Translations under genes and position numbers: made by a program
DNA from: Stenocarpella maydis
Taxonomy: Eukaryota; Ascomycota; Sordariomycetes; Diaporthales; Diaporthaceae
Length of the DNA stretch: 64,000 bases
Assembly: GCA_002270565.1 (NCBI GenBank)
Contig: NQMI01000026.1
Location: 1-64,000 of the forward strand
Direction of reading: 5' to 3'
Shown: one piece after another, positions 1 through 64,000 of the stretch
Layout: the number at the start of each line of letters is the position of its first letter
Position numbering within the stretch: the first letter of the stretch is position 1
Notes under the pieces: generated by a model
What the model saw: only the letters and a program-made list of their open reading frames with translations
Told to the model about the DNA's origin: nothing
The model's database searches: none

Positions 1-3000
1 CTCCTTACTGGCCCCTCCCCTCCCCCCCCCCAAAAAAACACTGATACGAGCCAACAACGTGAAACAAAGCTTTAATTCTGATCTCTGGTGAAGAGGAGGA
101 AGAAGAAGAGCAGCAGCAGCAGCGCTAGCCCCACGAGCTTGACTTCCTCTTGGCACACACACAGCCCACGACACGACAGAGAGACGAGTGTCGCCCTCTC
201 AACTCCCACGTGGGAGAACGGGTGGCGCGAGTCGCGCGACGTGTCTCGGCCACGATGGCGACAAAAAAAAAATGGAAAACAAAAAACTTAGTCTTGGTTG
301 CTAATGTCATATGCAATATTAGGTTGTTAGGTGTGCCTGTGTGTGTGTGTGTGTGTGCGCGTGCTAAAACCTCGCGCCCAGGACCGGGTTGTGAGCCCCT
401 TGACCCTGCCAGGCCCAGCGGCGCGAGCCAACGACGGGGTGATATAAACACGTCCCCGTGTGTGTGCACGCCGGCTGGCGGTCGACCCCGACAGCGCGAT
501 CTGGCCAGAAGGTCATAATTTATGGTTTCGACAACCGGCAGGAGCCGAGCCCGATGGTTTGTTATGTCGTACTGATGGTATGCGCAACATGAGAGATCCC
601 TGGTCGGGAGGGTAGAGGAGGGGTGTGCGCAATCGTCGTGAATGGTAAACAAGCAAGGGCAGAATGCCATAGGACGAAAAAAAAGTCGCTCCTCATCAAA
701 GCAGGATCGGAGGAGGCCCGGGGGTCGGAGGTCGTATCGGTGCGAGTATTAACTTTCCGGCGCCCCTCGTGAGGTCGTATATGAGCCTCATGCAGTGCGA
801 TGCGGGGCCCTCAGCCTCGCGCAAAGGCTAGATTTTGGGGGGGGGGGGAACAAGGGGTCAAGATAGGAAAAAAAAGCTCTTTCTCGGCTTATAGCATCCG
901 GGATATATTGCGCAGGACGGAACATAAAGGAGTGGACTTGTAGCACGGCATTGGACCCGGGCGCCGGAGGCCTGGCAACTCCCACGACCTTCACCTATTC
1001 CGCTATTATCTTTCGGGCAGCTGAAACTGTGGCACCGACAGCGGGAAACCGCCGGGCACAGGTTGTGGCACCGGGAGAGCTCGCCCGGGGCACGCAGCTC
1101 GCCTGGTCAAACGAGCGTGCCGCTGCGATCCCGGAAACCGGATTGTGTGCCGTGTTGTCTTAGAAGCTACATGTGTACATGGAACGTGCGCGTGTGTGCC
1201 CGAGGAAATGTTGTCGCGTGCCACCTCATGCCTCTGGTGTGTGGTGCGGGTGGCTTTCCGACGGAACGTGATACCTATTGTTACTATCACACTCTAGAAT
1301 TATGTTCCAGTGAAACTTTAGCCAGAATACGCGTCCATCTGGGGTGCCATGTACGCGCTCGTGGGGGGTCTGGGGCTGTTCGCGTCTAGCCCAAGGGCGT
1401 AGTAGACTAGCAATGGTTGCCAAGGGACAAGGCTGAACTCTGTTCAAATAGGACAAATGTTAGATATAGTCTCAGGCGAAGGCTTAACCCGGATGCAGGA
1501 TTCCTTGCGGCAGGGAGGGGTTGGGCCTGCATGACATGGTCCGTCTGTTCCCTTAGCACGGGAGCCGCATCTTGCACACAGACGTTTCCCCTCTCCGAGT
1601 CTGTGCCTTTTTCTCGGCTTGATCGCCCGGAGAATAACAGTACACACGACCCGGACTGGGCGACCACCGGTAGGGGTTGTTGGCCTTTGTTTTGTGAGAA
1701 AGGCAAGCCGTGATTGGGGATGGATCTCGACATCCAACGGTTCTCCAGTGACAATAGCCAGTACAGGAGACAACCCCCCCCCCGTCGTATTCATGTAATG
1801 AGAGAAAATGAGAAGTCACCGGCAGCTGGTACCAAAATAGAAGCGCAGAGGCAAGCAGTGACGGAGGAGAGGTTGCCCGGTTCGCGTGGTGTGGTTGACG
1901 GGCGCTGGGGACAGTGCCTGGCACCTGCGGCCGAGCCTGCGCCTGCGCCCGCAGCCGTCGTTTATCCCGTTCGAGTTGCCCCTGAACTAGCGCGAAGGTT
2001 GACGCGGTGTCGGGAGATGGCCTCCGGGGACATGGGGGGTGGAGAAGGAGGGGACAAGAGAAAGCAATCAGGCAATCCGACGATCTGAACCGGACAAGGT
2101 CGCACAGGCTGCGCTGCACAGCGTGGCATCCGGAGGTTGAAGGGCGTGTTGCGTGCAGATGAGACGAATGCGACTTCGTACCGCTGCACGAGGCAGCAGA
2201 GCAGGAGCTGTCATGTCATGCAACGGTAGCGTGCCAGAGGCTCACGGGTGACAGCGGCCATGGATGGAGCATGGGTTGGTTAGCCCACCCACCCCACGCT
2301 CATCAGCATTGCTACTCTGCGCACCCGGCCACCACACACGCATGTGCCAGGCGCCTAGTACGCAGACGAAGTACGTTGGAATCCCCGAGGCTCGGTTTTG
2401 TGCTCGGGAAGGCTGGGATGACCGGCTGGCCGACTGGGCGTACTATGTACTGTACACGGTTCCGATTGAAGAAGCAGAGGGAGATGGTGAGGGGCGTTAG
2501 ATCTCACATTGATCGACAAGCCAGACTGCCGTTCTGGGGTGGGCGGTTGCCAACCCGGGCAGTCTGGGGCGCGTGTTAGACCCCACCATCACATTCTCTC
2601 ACTTGCCGTTCCTGGAGTCGTGCAGGAGCAGTTGCTGGATCGACGATCCAGGGTGTGGATGCTAATCGCATACGCGACTGACGTGGTACGGAGTAGTACC
2701 TTGTACGACGAAGTGGTCAAAGTTGGGCAGACTGTGGGCACCCGAAACACGGCCCAGCACCAAAACATGCAGAGAGAAGAAGACCGAGTCAACACCCTGT
2801 CAATGTAAATGGGGGTGCTTCAAGAAAAAAGAAAGAAAAGAAGGAGGATGGAAGGGCGCAGCAGCACGACCGCAGACAGCCTGGGAGGAGAGGGGTGTGT
2901 GCCTGTACCTGGGGAGTTTGGAGCAAGCCGGACCTGGTCGCTTGGGCACACAAATTGGGCATTGACAAGATCGCTACCCCCATCTAGGTTCGTGCCAGTA

Positions 3001-4618
3001 TCATGTCACGACAGGGTAGTTGCTTCTTTGCAATAAAGGAACAGTGCAGATGTAAATGAAGGAGATGGACATTGGAAATGAGGGCGAGATGCACATCATA
3101 GACAAGCGAGGGTGTGGCTGGGCGGGGACGGGACGACGAACACCAGTCGATCCCCGTCGGCTCGAGAGGCTCTCTGATGGCTTATGGCATTGACAGGTTG
3201 ACCAAAACAAGAGGTAGACGGGATGAACCGAATTATCAGGACAGGTTGACAGCAGCAACAGTCAAGATGCAAGGCAGGGGGTGGGAGACGGAAGAAGAGA
3301 TCCTTTGTTGCCCTATGGAGGTGCGTGCGGGCGTAAGATGTACCTACACCAGGTATACTGTACCTGAGAGAGCGGCTAGTACATACCTGCGTACTAAGGT
3401 AGTCTGTACCTAGGTGGTGTATACATATATACCTACATCAATGTATCCATCCTCGTTGGGGTGTGCGGAGGGTGCATCCTCTTGTTCGTCCCCGAGCAGG
3501 CTCAGATGCAGATAATACCTACACCAGAGTTGGTAGATGCGGACTCGGGTACTGTGTATATTGGCAGCTCCCCCTGAATCGAGACGCACTGGATGATTAC
3601 CTGCCCCAGATAGCTGGGTAATTAGGATTGATGGTGGTGTGCGGAGTGAGAAGCCCACTTGAGGCGACATGCATACACGCACGCACCCCAAACAGAATTA
3701 GGTACTGTAGATACACACAGTACAAGGACACGATGGATCTGCAGTGATGTGTCGAGGTACCCGATACTTTTTGAAGCCTCCTGTGATCTCCTGTGGTCAA
3801 GGGTGGGAGGCGAATTGGGTTTCGCTATTGCCTTTTCGCAGCCCATCTCAACAAAGCAACAAGACAGGATGTATAGGTAGGGTGAGCGAGCCCTATAGAG
3901 AAGGTTTCCCCTACCATGCCCTCCCCCCTTCCCGCCTCCTTCTTCTTTTCACTCTAATCCTCGGTTGCCCCTGGGTGGGCGGACTGGACTAGAAGCATTT
4001 CGGGGAAGGTTGATGTGGTAGTTGTGGGTGGGGGCATGAAAGCAATGTTGCTGGTGCGACCACTGCACTGCACTTCACTGCACTGCATGGCACTCGGGTT
4101 TTGTATTGCCTGTATTCAATGCCTTGGGAGTGGCCTGGAGGGATGGATGGATGGATGGACACAAGCAAAGCAGACACGGTCGGCTTGATGAGTATCTACT
4201 ACATACCTACACTAGTGCGGGAGCGGAGCAATTCATGAGACCCCCCACCGTTGCTTCTCCGATTTGCCCACCGCCCCTCAGGGACCAACCGTTCAAGGGA
4301 CCGAAGCCTAACACTTGGGAGTGAGGACAGGCAGAGACCCACAGGGATTTCATTGACTTGAACCCTGGGCTGGGTCTGGAGCCCGGGACTGGCCTGTCTC
4401 CTCCGTGCATGTTCCTTTACCGTATCGGTTGACTTGCCAGAGAAAAAGGCCAACAAGTCAAACTCCTTGCTGCCCTCCTTGTCAGGAACATACGAGTAAC
4501 CAGCAGTCAGTACTCCGTAGCTAGGCCTGGATACGGACGGGACCTGCGTGTGCCGTAAATTTTCCTTTCCTCGACATTCCCTCCGACACGGAGAAGCGGC
4601 GCCCATTCCGCTGCAACG

Positions 4619-4655
4619 ACTACTACTACTATTACTACTGCTACTACTACTACTT
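4619..4655. repeat. TAC/TACT-type trinucleotide microsatellite
   Basis: This is an imperfect run of TAC triplets in the pyrimidine-rich leader region before the DENN gene. The mirror copy lies near 25755-25791. Confidence 0.85.
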
Positions 4656-4770
4656 TGTTTTTCTTTCCTTATCCCCCTCTACACGCTTCATTTTTTTTGT
4701 GGCGGCAGCACCAATCTGTTCGTTCCTGAACGGCTTGCCCGTGCCAGCCCAGCCCAGTCCCCGAACCTCC

Positions 4771-4805
4771 TGTTGCTGCTGCTGCTCCTGCTGCTGCTCC
4801 TGCTA
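4771..4805. repeat. CTG/CTC trinucleotide microsatellite
   Basis: A run of CTG triplets interrupted by CTC gives spurious poly-leucine frames. It lies about 600 bases upstream of the DENN start codon. The mirror copy lies near 25605-25639. Confidence 0.85.
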
Positions 4806-5405
4806 CCGATCTTCCCACATTCACGCCCTCGCCCTCGCCTTCAACCTCACTCTCGACCTTCAGCCAAGTATCGCCTAGCTTGTTGCGCGCACCCTACTCT
4901 GAGACAGACAGCTCTTCCTGCCGGGCATTGATCCGAGGCGCACTTGCGAGAGACTTCAGCAGCCCTCGTCTCAACTGTCGTCCTCCCCTCCCGCACCCAA
5001 CTTCACACCACACCCCCACCTCGCCTCCCGCATCCCTTCACCTCACCCACCTCTCCGTCCGCGCCCAACGGCTTTCCACAGCTCCCGCTCTTGAGACAGC
5101 ACCTGCGACGGCAGCCTCCCAGCCCCTACAGCTCGGTCTGCATCCGCCGCATTACCTGCCAAAAAGGCGCCCCGCTCTCCTCTTCGGGGGCACCACGTCC
5201 AACCCCCCCCCCCAATCAGCAACTCACGTGTCGCGACCACTTTTGTTAGCTGCTGTCGCCCGCCCAAGACTTGGTCTCGCCGTCCAATTCCCGCCCAGTC
5301 CTGGGGCCTGACCAGAACCCTTCCTCTGGCCTACCAATGACCCCATGAAGGAGCGACCGCTGTGGTTTAGAGAAGTGCAAGCTAGCTAGTAGCAGACCAG
5401 CGGCC

Positions 5406-8400
5406 ATGGACGCCTCCTCAGCTCCCCTCGCCGACTACTTCTGGATCGCCGGCATACAAGACATATCCTATCATGACAATGACCCCGACCCGCGTCCCCT
5501 GAGCTCCCTCCAGCTCAACGACACCATCAGGGAGGACGCTGAGCACGAGGCTTCCGATATCCTCACCGAGACCCCCACCAAGGACACTGCCCGCCACTCG
5601 AGAAGGAGCTCAGTCAACCGGATATCCAGGATCCCTTCCAACGAGAACAATCGCTTCTCCATACAGACGCTGGGCGAGGAAAATGAGGGTACCAGGAGTA
5701 ATAGAAGCAGCGCCACCATACGGGCAGTGCCGCCCGTCAACGGTGGCAGCAGCACCGACGAAAGCCCCTTCAGTCCCACAGAACCCCCCGCCCCTGCCGA
5801 GGGCGCGTCTACGACGTCCACGACCAATGGCGGCGGACAGGGCGTGGGATTCACCGGCCTTCCAGATTTCGACTTCGACAAGGCTCTTATGAAGTTTGCC
5901 GCAGAAAGAGAAATCTTTTTGGACGACCTGAGTTTCACTGCTGGGGCCAAGCTGCAGGCGCGCCCTCCAATGGTGAACAATCCGCGCGCCGAGAGGATCA
6001 AGGCCGAGGAGGGCGAGCTCAGCGGCAGGATGAGCCCCTTGAAAAGCATCAGGGGGAGCATCCGACGCAAGATCAGTTTTAGGGACATGAACAGCGTCAA
6101 GAGGCAGACCGCTCCTCCTCGCGCACGGCCAGGTAAGAACTCTCGCCCCCGGGTCGGCAGGATTGAAGTTTGGTGCCGGGGCATATGCTGATTTGATCCC
6201 AGCCTCCGTCCGGACCACGAAGCGGTTGAGCAATTACAATTCTGTCATTCCGCCGCCAGAGCCCCTAAATATGGACCCGGACATGCATCCACTCAAGAGA
6301 CGTTTTGAGCCCAAATTACTGGATAGATATCCTAAGGACTCACCAGATGAAAAGACTCGAAGGGGCAAATTCCCGGACTACGTGCCCATGTTCGCTTTTC
6401 CCAATGATATCCAAGTTGTCTCATCCGACGAGCGACCGCGCGCCACATGGCACGGCTTCACCATGACCTCTGATGACAACTCCAAGCTCTACGGGATCAC
6501 CGTGATAGTGTGGACCGCGTTGACCGCTGACGTTGCTGACATAGTCGAGAAGAAGTGCGAATCGTGGAGGCAGAAACACATGTCAGACGAGGAGCGAGAA
6601 CTGGCGGCTAGCCTAGGGGCCCGCCTTGCGGCTGAGCGTGCGCACCTCTCCCAGCTTCTCGCAAAACTCCCCACGATCCCATCTGGTTCTCCCGCTAGGG
6701 ACCTTCTCGACGATCAGATCAGCACCGTGGAGGAGAAGATCAGCCTCATGACCGAGATGCTGCGCCCGCTCAGGCACGGTGCCGCGTCCAAAATCGATGG
6801 CCTCACCGCAGGGGACACCGGGTTGTGGACACCACGGGCCTACGGCATCCTGGGCCGGGACGTGACCAAGATAACTTTTTGGAAGGATTGGCTCCGGTCC
6901 ATCATTGTGCCCATGACCGATGGTGCGGTCTTGAGGGTACCACCGAGCTCGCCCAAGGTCGGGCGGTGGCAGCCGCTTGAGCACTACGTTGTCAACCTCT
7001 GCATCGAGGCCGTCAGTCCCATCAGCTCCAAGACCCAGGTGGAGCTCGGCGTCAGGGAGCTTCGTCTCTACTGCCGTAAAGAGGCAGCCAACGAGCTCCC
7101 CGGCTCACGCAATATCGACATCTACGCGCTTTTCAGGTGCCTGTCTCTCGAGAACATCGTGGCTCTGTTCGAGTATGCCATGTCCGAATCGCGCATCATC
7201 TTTATCTCATCCTACACGGCAATGCTTCACCTCGCATGCCATGCTCTTGTGAACCTGCTGTACCCCCTGAAGTGGGCTAGCGTTTTCATTCCTGTGTTAC
7301 CGGCAAGGCTACTCTCCGCGCTCGACGCCCCGTGTCCCTACATCGTGGGTATCGAGAGGCGGTACGACAATATCGAACTCCCAGAGGACGACTACGTCCT
7401 GGTCGATCTGGACAGGGACACCATCGACGCCACCTCTCAGCCCCATCGCCTACCCCGGCAACACCGCAGGAAGCTCTTCTCACTCTTGCAGATCGCCGCG
7501 CCGCACAAGCTGCGCTATGGCGTTACCACTGGTGCTCCCCCTTACGCCATCGAGGCTTTCCCCTACGACGCCTATTCGGCAGAGAACGATGGCATCTTCA
7601 ACGCCACTCCTGCGCCCGCCACACTGGGCAAGTGGGTGTCCCAGAACTCGTCTACATTCGCCGAGCCAGACCCACCCAACAGCATCCGAAAGCCAATCTT
7701 CAACGCCTTTTGTCACGCCAAGCCTGACCACTCGAGGTCCGACAGGCCGGCGACAGCACGATCTGGGAAGACGAGCCCGAACTCTTCTGTCTCGCCAGTG
7801 TCCATGACGTTCCCGCCGATGCCGACGACGCCAGTGTCACGGACCGATTCGGGATTCGCGGCGTCGGGCACTCTGAAGGAGAAGCGTTCTGGCCATTTTG
7901 ATACCCAATCGCGACGTAGTTCGTCCTTTGGTGTGGAACAGCACCCTCCGCTTCACAGACCCAGTATTCCGGTTCTCAATGGCCACTCTCAAAATCTGTC
8001 CGTGTCATCCACCTCTGGGGACTCGCATTCGTCATACCACACTGGCTATGCCCCATCCTCGTATGCACAGTCGACAATTGCAGCGTCGACCGTGATGCCC
8101 AACATGCTTGTGCAGCCCGTTGAGAACACGGACACGACAGTGTGGGTAGAGGGACACTGTATGGAATGGAATGTGGCAGAGCGCGATTCCGTTTGCGACA
8201 TCTGCGACGAACGTTCAGAGGGCGATGGGCTATTCAAATGCAAGGGTTGTAACTGTCTCGCTCACAACCGCTGCCTGGGCTTCGTCTGCCTTGTCTGCCC
8301 CGTCGCCTTCCACGCAGACCGTGTCCGCGCCGCCTTTGTTCGCTGCCTTGCTAGCCTGCTGTATACCTATAGGAAGTATATGGGTCGACCGAACAAGCAG

Positions 8401-8984
8401 CAGAAGGAAAATGGCCAGCTTTACGCCTTTGACATGAGTGGCTTTATTAGGAGCTTGCCGTATGACCAACAGGAGTACGCGACGATGATGAAGGACACGC
8501 AAGGTAAGTCGGCACCTCGGGGGAGCGACCGAGTGGCTATAGTGAATTGTGCTGACGGAATCAAGCTTTCAATGAGTTCATCCATGAGCGAGAGCGGCAG
8601 CCCGCGAGCCACCCTGACAACCGACTCTTTGATGAGATTTTGATCGCCAAAAAGGCCCGTGGACGACCCGCCCTCTCGGCCGGTCTGTCACGACTCTCGA
8701 CCCTCAGGGCAAGCCACAGTTCTTCTGGCGGGTTGCCGCCCCAACGGCAACCCAAGCTTACAGGGTTCATGGCCGACACGTCAGACCACATATGGAGGAC
8801 TGCAGCTGTCCCCGTGCCCAACGCGAAATTTCAGGGCGACTATCGTTCGATCATCACCAGGATCCCCGATAAGCTTGACCCGAATCTCATCAAGGAGCCG
8901 CGGTCCATCGCCGGTGCACCAAAGCCTGAGCCGCGTGGCAAGGGATTTTTAAGGAAAGCAATTGGGAGCAGTACCAAGGGCTAA
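5406..8984 (+). CDS. DENN (AEX-3) domain protein with C1-like zinc finger, three exons (left-arm copy)
   Basis: Exons are 5406-6132, 6203-8503 and 8566-8984, giving 1148 residues. Both introns (70 and 62 bp) start with gtaag and join the reading frames exactly; the second has branch point gctgac and acceptor tcaag. The N-terminus (PLADYFWIAG) is the usual opening of a uDENN domain, which continues near residues 300-350. The cDENN core lies at about 479-640 (VPMTDGAVLRVP, then SRIIFISSYTAMLHLACHAL). A Cys/His-rich C1-like finger (CDICDER, then CKGCNCLAHNRC) spans about 893-941, and the dDENN part follows to the end (FNEFIHERERQPASHPDNRL). DENN proteins are generally Rab guanine-nucleotide exchange factors on membranes; the Rab served here is unknown. 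An Ser/Thr/Pro-rich linker separates the cDENN domain from the finger. A second, apparently identical copy is in the right arm. Confidence 0.9.
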
Positions 8985-9546
8985 CCTCATGCATCCTCAA
9001 ATCACAAGGTCTGTGACCTATTCAATGGAGATCACATTTAATGTCTCTCACGGGAAGGGGTTCTGAGAGCACTCCCGCCTCGCAGTAGGAACGCCCACCG
9101 TCGGTGCTATAGAGGAGACCATGGGATCTGGCTGGGAAAGACCTGTCTCAGGGTCATCAAAGGAGATATGGGCATGGTATTGAGAACCCCGAGCTCATCA
9201 ATTTGCTTTGTATGAGAAGGTTGTTTGGATCAGAGCCAGGCTGAGGGAATGGCATTGTCATTTACGAAGTGCCCATGTACAAGTAGGTGGATGTTTTAAG
9301 AGAAGGTGGTTTGCCTTTCAAAGGCCACTGTGGACAATCGCCATCTGTTGAATAAAGTGCATTCAGGCAGGCTGGATTCCAGTAGTATGGTAATAATCTC
9401 AGCTGAGGGAATTCGGGTCATTCTGTCACTTGACCTTGACTATGGATTGTGACTCTATTGACCTTTGACGAAAATGTCCACCGGTAGAGCACCGGGCTCA
9501 ATCATCCTCGGGCGCGGGATCGCCAGCAGTTTCGTCTTCAAGGCTG
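8985..9546. other. Convergent 3' intergenic region, DENN / TRAPPC13
   Basis: About 560 bases between two converging genes. It must hold both 3' untranslated regions; an aataaa-like element occurs near 9350. I see no gene in it. The mirror copy is 20864-21425. Confidence 0.6.
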
Positions 9547-10817
9547 TCATGTAATATGCCTGGTCCCTAGCTTGTTCGTTGCGAGATAGCCCCTCTGGCC
9601 CATCTCTGTCCTCCAGCCGATGCCCAGGATGCCGAACATGATCTTACCGTCCTGCTCCTCCACGCAGGGCCGCCCCGCGTCCGGCACATGCCCATTCTCT
9701 GCCTCCTCGACGACGAAGCACACCTGCTCCACCTCGCCCGGGTGCAGCACCGGCCGCGGGGAGCCCCCCGCCTCCCAGTTGCAGTCGCGGTACGTCAGCC
9801 CGGGCTCGAGCTGGAGCACCACACGCTCCAGCTCCGTCGTGTCCTCGGAGCAGTTCTCGAGCTGCGCCTCGAGGACCCACCTCCTCCCCCTCCTCCCCGC
9901 CGTGCCCGTGCCTGTGCCCGTGGCCACCTCCGCCTCCCCGCCGGTACCTCCTTCCGGCGGCGGCGTCGGCGGGGAGGACACGCCCTCTGCCGGCAGCGCA
10001 CTAGGAGCAACCGCTGGCGCTAGCGGCGACGCCTTGGTCCGCACGATCAGGCTGGGCTTGCAGACGAACTGGTACAGCTTGCGGAAGGTGCGCGTGCGCC
10101 CGGACGTGTCGGTCGCCTCGTAGTACGACACGGTCACGCCCAGCACGTGGTTCCCCTCCTCCTTGAGGTCGAAGTTGACGATGCGCTGCAGCGTCCGGCC
10201 CGGCTCCAGGTCCACGCCGCCCGCGGCGGGCTTGCCCTGGCCGTCTCCGCCCCCGCTACTGCTGCCGCTGGCGCTGGTGCTGGGCGGCGATAGGTCGAGC
10301 CTGGTTGCGGCGGCCGCGTTGGGCGTCTTCATCTCCGCCTCGATGCGCACGTCGCGGATGTACTTCCTCGGCGGCGGCGGCGGCGGTGGTGTGGCCGCCT
10401 GCTCCGGGGCTGCTGCAGCGGGCGCGGGGGGCGGCGGCGGCGCCTCGTGGTTGGCGCATAGCGTGCAGCTGAAGGTCTCGCCCACGTAGGCGGAGCCGAA
10501 GCTCGGCGGGAGGTTGAGGATGGGGCTGAGGAGGAAGGGCGAGGGGTTGGTGTCGTGGGTCGTGCTGTATGCGAGGGAGGCCGGGACCGGGGGCTGGCGG
10601 TGCGCGGCTGACGGGGCTGCTCTTGGGGGTATGGGGTGCTGGGCGACCAGGGAGGGGCGGGAGAGCCTGGGGGTGCGGAAGTCGGTCAGTCAGCCTGGCT
10701 TGTGTGTGTCGTCGAGGGGCCGCTTGTTGTGGTGTTGATCACCTACCGGAGGACCTTCAAGGAGATGGAGTGGGGCTCCTTGACAGGGTCGTGGGAGGCG
10801 TAGCGTTGGTGGCTCAT
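9547..10817 (-). CDS. trappc13: Trafficking protein particle complex subunit 13 (TRAPPC13, DUF974), intact left-arm copy
   Basis: Exons on the minus strand are 10817-10747 and 10666-9547, with an 80-bp intron carrying gtaggt, a ctgac branch and cccag. The product is 396 residues. Family landmarks in order: SISLKVLRLSRPSLVAQHP near the N-terminus, LPPSFGSAYVGETFSCTLCAN, RIVNFDLKEEGNHVLGVTVSY, the cargo-like beta-sandwich ending in FGILGIGWRTEMGQRGYLAT. TRAPPC13 is a non-core subunit of the TRAPP complexes that activate Rab1/Ypt1-type GTPases at the early Golgi and in autophagy. A proline- and alanine-rich insert follows the CTLCAN motif. The reading frame depends on the five-base G run at 10589-10593 (plus strand); with four the frame breaks, as in the other arm. 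It faces the DENN gene tail to tail. Confidence 0.9.
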
Positions 10818-12504
10818 CCTCGCGTGGTCTTGTCATTGGACTTGGTGGGAGTTGGTATGATGTCGAGATTTGTAGAAATATAGAGCCGTCTTATAGGGAT
10901 GGCCAGGGATGATTGACCCGACGGGGGATCGACCTGAGGTCATCGCCATAGTCTTATCGATAAAGCTCCCTGGCTGCTCCAGTGGACCCCTATCCCGCAA
11001 CCCCTAACCCGTAGCCCTGGAAGAGCTCACATGGGATACCCCCAACCAGTGACGCTCGTGGGGGTGATGCATTTCCGTCCGACGACTTCGCCAAGTCCAA
11101 CATGCCAAGCATCACAACATGTAGCTGGCAGCCTTGGAATGCTGTTGGTCAAGGCGTGCCCCCCCCCCGCTTGGCCACCGCCGTCTTCGGTCCGCGAAAT
11201 ACTTGTCTACAAAATCTCGAAGTTGCCAAATGCCTCATGAGCCCATGAGCTGGGACACGGCGTTGTGTGTCAGCGATTCCAGATCCTGCCGCAATGGGGG
11301 TTGTGAGAAGCAGATTTCCAATGCCCTTCACCGAGTGCACAATTCGGGGCACACTTGTTGTACAACCAGGTCCATGCGGTTCATTTGCGACCCGTCTCCA
11401 CGAGCAGCCTTGAAGCCTGCCTGATGAGCTCATTGGGTTGTTTGTGACACTCTCGGTCAGCCAATGCCACATCCTGCCGCCATAGAGATTGTGAGAAGAA
11501 GGTACCCGAATCCCTTCACCGGCCGCTCGATCATCCTGGCCCAGAAGCCTCATGAGCAGAGAGCCTGCAGGACTTGCAGGGCCTGCAGCTTCGGGACGTC
11601 AGTCTGCCGCACCAATCTTGGCCGAGGGCTACGTGGAGTCGATGAAGATGAGGCTCGATTGCCCCCTCTTGCCCCCTCTTTGTGCCTGAGAGGCATTCAT
11701 GTGGTATGGAACACAGTACAGCCCGCAAGGATAAATACGGGGCCAAAAAGACGAGACTCCGCGGTTAGGGGAGAGGATTGTCAACCTTCGATTCGCCTAG
11801 CCTTTCTCACCCTGCCCCTGGGGGCTTTGCAGGGCCTCGGTTTTCAACTCCGCATCCTTTTTGAAGACACTATGAAAAGTTTTGGACAAATCTCATGCTC
11901 ATATTTCCTTCGTCTCGCTCTTACTCATCATCCTGGGCACCCGAAGCAAGAAGCAGCGGGTGCTGGCCGGATGAACTGGTCAAAGCTATGGTTGCGGCGA
12001 TATTTCAGGCTTCTCACTGCAAGAGTTCCACCACTTGGTGTGGTTACACGATTTTGGTCATACTGCAGAATCCAGGCTAAGCAGCCTGCAGAATAGCTTG
12101 ACCGGTGTAGTGGCGGGCACATGCCCAACTCCGATGCCGTGGTCCGGCAAAAGCTGCGGTTTATTGTTTTTATACATGTACCCATTAACACCTTGAAATT
12201 TGACACCGGGCAATTACAGGGTCGCCTCTCCAAGCCTCAGAGCCCATCATCTCATTTCCTCACCGGCTACTCCATGAGCCACTCAGGATTATCGCATGTG
12301 CTTCGTTTTTGCATGGCTACACTGACTCTAAGCCATGCTGTTCCACCCCTAGAAGCCGTATCATGAACCTTCCAACTTTTGGTGCGCAGGTCCAAGATGA
12401 GCCTCACCTAAGAAGGATAAGAAGCATGAAGTTGCCAATAGTGTGAGTTCGACTGTGAGCTAGACGACTTCATTGACTACCAGGAATTACCAGGACAACG
12501 AGCT
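10818..12504. other. Poorly coding stretch between TRAPPC13 and the CorA-like pseudogene
   Basis: I recognise no gene. Open frames of 134 residues (minus, 11149-11553) and 210 residues (plus, 11464-12096) resemble nothing I know. The stretch contains a diverged direct repeat (about 11227-11330 and 11418-11522), a duplicated decamer ttgccccctc at about 11660-11679 and repeated CTGCAG words near 11563-11587. The first 200 bases before the TRAPPC13 start codon are probably its promoter. The character is that of decayed repeat or subtelomere-like DNA. The mirror copy is 17907-19593. Confidence 0.5.
11227..11522. repeat. Diverged tandem duplication of about 105 bases
   Basis: Two units start near 11227 and 11418. 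They share in order a tgcct(c/g)atgagc opening, a gtgtcagc-/ggtcagcc-like block, cagatcctgccgc versus cacatcctgccgc, ttgtgagaag, and a closing cccttcaccg. The units are separated by about 85 bases. The mirror copy is near 18889-19184. Confidence 0.7.
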
Positions 12505-14160
12505 ATGACCATTAATATGTACGACCGGCTCGTTGAAGCTTGCCGTGAGTCCGAGACATGGCCTCTGAACCTATTGCGAAAACAGCAATTAGATCGTGTC
12601 CTCTAAAACTATCAGCAGCGGCTGCAGGCTGACGAAGGCCGACTCTTGGACCCAAAACAAGCATCTGTCGAGTTTTGGGAAGCCCCGTTTGGCTCAGAGA
12701 GTAAGAATCCCCCCAACCCCCGGTGGGTCGCAGATCAAATCTTGCTGAAATTCAGAACAGGGTTTCAAGGGAGCTCTGCTAAGAGTATCGAGGAGCTAGT
12801 TCAATACTTCAAGGACCACATCTAGTACCGTGTGAAGGATCCACGGAGCCGTCACGTGTAAGACGAAAACAGAGACAGCGTCCCGAGCAATATCAGTAGC
12901 TGATGTGGTTCTAGGTTCATTTCTGCTCCCCACTCTTGGGCGGCGCTGAGATGCACACCACAGATGCTTCGCTACCTTTGCAGTTACGAACAGGTGTCGC
13001 CAATACTATTAGATGTGTTAACTTTATTTGGGAGGCAAAGTGCACCTCTAAGTTTCCACTCTGCCTCATTCTGTCAGGATGATTTGACGAAACAGAGTCA
13101 ACCGGCCTTCGTCGATATTCCGGAATTTGGCAGGTCTGGTTGGGAACTGAGGCACTGCTACAAGTTGCACGGCTTGGAGGCGAGCCCTAAATCCACCCCG
13201 AAATGGGCCATGCGTCAGACAGCTATCTATCATACTTTCGATATGGAAAATGGTCGCGCCATGTGGCTGGCTATCAAAGCTAATAACGAGATCCGAGACA
13301 GGATCAAAGAAGGTACTGAGTCTCTCGAAGCCATGAGAGCACCCAATTCTTACAGTCCTGGTCCGTCATTCGTTGCCTGTCTCGCCACTCATCTGATCGC
13401 CTTTTACTGGTGTACTGAGTGCTGGCGGTTGCAATTGGGTGACATCGAAAGCCAGATTAGGGAAATCCTTGTGAAAGCGAGAAGCACCCCCCTCGAGCCC
13501 CTGAATGACGAGCTCAACTCCACTCCTCGACTGATCACCGCCGCCACCATGCCTTCACTGAGGGACAGAGAAAGTTCCACCATATCGCGACAGGACACCT
13601 TGCAAACAAATCAAAGTATCAACCAGGCTTTCACTACCGCAAAGGCTGAGGTTAAAAATTCGTGCACAGTAATGGACACCGTGCCGCCAGGAGCCGCGGT
13701 CAAGAAGAGCCAAGGGACGAGCCCATCGCAGGATGCCCGTTCTGATCAGCGGAAAAGAATATTGAACCACCTAGAGAAGCTCAAGTGCTTTTCGTTTGAT
13801 GAATTCCAAAAACTCAACTTTTTTCACGGGGAAGTTGCAAGAAGCAAGATTGGCCATGCGCCTCAACATCGGCGTGTTAAGAAGCTCTCGGGAATATTAC
13901 CGACAGAGGTATATCAGTCGACTCAATTCCCATCTACGATCAAAGACTTCACGGAGTCAAATAGATCATTCGATTACTTCATCCAAAGAGTCATGAGCCT
14001 CGAGCAGGCTCTCGAGGCAAACACCGCCAGGATCGAAGCCCTCATCTTGCTCATCGAGGATGGGAAATTGTCAGGGTGTAGGGTTGCGAGTAGAGTGAAC
14101 GAGTACACGCAGCATAAGCTCAGTATATGCGGAGCGAGGGAGCAGTATATTCAGGAGTAA
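12505..14160 (+). pseudogene. CorA-like transporter-domain protein, broken (left-arm copy)
   Basis: One reading frame runs from the ATG at 12505 but is stopped at 12604 (TAA), 12823 (TAG), 12859 (TAA) and 12901 (TGA). All four are CAA, CAG, CAA or CGA with C changed to T. After 12964 the frame is open and matches the soluble part of fungal CorA-like transporter-domain proteins (IPEFGRSGWELRHCYKLHG, RQTAIYHTFDMENGRAMWL, ANTARIEALILLIEDGK). A T6 run at 13819-13824 shifts the frame; the displaced frame reads FFTGKLQEARLAMRLNIGVL, as expected for the family, until a second lesion near 13905-13910 restores it. The C-terminal membrane segments usual for CorA-type channels are missing, and repeat-like DNA begins just after the stop at 14160. 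Not expected to make a working transporter. Confidence 0.75.
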
Positions 14161-15205
14161 AGAACTACTAATCATTAGCCTCCTTCTTCCTTCTTCTATC
14201 CCCTTCCTCAGCTACCCTTTTATAAACCAACCCGCATCCACACTACGCAGTCTCTACACAGCCTCACCGCAATCATAACTAGCCCTCATTCCATACTCTA
14301 CCCATTCTAAGGGTTATTAAGTCACTCTTCCCAGTCTTAAGTCATTCCTTTTATAGGCCAGCAGAGGTCCAAGCAGTAATATCGCTGCTTCCTCAACGCT
14401 TCCTCGAAGCGTGCGATCCGTCGGGTCCTAACAGGCTCGCCCTCCCTTCCAAGCTCCTATCCCCAGGAGCAATATCCTAATACCATTCTCTATATAGGTG
14501 CTACATACACGAAGAGTTATAGCAGCGCGTCCGGTGCGTTACCAATTCCAAGGGCGTAGCACGACTCTTATTATAGTGTAATACAATAGTAGTCGGGTTG
14601 GGTATTGCTCGGGAGTTGGGAATACTAATTAATCGCGGTAGCAGCAATACGTAATCGGGGGCCTAGCCGGGGTTTTCTTATTATTCAAGATAGTCCCCAT
14701 TATTAGCGCCCTTATTATTATCTTTTAAGGGTTAGCCATTATTCTGAATAGCCATTATTCTAAATAGCATCATCACCATCATACCCGCGATACACCATCA
14801 TAGCCATTCATATATAACCTCTCCCTCCCTTCCTTTTCTTCTCTTCTTTTCTTTTTCTTCTCCAGCCAACCCAATAATCAGTAGGTATGCCCCCTAGGTG
14901 AGTATCATGGAAGCAGTACTAACGCCTTATAGAAGCAGCAGCAGCAGCAGCAGCAGTAGCAACAGCAACAACAACAGCAGTAAGTTCCGTGCCTTCATTT
15001 GCGCAGCATATACGGGGCGCGCTCGATAGTAGGTCCCTACTAACTTCATTATAGCCACCACCAGATATCAACAACCGTTAGTTCTATACCGTGTTTCCTC
15101 ATGCTGCGGCGCTGCGCCTGTGTTAACTGTTATGTTAGATGTCCTCTGCTGCCCCCGCCTCTGGCTCCGGCTCCCACTCTGTAAGTTTTCGTTCCTAACT
15201 CGGGG
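14161..15205 (+). mobile_element. Repeat-like fragment with an intron-rich 5' gene end, cut at the palindrome apex
   Basis: Base composition changes here to AT-rich, low-complexity DNA. A pyrimidine tract (about 14819-14863) is followed by an ATG at 14887 and a regular series of tiny putative exons: 14887-14897, 14933-14979, 15055-15076 and 15139-15180. The introns have strong signals (gtgagt with tactaac and tatag; gtaagt with tactaac and tatag; gttagt with gttaac and gttag). The next intron opens at 15181 and runs into the apex. The second exon is a CAG/CAA microsatellite. No transposase or polymerase motif is visible, so the mobile-element call rests on composition, position and the truncated neighbour. 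It could also be the 5' end of a multicopy host gene. Confidence 0.4.
14935..14979. repeat. CAG/CAA trinucleotide run
   Basis: About eight AGC/CAG triplets are followed by mixed CAA/CAG triplets inside the second putative exon. The mirror copy lies near 15432-15476 as CTG/TTG. Confidence 0.85.
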
Positions 15206-15230
15206 CCCCGAGTTAGGAACGAAAACTTAC
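15181..15230. other. Palindrome apex, zero-length spacer
   Basis: The axis lies between 15205 and 15206 in the self-complementary decamer cggggccccg. It falls 25 bases after a perfect 5' splice site (gtaagt at 15181) whose mirror image ends at 15230. A natural long palindrome usually has an asymmetric spacer and is unstable in cloning. A perfect, spacer-free fold-back is typical of a hairpin or missed-adapter read. Confidence 0.9.
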
Positions 15231-16250
15231 AGAGTGGGAGCCGGAGCCAGAGGCGGGGGCAGCAGAGGACATCTAACATAACAGTTAACACAGGCGCAGC
15301 GCCGCAGCATGAGGAAACACGGTATAGAACTAACGGTTGTTGATATCTGGTGGTGGCTATAATGAAGTTAGTAGGGACCTACTATCGAGCGCGCCCCGTA
15401 TATGCTGCGCAAATGAAGGCACGGAACTTACTGCTGTTGTTGTTGCTGTTGCTACTGCTGCTGCTGCTGCTGCTGCTTCTATAAGGCGTTAGTACTGCTT
15501 CCATGATACTCACCTAGGGGGCATACCTACTGATTATTGGGTTGGCTGGAGAAGAAAAAGAAAAGAAGAGAAGAAAAGGAAGGGAGGGAGAGGTTATATA
15601 TGAATGGCTATGATGGTGTATCGCGGGTATGATGGTGATGATGCTATTTAGAATAATGGCTATTCAGAATAATGGCTAACCCTTAAAAGATAATAATAAG
15701 GGCGCTAATAATGGGGACTATCTTGAATAATAAGAAAACCCCGGCTAGGCCCCCGATTACGTATTGCTGCTACCGCGATTAATTAGTATTCCCAACTCCC
15801 GAGCAATACCCAACCCGACTACTATTGTATTACACTATAATAAGAGTCGTGCTACGCCCTTGGAAGTGGTAACGCACCGGACGCGCTGCTATAACTCTTC
15901 GTGTATGTAGCACCTATATAGAGAATGGTATTAGGATATTGCTCCTGGGGATAGGAGCTTGGAAGGGAGGGCGAGCCTGTTAGGACCCGACGGATCGCAC
16001 GCTTTGAGGAAGCGTTGAGGAAGCAGCGATATTACTGCTTGGACCTCTGCTGGCCTATAAAAGGAATGACTTAAGACTGGGAAGAGTGACTTAATAACCC
16101 TTAGAATGGGTAGAGTATGGAATGAGGGCTAGTTATGATTGCGGTGAGGCTGTGTAGAGACTGCGTAGTGTGGATGCGGGTTGGTTTATAAAAGGGTAGC
16201 TGAGGAAGGGGATAGAAGAAGGAAGAAGGAGGCTAATGATTAGTAGTTCT
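15206..16250 (-). mobile_element. Right-arm copy of the repeat-like, intron-rich fragment
   Basis: This is the mirror image of 14161-15205, with the putative exons now on the minus strand starting from an ATG at 15524. Two of the arm differences lie here: t at 16005 (partner g at 14406) and g at 15866 (partner a at 14545). Confidence 0.4.
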
Positions 16251-17906
16251 TTACTCCTGAATATACTGCTCCCTCGCTCCGCATATACTGAGCTTATGCT
16301 GCGTGTACTCGTTCACTCTACTCGCAACCCTACACCCTGACAATTTCCCATCCTCGATGAGCAAGATGAGGGCTTCGATCCTGGCGGTGTTTGCCTCGAG
16401 AGCCTGCTCGAGGCTCATGACTCTTTGGATGAAGTAATCGAATGATCTATTTGACTCCGTGAAGTCTTTGATCGTAGATGGGAATTGAGTCGACTGATAT
16501 ACCTCTGTCGGTAATATTCCCGAGAGCTTCTTAACACGCCGATGTTGAGGCGCATGGCCAATCTTGCTTCTTGCAACTTCCCCGTGAAAAAAGTTGAGTT
16601 TTTGGAATTCATCAAACGAAAAGCACTTGAGCTTCTCTAGGTGGTTCAATATTCTTTTCCGCTGATCAGAACGGGCATCCTGCGATGGGCTCGTCCCTTG
16701 GCTCTTCTTGACCGCGGCTCCTGGCGGCACGGTGTCCATTACTGTGCACGAATTTTTAACCTCAGCCTTTGCGGTAGTGAAAGCCTGGTTGATACTTTGA
16801 TTTGTTTGCAAGGTGTCCTGTCGCGATATGGTGGAACTTTCTCTGTCCCTCAGTGAAGGCATGGTGGCGGCGGTGATCAGTCGAGGAGTGGAGTTGAGCT
16901 CGTCATTCAGGGGCTCGAGGGGGGTGCTTCTCGCTTTCACAAGGATTTCCCTAATCTGGCTTTCGATGTCACCCAATTGCAACCGCCAGCACTCAGTACA
17001 CCAGTAAAAGGCGATCAGATGAGTGGCGAGACAGGCAACGAATGACGGACCAGGACTGTAAGAATTGGGTGCTCTCATGGCTTCGAGAGACTCAGTACCT
17101 TCTTTGATCCTGTCTCGGATCTCGTTATTAGCTTTGATAGCCAGCCACATGGCGCGACCATTTTCCATATCGAAAGTATGATAGATAGCTGTCTGACGCA
17201 TGGCCCATTTCGGGGTGGATTTAGGGCTCGCCTCCAAGCCGTGCAACTTGTAGCAGTGCCTCAGTTCCCAACCAGACCTGCCAAATTCCGGAATATCGAC
17301 GAAGGCCGGTTGACTCTGTTTCGTCAAATCATCCTGACAGAATGAGGCAGAGTGGAAACTTAGAGGTGCACTTTGCCTCCCAAATAAAGTTAACACATCT
17401 AATAGTATTGGCGACACCTGTTCGTAACTGCAAAGGTAGCGAAGCATCTGTGGTGTGCATCTCAGCGCCGCCCAAGAGTGGGGAGCAGAAATGAACCTAG
17501 AACCACATCAGCTACTGATATTGCTCGGGACGCTGTCTCTGTTTTCGTCTTACACGTGACGGCTCCGTGGATCCTTCACACGGTACTAGATGTGGTCCTT
17601 GAAGTATTGAACTAGCTCCTCGATACTCTTAGCAGAGCTCCCTTGAAACCCTGTTCTGAATTTCAGCAAGATTTGATCTGCGACCCACCGGGGGTTGGGG
17701 GGATTCTTACTCTCTGAGCCAAACGGGGCTTCCCAAAACTCGACAGATGCTTGTTTTGGGTCCAAGAGTCGGCCTTCGTCAGCCTGCAGCCGCTGCTGAT
17801 AGTTTTAGAGGACACGATCTAATTGCTGTTTTCGCAATAGGTTCAGAGGCCATGTCTCGGACTCACGGCAAGCTTCAACGAGCCGGTCGTACATATTAAT
17901 GGTCAT
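16251..17906 (-). pseudogene. CorA-like transporter-domain protein, broken (right-arm copy)
   Basis: This is the mirror image of the left-arm pseudogene. It has the same four in-frame stops (at 17807, 17588, 17552 and 17510 on the minus strand), the same T-run frameshift (16587-16592) and the same truncated C-terminus. Because both arms share all lesions, they arose before the arms separated, or the arms are one molecule read twice. Confidence 0.75.
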
Positions 17907-19593
17907 AGCTCGTTGTCCTGGTAATTCCTGGTAGTCAATGAAGTCGTCTAGCTCACAGTCGAACTCACACTATTGGCAACTTCATGCTTCTTATCCTTCT
18001 TAGGTGAGGCTCATCTTGGACCTGCGCACCAAAAGTTGGAAGGTTCATGATACGGCTTCTAGGGGTGGAACAGCATGGCTTAGAGTCAGTGTAGCCATGC
18101 AAAAACGAAGCACATGCGATAATCCTGAGTGGCTCATGGAGTAGCCGGTGAGGAAATGAGATGATGGGCTCTGAGGCTTGGAGAGGCGACCCTGTAATTG
18201 CCCGGTGTCAAATTTCAAGGTGTTAATGGGTACATGTATAAAAACAATAAACCGCAGCTTTTGCCGGACCACGGCATCGGAGTTGGGCATGTGCCCGCCA
18301 CTACACCGGTCAAGCTATTCTGCAGGCTGCTTAGCCTGGATTCTGCAGTATGACCAAAATCGTGTAACCACACCAAGTGGTGGAACTCTTGCAGTGAGAA
18401 GCCTGAAATATCGCCGCAACCATAGCTTTGACCAGTTCATCCGGCCAGCACCCGCTGCTTCTTGCTTCGGGTGCCCAGGATGATGAGTAAGAGCGAGACG
18501 AAGGAAATATGAGCATGAGATTTGTCCAAAACTTTTCATAGTGTCTTCAAAAAGGATGCGGAGTTGAAAACCGAGGCCCTGCAAAGCCCCCAGGGGCAGG
18601 GTGAGAAAGGCTAGGCGAATCGAAGGTTGACAATCCTCTCCCCTAACCGCGGAGTCTCGTCTTTTTGGCCCCGTATTTATCCTTGCGGGCTGTACTGTGT
18701 TCCATACCACATGAATGCCTCTCAGGCACAAAGAGGGGGCAAGAGGGGGCAATCGAGCCTCATCTTCATCGACTCCACGTAGCCCTCGGCCAAGATTGGT
18801 GCGGCAGACTGACGTCCCGAAGCTGCAGGCCCTGCAAGTCCTGCAGGCTCTCTGCTCATGAGGCTTCTGGGCCAGGATGATCGAGCGGCCGGTGAAGGGA
18901 TTCGGGTACCTTCTTCTCACAATCTCTATGGCGGCAGGATGTGGCATTGGCTGACCGAGAGTGTCACAAACAACCCAATGAGCTCATCAGGCAGGCTTCA
19001 AGGCTGCTCGTGGAGACGGGTCGCAAATGAACCGCATGGACCTGGTTGTACAACAAGTGTGCCCCGAATTGTGCACTCGGTGAAGGGCATTGGAAATCTG
19101 CTTCTCACAACCCCCATTGCGGCAGGATCTGGAATCGCTGACACACAACGCCGTGTCCCAGCTCATGGGCTCATGAGGCATTTGGCAACTTCGAGATTTT
19201 GTAGACAAGTATTTCGCGGACCGAAGACGGCGGTGGCCAAGCGGGGGGGGGGCACGCCTTGACCAACAGCATTCCAAGGCTGCCAGCTACATGTTGTGAT
19301 GCTTGGCATGTTGGACTTGGCGAAGTCGTCGGACGGAAATGCATCACCCCCACGAGCGTCACTGGTTGGGGGTATCCCATGTGAGCTCTTCCAGGGCTAC
19401 GGGTTAGGGGTTGCGGGATAGGGGTCCACTGGAGCAGCCAGGGAGCTTTATCGATAAGACTATGGCGATGACCTCAGGTCGATCCCCCGTCGGGTCAATC
19501 ATCCCTGGCCATCCCTATAAGACGGCTCTATATTTCTACAAATCTCGACATCATACCAACTCCCACCAAGTCCAATGACAAGACCACGCGAGG
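17907..19593. other. Right-arm copy of the poorly coding stretch
   Basis: This is the mirror of 10818-12504 and I see no supported gene. The segment next to 19593 is probably the promoter of the right-arm TRAPPC13 copy. Confidence 0.5.
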
Positions 19594-20863
19594 ATGAGCC
19601 ACCAACGCTACGCCTCCCACGACCCTGTCAAGGAGCCCCACTCCATCTCCTTGAAGGTCCTCCGGTAGGTGATCAACACCACAACAAGCGGCCCCTCGAC
19701 GACACACACAAGCCAGGCTGACTGACCGACTTCCGCACCCCCAGGCTCTCCCGCCCCTCCCTGGTCGCCCAGCACCCCATACCCCCAAGAGCCGCCCCGT
19801 CCGCCGCGCACCGCCAGCCCCGGTCCCGGCCTCCCTCGCATACAGCACGACCCACGACACCAACCCCTCGCCCTTCCTCCTCAGCCCCATCCTCAACCTC
19901 CCGCCGAGCTTCGGCTCCGCCTACGTGGGCGAGACCTTCAGCTGCACGCTATGCGCCAACCACGAGGCGCCGCCGCCGCCCCCCGCGCCCGCTGCAGCAG
20001 CCCCGGAGCAGGCGGCCACACCCCCGCCGCCGCCGCCGCCGAGGAAGTACATCCGCGACGTGCGCATCGAGGCGGAGATGAAGACGCCCAACGCGGCCGC
20101 CGCAACCAGGCTCGACCTATCGCCGCCCAGCACCAGCGCCAGCGGCAGCAGTAGCGGGGGCGGAGACGGCCAGGGCAAGCCCGCCGCGGGCGGCGTGGAC
20201 CTGGAGCCGGGCCGGACGCTGCAGCGCATCGTCAACTTCGACCTCAAGGAGGAGGGGAACCACGTGCTGGGCGTGACCGTGTCGTACTACGAGGCGACCG
20301 ACACGTCCGGGCGCACGCGCACCTTCCGCAAGCTGTACCAGTTCGTCTGCAAGCCCAGCCTGATCGTGCGGACCAAGGCGTCGCCGCTAGCGCCAGCGGT
20401 TGCTCCTAGTGCGCTGCCGGCAGAGGGCGTGTCCTCCCCGCCGACGCCGCCGCCGGAAGGAGGTACCGGCGGGGAGGCGGAGGTGGCCACGGGCACAGGC
20501 ACGGGCACGGCGGGGAGGAGGCGGAGGAGGTGGGTCCTCGAGGCGCAGCTCGAGAACTGCTCCGAGGACACGACGGAGCTGGAGCGTGTGGTGCTCCAGC
20601 TCGAGCCCGGGCTGACGTACCGCGACTGCAACTGGGAGGCGGGGGGCTCCCCGCGGCCGGTGCTGCACCCGGGCGAGGTGGAGCAGGTGTGCTTCGTCGT
20701 CGAGGAGGCAGAGAATGGGCATGTGCCGGACGCGGGGCGGCCCTGCGTGGAGGAGCAGGACGGTAAGATCATGTTCGGCATCCTGGGCATCGGCTGGAGG
20801 ACAGAGATGGGCCAGAGGGGCTATCTCGCAACGAACAAGCTAGGGACCAGGCATATTACATGA
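19594..20863 (+). pseudogene. trappc13: TRAPPC13, right-arm copy with a one-base frameshift
   Basis: Exons correspond to 19594-19664 and 19745-20863, which add up to 1190 bases and so are not a multiple of three. The lesion is the C4 run at 19818-19821, where the left arm has C5. Before it the frame reads VLRLSRPSLVAQHPIPPRAA as in the intact copy; after it the correct frame (SLAYSTTHDTNPSPF, then YVGETFSCTLCAN) is one base off. Other differences from the left copy are two synonymous third-position changes near 19793-19802, one synonymous change at 20023 and one Gly-to-Arg change at 20522. A homopolymer length error is a simple explanation, so the break may not be biological. Confidence 0.85.
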
Positions 20864-21425
20864 CAGCCTTGAAGACGAAACTGCTGGCGATCCCGCGCCC
20901 GAGGATGATTGAGCCCGGTGCTCTACCGGTGGACATTTTCGTCAAAGGTCAATAGAGTCACAATCCATAGTCAAGGTCAAGTGACAGAATGACCCGAATT
21001 CCCTCAGCTGAGATTATTACCATACTACTGGAATCCAGCCTGCCTGAATGCACTTTATTCAACAGATGGCGATTGTCCACAGTGGCCTTTGAAAGGCAAA
21101 CCACCTTCTCTTAAAACATCCACCTACTTGTACATGGGCACTTCGTAAATGACAATGCCATTCCCTCAGCCTGGCTCTGATCCAAACAACCTTCTCATAC
21201 AAAGCAAATTGATGAGCTCGGGGTTCTCAATACCATGCCCATATCTCCTTTGATGACCCTGAGACAGGTCTTTCCCAGCCAGATCCCATGGTCTCCTCTA
21301 TAGCACCGACGGTGGGCGTTCCTACTGCGAGGCGGGAGTGCTCTCAGAACCCCTTCCCGTGAGAGACATTAAATGTGATCTCCATTGAATAGGTCACAGA
21401 CCTTGTGATTTGAGGATGCATGAGG

Positions 21426-24400
21426 TTAGCCCTTGGTACTGCTCCCAATTGCTTTCCTTAAAAATCCCTTGCCACGCGGCTCAGGCTTTGGTGCACCGGC
21501 GATGGACCGCGGCTCCTTGATGAGATTCGGGTCAAGCTTATCGGGGATCCTGGTGATGATCGAACGATAGTCGCCCTGAAATTTCGCGTTGGGCACGGGG
21601 ACAGCTGCAGTCCTCCATATGTGGTCTGACGTGTCGGCCATGAACCCTGTAAGCTTGGGTTGCCGTTGGGGCGGCAACCCGCCAGAAGAACTGTGGCTTG
21701 CCCTGAGGGTCGAGAGTCGTGACAGACCGGCCGAGAGGGCGGGTCGTCCACGGGCCTTTTTGGCGATCAAAATCTCATCAAAGAGTCGGTTGTCAGGGTG
21801 GCTCGCGGGCTGCCGCTCTCGCTCATGGATGAACTCATTGAAAGCTTGATTCCGTCAGCACAATTCACTATAGCCACTCGGTCGCTCCCCCGAGGTGCCG
21901 ACTTACCTTGCGTGTCCTTCATCATCGTCGCGTACTCCTGTTGGTCATACGGCAAGCTCCTAATAAAGCCACTCATGTCAAAGGCGTAAAGCTGGCCATT
22001 TTCCTTCTGCTGCTTGTTCGGTCGACCCATATACTTCCTATAGGTATACAGCAGGCTAGCAAGGCAGCGAACAAAGGCGGCGCGGACACGGTCTGCGTGG
22101 AAGGCGACGGGGCAGACAAGGCAGACGAAGCCCAGGCAGCGGTTGTGAGCGAGACAGTTACAACCCTTGCATTTGAATAGCCCATCGCCCTCTGAACGTT
22201 CGTCGCAGATGTCGCAAACGGAATCGCGCTCTGCCACATTCCATTCCATACAGTGTCCCTCTACCCACACTGTCGTGTCCGTGTTCTCAACGGGCTGCAC
22301 AAGCATGTTGGGCATCACGGTCGACGCTGCAATTGTCGACTGTGCATACGAGGATGGGGCATAGCCAGTGTGGTATGACGAATGCGAGTCCCCAGAGGTG
22401 GATGACACGGACAGATTTTGAGAGTGGCCATTGAGAACCGGAATACTGGGTCTGTGAAGCGGAGGGTGCTGTTCCACACCAAAGGACGAACTACGTCGCG
22501 ATTGGGTATCAAAATGGCCAGAACGCTTCTCCTTCAGAGTGCCCGACGCCGCGAATCCCGAATCGGTCCGTGACACTGGCGTCGTCGGCATCGGCGGGAA
22601 CGTCATGGACACTGGCGAGACAGAAGAGTTCGGGCTCGTCTTCCCAGATCGTGCTGTCGCCGGCCTGTCGGACCTCGAGTGGTCAGGCTTGGCGTGACAA
22701 AAGGCGTTGAAGATTGGCTTTCGGATGCTGTTGGGTGGGTCTGGCTCGGCGAATGTAGACGAGTTCTGGGACACCCACTTGCCCAGTGTGGCGGGCGCAG
22801 GAGTGGCGTTGAAGATGCCATCGTTCTCTGCCGAATAGGCGTCGTAGGGGAAAGCCTCGATGGCGTAAGGGGGAGCACCAGTGGTAACGCCATAGCGCAG
22901 CTTGTGCGGCGCGGCGATCTGCAAGAGTGAGAAGAGCTTCCTGCGGTGTTGCCGGGGTAGGCGATGGGGCTGAGAGGTGGCGTCGATGGTGTCCCTGTCC
23001 AGATCGACCAGGACGTAGTCGTCCTCTGGGAGTTCGATATTGTCGTACCGCCTCTCGATACCCACGATGTAGGGACACGGGGCGTCGAGCGCGGAGAGTA
23101 GCCTTGCCGGTAACACAGGAATGAAAACGCTAGCCCACTTCAGGGGGTACAGCAGGTTCACAAGAGCATGGCATGCGAGGTGAAGCATTGCCGTGTAGGA
23201 TGAGATAAAGATGATGCGCGATTCGGACATGGCATACTCGAACAGAGCCACGATGTTCTCGAGAGACAGGCACCTGAAAAGCGCGTAGATGTCGATATTG
23301 CGTGAGCCGGGGAGCTCGTTGGCTGCCTCTTTACGGCAGTAGAGACGAAGCTCCCTGACGCCGAGCTCCACCTGGGTCTTGGAGCTGATGGGACTGACGG
23401 CCTCGATGCAGAGGTTGACAACGTAGTGCTCAAGCGGCTGCCACCGCCCGACCTTGGGCGAGCTCGGTGGTACCCTCAAGACCGCACCATCGGTCATGGG
23501 CACAATGATGGACCGGAGCCAATCCTTCCAAAAAGTTATCTTGGTCACGTCCCGGCCCAGGATGCCGTAGGCCCGTGGTGTCCACAACCCGGTGTCCCCT
23601 GCGGTGAGGCCATCGATTTTGGACGCGGCACCGTGCCTGAGCGGGCGCAGCATCTCGGTCATGAGGCTGATCTTCTCCTCCACGGTGCTGATCTGATCGT
23701 CGAGAAGGTCCCTAGCGGGAGAACCAGATGGGATCGTGGGGAGTTTTGCGAGAAGCTGGGAGAGGTGCGCACGCTCAGCCGCAAGGCGGGCCCCTAGGCT
23801 AGCCGCCAGTTCTCGCTCCTCGTCTGACATGTGTTTCTGCCTCCACGATTCGCACTTCTTCTCGACTATGTCAGCAACGTCAGCGGTCAACGCGGTCCAC
23901 ACTATCACGGTGATCCCGTAGAGCTTGGAGTTGTCATCAGAGGTCATGGTGAAGCCGTGCCATGTGGCGCGCGGTCGCTCGTCGGATGAGACAACTTGGA
24001 TATCATTGGGAAAAGCGAACATGGGCACGTAGTCCGGGAATTTGCCCCTTCGAGTCTTTTCATCTGGTGAGTCCTTAGGATATCTATCCAGTAATTTGGG
24101 CTCAAAACGTCTCTTGAGTGGATGCATGTCCGGGTCCATATTTAGGGGCTCTGGCGGCGGAATGACAGAATTGTAATTGCTCAACCGCTTCGTGGTCCGG
24201 ACGGAGGCTGGGATCAAATCAGCATATGCCCCGGCACCAAACTTCAATCCTGCCGACCCGGGGGCGAGAGTTCTTACCTGGCCGTGCGCGAGGAGGAGCG
24301 GTCTGCCTCTTGACGCTGTTCATGTCCCTAAAACTGATCTTGCGTCGGATGCTCCCCCTGATGCTTTTCAAGGGGCTCATCCTGCCGCTGAGCTCGCCCT

Positions 24401-25004
24401 CCTCGGCCTTGATCCTCTCGGCGCGCGGATTGTTCACCATTGGAGGGCGCGCCTGCAGCTTGGCCCCAGCAGTGAAACTCAGGTCGTCCAAAAAGATTTC
24501 TCTTTCTGCGGCAAACTTCATAAGAGCCTTGTCGAAGTCGAAATCTGGAAGGCCGGTGAATCCCACGCCCTGTCCGCCGCCATTGGTCGTGGACGTCGTA
24601 GACGCGCCCTCGGCAGGGGCGGGGGGTTCTGTGGGACTGAAGGGGCTTTCGTCGGTGCTGCTGCCACCGTTGACGGGCGGCACTGCCCGTATGGTGGCGC
24701 TGCTTCTATTACTCCTGGTACCCTCATTTTCCTCGCCCAGCGTCTGTATGGAGAAGCGATTGTTCTCGTTGGAAGGGATCCTGGATATCCGGTTGACTGA
24801 GCTCCTTCTCGAGTGGCGGGCAGTGTCCTTGGTGGGGGTCTCGGTGAGGATATCGGAAGCCTCGTGCTCAGCGTCCTCCCTGATGGTGTCGTTGAGCTGG
24901 AGGGAGCTCAGGGGACGCGGGTCGGGGTCATTGTCATGATAGGATATGTCTTGTATGCCGGCGATCCAGAAGTAGTCGGCGAGGGGAGCTGAGGAGGCGT
25001 CCAT
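21426..25004 (-). CDS. DENN (AEX-3) domain protein (right-arm copy)
   Basis: Exons on the minus strand are 25004-24278, 24207-21907 and 21844-21426. The splice sites, frame joins and translation of 1148 residues are the same as in the left copy, and I saw no difference in the protein. Domains are uDENN, cDENN, C1-like finger and dDENN, as described for the left copy. If the palindrome is an artefact, this is the copy connected to the unique chromosome on its outer side. Confidence 0.88.
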
Positions 25005-28000
25005 GGCCGCTGGTCTGCTACTAGCTAGCTTGCACTTCTCTAAACCACAGCGGTCGCTCCTTCATGGGGTCATTGGTAGGCCAGAGGAAGGGTTCTGGTC
25101 AGGCCCCAGGACTGGGCGGGAATTGGACGGCGAGACCAAGTCTTGGGCGGGCGACAGCAGCTAACAAAAGTGGTCGCGACACGTGAGTTGCTGATTGGGG
25201 GGGGGGGTTGGACGTGGTGCCCCCGAAGAGGAGAGCGGGGCGCCTTTTTGGCAGGTAATGCGGCGGATGCAGACCGAGCTGTAGGGGCTGGGAGGCTGCC
25301 GTCGCAGGTGCTGTCTCAAGAGCGGGAGCTGTGGAAAGCCGTTGGGCGCGGACGGAGAGGTGGGTGAGGTGAAGGGATGCGGGAGGCGAGGTGGGGGTGT
25401 GGTGTGAAGTTGGGTGCGGGAGGGGAGGACGACAGTTGAGACGAGGGCTGCTGAAGTCTCTCGCAAGTGCGCCTCGGATCAATGCCCGGCAGGAAGAGCT
25501 GTCTGTCTCAGAGTAGGGTGCGCGCAACAAGCTAGGCGATACTTGGCTGAAGGTCGAGAGTGAGGTTGAAGGCGAGGGCGAGGGCGTGAATGTGGGAAGA
25601 TCGGTAGCAGGAGCAGCAGCAGGAGCAGCAGCAGCAACAGGAGGTTCGGGGACTGGGCTGGGCTGGCACGGGCAAGCCGTTCAGGAACGAACAGATTGGT
25701 GCTGCCGCCACAAAAAAAATGAAGCGTGTAGAGGGGGATAAGGAAAGAAAAACAAAGTAGTAGTAGTAGCAGTAGTAATAGTAGTAGTAGTCGTTGCAGC
25801 GGAATGGGCGCCGCTTCTCCGTGTCGGAGGGAATGTCGAGGAAAGGAAAATTTACGGCACACGCAGGTCCCGTCCGTATCCAGGCCTAGCTACGGAGTAC
25901 TGACTGCTGGTTACTCGTATGTTCCTGACAAGGAGGGCAGCAAGGAGTTTGACTTGTTGGCCTTTTTCTCTGGCAAGTCAACCGATACGGTAAAGGAACA
26001 TGCACGGAGGAGACAGGCCAGTCCCGGGCTCCAGACCCAGCCCAGGGTTCAAGTCAATGAAATCCCTGTGGGTCTCTGCCTGTCCTCACTCCCAAGTGTT
26101 AGGCTTCGGTCCCTTGAACGGTTGGTCCCTGAGGGGCGGTGGGCAAATCGGAGAAGCAACGGTGGGGGGTCTCATGAATTGCTCCGCTCCCGCACTAGTG
26201 TAGGTATGTAGTAGATACTCATCAAGCCGACCGTGTCTGCTTTGCTTGTGTCCATCCATCCATCCATCCCTCCAGGCCACTCCCAAGGCATTGAATACAG
26301 GCAATACAAAACCCGAGTGCCATGCAGTGCAGTGAAGTGCAGTGCAGTGGTCGCACCAGCAACATTGCTTTCATGCCCCCACCCACAACTACCACATCAA
26401 CCTTCCCCGAAATGCTTCTAGTCCAGTCCGCCCACCCAGGGGCAACCGAGGATTAGAGTGAAAAGAAGAAGGAGGCGGGAAGGGGGGAGGGCATGGTAGG
26501 GGAAACCTTCTCTATAGGGCTCGCTCACCCTACCTATACATCCTGTCTTGTTGCTTTGTTGAGATGGGCTGCGAAAAGGCAATAGCGAAACCCAATTCGC
26601 CTCCCACCCTTGACCACAGGAGATCACAGGAGGCTTCAAAAAGTATCGGGTACCTCGACACATCACTGCAGATCCATCGTGTCCTTGTACTGTGTGTATC
26701 TACAGTACCTAATTCTGTTTGGGGTGCGTGCGTGTATGCATGTCGCCTCAAGTGGGCTTCTCACTCCGCACACCACCATCAATCCTAATTACCCAGCTAT
26801 CTGGGGCAGGTAATCATCCAGTGCGTCTCGATTCAGGGGGAGCTGCCAATATACACAGTACCCGAGTCCGCATCTACCAACTCTGGTGTAGGTATTATCT
26901 GCATCTGAGCCTGCTCGGGGACGAACAAGAGGATGCACCCTCCGCACACCCCAACGAGGATGGATACATTGATGTAGGTATATATGTATACACCACCTAG
27001 GTACAGACTACCTTAGTACGCAGGTATGTACTAGCCGCTCTCTCAGGTACAGTATACCTGGTGTAGGTACATCTTACGCCCGCACGCACCTCCATAGGGC
27101 AACAAAGGATCTCTTCTTCCGTCTCCCACCCCCTGCCTTGCATCTTGACTGTTGCTGCTGTCAACCTGTCCTGATAATTCGGTTCATCCCGTCTACCTCT
27201 TGTTTTGGTCAACCTGTCAATGCCATAAGCCATCAGAGAGCCTCTCGAGCCGACGGGGATCGACTGGTGTTCGTCGTCCCGTCCCCGCCCAGCCACACCC
27301 TCGCTTGTCTATGATGTGCATCTCGCCCTCATTTCCAATGTCCATCTCCTTCATTTACATCTGCACTGTTCCTTTATTGCAAAGAAGCAACTACCCTGTC
27401 GTGACATGATACTGGCACGAACCTAGATGGGGGTAGCGATCTTGTCAATGCCCAATTTGTGTGCCCAAGCGACCAGGTCCGGCTTGCTCCAAACTCCCCA
27501 GGTACAGGCACACACCCCTCTCCTCCCAGGCTGTCTGCGGTCGTGCTGCTGCGCCCTTCCATCCTCCTTCTTTTCTTTCTTTTTTCTTGAAGCACCCCCA
27601 TTTACATTGACAGGGTGTTGACTCGGTCTTCTTCTCTCTGCATGTTTTGGTGCTGGGCCGTGTTTCGGGTGCCCACAGTCTGCCCAACTTTGACCACTTC
27701 GTCGTACAAGGTACTACTCCGTACCACGTCAGTCGCGTATGCGATTAGCATCCACACCCTGGATCGTCGATCCAGCAACTGCTCCTGCACGACTCCAGGA
27801 ACGGCAAGTGAGAGAATGTGATGGTGGGGTCTAACACGCGCCCCAGACTGCCCGGGTTGGCAACCGCCCACCCCAGAACGGCAGTCTGGCTTGTCGATCA
27901 ATGTGAGATCTAACGCCCCTCACCATCTCCCTCTGCTTCTTCAATCGGAACCGTGTACAGTACATAGTACGCCCAGTCGGCCAGCCGGTCATCCCAGCCT

Positions 28001-30409
28001 TCCCGAGCACAAAACCGAGCCTCGGGGATTCCAACGTACTTCGTCTGCGTACTAGGCGCCTGGCACATGCGTGTGTGGTGGCCGGGTGCGCAGAGTAGCA
28101 ATGCTGATGAGCGTGGGGTGGGTGGGCTAACCAACCCATGCTCCATCCATGGCCGCTGTCACCCGTGAGCCTCTGGCACGCTACCGTTGCATGACATGAC
28201 AGCTCCTGCTCTGCTGCCTCGTGCAGCGGTACGAAGTCGCATTCGTCTCATCTGCACGCAACACGCCCTTCAACCTCCGGATGCCACGCTGTGCAGCGCA
28301 GCCTGTGCGACCTTGTCCGGTTCAGATCGTCGGATTGCCTGATTGCTTTCTCTTGTCCCCTCCTTCTCCACCCCCCATGTCCCCGGAGGCCATCTCCCGA
28401 CACCGCGTCAACCTTCGCGCTAGTTCAGGGGCAACTCGAACGGGATAAACGACGGCTGCGGGCGCAGGCGCAGGCTCGGCCGCAGGTGCCAGGCACTGTC
28501 CCCAGCGCCCGTCAACCACACCACGCGAACCGGGCAACCTCTCCTCCGTCACTGCTTGCCTCTGCGCTTCTATTTTGGTACCAGCTGCCGGTGACTTCTC
28601 ATTTTCTCTCATTACATGAATACGACGGGGGGGGGGTTGTCTCCTGTACTGGCTATTGTCACTGGAGAACCGTTGGATGTCGAGATCCATCCCCAATCAC
28701 GGCTTGCCTTTCTCACAAAACAAAGGCCAACAACCCCTACCGGTGGTCGCCCAGTCCGGGTCGTGTGTACTGTTATTCTCCGGGCGATCAAGCCGAGAAA
28801 AAGGCACAGACTCGGAGAGGGGAAACGTCTGTGTGCAAGATGCGGCTCCCGTGCTAAGGGAACAGACGGACCATGTCATGCAGGCCCAACCCCTCCCTGC
28901 CGCAAGGAATCCTGCATCCGGGTTAAGCCTTCGCCTGAGACTATATCTAACATTTGTCCTATTTGAACAGAGTTCAGCCTTGTCCCTTGGCAACCATTGC
29001 TAGTCTACTACGCCCTTGGGCTAGACGCGAACAGCCCCAGACCCCCCACGAGCGCGTACATGGCACCCCAGATGGACGCGTATTCTGGCTAAAGTTTCAC
29101 TGGAACATAATTCTAGAGTGTGATAGTAACAATAGGTATCACGTTCCGTCGGAAAGCCACCCGCACCACACACCAGAGGCATGAGGTGGCACGCGACAAC
29201 ATTTCCTCGGGCACACACGCGCACGTTCCATGTACACATGTAGCTTCTAAGACAACACGGCACACAATCCGGTTTCCGGGATCGCAGCGGCACGCTCGTT
29301 TGACCAGGCGAGCTGCGTGCCCCGGGCGAGCTCTCCCGGTGCCACAACCTGTGCCCGGCGGTTTCCCGCTGTCGGTGCCACAGTTTCAGCTGCCCGAAAG
29401 ATAATAGCGGAATAGGTGAAGGTCGTGGGAGTTGCCAGGCCTCCGGCGCCCGGGTCCAATGCCGTGCTACAAGTCCACTCCTTTATGTTCCGTCCTGCGC
29501 AATATATCCCGGATGCTATAAGCCGAGAAAGAGCTTTTTTTTCCTATCTTGACCCCTTGTTCCCCCCCCCCCCAAAATCTAGCCTTTGCGCGAGGCTGAG
29601 GGCCCCGCATCGCACTGCATGAGGCTCATATACGACCTCACGAGGGGCGCCGGAAAGTTAATACTCGCACCGATACGACCTCCGACCCCCGGGCCTCCTC
29701 CGATCCTGCTTTGATGAGGAGCGACTTTTTTTTCGTCCTATGGCATTCTGCCCTTGCTTGTTTACCATTCACGACGATTGCGCACACCCCTCCTCTACCC
29801 TCCCGACCAGGGATCTCTCATGTTGCGCATACCATCAGTACGACATAACAAACCATCGGGCTCGGCTCCTGCCGGTTGTCGAAACCATAAATTATGACCT
29901 TCTGGCCAGATCGCGCTGTCGGGGTCGACCGCCAGCCGGCGTGCACACACACGGGGACGTGTTTATATCACCCCGTCGTTGGCTCGCGCCGCTGGGCCTG
30001 GCAGGGTCAAGGGGCTCACAACCCGGTCCTGGGCGCGAGGTTTTAGCACGCGCACACACACACACACACACAGGCACACCTAACAACCTAATATTGCATA
30101 TGACATTAGCAACCAAGACTAAGTTTTTTGTTTTCCATTTTTTTTTTGTCGCCATCGTGGCCGAGACACGTCGCGCGACTCGCGCCACCCGTTCTCCCAC
30201 GTGGGAGTTGAGAGGGCGACACTCGTCTCTCTGTCGTGTCGTGGGCTGTGTGTGTGCCAAGAGGAAGTCAAGCTCGTGGGGCTAGCGCTGCTGCTGCTGC
30301 TCTTCTTCTTCCTCCTCTTCACCAGAGATCAGAATTAAAGCTTTGTTTCACGTTGTTGGCTCGTATCAGTGTTTTTTTGGGGGGGGGGGGGGGAGGGGCC
30401 AGTAAGGAG
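25005..30409. other. Right-arm copy of the gene-poor stretch
   Basis: This is the mirror of 1-5405. It ends with a G15 run at 30379-30393, where the left arm reads C10 T C4 (mismatch at base 21 / 30389). I see no supported gene. Confidence 0.6.
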
Positions 30410-30868
30410 GGGCAAAGACATTGACGGACCGAGGCTGCCATGTGCTACTCTGTCAGGTTCGCCCCGTCAGCGCTGGGTGACAGGAGACGGCACGGGTGGC
30501 TTTCATGTGCTTGCCTCGTACCGAGGCTCATGGACGGGAATAGCAAGGCCAGACATGCTCTGGTCATGGGAGACCTCGCCGTCGTGCTATGTTGTGTGAC
30601 ACTACTGTGAGACTATGCCACCGTATGTGCCTCTACGGCTGCTCCGGGTTGGAAGACCCGGCCCGGTGCCTTTCAAGATCTTGCCGCATCTGACACGCAG
30701 GATGGGGTGGACCTGGGTGACGTCCTCTATTTTCGGGAGTCTGGTCAGCAGACCGAATGTGACTCGAGAGCTTCCAGGGCTCTGGGTCGGCCGCTTCTGC
30801 GGACAGGCATCTGCGCTCTGCCCGGACGACCCCAGATTGCCCCCGAGTAATGCATGAAATTCGTGGGT

Positions 30869-30903
<35 letters not shown>

Positions 30904-31034
30904 CCTCCTCCTCCTCATACAGAGGGCTGTGTCCTCTCTCTACCCAGGCAGTGATCCTCGCTTTCTCAAGGTCCCCAAAGCCATACCACAGCACAGCACA
31001 TCCTGCCCACCTTCCTCCCTTGTCCCATGCTCAG
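30410..31034. other. First unique sequence outside the palindrome, no gene seen
   Basis: About 625 bases between the palindrome and the stop codon of ypi1. Open frames here come from the ATC/CTC microsatellite and look non-coding. Part of it is the 3' region of ypi1. Confidence 0.6.
30869..30916. repeat. ATC then CCT trinucleotide microsatellite
   Basis: About ten ATC units are followed by about five CCT units. They give spurious poly-isoleucine/leucine frames on the plus strand and poly-Asp/Glu frames on the minus strand. Confidence 0.9.
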
Positions 31035-31741
31035 TCATCCAGCCCCAATAGGCCCCGGGCCACCAGGCTCACCAGAGCCATCCTTGGGCTTCGGCTTGGG
31101 CACTTTCTCGTAGGCATTGGGGCTGGGCTTCCTCTTCCCGCCGCGCACCCCGTCGCCGCCCCTCCGCCGGCCGCGCCCGTGCTTGTGACCGCACCCGCCC
31201 TTGCCCACCCGGTCACCGTTCACCCGGCGCGACGGCCCCTCGCCCGCACCAGAGTCGGAGTCATCGTTGGACGACGAGGAGGAAGAGTCAGAGGAGGACT
31301 CATCGCTGGACTCGTCCACCGCCTTGGGCGCATGGTAGATGCAGCATACTGGCCAGCGTTGGTCAGCTGTGTCACAACAAAAAAAAAAAAAAAAGGAAAG
31401 GAAAGGAAAGAAAGAAGAGAAGAGAACGTAGAAACTCTGGGGGCCAGCCTGCCGGGCTTGCTTGTTTCCATACCCTTGGACGACTTCTTGCCCATGCCCT
31501 CGTTGTCCACCACGCCCTCCGCCCACTGCACCCTGGGCCCGCGGTTCCTCTGCGCCCCCCGCAGCCGCAGGATCGGCAGTTGCGTCGTCTGGGTAGGCGG
31601 TTCCGTCTGGGTAAGCGGCTCCGTCTGGGTCTGCGCGATCGTGCCCGGCGCTGCGATCCCCGTCGCATGCGAGGGTAGTCCTCCGCCGCCGCCGCTGCCG
31701 GCGCCGGCGGACGGTTGCTGATCTGATGAGTCCTGGGCCAT
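31035..31741 (-). CDS. ypi1: Type 1 phosphatase regulator YPI1 / PPP1R11 family
   Basis: Exons on the minus strand are 31741-31474 and 31348-31035 with a 125-bp intron (gtatgg donor, long T tract, gctgac branch, ccag acceptor), giving 193 residues. The fingerprint of the family is present: LRLRGA, then RVQWAEGVVDNEGMGKKSSK (residues 70-89) containing the RVxW form of the PP1-docking motif, then VCCIYHAPKAVDESSDESSS. The tail is rich in Gly, His and Lys and closes with KRKPSPNAYEKVPKPKPKDG. YPI1 binds and controls the nuclear PP1 catalytic subunit Glc7. The N-terminal third contains a short TQTEP repeat. The start gives the first ATG in frame after upstream stops are excluded by family length. 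Confidence 0.9.
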
Positions 31742-32167
31742 GGTGTGAGCTATGGGAGGGGAAGGTAGGTCGTTGTAGGGGAGGGTTTGCGCCCGCGGCC
31801 CACTGTCAAGCCCTTGCTGGAGAGATTTGGCGGAGCGCGGCAGGAGGGGGCAGGTTCGCCCTTGGGGGTGCTGGTTGTGGCGCCTTGTCTGGAGGCTGGG
31901 CGTTGTTTGCCTGTGGTGTTTGGCCACAGAGGAGGGGTAGAGAGCGGTGGACGGAGCGCTGCGGTTTCTGAACGAGGTGCTGCTGGCTGTGCTTATCCAC
32001 CAGGTGTGGCGCGGGCTGTAGGGAGGTGTAGGAAGTTCGTTAGCAGGAGATGATGGTGGCGATGGGTTGGTTACTTTTGGTGTGGTTCGTGCCTGGCGGT
32101 TGTCGAATCACTTTACGTCGTGTGACCAATTGGACTTTTGGGGGTAGCCTGCAGTGCTTTGTCAACA

Positions 32168-32814
32168 CATTTAGTGTAGGTAGAGTGGTGGTGCCAGGCC
32201 CGCTCGGACGTTTTGAGAACCCCTGCGTCGTCCCGCCCCTCCCCCCCCCCGCAAAAAAACAAAAAGGATAAGGAGTCTCGGGGTCTCCGAGGCAGCTAAT
32301 AAAGCTGTTGATGAGATGCAGACTGGCAGCTCAGGGCAGGCGGCGGCTCGTCGTCGCATCAGTCACCACGTCATCTCCCACATACATATGTGGTGGAGCG
32401 TAAATCGGTAGCAGATTCTATTAGATAGCTCCATTGTTACGTGCTAAATGCTCAGGCAGATGGCCTCCCGCGCCTTGCGCTCGCTCGACCCGTCACGCCT
32501 CCGCGCTTATTGCGCTCAGCAGTCTTGCGGGGCCGCGCCCCTGTAAACGCAGCGTAGAGGCGGCGGCAGCCGAGAGCGCTCTGATACGAAGAGCCACACG
32601 GCCGTTCGTCTCGGCCGCGAGCGAAAGGATTAGAATCCCTGCACTTCAGCTCGGTCCGACGTCATTCGAGTATCCTCCCCCCTGATGTCTCTTGGAGACG
32701 CTGCGCTTTAGGCGTCAGGGGGGTTGAAAAGTGTCGCTCGGAACCGCGATGGACTACCAGCACACCTTCAGAGGAGTCAGGGCGAGAAGCGAGGGAGGTC
32801 GACCTACCGACGCG
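32168..32814. repeat. Noisy copy of the sequence after the gap (unmerged contig end)
   Basis: This block aligns in order with 32840-33644 but is about 20 percent shorter, because of many small deletions plus substitutions. Anchors: cccgcccct-C10-aaaaaaac, gctaataaagc, ggtggagcg, ctcagcagtcttgcggg (32515-32531 versus 33268-33284), ggcggc(c)ggcagccg, aatcct, ggtccgac, ttaggcgt, gttgaaaa and a final gaggtcgacct. It ignores the reading frame of gep3, which the later copy encodes, so it is not a paralogue. The pattern looks like unpolished long-read sequence. Confidence 0.85.
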
Positions 32815-32839
32815 NNNNNNNNNNNNNNNNNNNNNNNNN
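32815..32839. other. Assembly gap of 25 N
   Basis: Twenty-five N bases. The flanks duplicate one another (32168-32814 and 32840-33644), so the true gap length is probably negative: the two ends overlap by roughly 650-800 bases. Confidence 0.95.
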
Positions 32840-33644
32840 CTAGTTTAGTAGGTAGGTAGAGGTGGGTGGTCGACGACCGGCCCGCGTACCGGTTACGGTT
32901 TAGAACCGTAACCCTCGCGTCCGTACCCGCCCCTCCCCCCCCCCCCAAAAAAACAAAAAGGATGTCTCGGTGGGGTAGCTCCTGAGCACTAATAAAGCTT
33001 TGAGTGAGACTGACAGACTGGCCATAGCCTCATAGGGCAGGCCGGCGGCCCGGTCGGGTCGCATTCCAGTCTTGAAACCACCTCATTCCTCCCACCATAC
33101 ATGACTGGTGGTGGAGCGGTATATTGGTATGCTAGATTCTATTTTTATGATACGCCACATCTATTGTTGATCTGTGGCTACCATGCCTCAGCAGATTTGG
33201 CCCTCCCCGCGTCCTTGTCCCTTCGCTTCGCCCCCGTCATGCTCCTCCGTGGCCGCTTCTTGCTGGTCTCAGCAGTCTTGCGGGCCTTGTTATACAGCCA
33301 GGCGTTCAGAGGCGGCCGGCAGCCGATGAAGCGGCCCTCTGGAGAGAAGACGTCCACCACCGGCCAGTTCGGCTCGGGCTCGCCCGAGTCGAATGGATGA
33401 GAATCCTCATCTTCCAAGTCCGGGTCCGACAGGTCCAATTCCTGGAGTATTTCTTCTCTGCCCGCCTTGATGTCGTTCTTGGAAGACGGCTTGGGCCTTT
33501 TAGGCGTTGAGGGTGGGGTTGAAAACAAGTGTTTCGTCCGGACCTGCGCAGTGATTTCTACCCACCCACACCCTTCGATGAGGATGTCAAGCGACAGGAC
33601 GCGATATGGGAGGCGGTCGACCTTAATCCCGACGGCGTCTTTTC
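32840..33644. repeat. Second copy of the overlap; its first ~95 bases are noisy, the rest clean
   Basis: The part from about 32930 on carries the intact C-terminus of gep3 and its downstream region. The first bases after the gap (32840-32930) are instead the poorer copy of 32168-32235. Quality thus declines toward the gap from both sides, as expected of two contig ends. Confidence 0.8.
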
Positions 33645-35322
33645 TGGTGATCGGGCCGGCGCGTTTCTTGGTGACGTCCCACTGCAGTTTGAACGACCCG
33701 GCACGCTTGATTTTCTCCCCAGTGCCCGGGACGGATATGTTCTCTGCATTGATACCAGACGTCTGCCGCTGTATCTCAATCGCTTTCTCCGTCGCCGTCA
33801 GATGTGGCTCGATGGGCGTGAACGCGTAGCCAAGGAATATGAGGTCTGGCGTGCGTGGTGTAATCCTGATGAAGCCGCCGATAAGGAGCGACTGGCCAGG
33901 CTTGATGACTTGCTGCTCGGGGGTTGCACGAGCCTTCATGACAAGCGAAGGCCGGTGCTCTTCGCGGACCCAAGTCTCCAGCTCGCTGCGTTCGAGCCCG
34001 GGCAGGTCAATGAGCTCACCCTTCCCACTGCCAAAGGGAACCCGGATGGGAGACGCAGTAGTCCCTGGTAGTGCCGAAACGACCGGCATATGAGGATAAT
34101 CGGTCTCCTGTTGCGGTGGTGGCAACAAAGAACCAGCGTCAAGTTCGTCGATCTCCGGTAGCACAGCATGCTTGACATCCTCCTTCTCGTCGACCGCTGG
34201 TGCCAGAGTGAGGCCGTTCCGAGGTTGGACAGCCACGGAGATATCGTGCTTGGATTCCTTCCAATCCATGCGGCCTTTCGGGAACACGGCATCGAATAGC
34301 TGGCTCTTCCCGACGTTCACCTTGCCCACCATCCACCCGGCGCCTCCTCGCTTCCAGATGTCCTCCTTGACCTCCTGTGTCCACCAGCTTCGTTTGGCAC
34401 TAACGCACCTCACATTTCCCAGCCTCACATGCCTCGAGTCGCGCGGGAGCGCTTGCCTCAGGATCTCGACCAGCGTGGGCATGAGCCTGTCGACCTGTTC
34501 CTTCTTTGGTGCCAGGAGATCGGATCTGGTAATGATGAAGCTCATCTCGGTCTTCTTGCCCTTGAAAAATTTACCAGATTGCGAACGGCGGTTCTTGGTG
34601 CGCAGTGGCGTCAGGTCGAGCAGTTGGTGGATCTTTGGCAGGAGCGACATGGGGAAGTCGGCAGCATCCAGGACGTGATAGACATGGTTATACTTGTACG
34701 GCGATTCCTGGATTGTCTCGCGTATTGCCTCCATGGTAGGGTGGTAGATGGGAGTCCCGGTGTGGTGGTGGATGAGATTGTGGCATCGGTCACAGAACGG
34801 CACATCTGGCGCCTCGCTGGTCTCGGTCGTGGGACGCTGTGGGAGCGCGGCATTCGCGAGGCCAAGTTTCTCGAGTAGCTCACCACGGTTCTGTAGTGCT
34901 TCTTGAAGAACCTCGTCTTCGCTACTCTGGCGCGGCTCTTCCTTCAGGAGGCCCAGGTAAGCCTTGACTGCCCTCCTGTCTATGTTGAAATAACCCGGTT
35001 CATCTGGGACGGCTGTCTGAGAGAGGGCACCACAGCCAGCACACTGTACGGGTAGCGTGCGGACCGGTGTGGGTTGAACGGAGTCCTCATTATGCGCTGG
35101 GCTGCTTTTCAAGTGCAGCTTCCTAGTCTGGCATCGTGGCAGTAGTCGACGCCCTGGATTGCCAGTCGTCGTGGCACCGGCCGACCTGTGCAAGGTTTGG
35201 CATCTAGCCGCGGCAGGACATAGGTATAACGGAAAGGTAGAGCCTATCGAGGCGCCATGGTCAATGTTGATAAAGCACCGTAGCAGTCGCGAACACGATA
35301 TCTGCCCGGCTCCGGGTTTCAT
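33178..35322 (-). CDS. gep3: Genetic interactor of prohibitins 3 (GEP3), mitochondrial circularly permuted GTPase
   Basis: A single exon of 714 residues. The GTPase motifs appear in permuted order: G4 as TRSD at 265-268, G5-like CVSAK at 306-310, G1 P-loop GKVNVGKS at 333-340, G2 in PGTTASPI at 419-426, and G3 DLPG at 439-442. This order is the hallmark of the YqeH/NOA1/GEP3 group. A split Cys finger precedes them (C94, C97, C177, C180), also typical of YqeH-like proteins. The basic, Ser- and Arg-rich N-terminus fits a mitochondrial presequence. In yeast the protein acts in mitochondrial small-subunit assembly and interacts genetically with prohibitins. The TRSD in place of NKxD is normal for this subfamily. 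A corrupted echo of its 3' end lies before the N gap and should be ignored. It is divergent from mrp49. Confidence 0.9.
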   Translation of the reverse strand: MKPGAGQISCSRLLRCFINIDHGASIGSTFPLYLCPAAARCQTLHRSAGATTTGNPGRRLLPRCQTRKLHLKSSPAHNEDSVQPTPVRTLPVQCAGCGALSQTAVPDEPGYFNIDRRAVKAYLGLLKEEPRQSSEDEVLQEALQNRGELLEKLGLANAALPQRPTTETSEAPDVPFCDRCHNLIHHHTGTPIYHPTMEAIRETIQESPYKYNHVYHVLDAADFPMSLLPKIHQLLDLTPLRTKNRRSQSGKFFKGKKTEMSFIITRSDLLAPKKEQVDRLMPTLVEILRQALPRDSRHVRLGNVRCVSAKRSWWTQEVKEDIWKRGGAGWMVGKVNVGKSQLFDAVFPKGRMDWKESKHDISVAVQPRNGLTLAPAVDEKEDVKHAVLPEIDELDAGSLLPPPQQETDYPHMPVVSALPGTTASPIRVPFGSGKGELIDLPGLERSELETWVREEHRPSLVMKARATPEQQVIKPGQSLLIGGFIRITPRTPDLIFLGYAFTPIEPHLTATEKAIEIQRQTSGINAENISVPGTGEKIKRAGSFKLQWDVTKKRAGPITRKDAVGIKVDRLPYRVLSLDILIEGCGWVEITAQVRTKHLFSTPPSTPKRPKPSSKNDIKAGREEILQELDLSDPDLEDEDSHPFDSGEPEPNWPVVDVFSPEGRFIGCRPPLNAWLYNKARKTAETSKKRPRRSMTGAKRRDKDAGRAKSAEAW

Positions 35323-35661
35323 TGCGTCAAGGCATCACCTTCCGTGGCGGCGCAAAAGAGTTTGGGTGGATGAGGTCTGCAGCAGAGGCCCTCGAGACTT
35401 TTCTGGACCCCTGTTGCTGCGATAAGACATGCCAGCCGCGAGATAAGGCCGTCAGCAGGGGTCTGCTGCCGCCGCGGCAGAACCTCAATTGGGGCCCAGT
35501 CGCATTCGACGACATGAAATTTCGAGAGATGGACGACCAGGCTCGAGTCTGTTGATACATGACGGCGACGACGGCGAAATCAATCACCTGGCGCCCGCCC
35601 AACACCCTTCTCCTCTGCCCTGACTCTTGAGCCTAGCCAAGGCTCAGATCCGCCGCCCAAA
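35323..35661. promoter_or_regulatory. Divergent promoter region, gep3 / mrp49
   Basis: A 339-base region between two mitochondrial-translation genes transcribed away from each other. No specific factor site is claimed. Confidence 0.5.
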
Positions 35662-36454
35662 ATGTCGAGAATAGGGATGCGAATGAACAAGCTGAAATCT
35701 GTAAGCCCTCGGCCCTGCCACACGCCTCCCGCGACCGACTGCGCCCAGCTAACGCCCCCATGCAGCAGGTAAAGCAGCTCCCAATTCCTCGGGCCCACCC
35801 AGCGGTGACTGACCACCAAACGAACCACAGCTTGTCAACGTGAGGAACGGGCCCGGCGCGGCGAAGCTCCCCGAGAACGTGACCAAGATACACCTCGAGT
35901 TCGCGTCCAAGTGGAGCGACGGGCACACGGGGCCGGGCGAGTTCTGGAAGGAGAACCTCCCGCGGTTAAAGTACCACAACCCCGCGGTCCCCATGATCGT
36001 GAACCGCACAGACGAGCAGGCCGGCCCCGCCACGCTAAGCATCTACATGAGCGGCGGCGGCGAGCAGCAGCAGGGAGCAAGGAGTCGCGGGGGAGGAGCG
36101 GGGCCCGCGCCCAGGCGCACCCTGGCGACGGCGGACGCGTGGAGGACGATCGCGAGCTCGACGACGGGGACCGCGCGCGCGCCGCCCCCGGCCGAGGGGG
36201 AGACGGTGGTGACCATCAACATGAAGCACGTGCAGCGGGGGGAGATCATGCGGCAGTTCATGGACCGGACGGGCGCGCGCGAGGTTCCGCCGTCGGCCGA
36301 GGACCAGAAGGAGATGGAGAGGCTGCGGGAGCTGCGGGAGCGCGCCGCGCACGACAAGCAGGTGCAGAAGGTGTACCGCCAGAAGATCAAGGCCGAGAAG
36401 AGGTTACTGGAGAGGGCGAGACAGGAGGCGGACGCGCTCAAGGCGGACAAGTGA
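35662..36454 (+). CDS. mrp49: Mitochondrial large-subunit ribosomal protein MRP49 (L51/S25/CI-B8 domain)
   Basis: Exons are 35662-35700 and 35831-36454 with a 130-bp intron, giving 220 residues. Exon 1 encodes MSRIGMRMNKLKS and joins in phase 0 to LVNVRNGPGAAKLPENV. The core LPRLKYHNPAVPMIVNR is the conserved stretch of the L51/S25/CI-B8 fold. The C-terminal half is longer than in yeast and charged: an Ala/Gly-rich insert, then an amphipathic helix-rich tail (AEDQKEMERLRELRERAAHD). The role is structural, in the mitochondrial ribosome. Placed head to head with gep3, another mitoribosome-related gene, and tail to tail with hul4. Confidence 0.88.
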
Positions 36455-37099
36455 GGGAGGAGGCTACTTTCGCGCCTCTTGCTCTGCCGGGGGGGGGGGT
36501 CTGGGGCTAGGCGAAGAGGATGGGACATGGGGTGGTCCGTGATACGATAGATTGTCGGCTAGTTGAAACAACAGCAATAGCTCTGTACAAAGCATCACCC
36601 ATTTTGACTGACCACACAACGGATTCCCACCCGCTCCGTCAGCTCAGATCTGCTCCAGTCCAGGCGAAATGCGCCTCAGCTCTTCTCAAAAGCCATAGTT
36701 TGATAGAAACCACTTTACCCCTTCCTCCGCGGTAGCTTTTCGCTGAGTGGCGAGGCAGTGACTTTCAGGTCTCCAGGATATCATCAACGTCCTTGGTGGC
36801 TCACCATCCTAGCCCACTGCATCGTATAGTATACAGCCTTGGATTGGGCCTCGAACCATCAACACTGCAGGCACATAGTGGAACGTGAGTCTGATTCTTC
36901 TAAGGCATGTTACAGCATGCCTGTCTGTCTTGCATTTGTGTCCTTATCCTTTCAGCACACCTGATACCCAAAAAGAGCTCACCCAGTAATGCATTAGAAC
37001 CGGTCCCCCACAATCCCGTTTGGGGAACAATCCAACCTCCCCTGACCCAAGAGAGTCATAAATAAAATAATGTCACTTCTGACGCATCCGTGCCGGGCA
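36455..37099. other. Convergent intergenic region, mrp49 / hul4
   Basis: About 645 bases holding both 3' ends. I see no gene. A GGTTCGAGGCC word near 36846-36856 (minus strand) resembles a tRNA B box, but no cloverleaf fits. Confidence 0.6.
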
Positions 37100-40000
37100 C
37101 TATTTCAGCCCAAAGCCTTCGCTCTCATGCACAGAATCCCATAAAAGCTTCTCCAATCTTTCTCTTGACCCGTACCTCCACAGTTGCAGGGCATTGAAAC
37201 ATGTTCTAGCCGTTGGATATCTGCCGTTGTCATCCCCAAGGCACGAGATCCTGATGGTCAGCGACGCAGCACCCATGGCTGGGATGCGGTCGCTGCCTGT
37301 GATGAATGCCAGTAGCCTTCTTTGGTCTCTGGGGCTCGCACGCTCAAACGACTCCCAGAACCACCTGAGTGTCGGTTCCGTCTGATCCGGCTTGCTAGTC
37401 TTGTTTCCCCAGTTCTCGTACTCGGCTGACACCCGAAGCGACGTGATGTCCAACGGCTCGTCGGAGCCGCGGACCAGGAGCTCGATCTCCTCCGGTCGGA
37501 AGAGTGAGAGGGCATTACCGCCGCAGACAGTGAAGAAGCCACGCTTGAACGGTTCGAATTGGCGGGTCACGGCACCCTCGAGAAGGTACTTGACATATAG
37601 GTCGACATATTCACGGCGGTTGGAATTTGTGACGGGCCGGGTCAGACCACCAGGACAGAGAGGTACTCGCTCGATATGGCCATATTTCTCCACGTCAATG
37701 GCGAAGTCGAGACAGAAAGTGGACTCAACGTCGCCATCAAAATCAAGCAGTTGACGCAGGCCTTTGGCGAGGCGCGGGCGGAATTCCGCCAGGTCGTCCA
37801 GGGTATATGCCATGACCGGCCTTGGCTGGGTCGAGAGACCTGGGGAAGGCGGCGGGGCAGCTGTTAAAAGCTTGCGGAAGGCAAAGGGTGGGAATGCAAC
37901 ATCGAGGATGGTGGAGTTGTAGATGGCGAGCCCGAACACCACGCCCACCAGAAAGAACTGGTCGGAAGTCTCGAAAGAGTTGGGGTTGAAGTAGCAATAC
38001 TGCGAGTCTTCATCATAGACAAACATCCCTTTGGCGGCCTGTCAGTATATTGGAGGTAGTTGTCTGCAGGGCGGACTCTGGACGTACCGTGGTCGGGGTT
38101 GAAGACCTCCCTGACAAGCAGCAGGAACCACTCTTTCTTCAGTCCTCCAGCGTCGACTCCTTCCTCGCCCTGGAAGGCAATACGCAGTCCCTTCTTGATA
38201 TCCTCGCCGCCGCCGCCAATGACTTCGCTTACCCCTGTCAGACTGTCTTCGACCAGACACTCACGCCTCACGCTTAGCGTCAAGTACTGTTCCACGTTTC
38301 TCCGACTCAGTATGCTATCAAAAAAAGCATCCCTCGCCTTGTTATGCATTTGTCGTTTGGCTTCGTGTTCCAAAATTTCGATCTTGGCACCGATACTGAG
38401 GAGGAACGGGAATTGACAGAAGGAGAACTTGCTCCTCTTGCGTTCCCAGGCCTCAAAGTCTGCAACAAGATCCGAGTCGTCGAGCAGCGTGATGTAGAAG
38501 TCGCTTGTGGGCACAATTTGGCCCCTCGCTTGAACTTGGTCCCTGACGCTCGTGCTATTCAAGACCTCGTCCTGTGAGGACGGAGTGCCTGCGATTTGTC
38601 TTCGATGAGATGCGTTGTTGTTTGCGGCGAAGAGTAGACCAATAACACGAGCAGCAGCCTTGGTCTGCCAGTCATCGTGGTAGACCATCTTCGGTTGCTC
38701 CTTAGGCTTCTTTGATCTGGATGGGCGGGGCTGGCCGACAGCAGCATGAAGGGTGGCTGGGGACCGCCCGGCAGCCATGTTGGGAATAAGGCCAGCCGTC
38801 ACGTCGACCTTCACCTCGTGCTTCTTTTGGTTCTGGCGAATCAACCTATACGCTAGAAAACTGCTCGCGAACTCCTTCAGCTGGACAAAGCGAGACTCTG
38901 GCAGTCTTGAAAACCAGGAGACGAGGTGATTCTGGCAGTCAGCCGGTGTGTTAGACAGGAGGCCAAGGATGCGTTTGATGATGGGTGAGTGCTGTCCAGA
39001 GACCGGCCCTGAACCACGCAGCGGCCCAGATGTGTATGGTTGGTTTATTTGGCTGTTTTGCGCAGGTGGTAAGCGCCCCGTGAAATTATGAAATGAGGCG
39101 TGCAGAAGCGGGTTTGCCGCTATTATGAGCAAGAAGCGGAGGTCTTCTGGGCTGTTGAGCGGTCTTCCAGGTCGTTTAAGAATATTCTCCGTGACTTTGA
39201 GGAGCGTCTTCCGCAGGTGCTCCTGTGACTCAAGCACGTGTCCCTCGAACTGCCTCAGCTCCACTTCCGTAGGCTCGTCGAACACAAACGTCTGTGTGAG
39301 CCCATCATAAATATCCACCCAACGCTCTCCCGCATTTATAACAGTATGATACCAACTGTCTACCTCGGCCCAGTCGATATTAGGATTCCTGCTTGTAACA
39401 GTCGAGTCCTCGTCACTGCGATATGAAGGTGTCCGGTGGGGTGCCGCCTTCTCCTTTCGGCCGGTCCACCATGAGCCATTCTCGGCAAAATCTCCAACCA
39501 TCAGCATCTTGGCATCCAGTTCGGTTATCGTGTGCTCCTGTGATGGGACTTCCTTGGGAGGCTTCGGAGGCTCCGAAGGTCGTCGCCTAGACGGCTGAGG
39601 AGCGCGGCGATTGGTGTGGCGTGGATGTCGGAGCAAGAAAGATGAGTTGACGCAGGATAGTGGTGGAGAAAAGCAACTGATGAGATAGTCCTCGAGGGGT
39701 CTGAAAAGTCTCCTCCCATCCGGATCCCCACACCTGCCGTTCTGATCGATTGAGAGCCTCTCAGACCCTCGGAATTCTGGTCTCGTTTCGGGGTAGGAGG
39801 AGGAATAAGATCTTTGTGAAAACATCGCAGGCCGTGAGAAATTCACGTAGGCGCTTCGGTCCTCGGCACTTCCATGGGCTGGATATGATGTTCCAGCTTT
39901 CGGTATGGGCACCCCGTCCTTCCCAGGTCTCTGTACAGCTGCTGGCGTATCGGTGCCATTCGCGGCCCCGTGCGGCCTGTACGTCTCCAGTGGGCGGCTG

Positions 40001-40815
40001 CCATCCCTTGATTCTGTCGATGCGCGCCTGGCCGACAGAGCCGCAACCAGGTAGTTCCTGAGACAGTCCGCCACGAGGTGTTTTGTGCTTTCAAGTGATA
40101 TGGGTGCTAGCAATGATGGTTTAGATTCACCGCAAAGACCTCTCAATACGTGATGGTGCATACACTCACACTTTGCAGTGGCGTTGGCGTCCTCGGATGC
40201 CCGTCTGTGGCCTACAGCGTGACTGTTCGCCTCAGCCACAACGTTAATGTCGACGAGGTCATTAATGGTCATGCACAGGGTGCATTTGAAGACCTTGAGC
40301 CCCTTAGGCCATCTTGACATTGCACCACATGTCATGCAGTTACCCGATGCGAAGTCCTTGTCCATGGAGGACCTACCGTTCGCCCTCGACGGGACCGTAG
40401 GCTGTGCGGGCCTCTTCTGCTTGGATCCGGGCCCCAAACCCAGCATCTCGGCATCGGAGTCCGAGTCTGAGTCGAAATCGTCGGGAGATGGGTTCTTGGG
40501 GGCCATCTTCCTCTTGGAAGAAAACAAAGACGGGAAGGGGTGGCTCATGGATCGGTTGTGGCTTGATGGCCTCGGGTTGGGCGCAGTCCGACTCTCAGCC
40601 GGAAGAGTGGGTATCAGATCTGGAGGGACCAGAGAGGCGTCCACCAGGTTTGGGTCGCTGGACCGCGGAGGGCTTGCGACCGGCTTGCGCCGCGGCGGCC
40701 TGGATAGCTGCTGGGGAACATCCTCGAGCTCCGGGCGTGGCAGCGGCGGCAGCGGAGGCTCCCGGGAGGGCGGATGCGGCAGAGGGTCGTTGAGTCGGGA
40801 GGGCCAGGGCGCCAT
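37100..40815 (-). CDS. hul4: HUL4-type HECT E3 ubiquitin ligase
   Basis: Minus-strand exons: 40815-40170, 40106-38088 and 38028-37100 (1197 residues). The last intron (59 bp) is required: it joins VREVFNPDHG to MFVYDEDSQYCYFNP. The first intron (63 bp, gtgagt to gctag, ctaaa branch) is a multiple of three without stops, so the unspliced form is also open. The N-terminal half has a four-Cys knuckle (CMTCG...CTLC). The HECT domain fills the last third, with GLRIAFQGEEGVDAGGLKKE and the active-site region TARTCFNALQLWRY, catalytic Cys about residue 1165. HECT ligases take ubiquitin onto this Cys and pass it to substrates. I chose the start at MAPWPSRLNDP because it has a strong context (AACATGGC); an upstream in-frame ATG at 40884 would add 23 residues. 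Confidence 0.88.
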
Positions 40816-42936
40816 GTTCGGATTGGTGTGTGCAAGGAGGCGGACGTGGTGGAAGGGGGTATCTTGTGAGGCTTGGCATGGCACTGGCTCGCTTTTGAGA
40901 GAACAAGGACAGCCTCGACGAGCATCTAGAGTGTCAAGCTGCCGAGGTGTGCGACGCCTTGATGGGCCGGCTTATCAGTCGCGGGTGGGTAGCAGCTTCC
41001 AATGTGTCGAGAGCCACACAGATGTCACCGCAATGACGTCGCAATGTGATGAGCCTGTCACAAGGACCGGGAGTGGGTGACACGGCACTCGAGTTGAGAC
41101 GCGAGGGCCCAGTACATCACACAGTACAGCTCAGCCCAGCCCAGCCCAGCTCAGCCCAGCTCAACTCGACCAGCACAGCCTTCAAAGTGGGACGGGCCGG
41201 CCGGGACGTTTCTCAAGGGACAGGTTCGTGCGCGCACGTGTGGGCGCGTTCGAGTGTTGAGAGGGAGAGCTTTGAGTGCGAGTATGAGTGAGAGAGTATG
41301 AGCATGAGCAGAGACGATCAGGGTGAGCCAAAGAAGAGCAAAGCGAAATCAGTCAGAGCTTCAAAGAGTGGTGTCGCTGTGCAGTGCTGGACAGAGATAT
41401 ATCTCCCGGTCGCTCAGGGGGGCGGGGCGGGTGTGCAACTGCGACCTGGCACTGCTCAGACCAAGGCTTGAGAAGCTGAGGCTGCTGGAAATCAGGGCGC
41501 GGACGCCAGGTCCGAAGCCCTGCAGGTGGTCTCCCTTGAGAGGACGAAGGTCAGAGGCCGTGCAAGAGACGAGTGAGTGTGAGAGAGAGAGAGGGGGGGG
41601 GGCGTCGTGCTGGAGGAGGCCTGGCCTACTGTGCTCTGTTCCAAAGACTCGAGCTGTCGTCGTCGACGCTGGGATGACGATGCAGGCAGGGGGTTAAAAC
41701 GGACAGCCACTGCAGACAAGCAGTCAGCCAGACAGACAAGACTGACTGTCGTTTGGAAGTGGTAGATAAAAGCGGTACGAGGTACGTGGTGCGTTGTACA
41801 CCTGCCTTGGCTTGAAACAAAGGGTCTCGTACCGAAATGCCGACCTGCCAGTGGTACACTAGTAGACTACCTAGGCAGCCAGAGTACCCCGTATAATCAA
41901 TCGTACAGTAGTAGTATGCAATCCCACCCACCCCCCATGCCCGCCCTTGTACGGCAAGCCTGGCCTTGCAGATCCCCAATGTGCGCTAGCCCGTGTGGTC
42001 AGTGGATCCAGATCACCGGGTTATGAAATGCCAGGGGCAGGGGACCTCTGCTGCGGTACTACACTCCCCTCCGCCCAACCTAACTGTTTGATGAGGCCCT
42101 TGTGCCTTGTGCCTTGTGCCTACTTCTTCTGGTCCACAAGAGCTTCTTGCATCGAAATTGCTTTATTTACGTCGTGGGCGCCGGCTCTGCGGTCGTCAAA
42201 TGAGCGGCTGCCGATGAGGGCGTTTCGAACTTGGTTGCTCAATATGATAATATAATGCCAGCCAGGAGAAGCGAGGGGTGGGTCTCTCACATGATATCAA
42301 CATCCTTGGCATCTTACCCCAGCATCTGTGCCTGTGCCTGTCCAAAGAAGTCGGTATTTTGGGTGGGATTATTGGAAAGGAAAGTATTGATTTCGCGTGT
42401 ACGCCAAGTCCCCTGCACGATCCAACGCGCCTGAATGCAGACCTGGCCCGAGCTATGAAGGAGGCTTGAGATTGTTGAGCAGGGTGGCCAGCATATCATC
42501 AGGGACCCTTTTGCTCACTTCGACCTTCACTGACCTCTGTTCTCGGCGACGTACGGTTGCCCTTATTCAGCAGCAGCAACTGGCTCAACCACAAGCTGAA
42601 GCAGCTCGCTTAGCATCGACCATGTGTCATGCTCGTGCCATGTCCCAAAATCCTGTACCTCCACCGGGGTCGCCGTTACGAGGTGGATGTCTTCAACATG
42701 CTTCACGCGCGTCATTAACTAACCGTTTGCTTCAGTTCAGCAGTGTCGGGGCGTCGACATGTCACATCACGAGATCCTTTCCCCTCCCCAGCTGACTAGG
42801 GATATAAGCATCATAGTCTTCAAGGTATATATCGTTACCGCCCAAAATCAATTCGCTCAGCTACAGGCACGTCCCTCCACGGAGCGAGTTGAATCATACA
42901 TTCCAGCAAAACCCAAGGCTGCATTTTTACCTCGAA
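40816..42936. other. 2.1-kb intergenic region with low-complexity repeats
   Basis: No convincing gene. It contains a CAGCC/CAGCT pentamer block (about 41126-41166), a GA run followed by G8 near 41580-41600, and an imperfect gtgccttgtgcc repeat near 42100-42120. The first part is the hul4 promoter, and the last part must hold the 3' end of the DUF3712-like gene. Confidence 0.6.
41126..41166. repeat. CAGCC/CAGCT pentanucleotide repeat
   Basis: About eight imperfect units of CAGCC or CAGCT lie upstream of hul4. Confidence 0.85.
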
Positions 42937-43807
42937 TTAGCCGGTAACGAAGGATGCAAACCTGTCCTTGACCTCAAACTCGGAGTTGATGTACTTCAAC
43001 GTGTCGTTCATCCACGAGTTATTCTCCGTCCCCTTGCCCACAAGCCTCAGCCTCGCCCCCGGCGCGACCTTCTTCCCGGGCTTGAACGTGATGGCGAGCG
43101 TGCTGTCAAAGTCGCCCCTCACTATGTTGAGCTGGCCCTTCTCCTCGGCGACCACATCGCCGTCGGCGTCGACGATGTCGAACATGCTAATCCCGTGGTC
43201 GATCTCAAGCGGGCTAGGGTTGTAGACCTTCATGGTGTTGCTGTCGACGGTGGTGTCGACCAGGCTGAGGCGGGGCCCGCGCATGCCCTTGATGGCCAGT
43301 CTCTTCTTGTACGTCACGTTGCTCTTGAGCGGCCAGCCCATGACCTTGGCCGTGATGTGGCAGTCGCCGTTGTCAAGCACCAGCACCAGCTCCTCGTCCA
43401 GCATCAGCGCCTTGACGAACGCGCGGAACGACTCCTGGTTCGTGATCTTGACCTCCTGCTCTGCCACTATCACGTCGGTGCCGCCCGACTTGGTATTGAC
43501 CTCGGGCAGCTGGAGCTTTCCCCACGGCTGGTCGTTGTAGACCATGTCGACCACCATTGGCGACATGGTTGCACCCATAGGGCCGGTGCCTGTCACGCGG
43601 TTGACGAGGGACATGGTGAGGGTGCTAGTGGTGTGCGGGTTAGTAAATCTGCGGCCATTTGGTTGAGACGGGATCACTCAAGGTGTCTCTTGAGTGTCGA
43701 AGATCAGCAAGTACCGAGGAAACGTACTCTGGCGTGGCCCTGGTAATCTTGATGTGCTCAACTGTCACCACGGACCGGTTCAGGATCAAGTTCACTATTG
43801 AGTCCAT
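42937..43807 (-). CDS. DUF3712 / LEA14-like protein
   Basis: Exons on the minus strand are 43807-43728 and 43624-42937, separated by a 103-bp intron with a perfect tactaac branch and a cactag acceptor. The product is 255 residues. The N-terminus reads MDSIVNLILNRSVVTVEHIK and joins to TLTMSLVNRVTGTGPMGAT. Motifs typical of the family follow: GPMGATMSP, YNDQPWGKLQLPEV, DEELVLVLDNGDCHI, YKKRLAIKGMRGP, NPSPLEI and GEx-type NIVRG. DUF3712 proteins resemble repeated LEA14 beta-sandwich units. Their biochemical role is unknown. Unlike many relatives this one shows no membrane segment. I am confident in the family and not in any function. Confidence 0.82.
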
Positions 43808-44876
43808 CTTGAGTGGGGGATGGGATTCCTTCTCAGTAAAATAGGGCTGCGGTTAAAAAGCAAAGTTTAGGGAATTGGGAGATTCGAAGAGTAGTCAACG
43901 ATCGGTTGTAGTAGATTTCTCACAGGATCCAAGAGCTAAGGTAGTCAGCGAGCAAGAAATCATCCGCACGTCTGGCAGGATACCAGCTCGGTCTTATATC
44001 TGGGGGCTGCCAACCAGGGCGGGGAGGTCTGAGACGATCGCTCGCTAGCCATTACCACATTCTACCACAATTTCCTACCTTGACGTTATGCTGAGGAAGG
44101 AGGGAGTGCATTTCACATGTGGACGGACGTAGGGGTGAGACCCGAGTGTGTGTTGCGGCTGGATGGCAAGCTCCCCCATAGGCATGTGCTTGGCTCTAGG
44201 TGGGTAGTCAGGTACGCTGCCTCGGCACGGACAAATCGATCGCCCATCTGAAGCTATGGCATTGACGAAGCAAGCACTGCGCAGCTGCAGGGATGCCGCG
44301 GCTGAGGAGTCGGAGCAACCCCCCAGCCTGCCACTGCCACTCAGGCCCCCGAAACGAAACCTGTGGTTACTTTCCCCTTTAGGAAACCGATGCGCCCATT
44401 GCCATTCCAGATGTCGTCTTGGGACGACTCGGACGAGTCTCCCGACATACTATACACATATCTCCTAATTGCATCGACTGCTGGCCCCAAAATAGTTGGC
44501 TGTCGGGTAAGTATACCCCGCGGACTCTGGCGCAAAACGGCCCTCGATGGAGCATTACCACCACACACACAGCCTCGACATGGTTGGGGCGCACTGATTT
44601 CATTGCATTGCACACGAAATCGCAAGGCGATGCGAGACAGATAAACAGCCCAGCCCTCAATTCCCAGTAGTCCCTTTTGTTTGTTTTCTGGTATATCCCG
44701 CCAACCCAATCATATCACTTTTCCGTTACCCATGGACCCATGCTTCGTCCATCATCGGCGTGCCCCAGACACACCTAAGCCGCTCAAGTGCTCAAACCCA
44801 CACACACGCCCAGGCCGGCCCATGCCTCTGACCAAACACCACGCCATGCCGTCCAGACAAAGTCAACAGAAAATAT
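43808..44876. other. Intergenic region, DUF3712-like gene / dehydrogenase
   Basis: About 1.07 kb. I see no gene. It should contain the DUF3712-like gene promoter (a tttaaccgc-rich stretch near 43850) and the 3' end of the dehydrogenase. Confidence 0.55.
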
Positions 44877-46298
44877 CTAGTCAAAGACAATAGCAGCCTT
44901 GATGGCGCTCTTGTTCTTGATAGAGTCAAGAGCCTCCTGGAACTGCTCAAGCTTGAACGTCTTGTTCACAATCCCCTTGGTCTTGATCTTGCCAGAGTCA
45001 AGGTACTCAATGGTCGCAGGGAACATGAACGTCTCACTGAAGGAGCCAATGATCCTGATCTCATCTCCAAAGATCTTGGCTGGCGGCCAGGACACACGCG
45101 CGGCGCTGGCGTACACTCCGTACACGACGAGGGTGCCGCCGCGGCGGACGTAGTTGATTGCGTCCTCTAGCAGCTTGACCGAGCCGGTGGCCTCGACGAC
45201 GACGTCAAACCCGTACGGGTTGTCCTTCTTGAGCGCGTCGAACTGGGCCGAGGGGTCAGACCGGGAGAGCTCGACGTAGTGGTCCGCCGCGTTGAGGCTC
45301 TTGGCCAGGTCCATCTTCAGACCGCCGGGGGCGGCGATGGTCACGTTGCAGCCGCCGTTCTGCCTCAGGAGCTGCGCGAGCATGAGACCCGTGGGGCCGG
45401 CGCCGAACATGAGAACGGACGATCCCAGACGGGGCCGGATCTTGTCGAGGCCATGGCATGCGCACGACGCTGGCTCGATGAGGGTTGCCTCAACGTCGGT
45501 CATGTTGTGGAACTTGAATATCTGGTGTTGAGGGTACGCGCAGTACTCTGCGAAGCCACCGGGGAGGGTGGTTCCGTGGCCAGACCACTATAATCAAGTG
45601 TCAGCGATCGGGAACACTAGGGTCATATTCGAGGGTTCCTGTCTTACGTTCTCACACAGCAATGGCTCGCCACGCTGGCAGTAGAAGCAGTGACCACAGA
45701 GCTCGGAGTTGTCAGCCGCCACGCGGTCACCGATCTGGAACTTCGTGACATTCTTCACGTCCACCGTCAGTATGCGCTTCGATATCCCGGGACGACATTC
45801 TGGTGAGGACTTACCTTGCCGACGGCAGCAACAACACCGACAGTCTCGTGGCCAGGGATGAGAGGGAACTTGGCAATGAACTCGCCCTCGTGGATGTGCT
45901 GCTCAGAGTTAGTCGGGCATGTTCAAGACACTAGGCCAGAGTCAATTGCTGCTGGTGGATCAAGTCCCATCAGCAGGTACAGAAGAGGAGTCGGATATTC
46001 CTTACCAAGTCCGTACCGCACACACCACAAGCCTTCACCTTCACGAGAACGTCGTTGTCCCGCAGTTCAGGGAGAGGAATCTCCACGATCGAGAAGTTCT
46101 CGGGCTTTGAATATCTGGTCATGGTCTGGTCAGCAGTGGAGTTGGGGTTGGCAAGCTCGTTCCCGGAGATCAATCTCAGATTGCATCGCCGACTGACTTC
46201 CCCGGACCCAAGCTCTGTGATGCGCTCCTCCAACCACCAGATGTGAAGATAAGAGGGACTCACTGCAAGGCCTTCATGGTCTTGGGAAGGTTCGCCAT
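44877..46298 (-). CDS. Zinc-dependent medium-chain dehydrogenase, D-arabinitol/polyol dehydrogenase type
   Basis: Minus-strand exons: 46298-46264, 46114-46006, 45898-45815, 45752-45648 and 45587-44877, giving 347 residues; every junction keeps frame. Zinc ligands are clear: catalytic Cys44 (GVCGTDLHIHEG), His65-Glu66 (GHE) and probably Glu149, with structural Cys95, Cys98, Cys101 and Cys109 ([15 protein letters not shown]). The Rossmann glycine motif GAGPTG is at 173-178. The enzyme class oxidises a sugar alcohol or secondary alcohol with NAD(P). The overall pattern resembles fungal arabinitol/sorbitol-type dehydrogenases, but substrate and cofactor cannot be read from the sequence. It is cytosolic, with no signal peptide. 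Four introns make it the most intron-dense gene here apart from the tiny respiratory genes and rps10. Confidence 0.88.
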
Positions 46299-48262
46299 CT
46301 TGACTGCTGGTACTCAAGCTGAGCTTATACGAAGGCGTGGATAGTCCCACGGTTTATTTTCTAGGGGCAGGAGCGCAATAAATATTCTTCCTGGAGAAGT
46401 TGAGGCAAAATGGGAAGAGGAAGGAAGGAAGCCAAAGTCAACAGATTTAACGGTCTTCAGGAGAGAGAAATATCTACAGTCTCATTCTTGGTTCAGCCCC
46501 CCCCCAGGTCCCCCTCCCCAAATCTCCTGACAGCTTTCGCACCCATAGCAGCGGGAGCCGGGCTGACCGCCCATTTCCGAGCCTGATGATTGATGGCTTC
46601 TCCGAGGCAACAGAGAATCTGTCGATGAGACTGCCCAGGGCGATCGCCTCACAACAAAGGCGGGGTTGAAGTTGACAGCTGCCCCTCGTTGGAACTATCA
46701 CTCGCGGTAATTTGCGGGGCCACAGGGGGCCTGATCGTCGTCACTCTGCAGCATTCCAAGCTCCCAGGTGGACTGTCGCCCCACCCGGCAGGGCTGCAAG
46801 CTCGGCGCCCAAAAGGGAATCAGGGTCGGCCCCGGTCTGGATTGAATTCTGCATTTTCAAGACCCCCTCCCATCGCCCCTCACGATAATCAGGCGTGGGC
46901 TTGACAGATGTTCGCTACGTTGGGGCGGCGCTTTGGATGAGATGCAGAGAGGGCTGCGTGGAGGTAGGCGCGTGTACTATTTATTGCCATGGCCCGGGAC
47001 TCGCCGGTGAGAGCCCGCACCGTGATATTCCCCGTCCGAGGTGCCACAAGCCCAGGGTGGCGGGCCGTGTGTGCAACAACCCACACCACCCGAGCTCGCT
47101 GGAATACAAAATACAAGAGACGGATATTGGAGGCGGGTTGTGTTTCCTCGCACCCTAGTCCACTCACTCACAAATCGAGAACCTAGTCTCGGGTTATAAC
47201 CGCCCATATAACCCAGTTTCTGGATGCAGACTTGCGAGGTTTTTGTGGCTTGGGAAACGCGCCTACCCGACTAGCCCGGGCAGCTGCACAGGAGCTGAGG
47301 CTGCGAGGATTAGCCCAGAACCCACAATGAGCATGGGGACTCTCTCAGCGCAGATCCTGGCATCCTTGCCAGCGGATCAGCCCACTCTCCAGATGAGGCG
47401 TGTCTGCTTCGAAGGCCATCCCGCGCCAGGTTTACTTGAGCAGAAGCCCCTTAACCTATAAGTTGTTAGCACGAGATCCCCACGGGGATCTGTATGTCAC
47501 GCGTTTGGTGCGAAGCGGTCTGATTCCGACATGGAAGTTGGACTCCTCGAGGTGGTCGCCCAAGTATCAGCGCCAAATCCAGTTGAGTCGGAACTTGACC
47601 TGTAATACACGAGACAGCGGAGAATTGCTCTTCTGCCACAGCATCAGCATAGAAATGCTTTAGTATAGAAAGCTTCCCACTCTTGGAGACATGTTCGGGT
47701 AGATTGGCGGATTAAGGTATTCAACTTGGGAGAGGATACCTGCATGTCTTCTCCCCTGTGTAACAAGTGCGCCTGACATCTCCGTGCGTCGTTTTGTCCA
47801 GATCCTGCTGCTCGTCGGGCATCCGCAGCGCGGACACTTGTTGTCCGCCCGACTTGGAATCACAAGAACTTCCAGATGAGAGGCAATTGTGTGTTTCTGA
47901 ACTTTGTGACCTTTTTGATTCGTCCGTCACAGCATATCGCACCCGAAACCCAGCCGTGGTAGATGAATCCCTTGATGCTATGTTTTCCGAGGAGATCTAA
48001 CCTCCTAACTCCAAAAGCAAACAAACTGCACGTCTACCCATCTGCGGGCCGGCGCGGCGTCGATTCATTTTCGGCCCTCACGTCATTGTCCATAGCGAAA
48101 CACCGGGGGCCGAGCGTCCATGCAAATTCCTTTCCCGGGGAACTGGCTCAACTTAAGATGGGGGAGCAGCACCGCGGCCACGGCCGAAACCACCACGGCT
48201 AGAGACAGGTTAGCGCTTCTCACCCACGCATTGGTCGTTTGTTCGTCGGGCTCGGGATATTC
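46299..48262. other. 2-kb intergenic region, dehydrogenase / rps10
   Basis: Open frames are short and unconvincing on both strands, and I see no gene. The part next to 46298 is the dehydrogenase promoter, and the part before 48263 holds the rps10 3' untranslated region. Confidence 0.55.
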
Positions 48263-49119
48263 TCACAATTGAGGGTTGAACTCGCCAGGGGCACCGCCCT
48301 CCTTGCCCTCACCAGCGTCACGTCGTCGGTATCCGCCCTCGCGGTCACCACGGTCACCGCCACGGCCGCGGCCACCAAAGGGTCGGCGGCGCTCCTCGTC
48401 ACCGAGCATGCCACGGGGAGGGGCGTGCGATCGCTGCTGCTTGATGTGGGTGGCGGGAACGATCTCGGCGGGGAGGTGGAGCCACTCGCGGAGGTAGTCG
48501 AGACCCTCAGGGGTGAGGGTGTAGTAGTCTAAGACGAAGAGGACAACAATCAGTTCCCTGTCCTCCCTGTTCTCTAATTCCACCTCATCGACCTCGTAGA
48601 CCACGAATCGCTCGACCGACCGGGGGGCACCCACAGTACTGCCAAGAGAACTGAGTCTTGACCAGGCCACGGCTGTTCAGCGACTGCATGGCCTTGATGA
48701 CGTAGAGGTTCTTGACGGGGATCTCGGGGTGCTGCTGAAGGTTGAAGCTGTACGAGGTGAATGGTCAGTCGAGGTTCCTGAGGTGTTCGAGGTGTTTCCA
48801 TGTGATATCCTTACTCCTTCGCAGCCACGAGGACTCCCTCACGGAAGAGGGCCTATCGTTGCACACAAGTCAGCCGTGAATCCTCCCCCCAATGCTGCTA
48901 TACGTGACATGAAAAACGGCCGTGTCGCTTGTTCGTATCCTCGAGGTCATCGAAATCGTCGCATAGAGCTGGCGTGCCCATGTGGGCCGAATTTTCGATC
49001 GATATCGGTTTCGTTGTCCAAATTGCGGATCGCGGAATCGGTCTTCGAAGTTGATGATTCTGTCTGGGGTGTCGTCTTACCTCGTGGATCGCCTTGCGGT
49101 CGGCCTTGGGAATAAGCAT
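48263..49119 (-). CDS. rps10: 40S ribosomal protein S10 (eS10)
   Basis: Exons on the minus strand are 49119-49081, 48852-48815, 48747-48635 and 48528-48263, giving 151 residues. The start [13 protein letters not shown] is the invariant eS10 N-terminus. Next come [40 protein letters not shown] and [20 protein letters not shown], which form the winged-helix domain. The C-terminal tail is Arg/Gly-rich ([15 protein letters not shown]). It sits in the head of the small ribosomal subunit near the mRNA entry side. Four exons with early introns are usual for fungal ribosomal protein genes. It is divergent from sde2. Confidence 0.95.
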
Positions 49120-49639
49120 GATTGCGGTTTATCTGCCGACGACTTGGGTGGTGTGTTTGGGTCGGAGGATCGAGACACAAGGCGAGGTGGGCAGTCGTTG
49201 TCGCGATGGGCGGGATTGATTTCTCTGGGACGGGCTATGGTATCTGCCAGGTCCCCAGTTGTGCGGCCCTTTTTCGAGCGTTTCCCCACTTATCTTTTCG
49301 CCGGCGGGACGGCGCTACAAAACTCCGTGCTGGCCTTGTTGGAGGCAAGGTAGGCTGCAGCTTTTAGAGTGCTAGTGTATGTAGCTGGCCGAATGCAGCT
49401 TGACTCATAACCCTATCCCTACGTCCCTGGCTCGGCCTCCCTCTTATTACATTTATCGCTGCGGGACTCTAGACTACCAACCTGCATACTCACTCTGCAT
49501 CGTCATGCGACTACCACTCAATCCCCCAGCCATCTCTCCAATCGCTAATCAAAGCACGCGCTGCGATCCTCAACATCCGGAACCGCAATCTCGTATTCCG
49601 CACGCACCTGTTACTCCCCGGAATCGCAAAGCACACACC
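49120..49639. promoter_or_regulatory. Divergent promoter region, rps10 / sde2
   Basis: A 520-base interval between two start codons pointing away from each other. Frames inside it belong to no gene that I can support; the frame upstream of the sde2 ATG is open for 80 codons but looks untranslated. Confidence 0.5.
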
Positions 49640-50545
49640 ATGGCTTCCAGTCATATCAACGTGCTTATCACAACCTTCAGCGGCCTGGGCCTGCCAAAGA
49701 CCCTGTGCCTGCCTTTGCCACCTGTAGCATCCACCCACGAACTGTGGACCGAGTTGGACGGTCGCATACCCCAGGACCTAGACGACGAGACATTCCACTC
49801 TCTGGTACTCACTACAAACAACAATGTCGGCATACCTCATCACACGCACCTGCCCGTCTCCTCGCTCGCCACCACAGAAGATGGACTCCTTCCTCTCCGT
49901 CTCTCATATCCCACTCTAGGAGGAAAGGGTGGTTTCGGTTCGCAGCTTCGTGCTGCTGGAGGGCGCATGTCTTCCAAGTACAAGAAGAACAGGGCCGATG
50001 AGAACGGCTCCAGCCGGAACCTCGACGGTCGGAGGCTGCGCACGGTGACCGAGGCGAAAGCGCTTGCCGAGTTCCTCGCCATCAAGCCGGAGATGGAAAA
50101 GAAGGAGAAGGAGAAGCGTAGAGAGCGGTGGACGGCCATCGTCGAGGCCGCCGAGCGGCGCGAGGAGGAGATCAAGAACGGCAACAAGGGCAGGCTGGAC
50201 GGAAAGTGGGTGGAGGACAAGGAGGAGGCCGGCGAGCGGACGCGAGATGCTGTCCTCGCTGCTATGAAGTCGGGAAGCTACAAGGACAATCTCCTCGGGA
50301 CGTCGGAGGGATCCTCGTCGGCTTCCGCCGAGGCGATGGAGGAAGACTCCGAGGACGAGGAAGCAGACGGGGGAGAGGGGAGCTCTGGAGCAACGACGCC
50401 CATCTCAGAGGATGGTAGGGGCAAGGGCAAAGAGCCCGCAAATCCAAAGGGCAGCGCCAAGCCCAGATCGTTCTTTGGCTTCGAGGAGGACGACGAGTTC
50501 ATGAGTTCTGATGAAGAAGATGAGGCTGCGGCTGGAAAGAAATGA
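49640..50545 (+). CDS. sde2: SDE2: ubiquitin-fold splicing and genome-stability factor
   Basis: An intronless gene of 301 residues. I start at the ATG in CACACCATGG. The upstream in-frame extension of 80 codons lacks family similarity. Residues 1-95 form the ubiquitin-like fold and end in GG, followed by KGG ([18 protein letters not shown]). In fission yeast a deubiquitinase cuts between GG and K to release the active C-terminal part, which joins the spliceosome to help splice selected introns. The Sde2 domain continues with [20 protein letters not shown] and a Lys/Glu-rich helix. The C-terminal 100 residues are acidic and disordered. Function is inferred from the family. Confidence 0.9.
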
Positions 50546-51437
50546 TCCCTGCCTCCAGTCGACTTTTACTGGACTTGGGAGTACAATGAAGAATTGGATT
50601 GGAAAACAGCTGGCGTTTGAAGGAATCTGCATTATCACTGGCACAGTGAGGAAGGGCGTTGGTTGGAATTATGCAATATGTGGAAAGCCCGGTGACTTTC
50701 TTTCGTTGTAGCCTCTTTGGCGGCACCAAGAGAAGACTAAATTAATACCATTTCTGTCCAGGAGGCCATCATCGAATATGACTGATATTGACACGTCTGT
50801 CATTTTGACTAAGCCTCCCTGGAAAATTACCCTCCCAGGTGTACTCTGAAAGCTAGCTTGCCAGACTCTCTGCAGAATCTAGCATTATACGATTTCCAAC
50901 CCAGCGGCTAGCGGGTAAGTATTTCGGGCGTGGCGAGCTTGATGCAATATGCGATGGAATTGGATGGTAAAGCATGTGATCGCGATTTGATCTGATGACG
51001 GTGTGCGGAGGTGCAAATATTACCGTGTGGTTTGAGACCAGACGTGGCTCAGCAATCAATCTCTCACGAAAGTGCTGTTACGACAGTCTTGGTCTTCCCA
51101 CCGGTTGCGTTTTAACAGCCACCTATTTTGCCTCAGGATCTCTATGCCGCATCGCAAAAACAAGTTCACGTGAAATGCACTAGGCCGGCACGGTCATTCA
51201 CACGGCGAGTACTTCGTAATGTAGGTCATCGTCCGTCCTCCCGCAGAGCATTAGATTCTCTCATTGTGGCTGGTGCAATGCGAGTCAGTGCTCGTTTGTG
51301 CACACTCGGTACGGTCAGTATCGGAATGTATGCGATTTCGGCCCTATGAACATCTTCTAGTAGAACAGCCGCCGCCGCCATTTCGAGAAGTCGCCTAAGT
51401 CTATCGTGTCGTGTGATCCGCCATGTATCCATTTCCC
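50546..51437. other. Convergent intergenic region, sde2 / cox12
   Basis: About 890 bases with no supported gene. Confidence 0.6.
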
Positions 51438-51935
51438 CTACTCCAGGCGCACGGGGAAGTTTCCGGACTCTGAAAAGCTGTCAGCAAAGCGCCACGGCCG
51501 ATATCCGACACTGGAATCGTCATACCTCTCTGCTCATCCCATCGCTGGTACCATCCGCTGGGGCAAAGGGATCGATAGGCCAGCCAGAACTGACGGCAAG
51601 GAGCAAAATCCTCACCCTTGGCGAGGATACACTTGTGGTAGTCGACGTAATTCTGCCAGCAGTGCTTGGTCTGGTTCATATTGGGGAAACGGGCGTCGAC
51701 ACCTGCATGAGAAGCGAGACTCGTGTTAGGTTATGTCCATCAAGCCAGTGCCGGCATGTGACGGCCGTCTTGTCGCGGCGCGCATCCGTGGGGCTCAGAG
51801 GTTATATCATACCAGCTGGTGTCCACTGTTAGCCTTGCGGGAGAAAATCATACGATTGAGGTCGACGGAAGAGGGGGCGTTTGACATACCAGTGACGAAC
51901 TTGAAGGGCTTGGTCTCGCGATCGCTGTCCGACAT
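51438..51935 (-). CDS. cox12: Cytochrome c oxidase subunit VIb (COX12)
   Basis: Exons on the minus strand are 51935-51890, 51702-51526 and 51469-51438, giving 84 residues. The protein starts MSDSDRETKPFKFVTGVDAR. It has the twin-cysteine signature: C-x9-C (CWQNYVDYHKC) followed by C-x10-C (CRQFWLAYRSLC). It ends SGNFPVRLE. Such proteins are oxidised by the Mia40 pathway in the intermembrane space and cap the cytochrome c oxidase dimer. The last exon codes for only ten complete residues, and the frame joins precisely (G|AG). Divergent from the B12D-family gene. Confidence 0.95.
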
Positions 51936-52320
51936 TTTGGCTTTCGTATGTTTTGCGACTGGGTGGGAAAGGGGTCGGGGGGGCTCAATGGCTGTCGGAG
52001 GATGCGTTATTCGAGGTTCTTCGTGAGCAAGTGATGGAGCTGCGCGGTTCACCGGAACTGCCTCGATGATGATTGGAATGTTGGCCGGCTCGGGTGAGTT
52101 ACCTAAGCAAGGCCGGGTGCGCAGGCTTGGAAATTGAGTGATTTGACTGGCTGGGTGGAGCTCCAACCTGGGGTAGAAGCAACTTGAACCGGCTCTGCTT
52201 CTGACGAAATCCATCAAGTATCAAAACTGGCCCTTTGACCGAACCGATCCACGAAGCTCCAGCATCGGCTCCCCGAACCGTAGTCATCCATATCAATCTC
52301 CACTCAGCCCGCCGGCCAAC
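51936..52320. promoter_or_regulatory. Shared divergent promoter of two respiratory-chain genes
   Basis: A 385-base interval between the cox12 ATG (minus) and the B12D-gene ATG (plus). A shared bidirectional promoter is an inference from spacing and matching function. Confidence 0.6.
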
Positions 52321-52835
52321 ATGTATGCCACAAGAGCCATGCGATCTGCCTTCCAGCCCACGCGCCGCATGATGCGCCCGGTGCCCGTGAGTTACTCCTC
52401 TCCAGCCGCACATGTGGCGTGACATGAGGGGCCCAATCAGCTAACGTGATATTAGAACGAGGAGCAGGCTGGTACGTGACGACTCGAGCGCCGCGAGGCT
52501 GTCGCGGCGCCACGACTACACGCAACTCTGCGGCCCCCCAGCCGAGAGCGAGGCTAACGCAAGCGATCATTCTCATATAGCTCACACCGTCTCGCAACGC
52601 CTCCGACGACTCCGCAAGATCCCCGCTGAGCTGATCCCTCTCGGTTCGTCATTAACATTGGTTATTGCGGCAGTACTACAGAAGCTCACACATATGTCCA
52701 GGTGTTGTCGTTGGCTTCGCCGTCATCGCTGCCGGCTACTCAATCACTCGCCACCTGTTCGTCGACAAGACCATCCGCCTCAAGCGCCAGAACCGAGCTG
52801 CAGATAACGCTGCGGCTTCCGGAGAGCACCACTAG
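52321..52835 (+). CDS. NDUFA4/B12D (MLRQ-type) respiratory-chain protein
   Basis: Exons are 52321-52386, 52456-52471, 52581-52643 and 52702-52835, giving 92 residues. The second exon is only 16 bases. Introns carry ctaac-type branches and ag acceptors, and all phases agree. The Arg/Met-rich N-terminus (MYATRAMRSAFQPTRRMMRP) looks like a mitochondrial presequence. The core is HTVSQRLRRLRKIPAELIPL followed by one membrane segment (GVVVGFAVIAAGYSITRHLF) and VDKTIRLKRQNR, the B12D/MLRQ layout. Relatives have been placed in complex I and, for the animal protein, in complex IV. Its pairing with cox12 favours the latter, but this is inference. Confidence 0.85.
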
Positions 52836-53072
52836 AGCGTCGTTTGCGGTCAGGGGATTGGCGGGAGCAAAGTATGGTTGGCCGGGCACATTGTATATTG
52901 TCGAGAAGTAAAGGTGACGAAAATCACCAGGAGGCCCCGGCATCCCGGCTTTGAAACAGCAATATCATTTCGATGCAAAGTCACATCTTCAGGCCCCGTT
53001 CCCGTCGTTCCCGAACGCCTTCGCAGTGCAGATTTTGTACATTTGGGTATCCTAATATCTTCTGATGTCCAC

Positions 53073-53605
53073 CTAAGCCGGGCGAGGACCAGCGAAGTCC
53101 AAGCCCTCAAGGCCCTCCATTGGGTCTGGAGCTCTGGCCTCTCCAGCGCCTTGGGCTTTTTCTGCGGCCAGCCTATCTTCTTCGCTGACAGCATGTTTTG
53201 CCAGCCAGCTCTCCTGTTGAGGTAGAAATAGTCAGTCTCGTATCCACCAGGGCTGAGAGGATGTGCGGGACGACGAACCTGCTCCCAAACTGCCTTTTGG
53301 CTCCTCAGCCCTTCGTCAGCACTTTTGGGTATTTTAGCGGCCGTGACTCTGATGACCCGTCCAAAGAACTCCGACTGGTCCATGTTGTCTATTGCCTCCT
53401 GCGCGTCGTCTGCATTCTCAAACTCGACATAGGCGAAGCCGCGATGTGGTTCTGTAGCGCTCGAGTTTGGGTTTTCGTTCTTGGGGAGGGTGACGTCTGC
53501 GATGTCGCCGAAGGGTAGGAATGCGTCGTGCAGGGTCGCAGCTGTGGCTACTGTCGCGAGGCCGCTGACGTGGACCGTGGCCTTCCAACGCGCCGTATCC
53601 GTCAT
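53073..53605 (-). CDS. RRM protein of the Cyp33/PPIE type, without cyclophilin domain
   Basis: Exons on the minus strand are 53605-53279 and 53213-53073 with a 65-bp intron (gttcgt donor, gactgac branch, caacag acceptor), giving 155 residues. One RNA-recognition motif spans about residues 8-85: RNP2-like ATVHVSGLA and RNP1-like HRGFAYVEF. The tail reads AVWEQESWLAKHAVSEEDRL and closes near MEGLEGLDFAGPRPA, as in the linker that joins RRM and cyclophilin in animal PPIE. No isomerase domain follows before the stop. Fungal relatives are commonly RRM-only. It may act in splicing with the Cyp33-type complex; that role is inferred. I chose the ATG giving MTDTARWKATVHV; an in-frame ATG lies eight codons upstream. 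Confidence 0.85.
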
Positions 53606-54302
53606 GTTGAGAGTGTTGAGTTGAGGCAAGTCCCGTTGGAAGTTCCAGGCCTCCGCGCAAGACTAGTTCGGGTCCGAGCTCTCTGCTCCTTGTGCTCTTC
53701 CCCGCGCTCAAGCCGCGTATTGCACCTTTCTTGACCGAAGGAGCACCGAGATTCGGAGCTCGGAGCTGATAGCTGCAGCGTGTGAATCTTTGGGGGCGGG
53801 TGGGAAAAAGAGAGCGAGGGATTAGAGATTGTCACGAAGAAACTGCAGACGCCGTATCTGGAGTCCTAGCCTGGATACATTGCTGCGGCCCAGAACTGGT
53901 ATGGCAGCTACGTAAGACGCTGCGATTTAGAGGGGCAGTCAGTCCCGAGTGGGCCAATCAGTAGCCACTCTGGGCTGGCCAGGCCCCCTGCGAGGTCGCC
54001 CGCCCAGCGCGATCTGGCCTAACGTTGGTATCAGTGTTAGAGTGGCCTTTATTACACCCGATGCAACAACCTCTCCAGGGACACATGCCGATGCTACAAC
54101 AATAAATCTCTGGCAGACCCTCTTCTGCACCTTCCATTGGCATACCGTCAGCTAGTTCACACCATCATCCAATACCCTCCCAGCAATCTGGCTGAAATAT
54201 CAACAGACACCATTTTGCGCCTCTGTGAAGAGGCCGCAGTCCCTCGAGTGTAGCGCCTTCTGGACTCCTGGCCTCCTTCCAAATTATCCACTCCAACCGA
54301 TC
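53606..54302. promoter_or_regulatory. Divergent promoter region, RRM gene / sec31
   Basis: About 700 bases between two start codons. I see no gene. A pyrimidine-rich leader precedes the sec31 ATG. Confidence 0.5.
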
Positions 54303-57300
54303 ATGGTACGACTCAGGGAAATCCCTCGCACGGCAGCCTTGGCCTGGTCCTCTGGGCCGGCCAAACCGCTACTCGTCACTGGCACTCGCGCTGGGGCCGT
54401 CGACGACAGCTTCTCCGACGAGGTCAAGCTTGAGCTGTGGGACTTGAACCTGGACGATCAGGCGCAGGGAGTCGAGCTGCAGCCCATCGCTAGCGTCGCC
54501 GCAGATTCAAAGTACATCCTACTCCCGAGTGCTTTTTTTGCCCGCAGCAGCTGACTTGGCAATGCCAGATTCCACGACCTGGCCTGGGGCCCACCAGTCG
54601 ACGCGCACCCGCGAGGCATCATTGCTGGAGGACTGGAGAATGGGTCCTTGCATCTTTGGGATGCCGAGAAGCTGATTTCCGGCGCATCAGATGCCGAAAT
54701 AGCACACACCTCGAAGCACAGCGGCGCGATCAAGTCTCTCCAGTTCAACCCTCTCAAGCCCCAAATCCTAGCTACCGCAGGCGACAAGGGCGAGCTATGG
54801 ATCCACGACGTCAACGACATAGAGAACCCGCTGCGTCTCGGCAATGCCGCAGCCCGGTCAGACGATATCGATTGTGTGGCATGGAACAGGAAGGTCTCGC
54901 ATATTCTGGCAACCGGAGGCTCCGGAGGCTTCGTCACCGTTTGGGACTTGAAGACCAAGAAGGCCTCCCTGACCCTCAACAACAACCGCAAGCAAGTGAG
55001 CGCCATAGCATGGGATCCGCAGAACTCCACGAAGCTCCTGACGGCCACGCCTGATGACAGTGCGCCCGTTATTCTCCTCTGGGATCTGAGGAACTCAAAC
55101 GCGCCAGAGCGGACATTGCAGGGACACGAGCAGGGAGTGCTGTCCCTGTCATGGTGCGAACAAGACAGCGATCTGTTGATCTCCTCTGGCAAGGACAACA
55201 GAACCATTGTCTGGAACCCCCAGACCGGTGAGCGCTACGGAGAGTTCCCAGAAGTTACGAACTGGACCTTCCTGACCCGCTTCAACCCCCACAATCCCTT
55301 GCTGTCGGCCACAGCCTCGTTCGATGGAAAGATCGCCATTCAGACACTCCAGAACACCAATACTTCGACCACGCAGACTGCTGCGCAAAACAATCTGGAC
55401 GGGGAGGACTTTTTCACGAGCGCACAGACACAGCCTCAGGGTTCGTCGTTCTCGCTTCCTAAAGCCCCGGCGTGGATGCAGAGACCCATTGGTGCCTCAT
55501 TTGGTTTCGGCGGGAAGGTCGTCGTGTTCAGGAAGAATCCTGTTGCGAGTGGCCACCCTCGCTCATCAAAGATTTCAATCTCTCAGTTCTCTGTGGATTC
55601 CGAGGTTTCCGCCCAGGCCGAGAAGTTTGAGAGTGCGGTCCAGAGCGGGGATCTCAAGCAGATCTGTCAGTCTCACTTGGAGCAAGCCAAGACTGATGAT
55701 GAGAAGGCGGACTGGCTTGTCATGGACACGCTGGTAGCCGAGGATCCTCGCCAGCAAGTCATAAGCCACCTCGGCTTTTCGAAGGACGAACAAGTGACCA
55801 ATGGCGAGGAGGAGAAGGAGACCCCAGAGGGTGAGGAAGGTGATGCACCCAAGGAGAACGGCGTCAAGAAGTCCGCGCACAAGCGCATGACGAGCATTTT
55901 CGATGGTGCGGATGGCGATGACTTCCTTTCGGGCTTGGCCGCCAACAAGGGCGCCAAGACAGAGGACCCATTCCATCTTCTTAGCGAAGGCGATCCTTCC
56001 CTGGAGGATCAGGTCACCAAGGCTCTCATGCTCGGCAACTTTACCAAAGCTGCGGATATCTGCCTGCAGGAAGACCGCATTGCAGACGCCTTCATCATCG
56101 CTAACTGCGGTGGGAAGGAGCTCGTGGATAAGGTGCAGGCGGCCTATCTTTCCAACAAGAAGGGCAGCCCAAGCTATCTCCGTCTCCTGAGCTCGGTTAT
56201 TGCTGGCAACCTCTGGGATGTGGTATACAATGCGGACCTGGCCAACTGGAAAGAGACGATGGCCACGTTGTGTACTTTCGCACAGCCAAATGAGTTCCCT
56301 GACCTCTGCGAGTCGCTCGGCGACCGCATCCTCGAGTCAGGCTCGCGGAAAGATGCCTCTTTCTGCTACTTGGTCGGCTCAAAATTGGAGAAGGTTGTTT
56401 CCATCTGGATTGAAGAGCTCTCGGAAACTGAACAAGCCGAGATGAAGGAGCCCAGTGAGGACTCGACCTTCTCGGTACACGCCAGATCTCTCCAACAATT
56501 CATTGAAAAGGTCACGGTCTTCAGGCAGGTCACCAAGTTCCAGGACTCCGAGACCGGTCTCTCTTCGGACTGGAAGCTCACGGCGTTGTACGACAAGTAT
56601 GTTGAGTACGCGGACATTGTAGCTGCTCACGGCCTCCTCTCGGTGGCTCAGAAGTACCTCAATCTTTTGCCGCCGAACTATTCTGCAGCGGAGGTCGCCA
56701 GGGACCGTGTCAAGCTGGCGACTCAAAAGGTTGCTGCCCAGGCAGCTGCTCGTCAGCCAGCGACAGCGTCACGGACGGCTTCTCGGGCACAGGCTTCTCG
56801 GGCACAGCCTGTCGGCTATCAGCCGCCACAGCCTACTGTTCCAGCTGCTGCGAACCCGTACGCGCCACCCGCGCCGGTTCAGACTCCAGCTGGAAACCCG
56901 TACGCCCCGCCAGCACCGGTTCAGATGCCGTCTGCGAACCCGTACGCTCCGCCTTCGACAATACCCGCTGCCAATCCTTACGCGCCTCCCGGAGCTGCTC
57001 CGGTCGCCAACCCCTATGCCCCGTCGCCATCCGCAGCTTTTGGTCAACCCCAGCAGGGCTACGGGGGATTCGGGCAACCGCCGATAGCACCGCCGCCAAT
57101 GGGTGGTCCTCCTAGAGCAGGGACCCCGGGATCCAACCCGCCTCTTCTTCGGGCAAAGGATGTAGGCGACTGGAACGATGTGCCGATGATAACGAAGGTG
57201 CCGACCCGCAAGTCCACACCGCGTGCGGCTCCCATCACAGCGCCATTCCCTGGTCAGCAGCAGGGCTCCGGGGCGCCACCACCGCCCCAGAGTCCATATG

Positions 57301-58209
57301 GTGCTCCTCCACGTGCCACGCCTACTCCGCCTCCTCCACCACCGAAGGCGGGCCAGGCTGGCCCGCCTCGTGTAACCTCTCCCTTGGCAGGACCACTCCA
57401 GACGCGGGCGCCACCCATGGCCTCGAATGCATATGCCCCTCCACCCGGCGCAGGCGCGCCACGGACCGCGTCTCCATACAGCGCGCCTCCGGCGGGACCA
57501 CCGCCGTCATCTCGATACGCTCCTGCACCAGCTACCCAGCAGTTTTCTCAGCCACCAGCCGCATCGATGCCTCCTCCTGCTGCTGCTGCTGCCAGCCGGC
57601 CGCCACCAGCCAATCCCTACGCGGCCCCCCCAGCTGCGCCAGGCCAGTTTGCGCCGTCGCCGTATGCCCCGGCTGGCACGCCAACGGGCCAGCCCCCTGT
57701 GGCGCCACCGCCGTCATCGTTTGGCCCTCCGCCAACTGCACAGTCAGCCGCGACACCGCCGCCACCAAGGTCTAATGCTTCGCCAGCTGCCGCTCCTCCC
57801 AAGGCCAGGCACCCGGCTGGAGACCGGTCTCACATCCCAGCCAGTGCCCAGGGCATGGTTGATATCCTCAGCCGTGACATGCAGAGAGTCGCATCGAAGG
57901 CGCCGCAGAACTTCGCCCCTCAAGTGAAGGACACGCAGAAGCGGCTGAACCTGCTATTCGACCATCTGAACAACGAGGAGCTGGTCAAGCCGGACACAAT
58001 CGCACAGCTCACTCAACTGGCCAACGCACTTGAGTCCAAAAATTACGCCGAGGCTCATCAGATCCAGGTGAACATTCATGAGAACAAGACGGAGGAGTGT
58101 GGTAATTGGATGGTAAGTCTACATGGGCGCAATCGCAGGATGACTGGATGCTAACTAGGTTCAGGTCGGAATCAAGAGATTGATCAGTATGAGCAAGGCG
58201 ACTCCTTGA
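54303..58209 (+). CDS. sec31: SEC31, outer-coat subunit of COPII vesicles
   Basis: Exons are 54303-54511, 54569-58112 and 58165-58209, giving 1265 residues. Exon 1 ([17 protein letters not shown]...SVAADSK) joins [20 protein letters not shown]. The tiny last exon encodes [14 protein letters not shown], the usual SEC31 C-terminus. The first third is a WD40 propeller ([53 protein letters not shown]). An alpha-solenoid that pairs with SEC13 follows. A long Pro-rich region from about residue 760 to 1140 contains repeated NPYAPP units (about 831-890), and a helical C-terminal domain ends the protein. It forms the COPII cage at endoplasmic-reticulum exit sites, and its Pro-rich part stimulates Sar1 GTP hydrolysis through SEC23. 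The length fits filamentous fungi. Confidence 0.95.
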
Positions 58210-58761
58210 AGGGAGAGGACATGGGTAATTCCTGCTTCTTGAGCTTGGCAATGCTCAGGAAGGAAAAGTAGATAGCCCAGAAAAGAGTCGAAGACAATGG
58301 TATCCCTCCGAGTAACCGTAGTATGCGTGGAACTTCCCCCACCGATGGGGCGCCCATAATATGACGCAGTCGTGGGTTCAACCAGCTTTCAAGACATCCA
58401 ACATTAAGTGTGCAAGAAGAATTACTAGTGAATGCAAGCTTTCACAACTGTATGAAGGGGCCGCCTGCAGCCCTTTTTGGGGTCATTATTATTATCATCA
58501 TCATGATGATTAAAAAGAAAAAAAGAGGACTGTGGTCGGACCAAGAACGAAGCCAGCCACTGACCGAATGGAAGCTGCTCGTGCGAGCTGAGCCCAGGCC
58601 AGCTCTGATAAGATAAGCTTTGTACCAAGTACACCTTCCAAAAAGCTCCAGCAACAGAGGTCACGTCAGACCTTGGATGCCCCAGCCTGAGGATCGTCAC
58701 TGAACACACCAACCGCACCAACCGGTGGACAAGCATCAGCACCCCTCCTGAGTCCTGAGCC
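58210..58761. other. Intergenic region, sec31 / get2
   Basis: About 550 bases between two genes on the same strand. It includes a short ATT/ATC/ATG microsatellite (58484-58513) and the get2 promoter. I see no gene in it. Confidence 0.55.
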
Positions 58762-59870
58762 ATGACAGAGCCAGCAGGGCTGAGTCCCGATGAGGCCGCG
58801 GCCGCTGCGCGAGCAGCTGAGCAGGCCCGGTTGCGCAAGGAACGCCGCGAGGCAAAGATCAAGGCCGGCGGCAGTGCTCGCCTGAACAGGATCACTGGGC
58901 TGGGGGGTGGCCTCCAGAGGGGTTCGTCTTTTCTCCAAGACGGGCAACACCATCTCACTCCCAAGCTGACATGAACGGCACAGACCCAATACCAAGCAAT
59001 CCTCCTCCACCCGCAGCAGCCAAACCGGAGGCTGGCGCGGACCAACAACACGGCGACCCGGACGAGGTTGACATATCCGAGCACTACTACGAGCCGCTGA
59101 AGACAAGCCGTATCCCGTCGCCATCTCCCGCCGCCAGGGGTAGCGGCGGCCCGAACAACATGTCAGAGGACCAGCTGCGGCAGATGATGCTCGGCTTCGA
59201 CCGCCCGGGCACCCCGGGCACCCTGCGCTCCAGTGGCACCCCGCCCCCGAACCCTTTCGACCCCGCGGCCATGTTCGGCGGCGGCAACGGGCAGGAGGAC
59301 CCCATGATGAAGATGCTGTCGCAAATGCTCGGCGGGGCCGGCGGGATGCCGCCCGGCATGGGACACGGCGGCGCCGGTCCCGGCGGTCCCGGCAGCAACC
59401 CGTTTGCCGGGGGCGGCCCCTTCGCGGGGGGCATGATGCAGCAGCAGCAGCAAAATTCCGCCGCGTTCGACCCCTACGCTGCGTTCTGGCGCGTGGTGCA
59501 CTTCCTCCTCGCGGTCGGGCTGGGGCTGTACATCGCGGCGGTGTCGGGCTTCACGGGGACCAAGATCGAGAGGGAGAGGGGTGCCTTCGCCGACAGCACC
59601 GGGCGCACATCTGACGAGGACGGCCGCAGGTACTTCTTTTGGGCCTTCGCCACGGCCGAGACGGTCCTGCTCACGAGCAGGCTGCTCCTTGACCAGGGGC
59701 GGGCGCCGCCCCCGGGGATGCTGTGGACTATCTTGGGCTTCATACCGGATGGGAGGATGAAGACGCTGGTGACCACGGGGCTCAAGTACTCTAGGATTTT
59801 CAGCACCTTGCGGTCGGATATTCTAGTCTGCGTTTTTGTGCTCGGTGTGGCTTCCTGGCTGAGATCTTGA
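58762..59870 (+). CDS. get2: GET complex subunit GET2
   Basis: Exons are 58762-58921 and 58984-59870, giving 348 residues. The 62-bp intron has a gctgac branch. The cytosolic N-terminus carries the basic patch ARLRKERREAKIKAGG then ARLNRITGL, which in GET2 recruits the Get3 ATPase. A Pro/Gly/Met-rich disordered linker follows. Three hydrophobic segments lie near residues 221-243 (WRVVHFLLAVGLGLYIAAV), 270-290 (YFFWAFATAETVLLTSRLLL) and 331-346 (ILVCVFVLGVASWL). GET2 and GET1 form the endoplasmic-reticulum receptor for tail-anchored proteins. The linker is unusually rich in Gly-Gly-Met repeats. Confidence 0.88.
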
Positions 59871-62301
59871 GCTGGAAGTGTCAGACCCGCGAGCCGCCTA
59901 GAGCTTCATTGGGCATACAGAAGACTGAGGACATGATTAATACATTTCTTGGCCCGGTCGTGAATTACCCTCTACACCTACTCTGTTCGGTTTGATTGTC
60001 ACGGGCGCAATGCCTTGAGCTCCCAGCTTGTAGCCGCGACACCCCAAACCGTAAATGTCTAATGGGTTTGAGCTGCTTTTTGACTTCTCGTTCTGGATTT
60101 ACCTCGATCGATATCCAAACACATACAAGTTGAATTATGGCAAATTGCCCCCCATCCCACAGTTCAAAGTCTCATAGAGAGTTGACAACCAGTTGCTGTA
60201 ATTCTAAACCCTAGGATCCGACAATTTCCGGCGAGGATAAACGCAAGACTCGGAAAGGGTTCCCAACCGTCCAGTATCGGGGAAAGTAAGGGGAGCCCAG
60301 TCGTGAGTCTCGTGGCTCAGTCCAACAAAAGTCCCTGAACTTGCTTCTTGAAGAAGTACGTGGAAAGTCTCAAGCGAAAATGAGGAGGGGAATCCAATGG
60401 ATCATTTCCAAGTTTCCGCAGTGCTAGTATAGATTTCGATACAAAATTCTTTGACACATCAGCGGGCGTGGACAGCGCTGCCAGTGGCTTGTATCATCTC
60501 TGCGAGGATAGCTGTCTGGATTGATTTCAGACCTGGCTGGATCGTTTGAACCGGCTACTTATTAGTATTCATGTTACGTGACCATCGCTTTACTTAAATT
60601 TTTGTGTGTTGCAATGCTATTCACATTCTGTTCAACAAGACATCGATATCTCAACTGTGGCCTTTCCCAAATCGATCTCGTAGTTTCTACATCACAAATC
60701 GAGTTCAATTTCTTCCAAGGCCTTTGGTCAAATCAAGCACACTACATATGCTTGATTAAGAGAAGCCCTAGAGGAAGAATCTAGCTGCTCGGGTAATTCT
60801 CTGCAAGGGAGAACGCCATTTTCCGATAACCTTCTCGTTTCAGTACCCCCAAGATGACCCGAATTAGACCCCACCCAAAGCTTGCAAAAACCTGAATGTG
60901 CATTTAAACGGGCTTTGTGGAACAGTGCCGGGCCAAGAGCCCGCAGAGATGCTATCGAGGCCCGACGAGGGTATGGCAAGTTGCAAACCTCCGCAACAAC
61001 ATAACCTCTGTCAGAGGTAGACGGGACCCCCAAGTCACAAGAGACACATCCCGGCCGTGAATCACACCGGTGAGGTCCTACGAAAATGACGGACAAGTCT
61101 CGTGACGCCGAGAGGAAGGGGAGGTAGTTTGCGATCATGCAGTACCCCGGGTCAATGCTCTGCCTCACGATGGGAGTGTGCAGCTGGGAGAGGGGGGGGG
61201 GGCGACGGCGGGCTGGCGCACATATATTTACCCAGCTAACAGCGTGGGCCTGTCCGGTTCTACAGCATGACGTCCGTCCGTGAATCTGGTAACCACCTGC
61301 CCAGCCCGGTCACTCTTGTCGTGGGTCCACGGCAGGGACGTCAGATTGCTGCGGTGGCAGGAGGGAAACATTGAATGCATGCAAATGCTCATGCATTGTG
61401 AACGGGCGAGGGCCAACAAATGCTGCAATTGGCCTGGGTGCCCCATGCCGTGGTCAGGACTCAAGTCGCACAGCAGTGAAACCCAAGTATCATCGATGCA
61501 ACGGCTTTCTTCGACAGGCGACCTGCTTGAGGCCCGCAGGATTCGGTCCTCTCTCCCCTCCCATGCAAGCGTGCGTGACAGAGTGTACATACACCCGCAG
61601 AACTCGGTACCCTCTTCGCATAAGCCATCCTGGCTTCGCAACGAGTTGGATTCCCCTTTGCGGCTCGCCAAGGGGGTTTTGATTGGTCCAGCCTGCATTA
61701 CATTTGGCCCCGGGACTGAATATCTCTCGGCAGGCCTGAACAAAGCCCCGGCAGGACGGCAGACTGTGTACAGGGTGTCAACAAACCGACTCACTGTTGC
61801 GAAGAAGCCCAGGCTGGCGCGGTACGACATTCTCAGCACATGTATGACTTTTTGTCAGATTTGATGCAGGCCGGCGCGGTCCTCTCAGATAACAGGCCGG
61901 CCACGCTACCTCGTGAGGTAGAGCCAGAGCCAGTATTGTGAGCCAGAACTGGATGAAGCTTGAGAGTATCTCATCCGGCACAGGCCTGTGGCAAACAGAT
62001 GCCGGTGCTGCCGTCAGGAAATTGCCATTCGGGATGGGGCCAGACGATATGTAATCCATTCAGCAATTCAACACGGCCAGGGCATGTCTCAGGAATCACG
62101 GTTCCCACTTGTGTCTCCTCACTGATCTACCATTACCTCAACGCGAGGGGGACATCTCGCCATGCCTGCGCAATGCCAAAAGCATGCAGTGCACTACAGC
62201 CGGATGCACAATCCCTGGGCCCGCAGCCGCAGTCACACCTGGTATGTATGCCTGCCGGGCGGGAAGACTGGCCATCTCTCTCGCCCTGGCCCTGGCCCTC
62301 A
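59871..62301. other. 2.4-kb convergent intergenic region, get2 / beta-helix gene
   Basis: Overlapping open frames of up to about 200 residues at 61228-61864 lie on both strands but look like chance: no family match and no splice signals placed sensibly. The middle part (60000-60750) is AT-richer. I see no supported gene. Confidence 0.5.
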
Positions 62302-64000
62302 TCAGGGGTACTCATCGACAGTCTGCCTCATCGCCTCCTCGGGCGTGTTCGCATAGACCCTCCCCCCCCTCCCATTCACCACATGCGTGATCTCGCTGCC
62401 GCTGGTCCCGTTGAGCCAGACAGTAGTCATATGGTGCAGCCTCACCCCCTCGGCCCCGGCACCCTCGGGGGCCTCGATGGCATTCTCGCACCTGACGGGG
62501 GCGTCGCGGAAGTACGAGTAGACCCCCAGCCCCCAGGCCTCGTGGCGGCGCACGCCGGCCGACACCTTGTACGACGCGAACCCGTTGCGCGCGCCCCGCT
62601 CCGACATGTAGTCGGCCTGGCGGGGCGGGTCGTAGGGGATCTCGCTCTGGTAGAAGTAGACGCGGCCCGCCTCGCCGTTCCACAGCGTCTGGTACCCCTC
62701 GTGGTGCTCGTTGAAGAGGCCGTACGCCGTGGCGCGGTCCCCGTTGACGACGAGGCCGCTCCTGGTGGGGTTGGCGTCCCAGCCCGCGCACGCCGGGCCG
62801 CGGCCGTGGTCGGCGCGCCACAGCCAGAGCTGGTCGCCGACGACGTCGTGGCTGTTGATGACGATGCCCGCCGTGTTGCGGCCGGGGTGGGCACCGCCGG
62901 TGCGGACCGTGAGGTCGTACAGGAAGGTCGGGTTGGAGGCGTGGCTGGCGGAGCTGCCAGGGGGCCCTACCTCCAGGAGGGACGGCGAGTTGGCAGGGCC
63001 GGCGTCGATGATCAAGCCCGCTATGGTGACGCCGTCGACGTCAGCCACAGAGATGGCCGGGCTCCCATTAGTGGGCACCAATGACGGGAAGCCCAGGCCC
63101 AAGATGATTGTACCTGGGCGGGTGACTCTCAGGGCATCGCTGAGACTGTAGACGCCCGGCGTGAAGAATATGTGCCTGCCCGAGCCGAGTGCCGCGTTGA
63201 TGGCCGCAGCATCCGCACCGGGCTGGGCCACGTAGAAGGCCTCCTCGAGGGGGATAGACTCCCCAGGGGTAGGGCCAGCCGTCCAGGTCGGGCCCCTGGT
63301 GTCCCTCTGCAGGGCCGGTTTGAAGACAGCCAGCCTGTCCTGTCCGTCGACGTAGAGGTACGGCTTCTCCCGCATCACAGGTGTCTGCTCGACCGTCGTG
63401 TATGGCTCCTTGGGCCAGCCGGCCTGGCTGGGGGCATTCTCGCACCCGACAAAGACCATGTTCCACACCCCGTTGGCCCAGCTGCCCCACCTGCTGTTCC
63501 TCGACAGCCACTGCTGCTGCGACCCAGGGAGGACCTGCCCGTCGACGACGGTGTCGGCCATGTACCCACCGCTCGCCCAGCCGCCCGCCCCCGTGGCAGG
63601 GTCGACCTGGAACAGCCACAGGCCATTGGCGCTCCTGACGTGCAGCCTCCTCAGCGGCGCGGCCTGCGACACGGCGATGGTGGTGGTCCTGTTGGTGGCC
63701 TCGGACGCCACGACGGCCAGGTTCTCGAGGGACCTCCAGAAGTTGCACGTGGCGTTGCGGTTCGGCATCCAGTAGGCGGGCACGTTGCAGCCCCCGCGGA
63801 TCACGACGTCGCCCGGGTCCCGGCCCAGCCCGCACACGGACGTGTAGAAGCCGACGTCGAAGAGGACGTCGTACGCGCCCGGCCTGAAGAGGAGGGCGTA
63901 GCGCTCTGCGCCGAACTCGTTGGCCTCCATGCGCCTGAAGATGTCTGCCGCCTGGGCCTGCACCGCGGGCGCGGGCGTGCTCGGGTCGAAGACGAAGACA
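62302..64000 (-). CDS. Secreted-type right-handed beta-helix protein, 5' end beyond the window
   Basis: The frame is open from the window edge (reading VFVFDPSTPAPAVQAQA...) to the stop at 62302, at least 565 residues with no intron and high GC. Landmarks: ALLFRPGAYDVLFDVGFYTS, GLGRDPGDVVIRGGC, NFWRSLENLAV, VSQAAPLRRLHV, GGYMADTVVDGQV, MREKPYLYVDG, FFTPGVYSLSDALRV, DVDGVTIAGLIIDAGPANSP, VINSHDVVGDQLWLWRADHG and NHE-like FNEHHEGYQTLWNGE. This set is known from bacterial (actinomycete) and fungal proteins often mislabelled adenylyl cyclase or coagulation-factor type. The fold is a pectate-lyase-like beta-helix, and an extracellular carbohydrate-acting role is likely but unproven. The signal peptide, if any, is outside the window. 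Confidence 0.8.
   Translation of the reverse strand, partial: VFVFDPSTPAPAVQAQAADIFRRMEANEFGAERYALLFRPGAYDVLFDVGFYTSVCGLGRDPGDVVIRGGCNVPAYWMPNRNATCNFWRSLENLAVVASEATNRTTTIAVSQAAPLRRLHVRSANGLWLFQVDPATGAGGWASGGYMADTVVDGQVLPGSQQQWLSRNSRWGSWANGVWNMVFVGCENAPSQAGWPKEPYTTVEQTPVMREKPYLYVDGQDRLAVFKPALQRDTRGPTWTAGPTPGESIPLEEAFYVAQPGADAAAINAALGSGRHIFFTPGVYSLSDALRVTRPGTIILGLGFPSLVPTNGSPAISVADVDGVTIAGLIIDAGPANSPSLLEVGPPGSSASHASNPTFLYDLTVRTGGAHPGRNTAGIVINSHDVVGDQLWLWRADHGRGPACAGWDANPTRSGLVVNGDRATAYGLFNEHHEGYQTLWNGEAGRVYFYQSEIPYDPPRQADYMSERGARNGFASYKVSAGVRRHEAWGLGVYSYFRDAPVRCENAIEAPEGAGAEGVRLHHMTTVWLNGTSGSEITHVVNGRGGRVYANTPEEAMRQTVDEYP

What the first reader, a model, noticed from the sequence alone, without database searches (positions are those of the whole stretch)
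1..30409. A 30.4-kb near-perfect palindrome with no spacer
Bases 1-15205 and 15206-30409 are reverse complements at about 99.9 percent identity, with two copies each of a DENN gene, TRAPPC13 and a CorA-like pseudogene. A natural palindrome of this size with a zero-length loop would be very unstable. It begins at base 1, which suggests the contig or scaffold starts inside the left arm. The simplest reading is a fold-back read or assembly artefact; the exciting one is a fresh break-fusion inverted duplication.
Basis: partly seen in the sequence, partly recalled or inferred. Interest (0 to 1): 0.9.

Follow-up and report, generated by a model that had tools for sequence, protein, structure and literature searches.

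The report
Fold-back assembly artefact at contig end
The first 30.4 kb of this fungal contig is one 15.2-kb stretch followed by its own mirror image, most likely made when a sequencing molecule or the assembly folded back on itself inside a repeated element, so the duplicated genes should probably not be counted as real.

Summary
The palindrome is in the file: bases 1-15205 and 15206-30409 are reverse complements at 99.947%, without spacer, exact for 660 bp on each side of the apex. The window is the start of contig C177 of a 53.5-Mb assembly, so the left arm ends only because the contig ends. The fungus is near Diaporthe. I judge it a technical fold-back. (1) The apex lies 1.14 kb inside a dispersed integrase-encoding element; 8 of 8 other fetched copies continue past that point. 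(2) The 8 arm differences fall in error-prone places: 5 in GC-rich sequence, 2 in the element, 1 in poly-C; in TRAPPC13 each arm departs once from 6 of 6 relatives. (3) Relatives' locus tags fit the right arm's gene order. (4) Contig C67 starts with a 10.8-kb copy of C34, exact wherever sampled. (5) A 25-N run leaves a 32.8-kb piece, 93% palindrome. Against: 0 of 43 other contig ends are folded back, 3 of 4 TRAPPC13 substitutions are silent, and no reads were available. A recent real fusion stays possible.

The parts
1..15205 (-). left (terminal) arm: inverted copy of the right arm, running to the first base of the contig; judged artefactual
15206..30409 (+). right arm: judged the native locus, continuous with the rest of the contig and in the gene order suggested by relatives' locus tags
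   Evidence: order
15205..15206 (.). apex: zero spacer, 660 bp exact mirror on each side; within 1 nt of a GGCC-centred palindrome seen in 6 of 7 aligned copies of the element
14069..15205 (-). left copy of the truncated dispersed element (terminal 1.14 kb only); strand inferred from the integrase frame of the C28 copy
15206..16342 (+). right copy of the truncated dispersed element; other copies continue past the apex point and one encodes an LTR-retrotransposon-type integrase
16343..17507 (-). CorA-like gene fragment (right arm), cut by the element; the C-terminal part is missing
12904..14068 (+). mirror copy of the CorA-like fragment (left arm)
   Evidence: mirror coordinates
19673..20863 (+). 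TRAPPC13 (right arm), with a 1-base frameshift relative to the left copy
9550..10689 (-). TRAPPC13 (left arm), frame open here, but one residue departs from 6 of 6 aligned relatives
21767..25061 (-). DENN-domain gene (right arm, two overlapping open stretches)
5349..8643 (+). mirror copy of the DENN gene (left arm)
   Evidence: mirror coordinates
9888..10618 (.). 731 bp at 73.3% GC, a value reached by 0.35% of same-length windows in the arm; holds 5 of the 8 arm differences
32815..32839 (.). run of 25 N, probably a scaffold gap; the piece to its left is 32.8 kb and 93% palindrome

Best explanation
The palindrome is a technical fold-back, not a chromosome structure. SHOWN: read leftward from the unique flank, the locus runs through a Gep3-like GTPase, Ypi1, DENN, TRAPPC13 and a CorA-like gene into a dispersed element, and 1.14 kb inside that element the sequence turns exactly on itself. 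INFERRED: one molecule or read folded back there, for example both strands of one fragment read in succession because a hairpin adaptor was missed, or a molecule joined to its own reverse copy at a short GC-rich palindrome. The assembler kept the second half as the contig's left end, because the true path through the repeat was not resolved. The left arm is then a second copy of the right arm, and the organism has one copy of these genes here. The confidence is for a technical origin in general; a fold-back molecule or read is the likeliest form.
For: Zero spacer with 660 bp exact mirror at the apex. The left arm ends at contig base 1, with no telomere repeat in the first 120 bases, while contig C182 does start in CCCTAA repeats. 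The apex truncates a dispersed element: 8 of 8 fetched copies continue past the apex point, from about 70 bp (C24) to 3.7 kb (C28 against C239); a ninth, on C111, also does, split by a nested insert. All 8 arm differences lie in error-prone sequence: 5 in a 731-bp stretch of 73.3% GC (clustering P about 0.0012, a test made after seeing the cluster), 2 in the element, 1 in a poly-C run at the edge; the remaining 13,297 bp, an exclusion also made afterwards, has none. In TRAPPC13 the right arm has a frameshift and the left arm a residue, each against 6 of 6 aligned relatives, so neither copy is clean. A second duplicated contig start exists: C67:1-10762 matches C34:81315-92076 wherever sampled: 2,686 bp exact, two 300-bp samples exact, 1,762 bp exact from C67:9001. 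Left of the 25-N run lies a 32.8-kb piece that is 93% palindrome; 18 of the 19 other contigs are 12.7-33.6 kb. Literature (passages): 0.5% of unamplified PacBio reads were called palindromic, a mix of false positives and missed adaptors (PMC6218980); a single chimeric read caused a misassembly in a fungal Canu assembly (PMC7500977).
Against: No reads, depth or assembly graph were available. Fold-backs are not common here: 0 of 43 other contig ends has an inverted copy on its own contig. The far half of this element copy and the missing CorA C-terminus were not found elsewhere, which a real loss of the distal chromosome would also give. The open TRAPPC13 frame is in the terminal arm, not in the arm that joins the contig. 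Of the 4 substitutions inside TRAPPC13, 3 leave the protein unchanged (read off), which real divergence under selection would also give. The left arm's 99.95% identity needs many polishing reads or very accurate ones.
Confidence: 0.88

Rival explanations
1. A real, very recent inverted duplication: a chromosome broke inside the element, sister ends fused head to head (U-type fusion), and the unseen outer end is a new telomere or another chromosome.
For: Zero spacer is what U-type sister fusion predicts (PMC3907307, passages). The event is isolated (0 of 43 ends). The distal half of the CorA-like gene was not found. 3 of 4 TRAPPC13 substitutions are silent. A GGCC-centred palindrome lies within 1 nt of the apex in 6 of 7 aligned element copies.
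Against: In 21 of 21 sequenced human fold-back junctions there was a 766-70,466 bp spacer (PMC3907307). No outer flank or telomere is seen. The arm differences fall in error-prone sequence and each TRAPPC13 copy is wrong once. Such a palindrome should be unstable (established knowledge).
Confidence: 0.08
2. A purely computational form of the artefact (counted within the 0.88): no fold-back molecule existed; the assembler or a gap-filling step walked into the repeat and back out along the same path in reverse.
For: The apex lies in a multi-copy element. C67 shows a duplicate in direct orientation that ends in diverged sequence. Contig lengths are not strictly sorted along what looks like a name-sorted order, which suggests later editing (inference).
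Against: The exact zero-spacer apex needs some sequence that reads through it; the 7 aligned element copies have no inverted continuation there.
Confidence: 0.25
3. An old, stable palindrome kept alike by arm-to-arm gene conversion, as on sex chromosomes.
For: Long, nearly identical arms.
Against: No spacer; no difference between arms outside error-prone places; relatives' locus tags put these genes in the right arm's order; no flank at base 1.
Confidence: 0.01
4. A variant of the artefact (counted within the 0.88): the DNA was whole-genome amplified, producing many inverted chimeras.
For: Amplification makes palindromic reads (PMC6218980, passages).
Against: It should be pervasive (43.6% and 47.8% of reads in two amplified Arabidopsis sets and 11.8% in a gorilla set of that paper), but 0 of 43 other contig ends are folded back.
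Confidence: 0.02

Closest known systems
Palindromic long reads from missed SMRTbell adaptors or amplification chimeras (Pacasus paper, PMC6218980, passages)
   Same: inverted copy joined to the original strand
   Different: here it is seen in a finished contig with polished arms, not in a read; the library type is unknown
Contig misassembly from a single chimeric long read in a fungus (Drechmeria coniospora, PMC7500977, passages)
   Same: a fungal contig with a part that does not belong there
   Different: [quoted passage not shown] here the same locus is joined to itself inside a repeat
Fold-back inverted duplications of human chromosomes (PMC3907307, abstract and passages)
   Same: large inverted copy; repeats or microhomology at junctions
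   Different: those have a 766-70,466 bp single-copy spacer in 21 of 21 sequenced junctions; here there is none

Membership tests
fold-back read / missed-adaptor assembly artefact | inverted copy with no spacer | tested here: met
   centre between 15205 and 15206, 660 bp exact on each side
fold-back read / missed-adaptor assembly artefact | inverted copy runs to the contig end without its own flank | tested here: met
   window starts at base 1 of C177
fold-back read / missed-adaptor assembly artefact | the two arms are one sequence, differing only by error | tested here: inconclusive
   for: all 8 differences in error-prone sequence, each TRAPPC13 copy wrong once; against: 3 of 4 TRAPPC13 substitutions silent
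fold-back read / missed-adaptor assembly artefact | single depth over the arms; no read spans apex plus both flanks | not testable with these tools
   no reads held
fold-back read / missed-adaptor assembly artefact | similar duplicated ends elsewhere in the assembly | tested here: inconclusive
   0 of 43 ends folded back; 1 of 43 a long direct duplicate, C67; (18 ends) uninformative
break-fusion fold-back inverted duplication | single-copy spacer between the arms | tested here: not met
   against PMC3907307
break-fusion fold-back inverted duplication | outer end in a telomere or another chromosome | tested here: inconclusive
   contig ends inside the arm, no telomere repeat in its first 120 bases
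U-type sister-chromatid fusion | no spacer | tested here: met
U-type sister-chromatid fusion | doubled copy number of the arm in the cell | not testable with these tools
   no reads held
LTR retrotransposon (the element at the apex) | integrase with H2C2 zinc finger and rve core | tested here: met
   173-aa open stretch of the C28 copy (L009:5995-6516, minus): Integrase_H2C2 9.8e-16, rve 1.7e-8; the Ty3/Gypsy name is recalled
LTR retrotransposon (the element at the apex) | long terminal repeats | not tested
   not examined

The most novel reading that the evidence does not exclude
A spacer-free head-to-head chromosome fusion, formed in the sequenced culture by joining two sister ends at a GGCC-centred palindrome inside a retrotransposon, leaving a 15-kb-plus nearly perfect palindrome with doubled DENN and TRAPPC13 genes and loss of the distal segment.
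Probability: 0.08. Interest if true: 0.65.

Novelty: not a real feature. Interest (0 to 1): 0.12.

Why it matters
If it is an artefact, as I think, the lesson is practical: the gene copies in bases 1-15205 of this contig are spurious, gene-duplication counts for this genome are inflated there, and contig ends in it (C67 too) need checking. If it were real, a spacer-free palindrome with 15-kb arms in a filamentous fungus would be a rare snapshot of sister-chromatid fusion before breakage, at base resolution.

Tried and rejected
Looked for the true continuation of the element past the apex at another contig end. One search listed nine matches on eight contigs (a lower bound: the C20 copy, which also continues past the point, is not among them); none starts at a contig edge at that point. 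The C111 copy, absent, looked like a possible partner but proved to span the apex point, with a nested insert. Looked for the missing C-terminal half of the CorA-like gene: three weak hits, best E 1.2e-5 at 38% identity; it may lie in stretches that read N, be degraded, be unassembled or be lost.

Tested whether the apex sits on a native palindrome: GGCC is at that place in 6 of the 7 aligned copies and the full GGGCCC in 2 of 7, but one base off in register, and a random bond is the centre of a palindrome of 6 bp or more 1.7% of the time. Allowing one base either way this is about 5% and only suggestive.

Tried to find the assembly in print: searches for Diaporthe with '312 scaffolds' or '312 contigs', and for PBJelly, AllPathsLG and Diaporthe, gave no paper that I could tie to this genome (listings; passages of PMC13170202). 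That 25-N runs are typical of PBJelly is recalled, not tested. Passages of PMC8495745 on chimeric reads were seen and not used. Rfam, ARAGORN and a phage comparison gave nothing. One screen of 18 further contig ends was swamped by high-copy repeats and is not counted. C251 starts with a 227-bp near-exact copy of part of C34, between A-rich runs, too short to count as a long duplicate.
Full report
WHAT IS THERE. A self-comparison of the window gives one inverted match, 1-30409 against itself, at 99.947%. The mirror centre lies between 15205 and 15206, with no spacer and no mismatch for 660 bp on each side. The window is bases 1-64000 of contig C177 (429,078 bp) in an assembly of 53,543,916 bases and 312 contigs. 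The left arm therefore stops because the contig stops, and base 30409 is the mirror of the contig end, not a breakpoint. Two arm pieces searched in the whole assembly (1-3000 and 8000-13500) occur at two places each, both on C177; the right flank piece 30410-33409 occurs once.

WHOSE DNA. The gene next to the palindrome (33178-35334) encodes a Gep3-like GTPase whose closest named relatives are from Diaporthe batatas and D. helianthi at 83%, with unnamed sources up to 88%. The fungus is in or near Diaporthe. Pfam confirms DENN and TRAPPC13 in the arm and Ypi1 just outside it. The CorA-like open frame has no Pfam match of its own, but 24 of 24 listed homologues carry PF26616.

WHICH ARM IS NATIVE. 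Locus tags printed in the protein searches suggest gene order in relatives (tags only; no genomic context was seen). In D. australafricana the tags are 010998 (Gep3-like), 011002 (TRAPPC13) and 011003 (CorA-like); in Cytospora schulzeri 09895, 09898 and 09899; in C. chrysosperma 05802 (Gep3-like) and 05806 (CorA-like); in D. eres 000591 (TRAPPC13) and 000592 (CorA-like). The right arm with its flank has this order. One case does not fit a tight cluster: in D. batatas the Gep3-like tag is 009842 and the TRAPPC13 tag 009879. The left arm has no flank at all.

WHERE THE APEX LIES. The inner 1.14 kb of each arm (14069-15205 and its mirror) belongs to a dispersed element. One search found 8 other places with 265-281 bp of it at 68-79% identity, besides many short hits to a triplet-repeat stretch. 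I fetched those 8 loci. They align to each other past the apex point in 8 of 8 cases, by about 70 bp (C24) to 3.7 kb (C28 against C239, 4.8 kb aligned in all). A ninth copy on C111 also spans the point, split by a nested insert. One copy has an open integrase fragment (Integrase_H2C2 9.8e-16, rve 1.7e-8), so this is an LTR-retrotransposon type; Ty3/Gypsy is my recalled label. The element cuts the CorA-like gene right after the residues EDGK, so its C-terminal part is missing. At the apex point 6 of 7 aligned copies show a GGCC-centred palindrome, one base off register. This is only suggestive, since about 1.7% of bonds are centres of a palindrome of 6 bp or more.

ARE THE ARMS TWO SEQUENCES OR ONE? 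There are 8 differences (7 substitutions, 1 indel) in 15.2 kb. Five lie between 9888 and 10618, a stretch of 73.3% GC (0.35% of same-length windows in the arm reach it). Such clustering has P about 0.0012 under uniform placement, in a test set up after the cluster was seen. Two lie in the repeated element and one in a poly-C run 21 bases from the contig end. The other 13,297 bp, an exclusion also made afterwards, have none. In TRAPPC13 the right arm carries a 1-base frameshift where the left arm and 6 of 6 aligned relatives agree. At another residue the left arm departs where the right arm and 6 of 6 relatives agree. Neither copy is clean, which fits consensus errors over one locus better than one intact and one decaying copy. 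Against this, the open frame is in the terminal arm, and 3 of the 4 substitutions inside TRAPPC13 are silent (read off), as real divergence would also give.

IS THIS ASSEMBLY PRONE TO SUCH ERRORS? I fetched 58 contig ends, one of them C177's own right end. Fifteen read N throughout; the other 43 were screened by 80-bp pieces against the whole assembly (17, 13, 13). All 43 were found at their own place, and no listed match is an inverted copy on the piece's own contig. Each search scored only 40 of 413-956 candidates, so weaker copies could be missed, but an exact copy should rank at the top. So fold-backs are not pervasive, which speaks against whole-genome amplification. A further 18 ends (fetched, searched) were swamped by repeats and are not counted. 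But C67 begins with a copy of the inside of C34: 2,686 bp at 100%, two 300-bp samples at 100%, and a stretch identical from C67:9001 to 10762, then diverging (97.8% over 9001-12724), then unrelated. The parts between samples were not read. This is a second long duplicated contig start, 1 of the 43. C251 begins with a short (227 bp) near-exact copy of C34.

THE N RUN. A run of 25 N lies at 32815-32839, 2.4 kb beyond the arm. If it is a scaffold gap and not a withheld stretch, the piece to its left is 32.8 kb and 93% palindrome. That is the size of small contigs here: 18 of the 19 other contigs are 12.7-33.6 kb. It would suit a contig built on one fold-back molecule.

MECHANISM. Most likely one molecule or read turned back inside the retroelement, where the assembler could not resolve the true path, and its second half became the contig's left end (0.88 for a technical origin in general; a molecule or read is likelier than a purely computational walk-back, because the exact apex needs a sequence that reads through it). 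[quoted passage not shown] A fungal Canu assembly had misassemblies traced to single chimeric reads (PMC7500977, passages). By contrast, 21 of 21 sequenced human fold-back duplications had a spacer of 766-70,466 bp, and that paper gives absence of a spacer as the mark of U-type exchange (PMC3907307, passages).

WHAT STAYS OPEN. No reads or depth could be examined. The distal part of this element copy and the missing part of the CorA-like gene were not found elsewhere, which a real terminal loss would also produce. I leave 8% for a real, recent fusion.

VERDICT. Real in the file, most likely not in the fungus. The gene copies in 1-15205 should not be counted without read support.

Noticed in passing
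L075 (C67:1-3000), L076 (C34:80000-84000), L107 and L108: Contig C67 starts with a copy of about 10.8 kb of the inside of C34, exact wherever sampled, then diverges: a second duplicated contig end.
   Followed up: partly
L095 (C251:1-300) and L096 (C34:187930-188300): C251 starts with a 227-bp near-exact copy of a C34 stretch between A-rich runs.
   Followed up: partly
window 16342-16343: An LTR-retrotransposon-type element truncates a CorA-like gene right after EDGK; the gene's C-terminal part was not found in the assembly beyond weak hits.
   Followed up: partly
L028 (C182:1-1000): This contig starts in CCCTAA repeats, so ordinary telomere-like ends exist in the assembly.
   Followed up: no
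L127 (C111:33500-38500): A copy of the apex element is split by two tandem copies of a roughly 600-bp element with 95-97% relatives in L008 and L011.
   Followed up: no
locus tags: In Diaporthe batatas the Gep3-like and TRAPPC13 genes are 37 tags apart, unlike the tight cluster suggested in D. australafricana and Cytospora schulzeri.
   Followed up: no
starts of contigs C170-C189 (L017-L035): Of the 13 of these contig starts that do not read N, 9 have 35% GC or less, as expected of RIP-mutated repeats (RIP recalled, not tested).
   Followed up: no
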